From NCBI GenBank assembly GCA_017548445.1, contig JAFYZZ010000082.1, positions 1 through 38,200 on the forward strand: 38,200 bases of DNA. The letters are read 5' to 3'. Positions 1 to 38,200 of the stretch are shown here, one piece after another (the first letter of the stretch is position 1; each line of letters starts with the position of its first letter). The notes under the pieces are model-generated. The model searched no databases. It had not been told where the DNA came from and saw only the letters and a program-made list of their open reading frames with translations. Source of the DNA: Bacteroidales bacterium. GTDB taxonomy: Bacteria; Bacteroidota; Bacteroidia; Bacteroidales; UBA932. Position numbers and translations under genes: made by a program.

Positions 1-922
1 GCCGCCGGACGAAGCGCCCCAGGCCCAGGGCGGCCGGCAGCACTTCCGGCGAGGTGACGGGGGCGGCTACCTGTTCGCGAAGCAACAGGTTGCACCCCTG
101 CGAGCGGACGTCATCGATCCTGCCGGGCACGGCGAACACCTCGCGCCCGTAGCCGGCGGCCAGCCGGGCGGTAATCATCCCGCCGCCTTTGATGCGGGAT
201 TCCACGAGGACGGTGGCGCCGGCGAGTCCGGCGATGATGCGGTTGCGCCGCAGGAAGGTGAACGGGGCGGGAGCCGTCCCGGGCGGATAATCCGTCACCA
301 GCGCGCAGCCGGGCGTTGCGCACATCCGTTCCACGAAAGCGGCGTGGCGCCGGGGGTAGACCTCGTCTACGCCGACCGGACTCACGCCGACGGTGGGCAA
401 TCCGCCCGCGAGGGCGGCGCTTTGTGCGGTGATGTCCACGCCGAAGGCCAGCCCGCTGACTATCAGTGGCTTGGAAGGCGCCTCACACAATGCGCGAAGG
501 ATCTTCTGGCAGCTTTCGCGGCCGTAGAGACTCTGGTCGCGGGTGCCCACCACGGCCACGGCGGGCCGCCCGCCGAAGAGTTCGCGGGCCGGCGTGGCGC
601 TGCGCACGTACAGCAGCAGCGGGGCGTCGGGGCATTCCCGAAGCAGGGCGGGGTAGCCTTCGTCGAAGATGTCGAGGAACTGGCAGCCAAGCGCGGACAA
701 CCGCCCGATCTCTTCACAGGCGGCATCGAGCGCGGCTGCTCCGATCCGGGCGGCACGGGGGTTAAAGGGGCCGAACAGTTCCGTGCGCTCCCTGTCGGAG
801 AGCGAGAACACGGCCTCGGCCGAACCGAGGGCGTCAATCAGGTGATGGGAAAACTTCGGCTCGTCGCCGAAGATGGCGTTAAGCGCGACGGCGCTCGCCA
901 GGGGAAGCATTTCTTTGTCCAT
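1..922 (-). CDS. dprA: DNA processing protein DprA (partial, C-terminus off the left edge)
   Basis: DprA/Smf loads RecA onto incoming single-stranded DNA during natural transformation. The frame is open from the ATG at 922 to the window edge, giving about 307 residues. It shows the Rossmann-like DprA core: VAVVGTRDQSLYG near residue 122, SGLAFGVDITAQSAAL, then PFTFLRRNRIIAGLAGATVLVE and GGGMITARLAAGYGREVFAVPG. The VGTR, SGxAxGxD and FxxRNRIIAGL motifs are diagnostic. The gene sits 43 bp downstream of queA on the same strand, with its own TATCTTTG box in the gap. The visible part lacks only the end of the Rossmann domain and any C-terminal winged helix. The start is the first ATG after the promoter box; codons are continuous with no frameshift. 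Confidence 0.95.
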   Translation of the reverse strand, partial: MDKEMLPLASAVALNAIFGDEPKFSHHLIDALGSAEAVFSLSDRERTELFGPFNPRAARIGAAALDAACEEIGRLSALGCQFLDIFDEGYPALLRECPDAPLLLYVRSATPARELFGGRPAVAVVGTRDQSLYGRESCQKILRALCEAPSKPLIVSGLAFGVDITAQSAALAGGLPTVGVSPVGVDEVYPRRHAAFVERMCATPGCALVTDYPPGTAPAPFTFLRRNRIIAGLAGATVLVESRIKGGGMITARLAAGYGREVFAVPGRIDDVRSQGCNLLLREQVAAPVTSPEVLPAALGLGRFVRR

Positions 923-946
923 TTCTCACAGTTCAAGAGTTCAGGA

Positions 947-954
947 CAAAGATA
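947..954 (-). promoter_or_regulatory. Candidate -7 box (TATCTTTG) for dprA
   Basis: On the minus strand TATCTTTG matches the Bacteroidetes -7 consensus TAnnTTTG exactly. It lies in the short gap after queA, 24 nt before the dprA ATG, so dprA can be transcribed independently of queA. Confidence 0.55.
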
Positions 955-965
955 ACGCATCCGCA

Positions 966-2036
966 TCAAATAATCAACAGGGCGTCGCCGTAAGGACCGA
1001 AGCGGTAGTCGTTCTGCAGGGCGCTCTCGTAGGCGTTCATCACCTTCTCGTAGCCGCCGAAGGCCGCCACGGACATCAGCATCGTGGACTCCGGCAGATG
1101 GAAGTTGGACACGATGGCGTCCGGCACGGAGAACTCGTACGGCGGGAAGATGAACTTGTTGGTCCAGCTGTCGTTGGCGCGAACCTCGTGGTCCGTGGTC
1201 ACGTAGGTTTCCAGGGCCCGCATCACCGTCACGCCCACCGCGCAGATCTTCTTGCCGCTGCGCTTGGTGCGGTTGATCTCGTTCGCGGCCTGCTCGCTGA
1301 TGATGAAGCGCTCGCCGTCCATCCGATGCTTCGAGAGGTCCTCCACGTCCACGGTACGGAAGTGCCCGATGCCCATATGCACGGTAATGAAGGTCTTCTC
1401 TATATCCTTGAGGATCATCCGGTTCAGCAGCTCGCGGCTGAAGTGCAGGCCGGCCGCCGGGGCCGACACGGCACCTTCGTGCGTGGCGAAGATGGTCTGG
1501 AACTCCTCGGCGTCGCGCGCGGTCGGGGTCTGCTTCACCCACTCCGGCACGGGCGTCTGTCCGAGGGCGAAGAGGGCCGCCTTGAACTCGTCGTACGGAC
1601 CGTCGTAGAGGAAACGCAGGGTGCGTCCGCGCGAAGTGGTGTTGTCGATGACCTCGGCCACCATACTTTCGTCTTCGCCGAAGTAGAGCTTGTTGCCGAT
1701 GCGGATCTTGCGGGCGGGATCCACGATCACGTCCCAGAGCCGCTGCTCGCGGTTGAGCTCGCGCAGCAGGAACACCATAATGTCGGCGCCGGTCTTCTCC
1801 TTCTTGCCGTACAGCTTGGCCGGGAAGACCTTGGTGTCGTTGAGGACGAACCTGTCGCCCTTGCCGAAGTAGTCGATGATGTCCTTGAACTGACGGTGCT
1901 CGATTTCGCCGGTGTCCTTGTGGAGGACCATCAGCTTGCACTCGTCGCGCCATTGGATGTGCCCGTCGATTTCGGGCATCAGTTCGGTGGCGATCTTCTC
2001 CTGCGGGAGTTCAAAGTCGAATTGGGAAAGTTTCAT
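966..2036 (-). CDS. queA: S-adenosylmethionine:tRNA ribosyltransferase-isomerase QueA
   Basis: QueA transfers the ribosyl part of SAM to 7-aminomethyl-7-deazaguanine at position 34 of tRNA, making epoxyqueuosine in the cytoplasm. The 356-residue protein has the family length and its hallmark segments: SQFDFELPQEKIA at the N-terminus, GDRFVLNDTKVFPAKLYG, the central THEGAVSAPAAGLHF and VTVMRALET, and FHLPESTMLMSVAAFGG near the end. The start is the ATG at 2036, matching the family N-terminus MKLSQFDF. A box resembling the -7 element (ATACTTTG on the minus strand, 2074-2081) lies 37 nt upstream. dprA follows after 43 bp. There is no other queuosine gene in the window. Confidence 0.97.
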   Translation of the reverse strand: MKLSQFDFELPQEKIATELMPEIDGHIQWRDECKLMVLHKDTGEIEHRQFKDIIDYFGKGDRFVLNDTKVFPAKLYGKKEKTGADIMVFLLRELNREQRLWDVIVDPARKIRIGNKLYFGEDESMVAEVIDNTTSRGRTLRFLYDGPYDEFKAALFALGQTPVPEWVKQTPTARDAEEFQTIFATHEGAVSAPAAGLHFSRELLNRMILKDIEKTFITVHMGIGHFRTVDVEDLSKHRMDGERFIISEQAANEINRTKRSGKKICAVGVTVMRALETYVTTDHEVRANDSWTNKFIFPPYEFSVPDAIVSNFHLPESTMLMSVAAFGGYEKVMNAYESALQNDYRFGPYGDALLII

Positions 2037-2127
2037 ACCTTACGCGTAATGGACAAACACTTATCTTATACGGCAAAGTATTGCAAAAAGTTTCACGGCT
2101 GCGGGCGGAGTCTTCCAGACGGGCGGC

Positions 2128-2171
2128 CGGAAATTATTTTTCGGACAGGTTTGCCGAAAAACCAATTTCCG
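2128..2171. other. Intergenic hairpin, possibly a terminator for the TPR gene
   Basis: CGGAAATT-A-TTTTTCGG (2128-2144) pairs with CCGAAAAA-CC-AATTTCCG (2154-2171): 16 base pairs with one small internal loop and a 9-nt loop. GCGGAG (2105-2110) and CTCCGC (2172-2177) could extend the stem. It sits just after the stop of the TPR gene in the 156-bp gap before queA. There is no clean T-run after the stem, so a terminator role is inferred from position only. Confidence 0.5.
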
Positions 2172-2192
2172 CTCCGCTGTCCGCCACAGCCG

Positions 2193-3041
2193 TTATTTCT
2201 TTTTGGACTGGGCCTGCTTCTTCTCGATGATCTGGATGTTCCGCGTGGCGGCGTAGTCGTCAGGGTCGATCTTCAGGGCCTTTTTGTAGTACTTGACGGC
2301 CTGTTTGTCATTGTTCCGCGCCACCTGCCAGTAGGATCCGATGTTGTCCAGGAAGGCCGGGTTGTTCGGATACAGCTTGTTCATCCGCTCCGAAATCTCC
2401 CGGAAGTACTCGTAGCTGGTGACGGAAGCGGCCTGGAAGAAGTCGTAGCAGCTTTCGCCCACGAACTGCTGGAAGATATCCTCGCCCACGGGCTCGCCGT
2501 CCAGCGTCCACGCAGGCTTGGACGACGCCTGCCGGTCGATGAGCGTCTTCAACTCCCCGGCGGCCATATCCGGACTCTCCTTTTCGTAGGCGCATAGGGC
2601 GGAAAGCTTCAGGGAGTACCAGCGCAACTCGTTGGGATGCGTGGAGATCTGCTGGTCCAGCACGCGGATAGCCAGGCCGAAATACTCCTCATCGTAGAAA
2701 TCTTCCTCGAAATACGGCACGTCGCCCCCTTCGGGATCCTGGAGGGTCAGCGTGGGCGGCTGCCCCATAAAGCGGCGCCTGGTGGGCTTGGGCACCATTT
2801 CCGTGGTCCGTCCTTTCTCGAGGTAATAGCTGAAGCGGGCCTGGGAGACGGCCGGGTCGTCGGGATAGGCCGCGGCCCAGCGGTCGAGCAGGGTTTCAAT
2901 GCCCACGCCGTCATAACCCAGCGTGCGGACGAGCCGCTCGTAGCGGGCCTGGAACTCTTCGGGCGTATATTCCTGTGCCAGGGCGGCGCCGCAGGAAAGG
3001 ACCGCGGCGGCCAGAAGGAGGATCAGTCGGTGTCTGTTCAT
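2193..3041 (-). CDS. Exported tetratricopeptide-repeat protein
   Basis: The 282-residue protein starts with a signal peptide (MNRHRLILLLAAAVLSCGAALAQ, with cleavage probably after ALA). An upstream in-frame start at 3086 would add 15 residues in front of the signal peptide and is rejected. The mature part is helical and ends in a TPR-like repeat (LYPNNPAFLDNIGSYWQVAR, then KQAVKYYKKALKIDPDDYAAT, about residues 225-270). The C-terminus is lysine-rich (KKQAQSKKK). A CYDFF segment and an acidic EEDFYDEEYFG stretch lie in the middle. The start ATG overlaps the stop of the rsmF-like gene by ATGA (3038-3041), so it is the last gene of that operon. TPR proteins scaffold protein contacts; the partner is not evident. 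Function unknown. Confidence 0.85.
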   Translation of the reverse strand: MNRHRLILLLAAAVLSCGAALAQEYTPEEFQARYERLVRTLGYDGVGIETLLDRWAAAYPDDPAVSQARFSYYLEKGRTTEMVPKPTRRRFMGQPPTLTLQDPEGGDVPYFEEDFYDEEYFGLAIRVLDQQISTHPNELRWYSLKLSALCAYEKESPDMAAGELKTLIDRQASSKPAWTLDGEPVGEDIFQQFVGESCYDFFQAASVTSYEYFREISERMNKLYPNNPAFLDNIGSYWQVARNNDKQAVKYYKKALKIDPDDYAATRNIQIIEKKQAQSKKK

Positions 3042-4312
3042 ACGTTCATCAATATGCGGCGCGACTTCGGGAGCAGGTTGTTGCATCGGGAGCCGATGTT
3101 CTTGACGAAGCCCAAAGGGTGGCCGAGATAGGTGATCACATTGTAGCCGGGCGCGGCCTGCGGCAGCACGAGCGCGTCCCGGTGCAGGAAGCGCAAGGCG
3201 GTCTGCCGGTCCACGTCGACGGCCGGATAGTCCCTGCTATCAAATATTATGCTCAAGGCATAGTCGGCGTCCGGCAGGAAGTCCTTTCCCTTCGTCTCTC
3301 CTTTCCGGATGCCGCTGCGCAGGGGATGCAGCAGGTCGGGGGAGACGTTCTTCGCGACCGCCTGCGGGGCGGTCTTGCGCAAGGCTCCCGCCCACTGGCC
3401 TTCGCCGGGCACGATGCCCGCTTCCAGCAGGTGTCCGTGCGGGGTGCGCCGCACGCCGTATTCCTCGAATTCCGGCTCCGGCTCCAGGATCTCCCCGCCC
3501 AGTTCGGAAGCCGCCCAGGCGAGGTTTTCGTCGTTCTCCGCCGGCTCATAGGTGCAGGTGCTGTAGACGAGCAGGCCGCCTTCGCGCAGCGCAGGCCACA
3601 CGTCCGCGAGGATGCGCTTCTGCCGGGCGGCGCAAAGCTCCACCACCGCGGGGCTCCATTCCTCCCGGGCGCGGGGGTCCTTGCGGAACATCCCTTCGCC
3701 GCTGCAGGGCACGTCGGCCACGATTACGTCGAACCAGCCCGCCAAGCGGGCGAAAGCCGCCGGATCCACGCTCGTGACGACCACGTTGGGGTCCCCCCAG
3801 CGCGCCACGTTGTCGTCCAGCACGCCCACGCGCGCCTTCATCACCTCGTTCGCCACCAGCACGAACCCGTCCCCGCACGCCTCCCGCAGCGACGCCGCCA
3901 GGTCCGTCGTCTTCCCGCCCGGCGCCGCGCACAAATCCAGCACCCGGAAGACCTGTTGGCCCGAAGTGGAAGCGGCAGCAGCCCCTCCGGACCGTTGCCA
4001 CCCTCGGCACGTAAGAGGGAGGGGCCCGCCGCTTTGCGGTGGGAGGGGTCCGGCGCAGCCGGAAGTCCGGAGGGGCTGGCTGCCGTGGAACGAAGGGCAA
4101 TCGGTCAACAGTTTCCGGAAGAGGTGCCCGACAAACATAGCGGAAGAGTCCTGGACGTAGTAGCATCCGGCGTGGAAGAGGGGGTCGAGCGTGAAGACAG
4201 GGCGGTCGGCCAGGATGCGGCCATACGGCGACCAGGGGACCGGAGAACCTTCCGGCCCCGCCAGCCCCTTGAAAGGATTCAGACGGATCGAGACCGACGC
4301 CTCCTCCATCAT
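3038..4312 (-). CDS. RsmF-like rRNA (cytosine-C5)-methyltransferase carrying an in-frame palindromic repeat
   Basis: A NOL1/NOP2/Sun family SAM-dependent methyltransferase of the RsmF (YebU) type that modifies cytosine in rRNA. Visible motifs: SIRLNPFKG near residue 8, QDSSAMF at 54-60, SAM motif LDLCAAPGGKTT at about 125-136, the catalytic-loop motif DVPCSGEGMFRKDPRAREEW, and YSTCTYEPAENDE with the second cysteine. A C-terminal PUA-like part ends with a region resembling the family's NNxxPK motif. Residues about 76-114 are encoded by palindromic element E1 and have no counterpart expected in the family; flanking helix (FRKLLTDCP) and strand (FRVLDLC) remain in frame. The ATG at 4312 overlaps the stop of the SRPBCC gene (ATGA). 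The N-terminus is shorter than usual for the family. Whether the enzyme is active with the insert cannot be told from sequence. Confidence 0.9.
   Translation of the reverse strand: MMEEASVSIRLNPFKGLAGPEGSPVPWSPYGRILADRPVFTLDPLFHAGCYYVQDSSAMFVGHLFRKLLTDCPSFHGSQPLRTSGCAGPLPPQSGGPLPLTCRGWQRSGGAAAASTSGQQVFRVLDLCAAPGGKTTDLAASLREACGDGFVLVANEVMKARVGVLDDNVARWGDPNVVVTSVDPAAFARLAGWFDVIVADVPCSGEGMFRKDPRAREEWSPAVVELCAARQKRILADVWPALREGGLLVYSTCTYEPAENDENLAWAASELGGEILEPEPEFEEYGVRRTPHGHLLEAGIVPGEGQWAGALRKTAPQAVAKNVSPDLLHPLRSGIRKGETKGKDFLPDADYALSIIFDSRDYPAVDVDRQTALRFLHRDALVLPQAAPGYNVITYLGHPLGFVKNIGSRCNNLLPKSRRILMNV
3972..4085. repeat. Palindromic element E1, inside the rsmF-like gene
   Basis: Left arm 3972-3993 and right arm 4065-4085 are complementary (GCCCCTCCGGAC against GTCCGGAGGGGC perfectly, extended outward by CGGCAGC/GCTGCCG with one bulge). 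The core 3994-4050 is identical to that of E2 at 54 of 57 positions; the three differences are one hairpin loop (TTT here, AAA in E2). Inner hairpins: CCCTC/GAGGG around GGCACGTAA, CCCGCCGC/GCGGTGGG around TTT, and CCGGC/GCCGG around GCA. GTGGAA occurs directly at both edges (3966-3971 and 4085-4090) and could be a target duplication. The element adds coding sequence in the minus frame without a stop. Confidence 0.9.
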
Positions 4313-4752
4313 CCGCGGAACTCCTCCGGCATCTGCGGCATACGCCCCTCGGAGGCGTCCACCAGGCCGTCCACCATCTTGTCGAGGGCGTCCTGCAGCT
4401 TGTTGCCCAGGATCGTCTTCATCATAAAGTTGAGGTTGGCGTCCAGGTCGATCCAGAAATCGGTCCGCCCGGGAATGGCTGACGGTTCGAAATGCAGCAC
4501 GCCCACGAACTCCACGGGCGACTCCGCGCTGCCGATGCGGATCAGCCGGTAAGGCTGCCGCTCGTCCACGCGCACGCCGATCCGGAACCCCTGCACCGTA
4601 GCGGTGAGGTGGTCGAAATCCGCCTCGATCTCCGCCTTGACCTTGTCCTGCGGGATCATCTGGGCGAAATTGCGCAGGTCGGTGAAGGCCATATACAGTT
4701 CTTCGGGCCGCTTGGCCACCTGTCCGTGCTTGCTGGTATAATGTGCTGTCAT
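4309..4752 (-). CDS. SRPBCC (START/polyketide-cyclase-like) fold protein
   Basis: The 147-residue protein looks like the small cytoplasmic Bacteroidetes proteins of the SRPBCC/START superfamily: an N-terminal strand followed by RPEELYMAFTDLRNFAQMIP, a central strand series (DFDHLTATVQGFRIGVRV, FVGVLHFEPS, TDFWIDLDANLNF) and a long C-terminal helix (LGNKLQDALDKMVDGLVDA). The fold forms a cavity for hydrophobic ligands; the ligand here is unknown. The last residues (MPQMPEEFRG) look like a tail beyond the fold. It is the first gene of the operon with rsmF-like and TPR genes; its stop TGA overlaps the next ATG at 4309-4312. Promoter box TATCTTTG lies 33 nt upstream. Confidence 0.75.
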   Translation of the reverse strand: MTAHYTSKHGQVAKRPEELYMAFTDLRNFAQMIPQDKVKAEIEADFDHLTATVQGFRIGVRVDERQPYRLIRIGSAESPVEFVGVLHFEPSAIPGRTDFWIDLDANLNFMMKTILGNKLQDALDKMVDGLVDASEGRMPQMPEEFRG

Positions 4753-4768
4753 AGTCGCTAAAAATGAT

Positions 4769-4793
4769 TACATTTGCATTCGGTGCAAAGATA
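4769..4793. promoter_or_regulatory. Overlapping divergent promoter region
   Basis: Two perfect TAnnTTTG boxes face apart: TACATTTG on the plus strand at 4769-4776 for the Nudix gene (28 nt before its ATG) and TATCTTTG on the minus strand at 4793-4786 for the SRPBCC operon (33 nt before its ATG). The boxes are only 9 bp apart, so the two polymerase footprints overlap and the promoters probably compete. Confidence 0.6.
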
Positions 4794-4804
4794 GCAATTT
4801 TCCG

Positions 4805-5416
4805 ATGCACAAGATATATTTCGAAAAACGCTGCATCATCATCTGCAGCCCCGGCGAGCAGGCGCTCTCCGATCCCAACGCCGTGGAGTTCCATTTCGGC
4901 GAGAACGTCAACATCCACACCCTCGTGGCGATGTTCGAAGCCTCGCAGTCCCTGTCGCGCATCTACATCCCCACGGGCAACACGGCCTGGATGTACCGCC
5001 GCGTCTGCGCCGAGTTCCGCGAGGTCGACGCCGCCGGCGGGCTCGTCTCCAACCGGCGGGGCGACTACCTGCTCATCCAGCGCAGCGGCCTCTGGGACCT
5101 GCCGAAAGGACATAGGGAAGCAGGCGAGGACATCGCCGTCACGGCCCTGCGCGAAGTGCAGGAGGAGACCGGTGTGGACCAGCTCGAACTGCGGGACCTT
5201 ATCTGCGTCACCGACCACTGCTACCTGCGCGGCGGCGTATGGCACCTCAAACACACCTGGTGGTACGATATGCTCTATACCGACCCGGTGAACCTCACCC
5301 CGCAGCGCGAGGAGGACATCACCCGCGCCGCCTGGGTGGCCCGTTCCAGCCTGCCCCCGTACCTCAAGAACACCTACCCCTCCATCCAGGAGGTCTTCCG
5401 CGAAGCGAAAGTATAA
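4805..5416 (+). CDS. Nudix hydrolase
   Basis: Nudix enzymes hydrolyse nucleoside diphosphates linked to another group. Residues 102-124 (GHREAGEDIAVTALREVQEE plus TGV) match the Nudix box GX5EX7REUXEEXGU, with the metal-binding REVQEE intact. The preceding LLIQRSGLWDLPKG is the usual strand leading into it. The first 80 residues form a separate N-terminal region (HKIYFEKRCIIICSPG) that is not part of the Nudix fold and is seen in Bacteroidetes paralogues. Total length 203 residues. Substrate cannot be assigned. A lipoprotein gene follows after 13 bp, probably on the same transcript. Confidence 0.92.
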   Translation: MHKIYFEKRCIIICSPGEQALSDPNAVEFHFGENVNIHTLVAMFEASQSLSRIYIPTGNTAWMYRRVCAEFREVDAAGGLVSNRRGDYLLIQRSGLWDLPKGHREAGEDIAVTALREVQEETGVDQLELRDLICVTDHCYLRGGVWHLKHTWWYDMLYTDPVNLTPQREEDITRAAWVARSSLPPYLKNTYPSIQEVFREAKV

Positions 5417-5429
5417 AGTATAAAATAAG

Positions 5430-6662
5430 ATGAAAAGATTCCTGCTTCTCCTGGCTGCCTGTACGCTCGTCGCGACCGGCTGCCCCCGGAATCCCGGCCA
5501 GAACGCCGGCGGCGATCCCGGCGTGGTGACTCCGGACGATCCCGGGACCGAACCTGCCGGTACCGTGGAAACCGCCGGCAAGGATTTCTCTTTCGACGAA
5601 CTCTTCAAGATCTTCTCGGTCTTCGGCGACAACATTATGTCGGCGAAGTTCGCCCCGCAGAGCGTCAAGGACGGCATCAAGGCGGAGCTGAAGGAGTCCT
5701 ACGAAGGGGCCGTGCAGTTCACGGGGCCTTGCAACCATCTGGCATACAGCCTGTTCGACGGCAACTGCTACGACGGCTTCGAGCTGGCCTGCTACCGCTA
5801 CTCCGCCGACGACCACGTCCTGGCGGTGCTGCTGGAGAACGGCGGCTGCGACGTCTCGTCCGTCAAGTACATCCGGGCGTACGAGTACGACCCGGAGAGC
5901 GGCGGCGCCCGCGAGGTGGAACTCCCGTTCAACCCGGCGCCGCAGCGCGACGACTTCGAGGATATGGTTCGCCTGGCGGGCTCCGACGTGGCGTCACTGC
6001 GCGGCGCGATGAAGGCAGGCCTTTATGACTACCAGTGGCGTTCCGACGGCGTGCTGGTCCGGCTGAACGACCCGATGGACTATGACGAGCAGGTCTATCA
6101 CGGAGCCCTGTTCGTGGACTATCGCTGGAACGGCTACGAATTCGGGATCAACCGGGATTACGTGTATCCCAGCATCCACGCCGACGGCTTCGGAAACATC
6201 CTGCTCGGCAGGCCGGCGCCGGACTTCGATTTCGACTATGACCCGAAGGGTTACGATGCGCGGTATTCGGAAGGCGGCGACCTCTGGCTCATCGAACTGG
6301 GAGGCCGGAGGGTACTCGAGGTGCAGATGGAGTTCGACAAGGTGCAGTCCATCGAAGTCTTCTCCCCGAAGTACTGCGTGACCGAGGCCGGCTACGACCA
6401 CGACGGCAAGCAGCAGCCCCGCGTGGGCGGCCGCATCAACGACTGCCTCGAGTTCGGCGAGGAGTCCCCGCAGGTCTGGATGCTGATGGACGGCACGGTG
6501 CAGATCGAGGACGACATCTGGAACAGCCGGATCGCGTTCCGCGCGCCCCGGGAGTCCCTGGTGGATCCGCCGCAGCCCTCGTCGAACGGGCGCCTCCGGA
6601 TCGAGGATCCGAAGTTCAAGTCCGACGCCACCATCGAGTCCATCCTCCTCTGGCGCGACTGA
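5430..6662 (+). CDS. Putative lipoprotein of unknown function
   Basis: I do not recognise a family. The 410-residue protein begins MKRFLLLLAACTLVATGC, a lipoprotein signal with a probable lipid-modified cysteine at 18, followed by a flexible stretch rich in Gly, Pro and Asp (about residues 20-50). The rest is acidic, rich in aromatic residues and strand-like (YDYQWRSDGVLVRLNDP, VDYRWNGYEFGINRDYVYP), consistent with a beta-rich periplasmic or surface domain. Possibly disulphide-forming cysteines occur at about residues 100-150 (GPCNHL, GNCYDGF, LACYRY, GGCDVSS). It follows the Nudix gene by 13 bp with a short GTATAAA direct repeat between them. It converges with the LolC/E-like gene, with 14 bp between the stops. 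Confidence 0.7.
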   Translation: MKRFLLLLAACTLVATGCPRNPGQNAGGDPGVVTPDDPGTEPAGTVETAGKDFSFDELFKIFSVFGDNIMSAKFAPQSVKDGIKAELKESYEGAVQFTGPCNHLAYSLFDGNCYDGFELACYRYSADDHVLAVLLENGGCDVSSVKYIRAYEYDPESGGAREVELPFNPAPQRDDFEDMVRLAGSDVASLRGAMKAGLYDYQWRSDGVLVRLNDPMDYDEQVYHGALFVDYRWNGYEFGINRDYVYPSIHADGFGNILLGRPAPDFDFDYDPKGYDARYSEGGDLWLIELGGRRVLEVQMEFDKVQSIEVFSPKYCVTEAGYDHDGKQQPRVGGRINDCLEFGEESPQVWMLMDGTVQIEDDIWNSRIAFRAPRESLVDPPQPSSNGRLRIEDPKFKSDATIESILLWRD

Positions 6663-6676
6663 GAATCCAGATTATT

Positions 6677-7837
6677 TTATTCCGCCTTAACGGTCTGGGC
6701 GGGGTCGACCTTTGAAATGAACAGGGTGGGGATCAGCAGCAGGAGCAGGATTCCCGCAAAGGCCGCGACGTCCGCGAGCAGGATGCCGGGCAGGTTCACG
6801 TGCACCGGCACGAAGGAGACGAAGTAGTTCTCCGGATTCAGCTTGAGCAGGTGCGTGGTGCCCTGGACCAGGCAGAAAAGCAGGGCGGCGGCGTTGCCGA
6901 TGGCCATTCCGATGGCCACGGTGCGGGCTCCCACCCGCAGGAACACTCCCGCGATGGAGCGGTCCGTCATCCCCAGCGTCTTGAGCGTGCCGATGGTGGA
7001 GATGTTCCGGAACAGCAGGATCAGCAGCCCGGAAATCATATTGAACCCCGCCACGACGGTCATCAGCAGCAGGATCGCATAGACGTTGAAATCAATCAGG
7101 TCCAGCCAGTCGAACAACTGGGCGAAGCGGTCCGTGGCCGAGACGGCCCGAAGGGGCTCCTCGTCGTCGTGGGCGCCGGCCGTGGCGCGCCAGCCGAGTT
7201 CCTCGGCGGCCCGCAGGACGTCCCTGCGGCCGGTGTGGCGCGCATCCAGGCCCACTTCCAGCAGGGAAGCCTGGTCCGGCTCCCAGCCGCAGACGCGCCG
7301 CAGGTCGCCGATGGGCACGTACAGGATCTGGCTGTCCATCGTCTCCACCGGATTGTCATACAGCGCGACGACGTGCCATTTACGGATCTTCACCTTGTCG
7401 CCCACGAACCAGGCCGTGAGGTCGTCGCCGGGCTGCACGCCCAGCTTGTCCGCCAGCGAAGAAGGCACCCGCACGCCCAGGGAGGCGGTGTCGGCCTGCG
7501 TGCCCTTGAACAGCACACCGTGGATGTCGTCGCCCGCCTGCAGGATGCCGGCGGAATAGATGACCGGATCGATCCGTTCCACGCCTTTCACCGCCCGGAG
7601 CGCATCCAGGTAAGAGGGTTCCGTGCAGACGGGGTCGGACCGGCCGGTCAGGTCGGCGGCGGCGTTCGTCAGCAGGACGTCTCCCGTGACCGCGGACACG
7701 CTGCCACGGATCTCCCGGCGGAACCCCGCGGAGATGGCGACGGCCACGATCATCACAAGGAAAGAGATGGCTATCGCAGCGACAGCCATCTTTTCCTTGA
7801 AACGCAGACGCGAGGCGACGAAGCCTTCCGCCTTCAT
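6677..7837 (-). CDS. ABC transporter permease of LolC/LolE (FtsX) type
   Basis: The 386-residue membrane protein has the LolC/E layout: one N-terminal membrane helix (MAVAAIAISFLVMIVAVAISAGF, about residues 16-38), a large periplasmic domain of about 200 residues (with a GDDIHGVLFKGT segment typical of the MacB/LolE fold), and three C-terminal helices (about 253-280, 305-330, 350-372). The cytoplasmic coupling motif ISTIGTLKTLGMTDRSIAGVF after the second helix and KVDPAQTVKAE at the end are FtsX-family signatures. LolCDE releases lipoproteins from the inner membrane to LolA. No ATPase gene (LolD) is nearby. The gene starts 4 bp after the stop of the M13 peptidase gene and is surely cotranscribed with it. 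Confidence 0.88.
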   Translation of the reverse strand: MKAEGFVASRLRFKEKMAVAAIAISFLVMIVAVAISAGFRREIRGSVSAVTGDVLLTNAAADLTGRSDPVCTEPSYLDALRAVKGVERIDPVIYSAGILQAGDDIHGVLFKGTQADTASLGVRVPSSLADKLGVQPGDDLTAWFVGDKVKIRKWHVVALYDNPVETMDSQILYVPIGDLRRVCGWEPDQASLLEVGLDARHTGRRDVLRAAEELGWRATAGAHDDEEPLRAVSATDRFAQLFDWLDLIDFNVYAILLLMTVVAGFNMISGLLILLFRNISTIGTLKTLGMTDRSIAGVFLRVGARTVAIGMAIGNAAALLFCLVQGTTHLLKLNPENYFVSFVPVHVNLPGILLADVAAFAGILLLLLIPTLFISKVDPAQTVKAE

Positions 7838-7841
7838 CGGC

Positions 7842-9854
7842 TTACCAGATATGGACGCGCTCGCTCTCCGGACGCCACATCGGGTCTCCCTCCTGGATGC
7901 CGAAGGCGTCGAAGAAGGTGCCGAAGTTGCGCAGGGTCACGTTCACGCGGTTGTCGCCGAGGGAGTGGACGTCGAGTTTGGTCAGGCGGGCCCGCTCCTC
8001 GTCGGTGATGTTCTGCGCCCACACGCGGGCATAGCCGAGGAAGAAGCGCTGGGCGGCGGTCAGACCGTCGATCGGCTCGGGCTCCACCCCGCCGAGGGCG
8101 TTGTGCAGGGCCGTCCAAGCCACGCTCACGCCGCCGTGGTCGGCGATGTTCTCACCGAGTGTCAGCTCTCCGTTGGCCTTCACGCCCGGCAGGACCTCCA
8201 CCTCGTTGAACTGGTCCACCAGCACGTGCGTCTTCTTCACGAAGGCGGCGCGGTCCGCGGCGGTCCACCAGTTGTTCATATTGCCGTCCTTGTCGAACAG
8301 GCTGCCCTGGTCGTCGAAGCCGTGGGTCATCTCGTGGCCGATCACCACGCCGATGGCGCCGTAGTTCACGGCATCGTCGGCCTCCGGGTTGAAGAACGGC
8401 GGCTGCAGGATGCCGGCCGGGAAGCAGATCTCGTTGGTCGTCGGGTTATAGTAGGCGTTCACCGTCTGCGGAGTCATTCCCCACTCGGTGGGATCCGTGG
8501 GCTTGCCGAGCTTGGACAGGTTGTCCTGCACGTACCAGGCGCTGGCGGCGCGCAGGTTCTCGTAGTAGCTCAGCTCCGGGTCCACGGTGAGGGTGCTGTA
8601 GTCCTTCCACTTGTCGGGATAGCCGATCTTCACGGTGAAGGCCTCCAGTTTCTCGCGGGCCTTGGCCTTGGTGGCGTCGGACATCCATTCCAGGGAGTCG
8701 ATGTGCTCTCCGAGGGAGACCTGCAGGTTCTTCACCAGGTCGAGCATCTTCTGCTTGGAGGTCTCGGGGAAGAACTTGGCCACATACATCTGGCCCACGG
8801 CCTCGCCGAGGATGCTGTTGGGCACGCTCATCGCGCGCTTCCAGCGCGGCTTCTGCTCGGTCACGCCGCTCATCTGGGTGCTGTAGAAGTCGAAGTTGGC
8901 GGCATAGAAGTCGTCGGACAGGCTGCTCGCGGCGCCATTGATCAGCTGGGCGGCCACGTAGTCCTTCAGGACGTCCAGCCTGCTGTCCTTGAAGAGCTTG
9001 CTGAAGCCCTGGAAGAAGGAAGGCTGCTCCACGATCACCTTGTCCATCTCCGGAAGACCCATCGCGGCGGCGAAGGCCTTGAAGTCGAAGCCCGGGTAGG
9101 CTTTGTAGATCTGGGCGGAGCTCATCGGGTTGTAAAGCTTCTCGACGTCGCGGTTCTGCACGCTGGTCCAGGAGAATTCGGCGAGTTTGTCCTCGATGCC
9201 GGCGGCGTTGGCGGCACGAAGTTCGGGGCTGTCCAGGCCGGCGAGGGTAAAGAACTTGGCGAGCATCGCCTCGTAGCCCTTGCGCAGCTCGGCGTTGGCC
9301 GGGTCCACGTAGTAGTCGCGGTCGCCCATACCGAGGCCGCCCTGGCCGAGGTAGAAGACCTGGGTCTTGCTGTCCATCAGGTCGGCGTCCACGCCGCCTC
9401 CGAAAAAGCCGCCTTCGCCCACGAGGTTCATCTTGCCCAGATGTGCGGCAAGCGCCTTCTTGTCAGGCAGGGCGTAGATCTCTTCGAGGTATTTTTTCAG
9501 CGGGGCCGCACCTTCCGCGTTCAGGCGGGTGGAGTCGAGGCCCAGCTTATAGAGGTCCACGATCTTCTGGTCGATGCTCCCGGGTTCCGGGTTCATTTCC
9601 GTCATCTCGGAGAACAGGGCGTTGAGGTCTTCCACGTTCTTCTCGCGCAGCACGTCGAAAGAACCGAAACGGGCGTACTCGGCCTTGAGGGGGTTCTCCT
9701 TCATCCAGCCACCGTTGGCGTACAGGTAGAAATTGTCACCGGGTTTGACGCTGAGGTCCATATCGGCCGGATCGAGGGCCGGGGTCTTCACTTCCTTGGT
9801 CTGGCAGGCCGCCAGCATCATCAGGGGAATCATAAATGCAAATAACTTTTTCAT
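7842..9854 (-). CDS. M13 family (neprilysin-like) zinc metallopeptidase, lipoprotein
   Basis: A 670-residue member of the neprilysin/PepO family, normal length. The zinc site is intact: HEMTH in VIGHEMTHGFDDQG with the third ligand in GENIADHGG. Other family hallmarks are NAYYNPTTNEICFPAGILQPPFF before the zinc motif, and a C-terminus ending in ERVHIW, similar to the CRVW end of neprilysin. The N-terminus MKKLFAFMIPLMMLAACQ is a lipoprotein signal with lipidated Cys17, so the enzyme is probably anchored in the periplasm or at the surface. The ATG at 9854 is chosen over an upstream in-frame start because it begins the signal peptide and lies 35 nt after a TATATTTG box. It cleaves oligopeptides; a LolC/E-like permease follows 4 bp on. 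Confidence 0.95.
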   Translation of the reverse strand: MKKLFAFMIPLMMLAACQTKEVKTPALDPADMDLSVKPGDNFYLYANGGWMKENPLKAEYARFGSFDVLREKNVEDLNALFSEMTEMNPEPGSIDQKIVDLYKLGLDSTRLNAEGAAPLKKYLEEIYALPDKKALAAHLGKMNLVGEGGFFGGGVDADLMDSKTQVFYLGQGGLGMGDRDYYVDPANAELRKGYEAMLAKFFTLAGLDSPELRAANAAGIEDKLAEFSWTSVQNRDVEKLYNPMSSAQIYKAYPGFDFKAFAAAMGLPEMDKVIVEQPSFFQGFSKLFKDSRLDVLKDYVAAQLINGAASSLSDDFYAANFDFYSTQMSGVTEQKPRWKRAMSVPNSILGEAVGQMYVAKFFPETSKQKMLDLVKNLQVSLGEHIDSLEWMSDATKAKAREKLEAFTVKIGYPDKWKDYSTLTVDPELSYYENLRAASAWYVQDNLSKLGKPTDPTEWGMTPQTVNAYYNPTTNEICFPAGILQPPFFNPEADDAVNYGAIGVVIGHEMTHGFDDQGSLFDKDGNMNNWWTAADRAAFVKKTHVLVDQFNEVEVLPGVKANGELTLGENIADHGGVSVAWTALHNALGGVEPEPIDGLTAAQRFFLGYARVWAQNITDEERARLTKLDVHSLGDNRVNVTLRNFGTFFDAFGIQEGDPMWRPESERVHIW

Positions 9855-9889
9855 CGTATGAATGTTTGTTATGTTTTCGAAACGAATCG

Positions 9890-9897
9890 CAAATATA
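9890..9897 (-). promoter_or_regulatory. Candidate -7 box (TATATTTG) for the M13 peptidase operon
   Basis: The minus-strand TATATTTG is an exact match to TAnnTTTG and lies 35 nt before the ATG at 9854. Confidence 0.55.
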
Positions 9898-9916
9898 CTG
9901 TTTTTTCCGGAAAGAG

Positions 9917-9937
9917 ATTCCGGGCCGGGGCCGGAAT
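9917..9937. repeat. Short GC-rich palindrome in the divergent intergenic region
   Basis: ATTCCGG (9917-9923) and CCGGAAT (9931-9937) are perfect inverted repeats around GCCGGGG. The wording (ATTCCGG...CCGGAATGAC) resembles small dispersed palindromic repeats common in many bacterial genomes. It lies between the divergent promoters of the M13 peptidase and DUF6198 genes. Only one copy is clear in the window, so its repeat nature is inferred. Confidence 0.4.
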
Positions 9938-9957
9938 GACAATTTCGTTTTTTTTCC

Positions 9958-9965
9958 GATATTTG
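9958..9965 (+). promoter_or_regulatory. Candidate -7 box (GATATTTG) for the DUF6198 gene
   Basis: GATATTTG differs from TAnnTTTG only in its first base and ends 8 nt before the ATG at 9974, so the transcript would have almost no leader. Confidence 0.45.
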
Positions 9966-9973
9966 TATTCGGT

Positions 9974-10690
9974 ATGAAAGCGAATACAAAGGAAATCCTC
10001 CGACGGTACGGCGTGGCGAGCGTGGGGCTGCTGTTCGTGGCGCTCGGCGTGGCGCTGTCCATCATCTCCAATCTCGGAACGGCGCCGCTGTCCTGCCCCG
10101 CCTATGTGCTGAACCTCCGTTTCCCGGCCCTGTCGGTCGGGACTTTCACCCTGCTCGTCAACACCTCGCTCATCCTTATCCAGCTTGCCCTGTGGCGAAA
10201 GAAGTTCCAGGCTCGCTACCTGATGCAGATCGTGGCGTCGGCCCTGTTCGGCTACCTGATCGACGGCTGCCTGTGGGCCCTCTCCTGGCTGCATCCGGAA
10301 GGTTTCCTGGTGCGCGTGGCCCTGACGCTGCTGGCTGCGCTGGTGACCGCCTTCGGCGTGAGCATCGAAGTGGCGGCGAACGCCTGGATGCTCTCCGCGG
10401 AGATGACGGTGCTGGCCTTCTCCCAGACGTTCAACTGGAAATTCCATACGGTGAAGGTGGTGATGGATTCGCTGATGGTGGTCATCGCCGCCCTGCTGTG
10501 TCTCTGGTTTTTCGGCGACCTGTTCGGTGCCGGGAAGTTCACCGGCTGGGCGGACTTGCTGCTGGCCCGCACCGAGGATGTCGTAATCGGTCTGGGCACG
10601 CTGCTGCTGGCGGTCCTGCCCGGCTGGCTGATGCGCCTGACGGACCCGCAGGTCGCGCGCATCCCCCGGGGGGCCAAACCTAAGGCGTAA
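9974..10690 (+). CDS. DUF6198-type (YczE/YyaS/YitT-like) integral membrane protein
   Basis: The 238-residue protein has about five or six membrane helices and the family opening: RYGVASVGLLFVALGVALSI then SNLGTAPLSCPAYVLNL, with the conserved GTAPLS loop. A second conserved stretch, AFGVSIEVAANAWMLSAEMT, lies near residues 129-148. Members are found in many Bacteroidetes and Firmicutes; no transport substrate is established. The ATG at 9974 is preferred to an earlier frame opening at 9836 because the promoter box lies just upstream and the extra 46 residues run through a palindrome. Its 3' end overlaps the MltF-like gene tail-to-tail by 11 bp (10680-10690). Confidence 0.82.
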   Translation: MKANTKEILRRYGVASVGLLFVALGVALSIISNLGTAPLSCPAYVLNLRFPALSVGTFTLLVNTSLILIQLALWRKKFQARYLMQIVASALFGYLIDGCLWALSWLHPEGFLVRVALTLLAALVTAFGVSIEVAANAWMLSAEMTVLAFSQTFNWKFHTVKVVMDSLMVVIAALLCLWFFGDLFGAGKFTGWADLLLARTEDVVIGLGTLLLAVLPGWLMRLTDPQVARIPRGAKPKA

Positions 10691-11729
10691 TCTTGCAGAA
10701 GCGGTTGTACACCGCAATCGTATTGTCCACGTAGAAAGTGGTCTCGGCGCCCTTGAAGGGGCCGAGCCGGACGACGCCCGTCTGGGCGACGTCCTCCTGC
10801 GCCATCACGGGCAGGACGCGGTTCACTATGTTGATCCAATAGCCGGTGTCCACGCCCAGGTGGCGCGCCATCGCAAGGCAGTCGTCGATGCGTCCGACCC
10901 CCGCGTTGTAGGCGGCCAGAGCGTATTTGTAGCGTTCCGTCATATTGTCTCCCACCGGGTAGTAGCGCTTGATGAGGTTGCCGAGCAGCTGCGCCCCGGC
11001 GGCGACGTTCATCTCAGGATCCAGCGGGTCCGTAACCCCGTAATTGGCGGCCGTGCGCGGCATCATCTGCATCAGCCCCGCGGCTCCGCGCGGCGAGACC
11101 GCCTCGATATGGAAACGCGACTCCTGGTAGATGACGGCGGCCAGCAGGTGCCAGTCCCAGCCCAGCGAGTCGGCGTGAGCGCGGATGAGGCTGTCGTAAG
11201 GGGAGATCTGAGGGCGGGGGCCGCTTTTGAAGGCGCTGAAGCGGTCCAGGAAAGCGCTCCGGACGGCGGGGTAATCGGGCGAGGCGTGCCAGGCGGCGAT
11301 CCAGCCGTTCAGTTCGCGCAAGGCATCGTGCTCGTCGTGGCGCATCAGCCACAGGCTGAGGCTGTCCACCGGGGCCGACACCAGCACGCTGTCCACCGCG
11401 AGGCTGTCTTCGAAAGGGACGACAACGATGTCCACTACCCCGGCGCGCAGCGAGTCCAGGAAAGAGCGGTCCCGGCCCGTGAGCCGGATTTCGGCGGTCT
11501 GTCCGTTCGAGGCGGCATAGCGCTTGAGCAGTTCGTAGTTGTAGCCGACGACGAGGGCCTTGGAGGTGTCCGCGAGGGGGGCGAGTTCCAGCACGGCGCG
11601 GATGCGCTCGGGTTTCGGGGCCGGAGGCGGTGCTTCCGGGCGGGCGAAGCGGGTGGCGATGCCGGTGCCGAGGATCAGGAGGATGGCGGAAAGGGCGACC
11701 GCGAGGGCCGTTTTGTCGCTGCGGCGCAT
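10680..11729 (-). CDS. MltF-like membrane-bound lytic murein transglycosylase
   Basis: Cleaves peptidoglycan glycan strands to 1,6-anhydro products in the periplasm. The 349-residue protein has an N-terminal membrane anchor (about residues 8-26), a solute-binding-like domain of reduced size (about 42-170; IRAVLELAPLADTSKALVVGYNYELL is the usual entry), and a C-terminal SLT domain (about 178-330). SLT motifs are intact: catalytic Glu203 in IYQESRF, GAAGLMQMMPRTA and ALAAYNAGVGRIDD. The order SBP-SLT is that of MltF. It begins 4 bp after the porin stop and is therefore in that operon; the stop overlaps the DUF6198 gene. Confidence 0.92.
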   Translation of the reverse strand: MRRSDKTALAVALSAILLILGTGIATRFARPEAPPPAPKPERIRAVLELAPLADTSKALVVGYNYELLKRYAASNGQTAEIRLTGRDRSFLDSLRAGVVDIVVVPFEDSLAVDSVLVSAPVDSLSLWLMRHDEHDALRELNGWIAAWHASPDYPAVRSAFLDRFSAFKSGPRPQISPYDSLIRAHADSLGWDWHLLAAVIYQESRFHIEAVSPRGAAGLMQMMPRTAANYGVTDPLDPEMNVAAGAQLLGNLIKRYYPVGDNMTERYKYALAAYNAGVGRIDDCLAMARHLGVDTGYWINIVNRVLPVMAQEDVAQTGVVRLGPFKGAETTFYVDNTIAVYNRFCKITP

Positions 11730-11733
11730 AGGG

Positions 11734-14235
11734 CTAACGCTGCTGCGGTCGGCGGTCCGCCGGTTGGATGTAGAAAGGCCAGTACACGCCGATCTTCAGG
11801 CCTTCCGTGCCGCTCTTGGTCACGATATAGCGGTCGGCGCTGAAGTAGTCGGGGTGCAGCAGGGGCCAGCCGCCGCCGGCGTTCTGGTATTTAATGAACA
11901 CGCAGGCGCGTTTCCACTGGACGTTCACGAAGAGGTCGAACCAGGGGCCGTTGGTGTACTGCCGTTCGGTCTGGTTGTAGAAGACGCCGAAGTCGGGATT
12001 CCACGCCGGAGCGTACCAGGGGGTGTTGGCATAGGCGTCCGCGCCGATCTGCATCACCATCACGTTACGCCGCAGCTCGTCGCGCTGGATGACGAACTGG
12101 AAGAAGTAACGGAGGTTGAGGGCCACGGACGGGAGGGGGACGACTTCCGGCTCGGAAGAAACCTGCAGGAGCGCGCGGTTGTCCAGATGCAGCGGCCCCA
12201 GGACGAACTCCTTGCGCAGCGAGGCGGACAGCACGCTCATCGCGGGGCCGTGCTGCCGGATGATGCCCTGCGTGTCGTAATAGAGGGTGTTGCCCAGCAG
12301 GGCGTATCCCACTTCGGCGGACATCTTCCAGTACGGGATGTCCAGCCTGCCCTGGATGCGCGTGGTGGAAACCTTTCCGAAATCGTTGTCCCAGCTGTAG
12401 TGGTTCAGGTTGAGGTGTTTCTGGTACCAGCCGGGTTCCAGCAGCGTTGTCTCGAAGTGTGCCGACAGGCTCACCGGGCTCTTGCGGGCGCGCCGGAACG
12501 GATAGAAGCTGAATGCCGCGTTCGCCTCGACGCCCAGGTCGCCGAAATCGGCTCCCAGGATGACGTAGCGGGCCTTGGCGTCCCAGAAGGCATTGTTCCG
12601 GAACTGCCCTTCGGCCCCGGCGTACAGGTAGACGGAATTCTCGGCGTGCCGCGTGGGCCGGACGGTGGTGCTGTCGAAATAGTGTTCCAGGTAGTCGCCT
12701 ATGCCCACGTCCAGCTTGGAAATGAATCCTTCGCTGGACCAGGGCTGCAGCCGCAGGTAGACCTTGTTGTCCAGGCGCATCACACGAAGGGAATCGGAAC
12801 TGGCCTGGCCGTAGCGGAAGACGTCGTTGTAGAAGGCGGAACCGGTGATGTCGCTGATGTTGTCGGTGTATTTGCGCGTCCAGGTGGACCACTCGGTGCT
12901 GTGCCCGATGAAGGCGGTGGTGATGTCGCGGTCCAGGCTGTCGGCGTTGAAGCTATAGGTGCTGTCGCGCCGCGCGCGCATCTTGTTGATGAAGGTGAAG
13001 GGGATGCGGAGCTGCTGGTCCAGGAAGACGGTCTTCTTCTTGAGCTTGGACTTGGCGCCGGACAGGACCACCTGGATGTCGCGGCCGTCCACCGTGGTGT
13101 CCCGGATCCAGCTCACGTCGGCAATGCCGCCGTTCTCCGTGCGCGAAACCATATTGTAGATGTAGCCCGCGTGCATCGTGTAGCGCTTGCCCAGGTAGTT
13201 CACCTGCGCCACGGCGGTCTTGTTGGTCGTCTCCTCGCTTTCCAGGATGCCCTTCCCGCCGAAGCGGTCGTACAGCAGGCTGAAGTTCAGCGCGGGGGTG
13301 ATGTTCTGGGTGGTGAAGAGGTGGAGGTTGTCGGACTCCTTCTCATCGCCGGCGAACAGGGTGCCGAAATAGGCGAGCTCGGTATAGGGCGTCTTGGTGT
13401 TGAAATGGGGGAGCGTGCGGTGCGAATAGCTCCAGGGCGCATAGGCGTCGTAGAAGTCCACGCCTTCGTCGTTGCGGCGCAGGAACCAGTTGTAGTACTG
13501 CACCGGCGAGCCGGCCACGCCCAGCCAGCTGGCGTTCACGTCCTTGCGCTGGAAGGGATAGTCGTGGAAACGGTAGTTGAAGGTGGTGTCGTAGGCGAAC
13601 GGGGTAACCTTCCCGAAATCGGTGTCGAGCGTCCAGGTCACGAGGCGCTTGTAATGGAGCGAATCCGGCAGGGCATAGGTTCCCAGGATGCGCGGAGTGG
13701 TCTCGGCGATGCTGTCGCGGACGTTCTGCCGCTCTTCGTGGACCTTCCGCATCGAGTCGGCCTGCGCCATTTTCAATTTGGTCTTCTGTTCTGCATCGTA
13801 TTTCCTGCGTTCCTTCGGGGAAAGCCCGGCGTACCACGCCTCGAACGCCGCCTTGGCCCGGGCAGTGGAGTCGACCAGCCAGAGGGAATCGAGCTTGTCC
13901 CACAGGGAGGTGTCCAGCTGGGCCTTGAACGAGTCGCGCGGGCTGATGCGCACCACGGTGTCCACGGCCACCGCCATCGTATCGGCGGGCTCTTCCCCGC
14001 CAGAGGTGGTGTCGCGCACGACAATCTCATCCAGCGAAAGGGTGCGGCGCAGCTTGTATCCTGCCACGGGGTAGACAACGGTATCCTGCACGGGGCCCTC
14101 ATCCCAGACCTGATCCGGGATCTCCGCCGCCGCCCAGGTATCCTTCAGGAACGGCGCACGACCGAAATCCAGCGCCCCCGCGGCGGCTAGAGCCGTCACG
14201 GCAACGGGAAAGGCTATGCGCGACAGAAGATTCAC
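11734..14235 (-). CDS. Bacteroidetes putative porin (outer-membrane beta-barrel)
   Basis: The 833-residue protein matches the large Bacteroidetes 'putative porin' family: a hydrophobic N-terminus (about residues 5-22), a Lys/Arg-rich helical insert (KAAFEAWYAGLSPKERRKYD, about 125-145), LPDSLHYKRLVTWTLDTDFGKVTPFAYDTTFNYRFHDYPF, then alternating aromatic strands and a C-terminal PWYAPAWNPDFGVFYNQTERQYTNGPWFDLFVNVQWKRA region. It ends in a strand typical of outer-membrane barrels. The start is GTG at 14235: no ATG exists in frame before residue 250 or so, and a TACCTTTG box ends 6 nt upstream. Residues 39-47 (IPDQVWDEG) come from a small palindrome (14101-14121). It is cotranscribed with the MltF-like gene. 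Transported substrate unknown. Confidence 0.85.
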   Translation of the reverse strand: MNLLSRIAFPVAVTALAAAGALDFGRAPFLKDTWAAAEIPDQVWDEGPVQDTVVYPVAGYKLRRTLSLDEIVVRDTTSGGEEPADTMAVAVDTVVRISPRDSFKAQLDTSLWDKLDSLWLVDSTARAKAAFEAWYAGLSPKERRKYDAEQKTKLKMAQADSMRKVHEERQNVRDSIAETTPRILGTYALPDSLHYKRLVTWTLDTDFGKVTPFAYDTTFNYRFHDYPFQRKDVNASWLGVAGSPVQYYNWFLRRNDEGVDFYDAYAPWSYSHRTLPHFNTKTPYTELAYFGTLFAGDEKESDNLHLFTTQNITPALNFSLLYDRFGGKGILESEETTNKTAVAQVNYLGKRYTMHAGYIYNMVSRTENGGIADVSWIRDTTVDGRDIQVVLSGAKSKLKKKTVFLDQQLRIPFTFINKMRARRDSTYSFNADSLDRDITTAFIGHSTEWSTWTRKYTDNISDITGSAFYNDVFRYGQASSDSLRVMRLDNKVYLRLQPWSSEGFISKLDVGIGDYLEHYFDSTTVRPTRHAENSVYLYAGAEGQFRNNAFWDAKARYVILGADFGDLGVEANAAFSFYPFRRARKSPVSLSAHFETTLLEPGWYQKHLNLNHYSWDNDFGKVSTTRIQGRLDIPYWKMSAEVGYALLGNTLYYDTQGIIRQHGPAMSVLSASLRKEFVLGPLHLDNRALLQVSSEPEVVPLPSVALNLRYFFQFVIQRDELRRNVMVMQIGADAYANTPWYAPAWNPDFGVFYNQTERQYTNGPWFDLFVNVQWKRACVFIKYQNAGGGWPLLHPDYFSADRYIVTKSGTEGLKIGVYWPFYIQPADRRPQQR

Positions 14236-14241
14236 AATCTA

Positions 14242-14249
14242 CAAAGGTA
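14242..14249 (-). promoter_or_regulatory. Candidate -7 box (TACCTTTG) for the porin operon
   Basis: An exact TAnnTTTG match on the minus strand ends 6 nt before the GTG start of the porin gene; this fixes the GTG as the likely start and predicts a leaderless or near-leaderless transcript. Confidence 0.5.
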
Positions 14250-14267
14250 AAGACTTTTGTCAGAATC

Positions 14268-15002
14268 TCAAAAAGCCCCTTCCCGGGCGGCCAGGTCGGC
14301 CTCGGCGAGTTTCTCCGGGCTGCCGATGTCGATCAGGTGCAGGTCCCGGGCCACCACGCCCCGGATGGTGCCGGCGGCGCATTCCTGCAGATAAAAATCG
14401 ATGATGGAGAACCGGTCCGGCCAGGCGGCCATCTTCCCGAAGACGGCGTCGGAAACGATATGGATGCCGCAGAAGGAGTAGCGGCGGAAGCCGGCGGGGT
14501 CGAAGTGCGGAAGGTAGGGGCTCTTGACCTCGCCCGTGCGCACGTTCGTCCAGCCCACAAGACGCATTTCATCGTCGAAGAGCAGGTAGCGGTCGGCCGG
14601 GGCGTCGATCAGCAGCAGCGTCGCGAGGTTCTCCGGAGAGTCCTGCTCCAGGAACCAGCGGACGTCCAGGTCGCTGAGGATGTCCACGTTATGCACGAGG
14701 AAGCGCTCCGGGCCCAGCAGGGTTGCCGCCCGCTTGATGCCGCCACCCGTCTCCAGGGGCCCGTCCGGCTCGCGCGAGACGGCCACCGGCACGCCGAAGT
14801 CGTTGTCGGCCAGGTACTGCTCGATCTGCCCGGCGAAATGATGGACGTTCACCACGAAAGAACCGATGCCCGCATCGCGCAACTTGCACAGGACGCGTCC
14901 GAGCATCGGAACGCCCGCCACGGGCACCAGCGCCTTGGGCATCGTATCCGTCAGCGGACGGAGCCGGGTACCGAGCCCGGCGGCGAAGACCAGCGCTTTC
15001 AT
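14268..15002 (-). CDS. Sugar-1-phosphate nucleotidyltransferase, MurU-like
   Basis: The 244-residue protein has the NTP-transferase signature at its start, LVFAAGLGTRLRPLTDTMPKA, with the nucleotide-binding GxGTRxxPxT and catalytic Lys, then VPVAGVPMLGRVL and a metal-binding HNVDILSDLDVRW. MurU transfers UMP to N-acetylmuramic acid 1-phosphate during cell-wall recycling; the closest fit by length, motifs and partner gene is MurU, though other hexose-1-phosphate uridylyl- or thymidylyltransferases remain possible. The ATG at 15002 overlaps the stop of the kinase gene (ATGA, 14999-15002), so the pair is translationally coupled. The upstream extension of the same frame is a shadow of the kinase. 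Confidence 0.85.
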   Translation of the reverse strand: MKALVFAAGLGTRLRPLTDTMPKALVPVAGVPMLGRVLCKLRDAGIGSFVVNVHHFAGQIEQYLADNDFGVPVAVSREPDGPLETGGGIKRAATLLGPERFLVHNVDILSDLDVRWFLEQDSPENLATLLLIDAPADRYLLFDDEMRLVGWTNVRTGEVKSPYLPHFDPAGFRRYSFCGIHIVSDAVFGKMAAWPDRFSIIDFYLQECAAGTIRGVVARDLHLIDIGSPEKLAEADLAAREGAF

Positions 15003-16027
15003 AGGGCCACCTCCATTCCGGGAATGATGGTGCGGCCGTCCCAGTCCGAGGCGAGACGCTGCAGCGTCTCCGTCAGGTAGGGATAGCGGGCAAAAGGCTC
15101 TGCGGTCAGTTCGCGGAAGCACCCCAGCACCGTGGGAATGCAGTCGAGGAAGAGCTGCTTGCGCTCCACCAGGCCGCGGAAGCCGTAGGCGCCCGTTTCC
15201 TGGAGCAGGCGCACCAGGGTGATCAGGCGGTAGCGGCGGTAGAACGCCTTCTCGTCCACCGGGCGGAAGGCGTCCAGGGCGCGCAGGTAGGCCGTTTCCA
15301 ACTCGCGGCGCAGCGGGGCGCTGAAATGCGTCCCGGCGTTCCAGAGGAAGGATGCCAGGTCGTATTCCACGGGCCCGCGGCGGCCGCCCTGGAAGTCGAT
15401 GAAGCAGGGCTCTCCGTCCTTGATCATAACGTTGCGTGCCTGGAAGTCGCGGTACATAAAGGTGTCTCCTTCGAAGTCGAGTGCGTCCGCGCGCAGGCGG
15501 TCGAAGTCGTCCTGCAGGCGGATCTCGTTGAATTCCAGGCCTGTGAGCTTGAGGAAGTCGTATTTGAAATAATTGAGGTCGAAGTCCACCATCCGGGCGT
15601 TGAACGCCCGGTCGGGGAAGCAGACGCTCCAGTCGAATCCCGCGCCCACCTTGAACTGTACGGCCGGAAGCAGGCTCACCGTGTCGTGCAGCCAGTCCAG
15701 CTGTTCGCGGGTGAAGTTGCCGTCGGGAAGGGCCGGCTTCAGCAGTTCGAAGAGCTGCCCGCCGCCCAGGTCCTCCTGGATGTAGGCCATTCCGTCGGAC
15801 GATACGCCGTACACCGCCGGGGCGTGCAGGCCGTTGGCGCAGAACTGCGCGTCCAGGGCCAGGAAAGCCTTGTTTTCGGCCGGGTTGGTGCCGATGCAGC
15901 CGATGACGGTGCCGCTGCCTCCGGACAGGCGGTAATACTTCCGGGCGCTGCCGGAAAGGGGCAGCAGGTCGCAGCGGTCCGGCGTTTCGCCGGACCATTC
16001 GCGATAAAGGGTGGTGAGTCTTTGCAT
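14999..16027 (-). CDS. APH-family sugar kinase, AmgK-like
   Basis: The 342-residue protein has the aminoglycoside phosphotransferase fold: N-lobe with LPLSGSARKYYRLSGGSGTVIG (glycine-rich region), catalytic loop MYRDFQARNVMI and the metal-binding segment FIDFQGGRRGPVEYDLASFL. The catalytic Asp and Asn are present, with Tyr in place of the usual His before the RD. AmgK phosphorylates N-acetylmuramic acid or N-acetylglucosamine at C1, feeding MurU; the overlap with a MurU-like gene supports this, and the pathway is established in Pseudomonas putida. The gene starts only 8 nt after the stop of the D12 methyltransferase and has no recognisable promoter box directly upstream. The substrate is inferred from context. 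Confidence 0.8.
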   Translation of the reverse strand: MQRLTTLYREWSGETPDRCDLLPLSGSARKYYRLSGGSGTVIGCIGTNPAENKAFLALDAQFCANGLHAPAVYGVSSDGMAYIQEDLGGGQLFELLKPALPDGNFTREQLDWLHDTVSLLPAVQFKVGAGFDWSVCFPDRAFNARMVDFDLNYFKYDFLKLTGLEFNEIRLQDDFDRLRADALDFEGDTFMYRDFQARNVMIKDGEPCFIDFQGGRRGPVEYDLASFLWNAGTHFSAPLRRELETAYLRALDAFRPVDEKAFYRRYRLITLVRLLQETGAYGFRGLVERKQLFLDCIPTVLGCFRELTAEPFARYPYLTETLQRLASDWDGRTIIPGMEVAL

Positions 16028-16035
16028 AATAAATG

Positions 16036-17043
16036 CTATCCGTCCTTTTCCAAAATGTGGATATATTCTACGGTTTTATTGGCACGATGGTTCCGTCGCT
16101 CATCCGTATCTGCCCGGAATCTATGATGATCGCGTGAAATCCTCTCAAAATGTCCGAATGTAGACATAATGGAAGCAATCTGCTCCAAAGGCATCAATCC
16201 TTCATTGTTATAAGAAAGAAAAACATACTTAAAACGGGCATCTTTGATCAGTGAAACAAAAGAATCCGAAACGGTCCTTTTCCCGCAGTAAGCAGAACGA
16301 AGATAGGGTGGTAATCCGGTCTTGCCGCTTGGTGTGAAAGGCTTATAATCTGCTATCGTGTTCAAAATATGATAATTGGAGCCATATTGCCGGGCATTGT
16401 AGGGAGGATCCAGATATAGAACATCTCCTTCGATTCTTTTGATTAGGAGGTTGGCATCTTCTTGATAGACTTCGTGGATGTTTTCATTGACCGGAAAAAA
16501 GGCAGGTTCCAAGACCATCTTCTTTTTCGCCGACGCTTTCAGGTGCTTCAAAAAAGCACCGTACACAGATGCTGTATTGGCGCATCTGTCAGCGCTTTCT
16601 ATCAAACTGCAGAGCAGGAAGAAATAAAGGTCTTCCGAGATTTCCCCACTTTTTTTTAATTCTTCGATCTTGATTCGGATTGCATCAATCCTCTTTCCGT
16701 TCTCGTCAGAGAAGTATTGGCGTCCGCTACCGCTGCCAAGACAATAATTGGAATAGATAAAACCATCTTCTGTCCCTTCCAGAGAATTCAGCAATTGAAC
16801 ATATGCGTCCATTCCAGGGATATCCTCGTGATTCCCGATATAGTTCCTGTTCAGAATATAACAATAATACTCCCAGTCATTTGCAATGATTTTCCTTACT
16901 TTCGGCTTGAAGAATCTCCCAACAATACCGGTCCCGGCGAATAAATCACAAAAGACTTTCTGGGACATATCTGCCCCTACAACGCCGGAAATCGTTTCAT
17001 TGATAAACGGCAGCAGGGAATACTTGGAACCGATATAATTCAT
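16036..17043 (-). CDS. D12-class DNA adenine N6-methyltransferase
   Basis: Methylates adenine in DNA and is the likely protecting partner of the island's nucleases. The 335-residue protein begins MNYIGSKYSLLPFI, the standard D12 start, has the SAM motif DLFAGTG at 33-39 and the catalytic motif DPPYN at 212-216, with the target-recognition region between them (alpha-class order). An in-frame TTG at 17049 would overlap the upstream stop by ATG-like coupling, but the ATG at 17043 gives exactly the family N-terminus and leaves 2 bp to the preceding stop, so I chose it. AT-rich compared with the flanking chromosome. Last gene of the island operon; the kinase gene follows after 8 nt. Confidence 0.92.
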   Translation of the reverse strand: MNYIGSKYSLLPFINETISGVVGADMSQKVFCDLFAGTGIVGRFFKPKVRKIIANDWEYYCYILNRNYIGNHEDIPGMDAYVQLLNSLEGTEDGFIYSNYCLGSGSGRQYFSDENGKRIDAIRIKIEELKKSGEISEDLYFFLLCSLIESADRCANTASVYGAFLKHLKASAKKKMVLEPAFFPVNENIHEVYQEDANLLIKRIEGDVLYLDPPYNARQYGSNYHILNTIADYKPFTPSGKTGLPPYLRSAYCGKRTVSDSFVSLIKDARFKYVFLSYNNEGLMPLEQIASIMSTFGHFERISRDHHRFRADTDERRNHRANKTVEYIHILEKDG

Positions 17044-17045
17044 TT

Positions 17046-18173
17046 TCAATAGGGAATGCTGTTGAAGCTGATATTATTACCAACCAATGAGTACTCAATA
17101 TAGATTAAAGGAAGATATCGTCCTTGCGCCTTTTGGTTGAAGGCGTGAAAAGAGTCAATGACGGTTTGTTTTAATCCGCCGTGTTTGCAAATGACTGCTG
17201 GCTGAATTGTGCTGATTCGATTTGGAATATAGTATTGTTCGATCCAGTCAATATACCTGTCAAGCTGATTGAGAATACTAGTTTTGACTTTTTCGTCTTT
17301 GAGCTCAATCGGGATAATAATCCTCCTACAATCATCGACCGCCTTCGAGACCATAAGGTCAATCCTTTGCATACCAACCCCGCAAGCAACCTCATTCCCT
17401 ATCCATTCCACAGAATCCCGATCAATTCCCAAGGCCTTGTCAAGATCAGTTCCTTTAGTTATCTGCTGGGCGCAAAAAGCCTGAAGATGGGCTTCGTGGG
17501 CTTGTCCTCGGTTGATCTTATATATCATTCGGGGCAGGATGTTAAGAGGTATTTTGCGACCGGTATAATTGCTATTGGTAGATGCAATAGAAATCTCCTC
17601 CTCATATATAGAGTAAGTGTTCGAAATAGGAAGGGGTAAATAGTTGTTTTCTTTTCTGATCAACTCACAAAGTCGTTCGGCTTCATAAATAGTGATCATT
17701 GTGTTGCCGCGATTCCCTTTGAGCTTACGGTAAATCAAACTCCATAGCATCTGGCAAGGACAGGATATGTTTTTAATTTCGTCCAAAGCCTGCCATTCAG
17801 TGACGCCTTTCCCATAAACTTCATAAGGGCGAATCAACACTCTGAAGGTTAAGTTTTTGTTCAATTGGTCTGCCAAAAACTGATGCTTGTCCTTATTGTC
17901 AAGAAACGGTTCGCTTGAAGCCTGGAAAATGCCATAGAAACGTCCTTCTTTATTCTCTCGGGCTTGCAGATAGAAAAGAATATGATCACCTTTCCGTATC
18001 CTGCAACAGTCTGCCATCAAGCCAACCAAACATTTTTCTGTTGTAGGGTGAAGAGACGTATAAGATGTCCCATTAAAATCAACGTCATTGTCTTTTGCTC
18101 CGGTCCCCGCAAACATATATTCGAGATGATACTTGAATGTGGTCCCGTCCACAATGAATACATGCGTGGTCAT
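17046..18173 (-). CDS. PD-(D/E)XK nuclease with N-terminal PUA/EVE-like region, putative restriction enzyme
   Basis: The 375-residue protein has two parts. The C-terminal half carries a PD-(D/E)XK-type site: IDLMV (Asp272) followed by IIPIELK (Glu290, Lys292), then LNQLDRYIDWIEQY, an arrangement like NucS/DUF91 and several restriction endonucleases. The N-terminal part (about residues 1-120; HVFIVDGTTFKYHLEYMFAGTG, RKGDHILFYLQARENKEGRFYGIFQ) resembles PUA/EVE-type domains, which bind modified bases in some Type IV enzymes; this is inference from pattern. Cysteines at 137-140 (SCPC) and 56-57. It could be the second nuclease of the system or a modification-dependent enzyme. Spaced 4 bp after the HNH gene and 2 bp before the D12 gene. 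Confidence 0.7.
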   Translation of the reverse strand: MTTHVFIVDGTTFKYHLEYMFAGTGAKDNDVDFNGTSYTSLHPTTEKCLVGLMADCCRIRKGDHILFYLQARENKEGRFYGIFQASSEPFLDNKDKHQFLADQLNKNLTFRVLIRPYEVYGKGVTEWQALDEIKNISCPCQMLWSLIYRKLKGNRGNTMITIYEAERLCELIRKENNYLPLPISNTYSIYEEEISIASTNSNYTGRKIPLNILPRMIYKINRGQAHEAHLQAFCAQQITKGTDLDKALGIDRDSVEWIGNEVACGVGMQRIDLMVSKAVDDCRRIIIPIELKDEKVKTSILNQLDRYIDWIEQYYIPNRISTIQPAVICKHGGLKQTVIDSFHAFNQKAQGRYLPLIYIEYSLVGNNISFNSIPY

Positions 18174-18177
18174 TCTA

Positions 18178-18882
18178 TTATTTGTCTTCAGGATAAAACT
18201 TGGTCATAATATAATCCGCCGTATGCTTTGCGGCTTCCGAGGAGATGCGACGGACACAGGCCTTCCGATATTCTACAGGATCATATTGATAGCAACCAAC
18301 ACAACCTAATTCTTCCGAGTAGTTTTCATCGCCCTCATAAAATGGGTAGGGATTTCCTTTGATAAACTGGGCATTCCATCGTTTATTCGTCAGTTTGCAT
18401 TCTTTGCAGATTTGTCTTTTGGCATCATTTGCAGCTTTGCACAGAGGTTGGAAATCATCGAATCTCTGGGTCTCGGGATTGGATACTCGCCAGTCGTCTT
18501 TCCTCCCGTCCTTATGGTCAATCTCAATTTTCGTATTCTCGGAGAATCCTTTGACCCCGAGCATAACGCATCGTTGTTGCTTGTAATAGTCCTTTATGTC
18601 TTTCCTGATATTCTGTTTGAAGGTTTCATAGGCCAAGAAACCGATGGTCCTAATCGCATCGATCGAGTTCCCCGGACGGAGTGACTTGTTCTTTTCAACC
18701 TTGTATTTCCGTTTCCCTACCCTGACCACATTATCCCTGCACCAACTTCCTCCGTTGCCTAATACAAGGTCTTTATATTCGCCGGTAAACTCATTGACGT
18801 CAACCCACCTGCTTATCCCGTTTTCGTCCGGTGCTGCCAAACGGATGAACAATTTGCCGTAGTCTTTCTTTTCACGTGCCAT
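18178..18882 (-). CDS. HNH restriction endonuclease
   Basis: The 234-residue protein contains an HNH (beta-beta-alpha metal) site: IEIDHKDGRKDDWRV (Asp122, His123), then DDFQPLCKAANDAKRQICKEC with the Asn at 152. Two CxxC pairs (C159/C162 and C194/C197) can hold a structural zinc, as in zinc-containing HNH restriction enzymes. The pattern DHxDGR...FQPLCK..ND.KR..C..C is typical of Type II enzymes next to their methyltransferases. The ATG at 18882 is chosen; an earlier start would add 19 serine-rich residues running into the methyltransferase gene. Recognition sequence cannot be read from sequence. It lies 1 bp after the methyltransferase stop. Confidence 0.85.
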   Translation of the reverse strand: MAREKKDYGKLFIRLAAPDENGISRWVDVNEFTGEYKDLVLGNGGSWCRDNVVRVGKRKYKVEKNKSLRPGNSIDAIRTIGFLAYETFKQNIRKDIKDYYKQQRCVMLGVKGFSENTKIEIDHKDGRKDDWRVSNPETQRFDDFQPLCKAANDAKRQICKECKLTNKRWNAQFIKGNPYPFYEGDENYSEELGCVGCYQYDPVEYRKACVRRISSEAAKHTADYIMTKFYPEDK

Positions 18883-18883
18883 A

Positions 18884-19666
18884 TCAGTCAAGTTTCTTGA
18901 AAACAAAAATATACTCGTGCTTGAAGAGGAAGTAGTCACTTTGCAACGCCCGGTATTTCCAGATATCCTGCACCCCGAGTTTGCCTCGGTTTCCTTCGAT
19001 ATTCTTGATGATGATCCCTTTCATTTTTACGGAGAAGTTCTTTTTGACGGTATCCATCATATAAAACGCGAGAGGGATGACTTCGCTTTGTTTATAAATG
19101 TCACCTCCGACTATTGCGAAGTATTTGTTCCTCTCCAGATAGTGGAGTCCATTTCCAATAGCTTGGGTAAATTTGTTCATAAATGTCTCGAGAGTAGGAC
19201 AATTGGATAGGTCGCGAGGATCTTGTGTAAATTTAATGATATCGAAATAGGGCGGGTGGGCTATCATAAAATCCGCTTTAAGGATACCTATAGAATCAAG
19301 GCTCTTGTCAATGACCTTATTGAAAGCGTCAGTGTCGGCAACATCGCAATCGCATAGGGAATACTTGATGGCCGAACCTGCTCCCATCGCATCCGATACA
19401 TACTGGATAATGCTGGAGTTGATATCAAATCCGATATAGTTTCTGTTAAGAGTTTCACACTCGAACAGTGTAGTGCCGGATCCCGAGAACAACTCGAGTA
19501 CGGTGTCCCCTTCGTTGGTGTAACGTCGAATCAGTTGATTGGGGACCTGGGGGATGAAGTTGCCGTGATAGACGTTTTTGTGTTTGCCAGTTTTGTCCCG
19601 TTCGTTAAAAAACCATAGGCTGTCAACGTTGATTCCTGTTTCTTGTCGTGTTTTGACTTGTTCCAT
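18884..19666 (-). CDS. Site-specific DNA methyltransferase (N4-cytosine/N6-adenine type)
   Basis: First gene of the island. The 260-residue protein has the SAM motif LELFSGSGTTLFEC (FSGSGTT at 60-66) preceded by VPNQLIRRYTNEGD, and the catalytic motif HPPYFD at 137-142, where the first residue of the usual (D/N/S)PPY is His. The order SAM motif then catalytic motif with only about 75 residues between suggests a gamma-like layout. A His at this place is closest to the S/T-PPY motifs of N4-cytosine enzymes, so the modified base is uncertain. Two methyltransferases in one operon would suit an asymmetric recognition site, each methylating one strand. Confidence 0.85.
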   Translation of the reverse strand: MEQVKTRQETGINVDSLWFFNERDKTGKHKNVYHGNFIPQVPNQLIRRYTNEGDTVLELFSGSGTTLFECETLNRNYIGFDINSSIIQYVSDAMGAGSAIKYSLCDCDVADTDAFNKVIDKSLDSIGILKADFMIAHPPYFDIIKFTQDPRDLSNCPTLETFMNKFTQAIGNGLHYLERNKYFAIVGGDIYKQSEVIPLAFYMMDTVKKNFSVKMKGIIIKNIEGNRGKLGVQDIWKYRALQSDYFLFKHEYIFVFKKLD

Positions 19667-19708
19667 AATATGAAGATTTAAAAGTTAAAGTTTAGATCAA
19701 TCAATGTC

Positions 19709-19716
19709 CAAATTTA
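19709..19716 (-). promoter_or_regulatory. Candidate -7 box (TAAATTTG) for the restriction-modification operon
   Basis: An exact TAnnTTTG match lies 42 nt before the ATG at 19666 in an AT-rich leader. It is the only clear box in front of the four island genes, and may also drive the kinase and nucleotidyltransferase genes downstream. Confidence 0.5.
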
Positions 19717-19751
19717 CAATTAATTATTGGAATGATGCGCCAAAAATAAAT

Positions 19752-19772
19752 AAAAAAGGCGCAGGTGTGCCC
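19752..19772 (-). terminator. Probable terminator of the mscS gene
   Basis: Read on the minus strand just after the mscS stop, GGCACACCTGCGCC can form a short GC hairpin (one mismatch) followed directly by six T residues. Confidence 0.45.
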
Positions 19773-19777
19773 TGTCG

Positions 19778-20707
19778 CTACTGGTGCAGATGCACGTCGA
19801 GCTGGGGGAACGGGAAGTGGATGCCGGACTGCGGGAGTTCGGTGTAGATGCGTTCGTTGAGGTCGAACCAGGCGCCCCAGTAGTCCGGCGTCATCACCCA
19901 GGCGCGGATGAGGAAGACCACCGAGCTGTTGTCCAGCTTCTGGATGGCGATGATGGGATCCTTGGCGCCGGGCGTGGTCCCGTCCAGGAAGCGGGGGTCC
20001 TCCCGGACGATTTCCGTGAGCTTCTCCTTGCAGGCGGCTGCGTCCGTGCCATAGGCCACGTTCACCGTGATGTCGATGCGCCGCGTCGGAAAACTGCTGT
20101 AATTGACGACGTTGCCGTTGAACAGGGCGCCGTTCGGCAGGATGACCTTGCGGTTGTCGAAGGTAAGCAGATGGGTGCCTACGATGGTCACGTCCGTGAC
20201 CGTACCTGCGTATCCCTGCGCTTCGATGTAGTCGCCGGCCTTGAAAGGCTTGAACGCCATAATCATCAGTCCGCCGGCGAAGTTCTGCAGCGTGCCGCTG
20301 AGGGCCATACCGATGGCCATTCCACCTGCAGCGAGCAGGGCGGCGATGGAGGTGGTGTTGACCCCGAGCGTGCTCACGACCACCACGATGAGCAGGATGG
20401 TGAGCAGGATGGAGACAAGGCTGGCGATGAAGGTGGCCAGCGCCTTTTCCGTCTTCCGTCTCTCGAAGACGTGCTGGAGGCCCTTCTTGACGCGCCGGAT
20501 GATCCAGGCTCCGATGATGTAGATGAGCAGGGCCAGCAGAAGCTTGAGACCGAACTGCACGGCCTTCTGGCCGATTTGCTGCAGGGCGGTGCCGGGGTTG
20601 GCGGCGAGCATCTCGGTAAAACGCTGCCAGGCCAGCCTGGTCGAATCCGCCCGGCTGGCCAGCTCCTCCTTGGACAGGGGTGACGCTTGAAGAAGATAAT
20701 ATATCAT
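19778..20707 (-). CDS. MscS-family mechanosensitive ion channel
   Basis: Opens under membrane tension and releases solutes in osmotic downshock. The 309-residue protein has three membrane helices: about 50-68 (FGLKLLLALLIYIIGAWII), about 90-113 and the pore helix about 118-150 (ALLAAGGMAIGMALSGTLQNFAGGLMIMAF), whose Gly/Ala packing is the MscS signature. It is followed by PFKAGDYIEAQGYAGTVTDV and the beta domain LLTFDNRKVILPNGALFNGNVVNYS, both typical. The ATG at 20707 is taken because a TATATTTG box ends 6 nt upstream; a longer in-frame opening to 20872 runs through non-coding DNA. No neighbour shares its transcript. Confidence 0.95.
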   Translation of the reverse strand: MIYYLLQASPLSKEELASRADSTRLAWQRFTEMLAANPGTALQQIGQKAVQFGLKLLLALLIYIIGAWIIRRVKKGLQHVFERRKTEKALATFIASLVSILLTILLIVVVVSTLGVNTTSIAALLAAGGMAIGMALSGTLQNFAGGLMIMAFKPFKAGDYIEAQGYAGTVTDVTIVGTHLLTFDNRKVILPNGALFNGNVVNYSSFPTRRIDITVNVAYGTDAAACKEKLTEIVREDPRFLDGTTPGAKDPIIAIQKLDNSSVVFLIRAWVMTPDYWGAWFDLNERIYTELPQSGIHFPFPQLDVHLHQ

Positions 20708-20713
20708 AGGATA

Positions 20714-20721
20714 CAAATATA
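20714..20721 (-). promoter_or_regulatory. Candidate -7 box (TATATTTG) for mscS
   Basis: Exact TAnnTTTG match on the minus strand ending 6 nt before the ATG, predicting a leaderless or near-leaderless transcript. Confidence 0.55.
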
Positions 20722-20799
20722 CAAAAAAACGTCCGATACCGCTTCCCGGAACCCGGTCCCGCGTCAGAAAGGAACTAAATGAAAAAAAGTGAAAAATAA

Positions 20800-20831
20800 T
20801 TTGGTTTATAATGTAAACTTGTTTATATTTG
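20800..20831 (+). promoter_or_regulatory. Complete promoter with a dyad operator between the boxes
   Basis: A -33 TTTG (20800-20803) and a -7 TATATTTG (20824-20831) are 20 bp apart, a good Bacteroidetes promoter. Between them GTTTATAATGTAAAC (20804-20818) is a perfect GTTTA-N5-TAAAC dyad, and a third GTTTATA half-site (20821-20827) overlaps the -7 box. A repressor here would block polymerase. The second gene of the downstream pair encodes a winged-helix regulator, so autoregulation is the natural inference. Confidence 0.6.
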
Positions 20832-20903
20832 CATCGTGATTCAAGCCTGAGTGCGCAGCAGGGGAGGGTCAAAATTTGATAATGTATTAAAAATTAGATT
20901 CTT

Positions 20904-21479
20904 ATGGAAACCAACAACAACTTGACTCCGGAGCGCAGCCTCGAGCTCATCAACGAGACGCTGGAGAGCAACCGCCGCTCCATCATCGCCGGCAGCGGCA
21001 AATTCTTCATCCTGTGGGGCAGCTTGCTCCTGGTCTTCTCTCTGGCCGTGTATCTGGGCTGGAGCCGGACGGGCCACGCCGCGTGGAACTACCTCTGGTT
21101 CGCGATGCCGGTGGTCGGCTACGCGCTGGCTTTTATGCTGGGCAAGGGCCGCAGGCAGGTCCCGCAGAATTTCATCTCTGCCCTGCTGGGCAAGATCTGG
21201 GCCGCCTTCGGCTTCTTCTCCGTCGTCATCAGCGCCCTGGCCGTCGTCGCTTTCCCGATGAACATCACCCTGGTAATCATCCTGCTCTTCGGCGTCGCGG
21301 AGACCATTTCGGGCATCGCCCTGAAGAACTGGCCGATCATCATCGCCGGTGCCATCGTGGGCGTCGGCGGCGCCTGCGCCGCGGTGCGGCTTGCGAGCGG
21401 CCCCGAACAGATGCTTCTTTTCACCGGCGCCGCCGTGGTCCTTGCCCTGACCGGCCTCGCCCTTCAGCTGAGGAAATAA
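20904..21479 (+). CDS. Six-helix membrane protein of unknown function
   Basis: The 191-residue protein has a hydrophilic start (ETNNNLTPERSLELINETLE) followed by six predicted membrane helices, roughly at 34-53, 61-80, 97-117, 120-139, 142-161 and 168-188. No enzymatic motif is visible. Similar proteins precede a winged-helix regulator in many Bacteroidetes, probably forming a membrane sensor and regulator pair (inference). The regulator gene begins 1 bp after its stop. It has a 5' leader of roughly 65 nt after the promoter at 20800-20831. Confidence 0.75.
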   Translation: METNNNLTPERSLELINETLESNRRSIIAGSGKFFILWGSLLLVFSLAVYLGWSRTGHAAWNYLWFAMPVVGYALAFMLGKGRRQVPQNFISALLGKIWAAFGFFSVVISALAVVAFPMNITLVIILLFGVAETISGIALKNWPIIIAGAIVGVGGACAAVRLASGPEQMLLFTGAAVVLALTGLALQLRK

Positions 21480-21480
21480 G

Positions 21481-21765
21481 ATGTTTGACAAGTTGGACCC
21501 GCTGCTCCATTCGGAGCTCCGCCTGGCGGTGATGTCCATCCTCGTCGGGTCGGATGAAGCGGACTTCGTGTATCTGCGGCAGCAGACCGGCGCCACGGCG
21601 GGCAACCTGAGCGTCCAGCTGGACAAGCTCACCGCCGCCGGCTACATCTCGGTCGAAAAGGGTTTCCAGGGCAAGAAGCCCCGCACGACCTGCCGCGTCA
21701 CCGAAGAGGGACGCGCCGCCTTCGAGGCATACGTCGAAGCGCTCCGCTCCTATATCGGCAAATAA
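21481..21765 (+). CDS. Winged-helix transcriptional regulator (ArsR/MarR-like, HTH_34 type)
   Basis: The 94-residue protein is one winged-helix domain. It starts LDPLLHSELRLAVMSILVG, has the recognition segment TGATAGNLSVQLDKLTAAGYI and the wing VEKGFQGKKPRTTCRVTEEGRAAF, matching the small stand-alone regulators of the HTH_34 family. It follows the membrane protein after 1 bp and is certainly cotranscribed. Its likely target is the GTTTATAATGTAAAC dyad at 20804-20818 upstream of the pair. There is no visible metal-binding cysteine motif, so the signal is unknown. Confidence 0.88.
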   Translation: MFDKLDPLLHSELRLAVMSILVGSDEADFVYLRQQTGATAGNLSVQLDKLTAAGYISVEKGFQGKKPRTTCRVTEEGRAAFEAYVEALRSYIGK

Positions 21766-21770
21766 TTTCG

Positions 21771-21778
21771 TATCTTTG
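21771..21778 (+). promoter_or_regulatory. Candidate -7 box (TATCTTTG) for rsmG
   Basis: Exact TAnnTTTG match just after the regulator's stop. Its last four bases (TTTG) are also the first bases of the left arm of element E2, so transcription would begin inside the arm. Confidence 0.5.
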
Positions 21779-21908
21779 CGTCTGCGGCCCTGACCTCCCG
21801 GGAGACGTTGCCACCCTCGGCACGTAAGAGGGAGGGGCCCGCCGCAAAGCGGTGGGAGGGGTCGAGCAAAGCGAGACGCTCCCGGGAGGTCAGGGCTGCA
21901 GACGCAAA
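21775..21908. repeat. Palindromic element E2, in the rsmG leader
   Basis: Left arm 21775-21804 and right arm 21879-21908 pair over 30 nt, with one G-T (G-U in RNA) as the only deviation. The 57-nt core at 21807-21863 equals that of E1 except for the AAA loop. The core contains the hairpins CCCTC/GAGGG and CCCGCCGC/GCGGTGGG; a third short stem, GTC-GA-GC/GC-GA-GAC (21861-21877), has two adjacent G-A mismatches. The right arm ends 4 nt before the rsmG ATG. The arms bear no resemblance to those of E1. Confidence 0.92.
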
Positions 21909-21912
21909 GGAA

Positions 21913-22533
21913 ATGAAGAATCAAGAACAATACGAGCCGATGGTGGCACTGTACCGCGAATGGAACGCGCGGATCAACGTCGTGTCCCGCAAGGACATCG
22001 ACGCGCTGTACGAGCACCATATCCTCCACTCGCTGGCCATCGCCGAATACGTGAACCGTTTCTATCCGGGTGCTTTCGAAGGCGCCCGGATTCTCGATCT
22101 GGGAACGGGCGGCGGCTTTCCGGGCATTCCGCTGGCGATGGAATTCCCTCAGGCGCACTTCACGCTCTGCGATTCCATCGGCAAGAAGGTCCGGGTGGCG
22201 CAGGCGGTCGCCGAGGCTCTGGGCCTGCAGAACGTCAGCTGCGTCAATGCGCGGGCGGAGTCGCTGCCCGGTCCCTACGACTGGGTGGTCTCGCGCGCCG
22301 TCACCTCGCTGGACAACTTCTACCCTTGGGTGAAGGGGAAATTCAACCGCGGCATTCTCTATCTGAAGGGGGGCGACGTGGCCCCGGAGATTGCGGAACT
22401 GACCCGGAAATGCCGGGTCGAACCCGGCCGGATCCGCGTCTGGAAGATCGCCGAATGGCTGAAAGATGAATATTTTGCAGAAAAATTTGTAATTGAAATC
22501 GGAAAAGATTACCTTTGCCCTCCCAAATTTTGA
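21913..22533 (+). CDS. rsmG: 16S rRNA (guanine(527)-N7)-methyltransferase RsmG
   Basis: Methylates N7 of G527 in 16S rRNA using SAM. The 206-residue protein has the family length, with N-terminal YREWNARINVVSRKDIDALYEHHILHSLA, the SAM motif ILDLGTGGGFPGIPLA at 60-75, VVSRAVTSLDNFYPWV and LYLKGGD. The ATG at 21913 is correct: the frame extends upstream to 21808, but those 35 residues are encoded by element E2 and give a repetitive basic peptide absent from the family. The leader is a strong hairpin (E2) ending 4 nt before the ATG, which could limit ribosome access. rpmH follows after 19 bp. Confidence 0.96.
   Translation: MKNQEQYEPMVALYREWNARINVVSRKDIDALYEHHILHSLAIAEYVNRFYPGAFEGARILDLGTGGGFPGIPLAMEFPQAHFTLCDSIGKKVRVAQAVAEALGLQNVSCVNARAESLPGPYDWVVSRAVTSLDNFYPWVKGKFNRGILYLKGGDVAPEIAELTRKCRVEPGRIRVWKIAEWLKDEYFAEKFVIEIGKDYLCPPKF
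22510..22517 (+). promoter_or_regulatory. Candidate -7 box (TACCTTTG) for rpmH, inside the end of rsmG
   Basis: Exact TAnnTTTG match within the last codons of rsmG (KDYLCPPKF), 35 nt before the rpmH ATG. It would let the ribosomal protein gene be transcribed independently of rsmG. Confidence 0.5.
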
Positions 22534-22552
22534 AAACTAAAAAATAGAAGAT

Positions 22553-22705
22553 ATGAAAAGGACTTTCCAACCCTCCAACCGCAAGCGTGTCAACAAGCAC
22601 GGCTTCCGCGAGCGTATGAGCACGGCGAACGGCCGCCGGGTTCTCGCATCCCGTCGCGCCCACGGCCGCAAGAAGCTCACCGTTTCTTCCGAGGACCGCT
22701 GGTAA
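22553..22705 (+). CDS. rpmH: 50S ribosomal protein L34
   Basis: A 50-residue, strongly basic protein: [20 protein letters not shown], then [20 protein letters not shown] and [10 protein letters not shown]. The KRTFQPS start and the GFRxRMxTxxGRxVLxxRRxxGRxxL pattern identify L34, a small protein of the large ribosomal subunit. It lies 19 bp after rsmG and is followed by a strong terminator 16 bp after its stop. It has its own candidate promoter in rsmG. In many bacteria rpmH heads the rnpA operon near the origin; here rnpA does not follow. Confidence 0.98.
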
Positions 22706-22721
22706 TCGTACCTCCCCGGTA

Positions 22722-22763
22722 CAAGAACTGCCGACCTGAAAAGGCCGGCAGTTCTTGTTTTTT
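22722..22763 (+). terminator. Rho-independent terminator of rpmH
   Basis: CAAGAACTGCCG (22722-22733) and CGGCAGTTCTTG (22746-22757) form a perfect 12-bp stem with a 12-nt loop, followed by six T residues (22758-22763). The T-run overlaps the stop codon of the convergent peptidase gene at 22762-22764. Confidence 0.93.
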
Positions 22764-24132
22764 ATTCCTCCCCGAGGAACATCGGGTCCCAGGCCGGTAG
22801 CATAATGGGTTTCTGTTCGAGCATCTTCATCACGTCGGCGGGGACGAACTGCTTCTCCACCACCAGGCGGAACATATACTCGTCGAACCACTCGTCGGTC
22901 ATAATGACGTTGCCCTGGTAGCCGCTGGAGGCGCCCCAGCTGTTCTCGACCATCCACTTCTGCGGAACTCCGTCCTTCAGGTCCACGGCGATGAGGGTCA
23001 TCGCGTGCGAGGAGCCGCTGGCGTGCGTCATCACGCGCTGCCGTTTGTCCATCGACAGGTCCACGCCCAGCAGCGACTCATAGTCGAAATTCTTCAGGTC
23101 CGCCACGCCCTTCGCGCGGTCGAGGAACTTGGCCACGTCGCAGGAGAAATACATCGCCTTGTTCGCCTTGATGGAGGCGATGGCCATCTCCTTGATGCGC
23201 TCGACGGGAAGGTTGACGTAGAGCCAGTTCTGCCCGTCGTAGAGGTGGCGGTCGTACTGGATCTCATACACCTTGCCGTACTCGCGGCTGGGGTCGTTCA
23301 TCAGCATCACGTAGTCGTTCTCCAGGTCGTAGCCGAGCAGTTCCCGGTAGAAAGCCTGCGGGGTATAGGTCTTCCCCTTCCACTCGAACTCCTTCGGCGG
23401 CACGCCCAGGCAGAGGGCGAGCACGTGGTATACGTCGGCGAGCATTTCCGTCTTCTGCGCCTGCAGCCAGGCGGGAAGATCTTTCACCTTCAAGCCGGCG
23501 GGGTTTTCACGCAGTATCAGGCCGTCCCGGCGCAGCAGGGTCTTCAACTGGGTGGCCATTGCGGAGGTGTTGTTCGCGGAGAGGCTTTCCGGCATCACGT
23601 TCGCGGGCACCACGCCGTACTTCATCACGAGGTTCGCCACGCCGGTGAAGGTGCCGCCGTCGCTGATGGGATTGCTGAACAGCCAGTCCACCTCGCGGTC
23701 CTCGAAAGGCTTCTCGCGCGTGTCGATGACGGCCTGCAGGAAGAGGTTCGCCTTCTCCAGCTGGTCGTAGAAGAAGTTGTAGTTCTGCGAGAACTGGAAG
23801 TTCCCGAGGCCGTGCTTTTCGGCCGCGGCGGCACGCAGCACGTTCAGGCCCGTGAACAGCCAGCAGCGTCCGGAGGACTTCTGGTCGGTGATGCCCCAGG
23901 TCTTCACCCGGTCGGAGAATTCCGTGTCGATCATCGCGGCATTCTCCGCGTTGGCGGAGAGGACCGTGATGGAAGTGGTGTTCAGGGCGTTGCGGATGGC
24001 CTTGTCGGCGGCGTTCCCGGCATAGCCCCGGCTGATCTCGTCGAGCATTTCCGGGGTGATGCCGCCCTTGGGCTGGGCGGTGGCGCCGATGCACAGGAGC
24101 GCCAGCGCGAGGAAGGTGAGCGTTTTCTTCAT
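22762..24132 (-). CDS. C1-family peptidase of bleomycin hydrolase (PepC) type, exported
   Basis: A papain-like cysteine aminopeptidase. The 456-residue protein has the full catalytic set: Gln84 and Cys90 in ITDQKSSGRCWLF, His at about 376 in SGSSHAMTLIAV and Asn in MVENSWGASSG. Unlike cytoplasmic bleomycin hydrolases it starts with a signal peptide, MKKTLTFLALALLCIGATAQ, so it works in the periplasm or outside; this variant is usual in Bacteroidetes. It follows alr by 12 bp and forms an operon with it. The end meets the rpmH terminator. Confidence 0.95.
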   Translation of the reverse strand: MKKTLTFLALALLCIGATAQPKGGITPEMLDEISRGYAGNAADKAIRNALNTTSITVLSANAENAAMIDTEFSDRVKTWGITDQKSSGRCWLFTGLNVLRAAAAEKHGLGNFQFSQNYNFFYDQLEKANLFLQAVIDTREKPFEDREVDWLFSNPISDGGTFTGVANLVMKYGVVPANVMPESLSANNTSAMATQLKTLLRRDGLILRENPAGLKVKDLPAWLQAQKTEMLADVYHVLALCLGVPPKEFEWKGKTYTPQAFYRELLGYDLENDYVMLMNDPSREYGKVYEIQYDRHLYDGQNWLYVNLPVERIKEMAIASIKANKAMYFSCDVAKFLDRAKGVADLKNFDYESLLGVDLSMDKRQRVMTHASGSSHAMTLIAVDLKDGVPQKWMVENSWGASSGYQGNVIMTDEWFDEYMFRLVVEKQFVPADVMKMLEQKPIMLPAWDPMFLGEE

Positions 24133-24144
24133 ATCGTGTGTCAG

Positions 24145-25257
24145 TTACTTGCGCAGGACGATCCGCTCGATGCGGCGGGGCACCGAAGTCAGGATCTCGT
24201 AGGGAATGGTGCCGAGGATCCGGGCGAGCTCCTCGACGGTGGGGTCCTCGCCGAAGATGGTCACCGTGTCGCCGGGCTGAACGGGGATGCCCGTGACGTC
24301 GATCATACACATATCCATACAGATGTTGCCGATGGTGGGGGCGCGGTGGCCGTTGATGCTGAACGAGGCGGCTCCGCAGCCGAAGTGGCGGTCCAGGCCG
24401 TCGGCATAGCCCACCGGGATGGTGGCGATGACGGTGCCGTCCGGGGCCACGTGGCCGTGGCGGCCGTAGCCGATGGTGCCGTCCTGCGGCGCGAGCGTCT
24501 TGACCTGCAGGACCTTGACCTTCAGGGAGGCCACCGGGTCGAGCCGGACGCCGGGGAGCGAGCTGATGCCGTAGATGCCGATGCCCAGGCGCACCATATC
24601 GAACTGGTACTGCGGGAATCGCTCGATGCCGGCGGAGTTGAGTACGTGCCACATCGGCTTGTAGCCCAGGGCGTCGGTGAGGGCCCGGGCGTTGCCTTCA
24701 AACAACGTGAGCTGCCCCAGGGTGAAGTCGTCCTCGGCGGGGTCCTCGGCGGCGGCCAGGTGGGAATAGACGGATTTCACGCGCACCTCGCCGTGCTCCT
24801 TCAGGAAATCCATCAGGGCCGGAAGCTCGGCGCTCATAAAGCCCAGGCGGTGCATCCCGGTGTCCAGCTTGATGTGGATGGGGAAATCGCGCAGGCCGCG
24901 GCTGCGCAGTTCCGCGCAGAGGGCCTCGAGGGCGTAGAGGTTCGGGATGCCCGGCTCCAGCCGGTTGTCGATAATCTCCGGGAAGAAGTCCGTTCCGGCG
25001 GTGAGCACCAGGATGGGCAGGGAAACACCGCTGCGGCGCAGTTCCACCCCCTCGACCGGCAGGGCGACCGCCAGGTAGTCGGCGCCTTCCTGCTGCAGCA
25101 TCGAGGCGAACTCCACCGCACCGTGGCCGTAGGCGTTGGCCTTGACGAGCACAAGCAACTTCGTGGAGGGCTTCAGCAGGCCGCGGAAATAGCGGTAGTT
25201 GCTCCTGCAGGCGGGCAGGCGCAGCTCGAGGCGTGAAAAGTCGTTCTCCCTGGACAT
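24145..25257 (-). CDS. alr: Alanine racemase
   Basis: PLP enzyme that makes D-alanine for peptidoglycan. The 370-residue protein has the PLP-binding lysine Lys39 in VLVKANAYGHG, the second catalytic residue Tyr264 in GTIGYGRHG, HIKLDTGMHRLGF, and the C-terminal beta domain with GNICMDMCMIDVT. It is the single-domain form, without the MurF fusion found in many Bacteroidetes. A frame extension to 25266 would use TTG; the ATG at 25257 fits the family and lies 6 nt after a TATCTTTG box. It leads the operon with the C1 peptidase. Confidence 0.97.
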   Translation of the reverse strand: MSRENDFSRLELRLPACRSNYRYFRGLLKPSTKLLVLVKANAYGHGAVEFASMLQQEGADYLAVALPVEGVELRRSGVSLPILVLTAGTDFFPEIIDNRLEPGIPNLYALEALCAELRSRGLRDFPIHIKLDTGMHRLGFMSAELPALMDFLKEHGEVRVKSVYSHLAAAEDPAEDDFTLGQLTLFEGNARALTDALGYKPMWHVLNSAGIERFPQYQFDMVRLGIGIYGISSLPGVRLDPVASLKVKVLQVKTLAPQDGTIGYGRHGHVAPDGTVIATIPVGYADGLDRHFGCGAASFSINGHRAPTIGNICMDMCMIDVTGIPVQPGDTVTIFGEDPTVEELARILGTIPYEILTSVPRRIERIVLRK

Positions 25258-25263
25258 ATTATG

Positions 25264-25293
25264 CAAAGATACGAATTTTAATCAGTATATTTG
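25264..25293. promoter_or_regulatory. Divergent promoters of alr and addB
   Basis: TATCTTTG on the minus strand (25271-25264) ends 6 nt before the alr ATG; TATATTTG on the plus strand (25286-25293) ends 5 nt before the addB ATG. The intergenic region is only 41 bp, so both transcripts would be leaderless or nearly so and the promoters share their upstream DNA. Confidence 0.6.
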
Positions 25294-25298
25294 TATGT

Positions 25299-28112
25299 AT
25301 GAGTCCATTTCTGGAACAGGTGGCGCGGCACTATTTCGCCGCAGGAGAAGTTGAAGACCTGTGCTTCATCTTCCCGAACCGCCGTGCGCTGGTTTTTTTC
25401 CGGAAATATCTGGGAGAATGCGTCGCGCGCGGCGGCCGCCCCCTGCGGGTGCCCGCCCTGTATACGATGAACGATTTCTTCTACCGGGTGTCGGGCGCCG
25501 GGCAGACCGATCAGGTGCACCTGCTGCTGGAACTGTACGGCTGCTATAAGGAGCTGAATCCCAAGGCGGAAAGCCTGGACGACTTCATCTTCTGGGGCGG
25601 GGTGCTGCTGTCGGATTTCGACGACGTGGACAAGTACCTGGTGAATCCGGAGCGGCTGTTCACCAACATCGCGGACTTCCGCGGGATGCAGGACGACCTT
25701 TCCTGGGTCGACGACCGGCAGGAAGCCGCCATCCGCAAGTTCCTTTCGAACTTCAGCACGGGGGGCAGGTACAAGGAGGAGTTCCGCCGCATCTGGGACA
25801 TCCTGCTGCCGCTTTACCGGAGTTTCAACGCCCGGCTGCGCGAAAAGGGGATGGCCTATGAGGGACAGGTGTACCGTGCGCTGGCGGACCGGCTGGCCGG
25901 AGAATCCGTGGCGGACGTGCTTCCGGAGGCGTTCGGGCAGGTCCGGAAGTTCGTGTTCGTGGGGCTCAACGCCCTCAATGAATGTGAAAAGCGCCTGATG
26001 CGGCGCCTGCGGGACGCCCGCCTGGCGGAATTCTGCTGGGATTACGGGAAAGGCTGGATCAGCGACCCCGCCAACAAGTCGTCGCTCTTCCTTTCGAAGA
26101 ATGTACTGGAGTTCCCCCAGGCGTTCGAACCCGACCCGGAGGGCCTCGGGGAGCCGGAAATCAGCGTGCTCAGCGTCCCTTCGGGCGTGGGGCAGGCCAA
26201 GCAGATTCCCGCCATCCTGGATTCCCTGGGCGCCGGAGGCATCGAGACGGCCGTCGTGCTGCCCGACGAAGGCCTGCTCCTGCCTGTGCTGAATTCGATT
26301 CCGGAACGCATCGCGGACATCAACGTCACGATGGGCTATCCGCTTTCGGGCAGTGCGCTGTCTTCCCTGATGGACGACGTCGCCGCCCTGCAGCTTCATC
26401 TGCGCGAGAAGGACGGGCAGTGGCATTTTTATCACAAGCAGGTCTGGAGCATCTTCTCCAACAGCATCTTCAAGACCGTGACGGGCGATGCGGGCAGGGA
26501 ACTGGCCGCCAGGGTGCGCAAGGCCGCCCGCTATTACATCCCTCAGTCCGAGTTGAACGACCTGCCGCTCTTCGACAAGATATTCCGGCCGGTGGTCAAA
26601 GACCCCGGTGCGGCCGACCCGGAAACGGTCCGGGCGCTGGAGGAATACCAGCGGGACCTGCTCGCCTTCCTGGGGAGCAGCCTCCGGGAAGAGCCCGGGA
26701 TGGCGCTGGAACTGGATTTCATCCGGGAGTACTACCTGGCCGTGGGGCGTCTGGCCGACTGCGCGCTGCCCGTGAAGGCAGCCAGTTATTTCCGCCTGCT
26801 GGAGCAGCTGGTGGCGGGCACGAAGGTCCCGTTCCGCGGCGAGCCGCTGAAGGGGCTGCAGATAATGGGCCCGCTGGAGACGCGCGCCCTGGATTTCAGG
26901 AACCTCATCCTGCTGAGCTGCAACGAAGGGATGTTCCCCCGGCGCAACGTGGCATCCTCCTTCATCCCGGCTGAATTGCGCCGGGGTTTCGAACTGCCCA
27001 CCTATGAGTACCAGGATGCCGTCTGGGCCTATTATTTCTACCGGATGATCCGGCGTGCGGAGCGTGTGTGGCTGCTGCTCGATTCGCGCACGGACGGCCT
27101 GCGGGGCGGCGAGGAAAGCCGTTTCATCAAGCAGCTTGAACTGCATTTCGGCGCCCGTCTGTCGCGTTGTGTCCTCCGGGCCCCGATCAGCAAGCCGGAC
27201 GAGGAGGACGGCATACCCAAGACGGCGGAGCAGCTGGAAGAGTTGCGGAAGCACAACCTTTCTGCCTCCTCGCTGGAGAACTACCTGTTCTGTCCGGCGA
27301 AGTTCTACTATGGCAAGGTCTGCGGCCTCAAGGACGAGGAGGAGGTGTCGGAGTCGCTGGAGGCGAACGACATCGGCGACGTCTTCCACAAGGCGATGCA
27401 GCTACTCTATGACGACCCGGACAAGTTCGTGGGCCGGGATTACCTGAAGTCCGTACTGAAGGGGAACCGCATCCAGGACCTGGTGCGTGGCCTGATCCTC
27501 GAAAAACTGCATTGCTTCGAGTTGGCCGGGCGGAATATCGTATTCGCCGATATGATCGTGCGTTACGTGCGGAAAGCCGTGCAGCGCGACATTGAATACC
27601 TGGAGAAGGAGAACGTGGAAGGATTCCGCATCCTCGGTCTCGAAAAGGAGTATTTCGCCCTGATGGGCGGATTCCGTTTCCGGGGCTTCCTGGACCGCGT
27701 GGACAGCATCCGCCCCGGGCGGCTCCGCGTGCTGGACTACAAGACCGGAAAAGTGACGGATGCGGATTTCCTGATTACGGCGGGCAATGCGGAGGAAGTG
27801 GTGGACGCCCTGTTCGGCAACGACAACGGCAAGCGCCCCAAGATCGCCCTCCAGCTATACCTCTACGACCGTCTGATCGCCGAAATCCCGGAGTTTCAGG
27901 GCTGGACCGTCGAGAACACGGTTTACCAGCCTTCCCGCCTGTTCGTGCGGGAGGTGGAGAACGTTTCGCTCGACGGGCGTTTCCTGGAACTGATGGAAGA
28001 GCGGATGGGGGCCCTTCTGGCCGAAATCTCGAATCCGGAGGAACCCTGGCGGCGCACGCCGGACCGGAAAACCTGCGAATGGTGTGACTTCAAAAACATC
28101 TGCGGACGATGA
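25299..28112 (+). CDS. addB: AddB-like subunit of the AddAB helicase-nuclease
   Basis: AddAB resects double-strand breaks for recombination. The 937-residue protein has the AddB layout: an inactive helicase-like N-terminal half (CFIFPNRRALVFFRKYLG near residues 20-45) and a C-terminal PD-(D/E)XK nuclease, GFRFRGFLDRVDSI and LRVLDYKTGKV at about 795-825. Four cysteines for the iron-sulphur cluster are visible: one in LFCPAKFYY near 664, and CEWCDFKNIC at the very end. The ATG at 25299 starts the conserved part; the 22 upstream residues of the open frame cover the promoter. It overlaps addA by ATGA. Confidence 0.92.
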   Translation: MSPFLEQVARHYFAAGEVEDLCFIFPNRRALVFFRKYLGECVARGGRPLRVPALYTMNDFFYRVSGAGQTDQVHLLLELYGCYKELNPKAESLDDFIFWGGVLLSDFDDVDKYLVNPERLFTNIADFRGMQDDLSWVDDRQEAAIRKFLSNFSTGGRYKEEFRRIWDILLPLYRSFNARLREKGMAYEGQVYRALADRLAGESVADVLPEAFGQVRKFVFVGLNALNECEKRLMRRLRDARLAEFCWDYGKGWISDPANKSSLFLSKNVLEFPQAFEPDPEGLGEPEISVLSVPSGVGQAKQIPAILDSLGAGGIETAVVLPDEGLLLPVLNSIPERIADINVTMGYPLSGSALSSLMDDVAALQLHLREKDGQWHFYHKQVWSIFSNSIFKTVTGDAGRELAARVRKAARYYIPQSELNDLPLFDKIFRPVVKDPGAADPETVRALEEYQRDLLAFLGSSLREEPGMALELDFIREYYLAVGRLADCALPVKAASYFRLLEQLVAGTKVPFRGEPLKGLQIMGPLETRALDFRNLILLSCNEGMFPRRNVASSFIPAELRRGFELPTYEYQDAVWAYYFYRMIRRAERVWLLLDSRTDGLRGGEESRFIKQLELHFGARLSRCVLRAPISKPDEEDGIPKTAEQLEELRKHNLSASSLENYLFCPAKFYYGKVCGLKDEEEVSESLEANDIGDVFHKAMQLLYDDPDKFVGRDYLKSVLKGNRIQDLVRGLILEKLHCFELAGRNIVFADMIVRYVRKAVQRDIEYLEKENVEGFRILGLEKEYFALMGGFRFRGFLDRVDSIRPGRLRVLDYKTGKVTDADFLITAGNAEEVVDALFGNDNGKRPKIALQLYLYDRLIAEIPEFQGWTVENTVYQPSRLFVREVENVSLDGRFLELMEERMGALLAEISNPEEPWRRTPDRKTCEWCDFKNICGR

Positions 28113-30907
28113 AGATCCTGAAAGCCAGCGCCGGGTCGGGCAAGACATACCGCCTTTCCAAGCATTACGTGGACCTTCTGCTGAAGGACCGGGAGCCGTA
28201 CCGGCACCGCAATATCCTGGCCGTGACCTTCACCAACAAGGCCACCGCCGAGATGAAGAACCGTATCCTGGAGGATCTCGCCAAGCTCGCGGAAACCAGC
28301 CCGGACGCGCGGAAAAGGCTCACGGAGCTGCTGCACGACTACGGCGCTTTCTCCGTGAGTACCATCGACCGCTTCTTCCAGCGGGCGCTGAAGGCCTTCT
28401 CGCGGGAGCTCGGCCAGTTCGCCGACTACCAGATCGAGCTGGACAAGGAGTCGCTGATCGTGGAGACGATGGACCGTATCCTGGATTCGCTGACGGAAGA
28501 AGACCGCGAACTGCTGGAATGGATCCGCTCCGCCCTGGAGGAAACCCTCTCGCAGGGCGACCGTTTCTTCCTGGACGCCGGCCTGAAGGACGTGGGAATG
28601 TTGCTGAAGAACGACGAACACCGCGACCTGGTGCAGCGTTTCGGCATTTCCGATACGGACGCGTTCGGCAAGGAGCGGCTCGGGCGGATCCGCCGGGAAT
28701 GCCGTGGCGTCATCCGCGAGTTCACGGAACGCGCCGCCGCGCTGGGTTTCCCGGTGGAACGGGGGAAGATCATCTCCCCGAAGAACAAGCTCAAGCTGAT
28801 CAAGGCCACGCCCGGGCTGCCGGAGCTGTTCGAAGAGGCTTCCTACCGTCCGTACTGCACGGCGTGGATCCTGGACCGGATGCTCTTCCAGCTGGGTTTC
28901 GCGGGGGAATTCTACCGGGCCTTCGACGCCCTGCTCCGCGAGAAGAACCTGATGTGCCTGGACGAGTCGAACACCATCCTGCGCGACATCATCGGCGGCT
29001 CCGACGCTCCCTTCGTCTATGAGAAGCTGGGCGTGCGCTATGAGCATTTCCTGCTGGACGAATTCCAGGACACCTCCCACATCCAGTGGGACAACTTCCT
29101 GCCTCTGCTCAAGGAAAGCGAGTCACACGGCGGCAGCAACCTGCTGGTGGGCGACATCAAGCAGAGCATCTACCGTTTCCGCGACTCCGACTGGCGGCTG
29201 CTGGGCGAGGAGGTGGGCCGGGAATTCCCGGAAGCCCGGGAAGAGGTGATGAAAGGCAACTGGCGCAGCACGGAGGAAGTGGTGGACTTCAACCATCGCT
29301 TCTTCTCCTTCGCGTCGGAACTGCTGGGCCTGCAGAAGATCTATGCCGAGGAGAAGCCCCTGGTGATGCGGAAAGAAGAAAAACAGCGGGGCTGCGTCCG
29401 GGTGAGTTTCTGTGACGACCAGGACGCCGCCGTGGTGGATTCCGTGCTGCAGGCGCACGACGCCGGCGCCCGGTGGAACGACATCGCCATCCTGGTGCGC
29501 AACAAGCAGGAAGGCGCCCGGCTCGCCGCCTGCCTGATCGAACGGGAAATTCCCGTCATCTCCGATGATTCGCTGGACCTCAAGGGCTCTCCGGTGGTGC
29601 GGCGCCTGGTGTCGCTGCTGAATCACTACGAGAACCCCGACGACTCCATCGGCAGTTTCCTGGCCCGGTCGCTGGAGATAGAATACCCGGAGCGCTACCA
29701 TTCCCTGGCGGATTTCTGCGAACAGCTGGTCCGGTCCCTGCAGGAGCGCGATCCCGGCTCTTTCGAAGGCCAGCTCCTGTTCGTGCAGGCCTTTATGGAC
29801 GTGCTGCAGGACTGGACGCGGACCAACGGAAACAACCTCCGCTATTTCCTCAAGTCGTGGGAGGAGCAGGGCAGCATCTATATCGGTTCGCCGGAAGACG
29901 CCGCTTCGGTGCGGGTGCTCACCATCCACAAGTCCAAGGGGCTGCAGTTCCCCCACGTGATCTTCCCTTACGCGGAGAAGGTGGGACTCTACAAGAGCGG
30001 TACGCACTGGTGCCGGCTGGATCCGTCCGCGACCACCCTGAAAGAGGCGGCCGGGGGCATCTATCCGGTGGCGCTGGATTCGCTGGCAGAGCAGAGCGAC
30101 TTCGCGGAAGCCGTGCGGCAGGAGCGCCGGATGCAGCTGGTGGACAACATCAACCTCTTCTACGTGGCAATGACGCGCGCGGAGAAGAGCCTGCACGTGA
30201 TTGCTAAGACCTCGACGGACAAGCTCCGCAAGGGGATTCAGAAAGGTTCTCCGGAGCCGGGCAATTTCGCCGAGATCCTGTACGTCTTCCTGAAGGGTAT
30301 GGATGAAACGGTGTGCGGGCAGCCGTACGACTTCACCCGGATGAAGCGGAAGGAAGAGACTTCCGAAAAGGTCTTTCCCGCCGCGTTCCCTTCCATCCCG
30401 CCCGGCGGGCGGCTCGCCCCTTCGTCCGACGCCGCCGATTTCTTCGGGCCGGACGGTGCGACGGGTCCCGACGCCTCGGTGCGCCTGCGCGGCATCGTGC
30501 TGCACGACATCCTCTCGGAAGTGAAGGGCCCTGCGGACCTGGACGCCGCCGTGGACGCCGCCGTGCGCGACGGACGGCTGGACGCCGCCGGAGGCGAAAG
30601 CGCCCGCACGCTGCTGCGGGAGCGTATCGCCGCGCATCCCGGCTGGTTCCCGGAAGCGTCCGGATCCGGCGTCCGGGTGGTCAACGAGCAGGACGTCTTC
30701 GACGCGGACGGCAAGGTGGAGCGCCCGGACCGCGTGGTCGTGCGGGGCAGGGAAGCCGTGATCGTGGACTACAAGTTCGGCCGCGAGGAAGAAAGCTACC
30801 GCCGGCAGCTGCGCCGATACGCCCGGCTCTGGCACGAACTTGGCTATGAAGTGCGTGGAGCATACATATGGTATGTTGAGGATGATAAAACCGTAGAAGT
30901 GATATGA
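28109..30907 (+). CDS. addA: AddA-like UvrD-family helicase-nuclease
   Basis: Motor subunit of AddAB. The 932-residue protein has UvrD helicase motifs in order: LKASAGSGKTYRLS (Walker A, residues 4-17), VTFTNKATAEMKNRI, LLDEFQDTSHIQWDNFLPLL near 314 (Walker B, DEFQD), VGDIKQSIYRFRDSDW, VLTIHKSKGLQFPHVIFP and LFYVAMTRAEKSLHVI. The C-terminal nuclease is short, with VIVDYKFGREEESYRRQLRR near 887. It overlaps addB at its start (28109-28112) and the LolA-like gene at its end (30904-30907). Confidence 0.95.
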   Translation: MKILKASAGSGKTYRLSKHYVDLLLKDREPYRHRNILAVTFTNKATAEMKNRILEDLAKLAETSPDARKRLTELLHDYGAFSVSTIDRFFQRALKAFSRELGQFADYQIELDKESLIVETMDRILDSLTEEDRELLEWIRSALEETLSQGDRFFLDAGLKDVGMLLKNDEHRDLVQRFGISDTDAFGKERLGRIRRECRGVIREFTERAAALGFPVERGKIISPKNKLKLIKATPGLPELFEEASYRPYCTAWILDRMLFQLGFAGEFYRAFDALLREKNLMCLDESNTILRDIIGGSDAPFVYEKLGVRYEHFLLDEFQDTSHIQWDNFLPLLKESESHGGSNLLVGDIKQSIYRFRDSDWRLLGEEVGREFPEAREEVMKGNWRSTEEVVDFNHRFFSFASELLGLQKIYAEEKPLVMRKEEKQRGCVRVSFCDDQDAAVVDSVLQAHDAGARWNDIAILVRNKQEGARLAACLIEREIPVISDDSLDLKGSPVVRRLVSLLNHYENPDDSIGSFLARSLEIEYPERYHSLADFCEQLVRSLQERDPGSFEGQLLFVQAFMDVLQDWTRTNGNNLRYFLKSWEEQGSIYIGSPEDAASVRVLTIHKSKGLQFPHVIFPYAEKVGLYKSGTHWCRLDPSATTLKEAAGGIYPVALDSLAEQSDFAEAVRQERRMQLVDNINLFYVAMTRAEKSLHVIAKTSTDKLRKGIQKGSPEPGNFAEILYVFLKGMDETVCGQPYDFTRMKRKEETSEKVFPAAFPSIPPGGRLAPSSDAADFFGPDGATGPDASVRLRGIVLHDILSEVKGPADLDAAVDAAVRDGRLDAAGGESARTLLRERIAAHPGWFPEASGSGVRVVNEQDVFDADGKVERPDRVVVRGREAVIVDYKFGREEESYRRQLRRYARLWHELGYEVRGAYIWYVEDDKTVEVI

Positions 30908-31344
30908 AAAGATGGATATTTCCCCTGCTGGCCCTGCTGCTGCCCCTGACGGCGGCGGCCCAGGTGTCCTCGCAGCAGGTCGCCGAAATCGCGTCGCACC
31001 TGGACAATAGCCGCATCTCGATGCACTATGCCTGCACGTTCACGCAGGACACCCCCCTGAAGCTGTCCGGCACCCTGCTCATCCAGGGTGAATGTTACCG
31101 GGCCCAGGGCAACGGGATGGAGATCTACTGCGACGGCACCACCCGCTGGACGGTGGATCCGGAAGCGAAGGAAGTTTACGTCGAGACCTCCGGCGGCCTG
31201 GAGGAACTCCTGCTGTACCGCGACTCCCTGACAGAACTGAAACTCTCCGACGTGAAGTATCAGCCTCTGTCCGAGGATCTTACGGCCTTCGTCTTCGACA
31301 CGGCCGCCCTGGATTCCTCCTGGATCGTCACGGACCTGAGGTAG
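30904..31344 (+). CDS. LolA-like periplasmic lipoprotein carrier
   Basis: The 146-residue protein has a signal peptide (MKRWIFPLLALLLPLTAAAQ) and a single LolA-like beta fold: ISMHYACTFTQDTPLKLSGTLLIQGECYRAQGNG, then IYCDGTTRWTVDPEAKEVYVE. LolA carries lipoproteins from the inner to the outer membrane. It is shorter than classical LolA, like many Bacteroidetes members, so a specialised role is possible. The ATG overlaps the addA stop (ATGA), which puts a cell-envelope gene at the end of a repair operon. The cysteines at about 45, 63 and 75 are unusual for LolA. Confidence 0.78.
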   Translation: MKRWIFPLLALLLPLTAAAQVSSQQVAEIASHLDNSRISMHYACTFTQDTPLKLSGTLLIQGECYRAQGNGMEIYCDGTTRWTVDPEAKEVYVETSGGLEELLLYRDSLTELKLSDVKYQPLSEDLTAFVFDTAALDSSWIVTDLR

Positions 31345-31371
31345 TCTCTTGTGCAGATTCGAAAGAATTCC

Positions 31372-31379
31372 GATATTTG
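31372..31379 (+). promoter_or_regulatory. Candidate -7 box (GATATTTG) for mltD
   Basis: GATATTTG ends 4 nt before the mltD ATG, with a TTG about 20 bp upstream as a possible -33 element. It predicts a leaderless transcript. Confidence 0.5.
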
Positions 31380-31383
31380 TGCT

Positions 31384-32274
31384 ATGAACAAACCGTTAGC
31401 CCTCCTTCTGCTGGCCTGCTGCCTCTGCCTGCCGGCCCGGACCAGCGCCCAATACGTCTATATCCCGGAAGACATCCATTTCCAGCCGCCCCACGTGCCG
31501 GAATACATCGAATTCGCCGGGCAGACCATCCGCTTCGACCGTCCCGACCTCTATGAACGGATGGACCGCGAGCTGATCAACTTCACTTACGGCCACACCA
31601 ACACCCTGCTGATGCTCAAGCGCTCGAAGCGCATCTTCTCGCAGGTCGTGCCCATCCTGGAAAAGAACGGGGTGCCCGAGGACCTGAAATACCTGATGGC
31701 CATCGAGAGCAACCTCGACCCCAAGGCCTACTCTTCGGCCGGGGCTGCGGGACTGTGGCAGTTTATGAAGGCCACCGGCCGCTCCTACGGCCTGGAAGTC
31801 GGGGACGAGGTGGACGAGCGCTACCACATTGAAAAGGCCACCCAGGCCGCCTGCAAATACCTTAAGGAGGCTTATGCCAAGTACGGCGACTGGATGACGG
31901 TCGCGGCCAGCTACAACGCCGGCCAGGGCGGCATCTCCAAACGGCTGACGGACCAGCGGCAGAAACGCGCGATGGACCTTTTCCTGGTCACGGAGACATC
32001 CCGCTATATGTTCCGCATCCTGGTGGCCAAGATGCTCTTCGAAAACCCCGAGGCCTTCGGTTTCCACCTGGAAGACGAGGACTATTATCCCGTCCTTCCG
32101 CCGAAGGAAACCGTGACCGTCAGCGGCCCGATCGAGAACTTCACGGACTTCGCCGAACAGCACGGCTCGACCTATTTCTTCCTAAAAGAAGCCAACCTCT
32201 GGCTCCGCAGCGACAAACTCACCAACAAATCCGCCAAAACCTACAAGGTAGTAATACCTACCTCGACCTATTAG
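31384..32274 (+). CDS. MltD-like lytic murein transglycosylase
   Basis: Cuts peptidoglycan strands in the periplasm. The 296-residue protein has a signal peptide (MNKPLALLLLACCLCLPART ending at SAQ), then an SLT domain with catalytic Glu108 in LKYLMAIESNLDPKAYSSAG, GAAGLWQFMKATGRSYGLEV and VAASYNAGQGGISKRL. These follow the MltD pattern. No LysM repeats are present, whereas classical MltD has them; the C-terminal 60 residues are instead a short basic tail (KTYKVVIPTSTY). The ATG at 31384 begins the signal peptide. The stop TAG shares its last base with the first base of element E3. Confidence 0.92.
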   Translation: MNKPLALLLLACCLCLPARTSAQYVYIPEDIHFQPPHVPEYIEFAGQTIRFDRPDLYERMDRELINFTYGHTNTLLMLKRSKRIFSQVVPILEKNGVPEDLKYLMAIESNLDPKAYSSAGAAGLWQFMKATGRSYGLEVGDEVDERYHIEKATQAACKYLKEAYAKYGDWMTVAASYNAGQGGISKRLTDQRQKRAMDLFLVTETSRYMFRILVAKMLFENPEAFGFHLEDEDYYPVLPPKETVTVSGPIENFTDFAEQHGSTYFFLKEANLWLRSDKLTNKSAKTYKVVIPTSTY

Positions 32275-32403
32275 CCGGCAGGCGGCAGCAGCCTCAGAAA
32301 ACTCTGCCACCCTCGGCACGATAAGAGGGGGGACCGCAAGCGAAGCGCAGCGGTGGGGTCCGACGTAGGAGGACGTTTCCGGAGGCTGGCTGCCGCTGCC
32401 GGC
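32274..32403. repeat. Palindromic element E3, between convergent mltD and ftsK
   Basis: Left arm 32274-32295 and right arm 32382-32403 are complementary over 21 of 22 nt with one bulge on each side (GCCGGCAG, CGGCAGC, AGCCTC against their complements). The arm sequence CGGCAGCAGCC is shared with E1. The core, from about 32304 to 32360, is a diverged version of the E1/E2 core: CTGCCACCCTCGGCACG is followed by an extra A, and the second hairpin is ACCGC/GCGGT around a longer loop. The element fills nearly the whole 135-bp gap and could end both transcripts. Confidence 0.88.
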
Positions 32404-32409
32404 AAGAAA

Positions 32410-34848
32410 CTAGCGGTGCAGGAAGGAGTCCAGGATGGGTTGCAGGGAGTTGAGGTCCGGGATGAGGACCTGGCGCGGCTTGGAGCCCTCCTGCGGGCCC
32501 ACGATGCCGGCGGCCTCCAGTTGGTCCATCACGCGGCCAGCCTTGGCGTAACCCATCCCCAGCTTGCGCTGCAGGTCGGAGGTGGAACCGCGCTGGCTGA
32601 TGACCACCATCTTCGCGGCCTCCTCGAACCGGTCGTCCACCTTGGCCATATCCACCATACCGCCGCCTTCGCCGCCCTCGGCCCCGGGCTCTTCGGGCGC
32701 AGGGAGGTAGTAGGGCGTGTTGTAGCAGCGGCCATAGCCGGTCTGGTCGCCGATGAACTTCGTCACCGCCTCGATCTCCTCGCCGCCGATGTAGCCGCAC
32801 TGGATGCGTTCGGACTCGATGCCGGCGGAGAAGAGCATATCGCCTCGACCGATCAGCTTTTCGGCGCCGGGGGCGTCCAGGATGGTCGTGGAGTCCACGC
32901 GGGAGGCCACGCGGAAGGCGATGCGCATAGGGAAGTTGCTCTTGATGATACCCGAGATCACGTCCACCGAAGGACGCTGCGTGGCCAGGATGACGTGCAG
33001 GCCGGCGGCGCGGCCCTTCTGCGCCAGGCGGATGATGGAGTTGGTGATGCTGCGGGAGGCGGCACGGGCATCGGGGGAGGCTCCCGTGGTCATCGTGAGG
33101 TCTGCGTACTCGTCCACGACCACCACGAGGTAGGGCAGGAAGCGGTGCCCGTGGTCGGGCCGCAGCTTGCGCTCCTTGTATTTCTCGTTGTAGACGGTGA
33201 TCTTGTTCACGCCCGCCTTGCTCAGCAGTTCGTAGCGGTCGTCCATCTCGGTGCAGAGCGAGCGGAGGATCTTCTCGGCGTCCTTGGGCTTCTTGACGAT
33301 GGCGTTGTTCTTCTCCTCTTCCTCGTCCCCGGCGTCGGGCAGCACGGCCAGGTAATGCTTGAGCAGCTGGCCGTAGGCGGAGAACTCGACCATCTTCGGG
33401 TCGATGAAGACGAACTTCAGCTCGGAAGGGTGCTTGCTATAGAGCAGCGAAGACACGATGACGTTCAGACCCACGGACTTGCCCTGCTTGGTGGCGCCCG
33501 CGATGAGCAGGTGCGGAGCGTCGGCCAGGTCGAACACGCGTACCTTCTGAGTGATGGTGTAGCCGATGGCGACGGGCAGGTCCGCCTTGCTGTTGCGGAA
33601 GGCGTCGTCGTTCAACAGGGCTTTCAGCGGCACGATGGAGGAGTAGTCGTTGGCCACCTCGATGCCCACGGCGTCGGACAGCGTGATCACGCGCACGCCC
33701 TTGGCGTTCAGCGACAGGGCGATGTCTTCCTGGAGCTTCTTGATGTCCGCGATCTTCACGCCCGGGGCGGGGTAGACCTTGTACAGGGTGACGGTGGGGC
33801 CCACGATGGCCTTGACGTCGTTCACCTGGATCTTGTAGTTGGCGAGCGCCGCGCGGATCTTGTTATTGTTGCGCGTGAGTTCCTCGGTGGAAACCTCGTG
33901 CCGGCCGCTGGAATAGCTCTCCAGCAGGTCCAGCGACGGGAATTTGAACTTCGGCAGGCCGTCCGGCGGGTCCAGGCGGTTGTCGATGGGCTTGAGGTCC
34001 TCGACGGGCTCGATCTCGAGACCCTCGTCCGGGACGATCTCGAAGCCGCCGTCCGGGGTCTCCGGGCCGGGTTCGGGCTGTTTCTTCCCGGTCTTTTCCT
34101 TCGTGTCCGCGGCGAGCGCGACGGCCGGTCCCACGGGCTGTTCATCCGTTCCGGGCAGCTCGGGCGGCAGGCCGGAAACGGGGTCCTGCTGCACGTCTGA
34201 CGGCGTTTCGGGCACTTCCGGGGTTTCGGGAACGTCCGGCTCCACGGGGTCCGTGACCTTGGGCTTCTTCACGCCGATGGAGGCGAACCAGCGGTTGAAG
34301 CGTTTGGAGGCGAAGAACAGGAAGGCGGCGGTGAGGATGACGATGAACAGGCCCGTGATCACGGGACCGAACAGGTTCTCGCCCCAGTCCACGACAAAGG
34401 CGCCGCAGTTTCCGCCGAGGCCGCCCCCAAACAGGGTCTGCAGCCCCGCGCGCTTGCCGATGAAAGCCAGCAGCAGGGAGGAGAAGAAGGCGCCGAACAG
34501 CGCGATGAGGGTGGTCTTGACCAGGGAATAGGGCCAGCGGTGCGCAAGCAGGCGCACCGAAACGGCGGTGAGGATGATCAGGAGTGCGAAACTGCCCAGA
34601 CCGAAGAGGTCGCACACCAGCAGGTGGCCGGTGCGGAATCCGAGCTTGCCGGCGAAGTTGCCCACCCCGCGGGTGGGGTCCAGCGCGTCAGGATCGCCCA
34701 GCAGGCTCATATCCTCCTGCCAGTGGAAGAGGTAGGAGAAGGTCGAAAGGAAAATGAAAATGGTGAGCGCGGCTATGCACAGCCCCACGATGCGTACGGC
34801 TGCGGCGCGCTCCTCTTCGTCCCACGATTTCCAGAGTCTGAGTCTCAT
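32410..34848 (-). CDS. ftsK: DNA translocase FtsK
   Basis: Pumps chromosome ends through the division septum. The 812-residue protein has four N-terminal membrane helices (about residues 18-185), a proline- and acid-rich linker (about 200-290, with repeated VPETPEV), the alpha/beta motor domain with Walker A GATKQGKSVGLN near 447, FIDPKMVEF and Walker B YLVVVVDEYADL near 577, and a C-terminal gamma winged helix (RGSTSDLQRKLGMGYAKAGR) that reads polar DNA motifs. It overlaps the DUF4290 stop by ATGA (34845-34848). Element E3 lies after its stop. Confidence 0.96.
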   Translation of the reverse strand: MRLRLWKSWDEEERAAAVRIVGLCIAALTIFIFLSTFSYLFHWQEDMSLLGDPDALDPTRGVGNFAGKLGFRTGHLLVCDLFGLGSFALLIILTAVSVRLLAHRWPYSLVKTTLIALFGAFFSSLLLAFIGKRAGLQTLFGGGLGGNCGAFVVDWGENLFGPVITGLFIVILTAAFLFFASKRFNRWFASIGVKKPKVTDPVEPDVPETPEVPETPSDVQQDPVSGLPPELPGTDEQPVGPAVALAADTKEKTGKKQPEPGPETPDGGFEIVPDEGLEIEPVEDLKPIDNRLDPPDGLPKFKFPSLDLLESYSSGRHEVSTEELTRNNNKIRAALANYKIQVNDVKAIVGPTVTLYKVYPAPGVKIADIKKLQEDIALSLNAKGVRVITLSDAVGIEVANDYSSIVPLKALLNDDAFRNSKADLPVAIGYTITQKVRVFDLADAPHLLIAGATKQGKSVGLNVIVSSLLYSKHPSELKFVFIDPKMVEFSAYGQLLKHYLAVLPDAGDEEEEKNNAIVKKPKDAEKILRSLCTEMDDRYELLSKAGVNKITVYNEKYKERKLRPDHGHRFLPYLVVVVDEYADLTMTTGASPDARAASRSITNSIIRLAQKGRAAGLHVILATQRPSVDVISGIIKSNFPMRIAFRVASRVDSTTILDAPGAEKLIGRGDMLFSAGIESERIQCGYIGGEEIEAVTKFIGDQTGYGRCYNTPYYLPAPEEPGAEGGEGGGMVDMAKVDDRFEEAAKMVVISQRGSTSDLQRKLGMGYAKAGRVMDQLEAAGIVGPQEGSKPRQVLIPDLNSLQPILDSFLHR

Positions 34849-35519
34849 TTCTTCTTGTAAGGCCGTTTGTAGTTCTTGCGCTGCTTGTTACGCTGCCCTC
34901 CGGGCTGCCCTACGTTGATGCCCATACCGGGCCGGGCGAAACTGGCGTCGCCCGCAATCTTGCTCAGGCTGATTCCCTCGGGCACCTTGAGCCGGTAGTC
35001 GGAGAGTTTCTCGATGTCGGAGAAGATGGTCTCGTCGGCCACGCTGTCCTTGTTCCAGATGAGGTATTGCTGGCGCATATAGATGGCCAGCGAACGGATG
35101 AGTTCGGTCTTCACCTCGCCGTCCGGCTGCTCGCAGATGAGGTTGATGATGCTCTCGATGTTGCGCCCGTAATGGAAAGCCTTGATCTTGGAGCCTTTCA
35201 TTGGGATGGGGACGGGGTCGGTGGTGAACTCCTCTGCGACGGGGCAGGGCCAGGGAGAGTCCACGTCCAGGTCGTAGCCAGCGATCATATAGAGGTGGTC
35301 CCAAAGTTTGTGCAGGTAGTTGTCCTGGTTGTGCACCTGCGGGTTCAGGAGTTCCATCACCTTCACCACGGCGCGCGCCTGCTCGGTGCGCTTGGCGCGG
35401 TCGGGGATCTCGCGGAGCTGGTCCACCATCTTGAGCACGTTGCGCCCGTATTCGGGCATCGCCAGCCGCTCGCGCGAGGTGTTGTAATCCAGGGAATGGG
35501 CAATATCGTTCGGTTCCAT
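34845..35519 (-). CDS. DUF4290 domain protein
   Basis: The 224-residue protein matches the Bacteroidetes-specific DUF4290 family: DYNTSRERLAMPEYGRNVLKMVD near the start, then LNPQVHNQDNYLHKLWDHLYMIAGYDLDVDSPWP, HYGRNIESIINLI and MRQQYLIWNKDSV. No function is known. The end is strongly basic (NKQRKNYKRPYKKK), suggesting nucleic-acid or membrane contact. The ATG at 35519 is chosen; an upstream frame extension of 9 residues covers the promoter. It overlaps ftsK by ATGA; adjacency to ftsK hints at a division-related role (inference only). Confidence 0.85.
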   Translation of the reverse strand: MEPNDIAHSLDYNTSRERLAMPEYGRNVLKMVDQLREIPDRAKRTEQARAVVKVMELLNPQVHNQDNYLHKLWDHLYMIAGYDLDVDSPWPCPVAEEFTTDPVPIPMKGSKIKAFHYGRNIESIINLICEQPDGEVKTELIRSLAIYMRQQYLIWNKDSVADETIFSDIEKLSDYRLKVPEGISLSKIAGDASFARPGMGINVGQPGGQRNKQRKNYKRPYKKK

Positions 35520-35543
35520 AATGACGGTTAATGTGACAAAATG

Positions 35544-35551
35544 CAAATATA
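35544..35551 (-). promoter_or_regulatory. Candidate -7 box (TATATTTG) for the DUF4290-ftsK operon
   Basis: Exact TAnnTTTG match on the minus strand, 24 nt before the ATG at 35519. Confidence 0.5.
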
Positions 35552-35571
35552 ATCAATTTCGCGGAAACTCC

Positions 35572-36522
35572 CTAGCGGGCCCGGGCCGCAAAACCGTCCG
35601 ACATCCAGGTCCCGTCGGCCGTGATCAGGTAGCCTTCCAGTTCGGGACGGGCCTCGATGAACTCCCGCGCCTTCTCCGGACCGAGCACCATACAGGCCGT
35701 CGCCAGGGCGTCGGCTTCGGCGGCCGTGGGCGCCACGACGGTGGCGCTGAGCAGGCCGTGCGTCACGGGATAACCCGTCCTCGGGTCGATGGTGTGGGCG
35801 TATTTCTTTCCGTCTTTCACATAAAACTTGCGGTAGTTGCCGGAAGTGACGATGCCGCAGGCGCTCCCGTCCGACTGCCAGATGCCCTTGATGTCCGCAC
35901 CGGGCGTGTCGTTGCCGTCCACGGGATTGTCCACCCCGATGGTCCAGCCGCGCCCGGCGGGGTTGAGGCCTTCGCAGAAGATCTCTCCGATATCGACGAG
36001 CATATTATGCACCCCGATGGAATGCAGGTAGTCCGCCACAACGTCACAGGTGTATCCCTGGGCGATTGCGTTGAAATTCAGCACTTTCTCTTCCTTGCAC
36101 GCGGCCAGGGCGGCGGCGACGCGCTGCGGGTCCGGCAGGCTGTCGGAGGTGAAGCCGAAGCCCCAGATGTCGAAGAGCGGGGCGGCCGCCACGTCGAAGG
36201 CGCCTCCGGTTTCCTCCTTGTAGCGGTCCGACAGGGCGCGGATTTCGGTGAAGAAGCGGTCGGGGACGATTTCCTCGCCGGCGTTGTAGCGGCTCAGCAG
36301 GGAGGACTTGTTGTAGCCGGACAGGCTGAAGTCGATGCCGGTGAGCAGGGAATCGATGGCCGCGGCGATGCGCTCGTGCGGTACCGATACGCCCGTCAGG
36401 TCCGCCTTGACGCTGTAGGTTCCTCCCTGGGCATACCCGCTGAAGGTGGCGTAGCCGTTCCGGGCGCATCCGGCGAGGATGCAGGCGGCGGCAAGGACGG
36501 ATAAAAAACATTTGGGAATCAT
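35572..36522 (-). CDS. apbE: FAD:protein FMN transferase ApbE
   Basis: Attaches FMN through a phosphoester bond to Thr residues of exported redox proteins such as NqrB, NqrC and RnfG. The 316-residue protein has a lipoprotein signal (MIPKCFLSVLAAACILAGC, lipid Cys19), GTYSVKADL, FDVAAAPLFDIWGF, NFNAIAQGYTCDVVADYL, MLVDIGEI and the metal-site motif YAHTIDPRTGYPVTHG. The ATG at 36522 begins the signal peptide; an open frame extending upstream for 21 residues lies in the promoter region. A weak ATACTTTG box ends 8 nt upstream. Its flavinylation target genes are not in the window. Confidence 0.95.
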   Translation of the reverse strand: MIPKCFLSVLAAACILAGCARNGYATFSGYAQGGTYSVKADLTGVSVPHERIAAAIDSLLTGIDFSLSGYNKSSLLSRYNAGEEIVPDRFFTEIRALSDRYKEETGGAFDVAAAPLFDIWGFGFTSDSLPDPQRVAAALAACKEEKVLNFNAIAQGYTCDVVADYLHSIGVHNMLVDIGEIFCEGLNPAGRGWTIGVDNPVDGNDTPGADIKGIWQSDGSACGIVTSGNYRKFYVKDGKKYAHTIDPRTGYPVTHGLLSATVVAPTAAEADALATACMVLGPEKAREFIEARPELEGYLITADGTWMSDGFAARAR

Positions 36523-36561
36523 CGCTTCGGCAAAGTATTTGTACAAAGTTAGCGGATTTTC

Positions 36562-36582
36562 GCGCATTTTTGCGCATATTTG
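36562..36582 (+). promoter_or_regulatory. Tandem -7-like boxes and palindrome before the FISUMP lipoprotein gene
   Basis: A near-perfect tandem 10-mer (GCGCATTTTT, GCGCATATTT) yields two TTTG-ending boxes, CATTTTTG and CATATTTG; the second ends 21 nt before the ATG at 36604. GCGCA/TGCGC flanking TTTT also forms a small dyad. The duplicated box may arise from slippage. Confidence 0.35.
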
Positions 36583-36603
36583 CAAACTGAAACGGAAGAA
36601 ATT

Positions 36604-37617
36604 ATGAAGTTGAGCAGATACTTCCTCCTTGCTGCGCTCGCGCTTGCCGCGGCCCTGCAGGGTTGCAAGGATAAAGAGGACGAAGAATATGAATATCTGG
36701 ACGGGAACCTGGCCCTGCCCCTGCCGCTTTATGTGGAGCCGGGTTTCTCAAAGGCCTTCTCGATAGACACCCTGATGGTGATGTCCCGCTCCGACGGCGG
36801 TCCGGTGGGTTATTATGTCTTCGATTCCGGCTCCGGCGTCTACGACACCCTGGTCACGGCGGACGGCAGGTTCCGTCACCACGACTTCGTGGTCACCGCT
36901 CCCGACGCCATCGATTCCCGCACGGTATCGCTTACCGCCTTCACCGAGACGGGGTCCAACTACTACAACACCACCGTCAGTTCCTCCTACACGGTCGTGC
37001 TTCCGGGGCTGGACGGAAAGGGTTCCATCACCCGGTTCGAACCGGGTGAATCCGCCATCTTCACCGATGGGCGCGACGGCAGGAAATACTATGTCCAGGA
37101 CGTCGGAAAGCTTCGCTGGATGCGTTTCAATCTGTGCTGGGAGGGCGCCGGCGTGCCTTATCTGGACTGCGCTGCGATGAACGACATCCTCGGCCGCTAC
37201 TACACCTGGGAAGAGGCTCAGACGGCCTGCCCCGAGGGCTGGCGGCTGCCTACGGATGCCGAGTGGACGGCCCTGGATCCGTCGGCCGAAGCCGGAAAGG
37301 ACATCGCCGGCCTGGCCGGCAAGGTGATGGGCGACCTTTATTTCAACGGCACCAAGATGTGGGAATACTGGCGCGAGGTGAAGATCACGGACCAGCTGGG
37401 CATCTCCGCGATGCCGGCAGGTTATGCGAGAGCCCTCGACGGGAGCTACTCTTTCGACGGCCTGTACACCTACGCTGCGTTCTGGACGGCCGACGAGTCG
37501 GACGGCCTGGGCGTGTGCCGCTACATTTTCCACAACAAGGACATCGTCTATCGCGGGCGGCTTTCCAAGACGGATTTCGCGGCTTCGGTGCGCTGCGTGG
37601 CGGACGTTACCCCGTAG
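36604..37617 (+). CDS. FISUMP-domain lipoprotein
   Basis: The 337-residue protein starts with a lipoprotein signal (MKLSRYFLLAALALAAALQGC, lipid Cys21), followed by KDKEDEE; an acidic stretch just after the cysteine is typical of surface-exposed Bacteroidetes lipoproteins. The first 150 residues are beta-rich. The C-terminal part (about 170-335) is the FISUMP domain, a Fibrobacter/Bacteroidetes paralogous domain related to C-type-lectin-like folds, with YYTWEEAQTACPEGWRLPTDAEW, FWTADESDGLGVCRY and the end ASVRCVADVTP. It may serve in binding or adhesion; the ligand is unknown. It overlaps the comEC stop tail-to-tail by 11 bp. Confidence 0.85.
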   Translation: MKLSRYFLLAALALAAALQGCKDKEDEEYEYLDGNLALPLPLYVEPGFSKAFSIDTLMVMSRSDGGPVGYYVFDSGSGVYDTLVTADGRFRHHDFVVTAPDAIDSRTVSLTAFTETGSNYYNTTVSSSYTVVLPGLDGKGSITRFEPGESAIFTDGRDGRKYYVQDVGKLRWMRFNLCWEGAGVPYLDCAAMNDILGRYYTWEEAQTACPEGWRLPTDAEWTALDPSAEAGKDIAGLAGKVMGDLYFNGTKMWEYWREVKITDQLGISAMPAGYARALDGSYSFDGLYTYAAFWTADESDGLGVCRYIFHNKDIVYRGRLSKTDFAASVRCVADVTP

Positions 37618-38200
37618 CGGCGACCGCCTGCAGGAAAGAGATGAGAGCCTGGCCGAGTGCATCGGCCAGGCTTTTTATGCCATCCGGGCAGCCCGGCAGC
37701 AAAGCGGGCAATGAACAGAGCACGAACCCTTCCGTCAGCGGCAGGGCAATGAGGTTGGTCAGCAGAAAAAACTTCGGGAAACTCCGGAAGCGGATCCACA
37801 CGAGCGGGGCGGTGAAAACCTGGCAGGACAGCGTCAGCGCCACGGCGCTCCAGATGCGCCTGACGGGGTCCCGGCGGCTTCCTTGCGGATACCACGCCTC
37901 GAGCCGGGGGAACAGCACGCAGATGCCCAGCATCGCGAGGTAGGACAGCTGGAACCCGAGGCTGCGCACGACCGTCGGCGAGGCGGCCAGCTGCACGGTG
38001 AGGGCGGCGCAGAAGACGTTCAGCGGCCGGCGGCGGCGTCCGGGAAGCAGGCGGGACAGTTCGTTGAAGACGATGAACAGGAAGGCGCGGACCAGGGAAG
38101 GGGAGGCGCCCGTCATCGCGAGGTAGAAGGCTGCCGCCACGACGGACAGGAGGCTCCGCAGCAGCGTGGCCGCCCGGCTGCGGCCCGTCCACGCGAGCGC
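37607..38200 (-). CDS. comEC: ComEC/Rec2-type competence channel protein (partial, N-terminus off the right edge)
   Basis: DNA channel of the inner membrane in natural transformation. The frame is open from the window edge down to the TAA at 37609-37607, giving the last 197 residues. They match the end of the competence domain: AAAFYLAMTGASPSLVRAFLFIVF, SPTVVRSLGFQLSYLAMLGICVLFP and the helices LTLSCQVFTAPLVWIRF and FFLLTNLIALPL. No metallo-beta-lactamase domain follows, so this is a form without that domain at its C-terminus, as in many Bacteroidetes. The dprA gene lies at the other end of the window. Confidence 0.9.
   Translation of the reverse strand, partial: ALAWTGRSRAATLLRSLLSVVAAAFYLAMTGASPSLVRAFLFIVFNELSRLLPGRRRRPLNVFCAALTVQLAASPTVVRSLGFQLSYLAMLGICVLFPRLEAWYPQGSRRDPVRRIWSAVALTLSCQVFTAPLVWIRFRSFPKFFLLTNLIALPLTEGFVLCSLPALLPGCPDGIKSLADALGQALISFLQAVAATG

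Follow-up and report, generated by a model that had tools for sequence, protein, structure and literature searches.

Rickettsia palindromic elements are palindromes of about 100–150 nt that occur in many copies, both in frame within genes and between genes. The enterobacterial families RU-1, RU-2, and RU-3 are portrayed in the available part of PMC2759123 as MITE-like mobile sequences of 103–168 bp that are also found within genes. REP and BIME sequences are dispersed palindromes, and the accessible sections of PMC3733652 describe them as possible terminators or mRNA stabilizers. Template switching is a known mechanism that, according to the portion of PMC8604942 consulted, gives arm homogenization and spacer inversion, in coding genes too; the same portion reports inverted spacers of 2–5 bp in yeast, with short spacers favored. 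An excerpt of PMC8794818 is also cited for this mechanism.

The window analyzed here, a 38,200-nt stretch of contig JAFYZZ010000082.1 from a Bacteroidales bacterium (GCA_017548445.1), holds three elements of about 125 nt (E1–E3) with a common core and self-complementary arms that are unlike between elements. These were named in the original prediction, and both direct reading and covariance matches confirmed them. A covariance model that took 45 copies as input, E1–E3 among them, returned only E1–E3 as convincing copies in the window (the three E values being 7.5e-18, 2.1e-17, and 2.8e-12), followed by two matches with E = 0.14 and 0.28. The fold consists of a long stem P1 formed by the arms (about 24–30 bp), a P2 hairpin, P3, and P4 hairpins; the P2 loop pairs downstream to give an H-type pseudoknot with covariation. 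All three cores have TGCCACCCTCGGCACG..AAGAGGG in common. The expected match of E1 and E2 at 54 of 57 core positions was found on direct reading, and the three differences are all accounted for by an inverted P3 loop (CCGC-TTT-GCGG vs CCGC-AAA-GCGG).

E1 (about 3970–4089; 54.7 bits, E = 2.8e-12) has its core sense on the plus strand, antisense to its host gene. Its P1 arms at 3972–3992 and 4065–4084 are complementary and enclose the P2 hairpin TGCC(ACCCTC)GGCA (3996–4009), the loop CCCTC of which pairs with the pseudoknot strand GAGGG (4015–4019), as well as the P3 loop TTT (4033–4035) and the P4 hairpin TCCGGC(GCA)GCCGGA (4049–4063), all on the plus strand. E1 is not extragenic, as it lies in frame inside, and interrupts, an rsmF-like gene on the minus strand (3038–4312, start approximate; PF01189 1.7e-32, PF13636, and PF17125). 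E2 (21774–21909, plus strand, 76.1 bits) fills the intergenic space ahead of rsmG (gidB; 21913–22533, plus strand, PF02527 2.3e-36). Its 31-nt arms (21774–21804 and 21879–21909) are 97% complementary, and its P2 hairpin, linker CGTAA, and pseudoknot strand GAGGG (21828–21832) span 21809–21832; the P3 loop AAA (21846–21848) is the sole core difference from E1. E3 (32274–32403, plus strand, 74.4 bits) is located between the 3' ends of a convergent SLT-domain gene (31351–32274, plus strand) and ftsK (32410–34848, minus strand). The P2 hairpin, linker CGATAA, and pseudoknot strand GAGGG (32325–32329) occupy 32305–32329, and the 3' arm (32374–32403) pairs with 32274–32303.

E1–E3 are members of a structured family of about 130 nt whose copies are numerous within a single genus-level lineage of uncultured Bacteroidales. 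The element was detected in 158 of 200 sampled genomes of this lineage and in 4 of 247 genomes from the lineage's order, the seed genome included. These are gut bacteria. A core 15-mer with at most one mismatch was matched 2–36 times in 32 of 33 genomes and once in the remaining genome; the reversed pattern gave 0–2 matches per genome. The proposed dispersed family was recovered when one genome per species was scanned, with at least 120 matches to the core pattern. It had also been claimed that the arms vary between copies yet pair within each copy. The flank complementarity score exceeded 15 in 107 of the 117 matches with enough flank, above every pairing with a flank from another locus (0/117), and the medians were 23 and 9, respectively. 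Of the 10 low-scoring matches, five retain discernible arms (L016, L026, L046, L065, and L083), three are matches by chance (L007, L044, and L055), and two appear truncated (L097 and L113). Simple decay of a repeat, as was argued at the outset, is insufficient to explain a conserved core flanked by paired variable arms.

Searches of viral contigs with one pattern and of phages with one blastn run did not find the element. A match on an Azospirillum plasmid is a 34-nt GC-rich hairpin that has no P2 or pseudoknot in either of the two records examined, and it was taken as convergence. In agreement with the impression that the core belongs to no named family, the window had 0 matches at the gathering threshold among 4227 Rfam families. 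The titles and abstract openings of the open-access literature searched do not describe the family.

Some copies are intergenic; others lie in frame within RsmF, IspE, KsgA, ArgD-like, and dehydrogenase-E2 proteins, where they sit in loops of these housekeeping proteins. The insert lengths listed at the dehydrogenase E2-linker, IspE, and two other sites are all multiples of 3, and the ORFs continue through the inserts. Self-splicing or translational bypass at coding sites was ruled out on account of these lengths and open frames.

At orthologous sites, the arms diverge without losing their pairing, and the body occurs in either orientation. Across 959 base pairs in 43 same-orientation orthologous pairs, which share sites and are not independent, there are 73 double changes (61 Watson–Crick to Watson–Crick), as compared to 17.8 expected if the two sides changed independently. 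These 43 pairs are what remained of 53 after 10 were dropped, either because under 15 pairs could be compared or because left-arm divergence was above 45%. Restriction to one pair per site gave 39 double changes (31 Watson–Crick to Watson–Crick) vs 9.9 expected, and coding sites gave 13 (11) vs 2.9. The same-orientation Watson–Crick double changes comprise 28 transitions and 33 transversions; the flank ratio is 1866:2123 (0.88), which is not purely neutral since the flanks include coding DNA. The transition excess that G-U intermediates would give is not seen in these same-orientation changes. In 13 usable inverted pairs (of 17), 31 such double changes comprise 22 transitions and 9 transversions, so that both orientations together give 50:42. 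Inversion with the arms retained was observed in 17 of 70 homologous-arm pairs, at 10 of 28 orthologous sites, and is also seen in L139 vs L215. Within inverted pairs, arm similarity is higher in the frame of the element itself as far as about position 19, and therefore the whole element flips. A weak family consensus extends through the arms to about position 24, some copies at different loci share arms, and one subfamily has the common ends CAGG..CCTG.

The reading that we favor, with moderate confidence, is a mobile palindrome resembling the Rickettsia elements, with arms homogenized and body flipped at the DNA level. The element would be small and non-autonomous, with a comparable lifestyle, and would be moved by a putative trans-acting enzyme. 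After insertion, polymerase template switching between the arms, or an equivalent inverted-repeat event, would copy one arm onto the other and may also flip the body; deletions would often remove the element, and some would leave hairpin stubs. Homogenization of this kind could make the arms variable yet always complementary, and selection on each copy would not be needed. Paired arm changes and inversion are both expected from template switching between inverted repeats. In-place inversions and the flank-like spectrum of same-orientation double changes fit template switching better than a selected fold. The transition-rich inverted pairs are no help to this case, the spacer of about 60–80 nt counts against it, and the near-invariant P2/pseudoknot core at orthologous sites is outside what template switching accounts for. 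Comparisons of filled and empty sites did not yield an unambiguous empty site accompanied by a target duplication; one candidate, the 7-bp ATAAAAA in L183 vs L186, has uncertain polarity and, since the element is present in more distant relatives, may instead reflect a deletion.

A serious rival is selection on an RNA (or single-stranded DNA) structure, whereby the fold keeps each copy and the arm changes are classically compensatory; we regard this as possible, if doubtful. The collected loci contain 334 occurrences of the P2-and-pseudoknot pattern, overlapping loci counted, and 176 of these have arms. When the pseudoknot word was reversed or repeated unchanged, 157 and 232 occurrences were obtained, none with arms, whereas the word complemented and not reversed gave 193, 52 of them with arms. 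The 45 aligned copies contain 362 double-change cells vs 124 in shuffled alignments (0/500 shuffles reach 362) and at most 171 when the pairing is slid. Arm mismatches are more often G.T than A.C (65 vs 43 overall; 54 vs 31 outside positions 4–8), and P1 retains a purine-purine internal loop at positions 5–7 and a 3'-arm bulge at positions 14–17, features that favor selection on a fold specific to one strand. The 22:9 bias of the inverted pairs points the same way. A core 25-mer is 95.4% identical vs 79.7% for the flanks in 53 homologous-arm orthologous pairs, a biased figure, since the detector requires the core. At five sites, 19 of 21 inserts of 110–200 nt match the core at 21 or more of its 25 positions (loci L181 onward, excluding reference copies and also RsmF, at which scores of 7–10 occur in other subfamilies). 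Inversion, however, is common and would move the core to the other RNA strand, copies within ORFs occur in both orientations, same-orientation double changes are not transition-enriched over flanks, and the element is often missing from orthologous sites (at IspE, for instance, from 8 of 17 rows). Of the earlier suggestion that the structure is selected, conservation of the fold, including the pseudoknot, stood, and the inversions and same-orientation arm changes are better placed under template switching.

The other suggestion, that insertion itself generates inverted copies of the target flank and makes new arms at each site, is improbable. Filled and empty orthologous sites, compared as had been advised, at first resembled inverted flank copies, and in an arm-conserved subfamily at least 5 further complementary bp lie immediately outside the shared unit in 9 of 11 copies vs 9 of 110 swapped ones (with L386 excluded and with some sites represented more than once among the 11). 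After more species were added, three "empty" alleles were read as deletion remnants, and the idea was dropped. Moreover, the arms carry the family consensus and recur at different loci, and the outermost 5 bp are often the same from one locus to another (GGCGT/ACGCC at three loci; GTCGT/ACGAC at two) and therefore look element-derived. A weak rival, to which we give slightly less credence still, is that the core inserts into the loops of hairpins already present, for instance terminators, so that the arms are host sequence. Core-less hairpins with related stems are present at some orthologous sites (L231, L240, L245, L408, and L411), and one site resembles a terminator whose loop holds the core. 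Such hairpins can equally be read as deletion stubs, however, and the arm consensus, fixed bulge, and inner loop are unexpected of random host hairpins; the empty rsmF alleles L156, L157, and L159 have folding energies between −24 and −37 kcal/mol vs −124 kcal/mol for the window allele, although lengths differ.

A bolder and more speculative combination, to which we give a fairly low probability, is a mobile pseudoknotted RNA/ssDNA element that is kept functional at each site, coding or non-coding, with a core directly constrained or actively homogenized and with host template switching that maintains arm pairing and flips the element. If host template switching keeps the arms paired, mutation, and not selection alone, would write the covariation usually taken as proof of RNA structure. 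The family would then offer a natural many-copy test bed for bacterial template switching at orthologous inverted repeats, genic and intergenic, and a warning that a selected RNA is not necessarily demonstrated by covariation alone. The palindromic inserts in loops of RsmF, KsgA, ArgD-like, IspE, and dehydrogenase E2 proteins would represent a source of new peptide segments like that of the Rickettsia elements, outside Rickettsia.

Compared to Rickettsia palindromic elements, the family shows the same multi-copy palindrome of about 100–150 nt and, as the open frames suggest, the same in-frame gene insertion. The hosts belong to another phylum, the likeness drawn here is one of description, and the present elements are set apart by a four-helix core with a pseudoknot, by paired divergence of the arms, and by inversion in place. 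The RU-1, RU-2, and RU-3 elements, as described in the available part of PMC2759123, are similar in size and in their genic copies and differ in hosts, a comparison by description only; the arms here also provide terminal inverted repeats as in MITEs. REP/BIME sequences are dispersed palindromes too, but REPs, in the accessible sections of PMC3733652, are 20–40 bp with a tetranucleotide tag, as compared to about 130 nt here, and the 45-copy alignment, with ends cut at a fixed distance, has no conserved end tetranucleotide like the REP tags GTAG and CGTC. Template switching, as set out in the consulted portions of PMC8604942 and PMC8794818, produces the same arm homogenization and spacer inversion, coding genes included. 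Its known cases there have spacers of 2–5 bp, whereas here a conserved body of 60–80 nt, shortened as a spacer by its own hairpins, is inverted in a dispersed bacterial family.

The three palindromic elements of about 125 nt, E1 (3970-4089), E2 (21774-21909) and E3 (32274-32403), were all found where the original prediction had placed them, and the predicted 54 matches between the 57-nt cores of E1 and E2 leave three differences, which amount to an inverted loop of hairpin P3 (CCGC-TTT-GCGG in E1, CCGC-AAA-GCGG in E2). E1 lies within an rsmF-like gene, on the opposite strand and with the reading frame open; the N-terminal domain is encoded on one side of it and the catalytic motif LDLCAAPGGK on the other. 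E2 occupies the gap upstream of rsmG, and E3 the gap where an SLT-domain gene and ftsK face each other with their 3' ends. A covariance model of 45 copies, including these three, gave E1-E3 as the sole convincing matches in the window, and a search of the window against Rfam, as had been proposed, matched no family. At the outer edge of the 5' arm of E2, TATCTTTG (21771-21778) resembles the Bacteroidetes -7 promoter box, so that rsmG transcripts might begin within the arm and have E2 in their leader.

In the fold, the paired arms form stem P1, and P2 is a hairpin, TGCC(ACCCTC)GGCA, whose loop (CCCTC) is paired in a pseudoknot with GAGGG, some six bases further downstream; P3 and P4 are hairpins of variable length. 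Across the loci compared, with overlapping loci counted, the P2-plus-pseudoknot pattern occurred 334 times, 176 of them with complementary arms. Control patterns with the pseudoknot word reversed (157 occurrences) or unchanged (232) were never accompanied by such arms; the word complemented but not reversed kept 52 armed matches among 193, probably because GGGAG lies within GAGGGAGGGG. In other subfamilies both pseudoknot partners are altered (CCCTC/GAGGG to CCCGT/ACGGG); P2 is closed by T-A, A-T or G-C. The 45 aligned copies show pairing in 87.6% of cells, and both sides have changed in 362 cells, compared to 124 in shuffles (0 of 500 reached 362) and no more than 171 when the structure was slid. 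Among 120 copies, P1 mismatches of the purine-purine type occur at positions 5-7, counted from the core, and 45 of the 61 bulged bases of the 3' arm fall at positions 14-17 (46 are G). The E1/E2-type core (4015-4048 and 21828-21861) also has four G-runs (GAGGGAGGGG..GGGAGGGG) flanking P3, a putative quadruplex that could form around this hairpin. The P3 region of E2 has a 34-nt match (97%) in Azospirillum plasmids (loci L277 and L278), within GC-rich palindromes without P2 or the pseudoknot.

The core is not confined to the three window sites. The pattern TGCCACCCTCGGCACG-N(0-10)-GAGGG, scanned in one genome per species, gave at least 120 matches; those listed are labelled as Bacteroidales or Bacteroidia (L044 being Tidjanibacter), except Curtobacterium (L007) and Solirubrobacteraceae (L055), and come mainly from rumen and other animal-gut assemblies. 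All 33 genomes checked contained the core 15-mer with at most one mismatch (1 to 36 matches per genome). The covariance model matched 158 of 200 genomes in the genus of genome G018, perhaps Cryptobacteroides. Of 247 genomes sampled across the order it matched 4, G018 itself among them. Per-genome counts in these searches are lower bounds because stricter filters were used and scoring covered only 17 or 14 candidates in each genome. In G028 (L057), the variant GCCACCCTCGGCACC is common to nine of the 11 near-core matches listed, pointing to a possible genome-wide homogenisation or recent burst. Mobility of the element is suggested by copy number, scatter and polymorphism rather than by a witnessed event. 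The sole 7-bp direct repeat (L183 versus L186) may be a deletion mark, since genomes G007 and G020 have the same element.

Several copies lie within genes. RsmF was matched in 118 of 121 genomes, and some of the 30 loci examined are empty at the E1 site (L156, L157, L159), while others contain different structured inserts in either orientation (two in L155). This also holds for IspE, a dehydrogenase E2 linker, an ArgD-like aminotransferase and KsgA, where Pfam domains were detected around the insert. For the dehydrogenase E2 linker, IspE and a further gene (filled/empty cases 1 and 5), every insert length listed is divisible by three. L168 and L175 at the RsmF site depart from this, which we ascribe to lengths having been extrapolated over gaps in the flanks. 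Single loops of housekeeping enzymes, in argD (L398-L420) and ksgA (L424-L446), serve as hotspots, many of the rows listed having differing stacks of palindromic inserts and some having none. A second palindromic family, GCCGGACAGCNGCTCGAGCCCGGCCGCGTCC..GGCTGAGTACGGCCTAAGCTCGAC..GCTCCGGC, is dispersed in the same genomes (L389-L397; L116:102-205 and 6628-6717) and also occurs within KsgA (L429, L434); outside its unit in L391-L393, no complementary run of five or more bases was seen by eye. Loops of ksgA and argD in L428, L439, L422 and L412 contain TCATTCTGAGCGAAGCGAAGAATCT, a short palindrome, or its reverse, with partial tandem repeats in L412 and L439. A further insert, often adjoining other palindromes, was observed in ksgA (L426, L435, L438, L440) and argD (L407) and reads CCCCCTGCACCCCC..GGGGGACTGAGGGGCGTTCCCCTCAGAC or the reverse.

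Based on homology of flanks on both sides, 160 detected elements yielded 34 orthologous sites. Arms were treated as homologous where their similarity exceeded that of 99.5% of random pairs; with one pair of at least 97% flank identity dropped, 70 such pairs were left (53 in the same orientation, 17 inverted). The arms change jointly: in the 43 usable same-orientation pairs (10 were set aside because under 15 base pairs could be compared or because the left arms differed by more than 45%), 61 Watson-Crick and 12 other double changes were counted, 73 in all against 17.8 expected from independent sides. One-sided changes keep a standard pair in 20 cases and break or repair one in 39. The excess holds for one pair per site (31 + 8 versus 9.9 expected), coding sites (11 + 2 versus 2.9) and the 13 usable inverted pairs (31 + 6 versus 9.7). 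Inversion with arms kept was found at 10 of 28 sites; in inverted pairs, up to about position 19, the arms agree better when read in the frame of the element itself. L139 and L215 have both arms in common over their inner 19 nt in that frame, mismatch included, and their flanks are reversed.

The original prediction offered two sources of such arms, inverted copying of flanking DNA on insertion or selection on structure. From the sequences compared, we think that arms are not made anew at each insertion. Among the 79 of 120 copies whose arm starts with CC (orthologs included), there is an arm consensus, albeit weak, out to about position 24, and arms are common to E3, L158 and L066, to L028 and L049, and to two copies inside L066. 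A coding subfamily has common arm ends GGCGAGACC..GGTCGAGCC, and another, present at a dozen loci, has the near-constant unit CAGGTCTGG..CCTG. At least five extra complementary bases directly outside the latter unit were found in 9 of 11 copies (L386, whose ends differ, left out; some at a common site, L378/L381 in ksgA, L380/L116 and perhaps L383/L384), compared to 9 of 110 for swapped pairs. The extra bases, frequently GGCGT/ACGCC or a close variant, are therefore read as a further part of the element's own arm. Filled/empty pairs were also considered as inverted flank copies, but this was rejected: with more species, the empty alleles of cases 1, 2 and 5 resemble deletion stubs. Case 3, filled in G007 only among the 12 rows listed, has arms foreign to the empty site, and about 17 native bases are absent.

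Selection on structure is partly supported, as the pseudoknot fold is kept with covariation and G.T exceeds A.C among arm mismatches (54 to 31 outside positions 4-8, 65 to 43 overall), a modest sign of strand-specific selection. Compensation via G-U intermediates would favour transitions, but the 61 Watson-Crick double changes (28 transitions, 33 transversions, ratio 0.85) are no richer in transitions than the flanks (1866:2123, ratio 0.88, from all 53 pairs in the same orientation). In inverted pairs the corresponding figure is 22 to 9, so the test is not clean. Template switching between the arms would homogenise them and invert the body. The best reading, a mobile palindrome with arms homogenised and body flipped at the DNA level, is rated as somewhat probable, its rating slightly lowered by the 22 transitions to 9 transversions of the inverted pairs.

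Arm switching does not explain the near-invariant core at orthologous sites. The core 25-mer is 95.4% identical versus 79.7% for flanks in the 53 same-orientation pairs, with a detector that favours intact cores. As a less biased measure, among inserts of 110-200 nt at five sites (L181 and later, RsmF left out), in genomes mostly selected for having the element, at least 21 of 25 core positions are kept in 19 of 21; of the two exceptions, L183 (dehydrogenase E2 linker) has a different palindrome and L199 is a native terminator. At the RsmF site, L152, L154, L155 and L158 score 18-23, and L151, L153, L160 and L161 score 7-10. Selection on the fold might be responsible, as might homogenisation between copies. 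P3 type differs in 6 of the 70 pairs with arms kept, which hints at core replacement.

The elements form a new family of an already known kind, small mobile palindromes, with a lifestyle like that of Rickettsia palindromic elements (RPE) and a pseudoknotted body; the co-evolution of their arms and their inversion in place are recorded with unusual clarity. Template switching between inverted repeats is described in PMC8604942 and PMC8794818, the former reporting arm homogenisation and spacer inversion, also in coding genes. The inverted yeast spacers in PMC8604942 are 2-5 bp, whereas those of the elements are 60-80 nt, and in this respect the two systems do not match.
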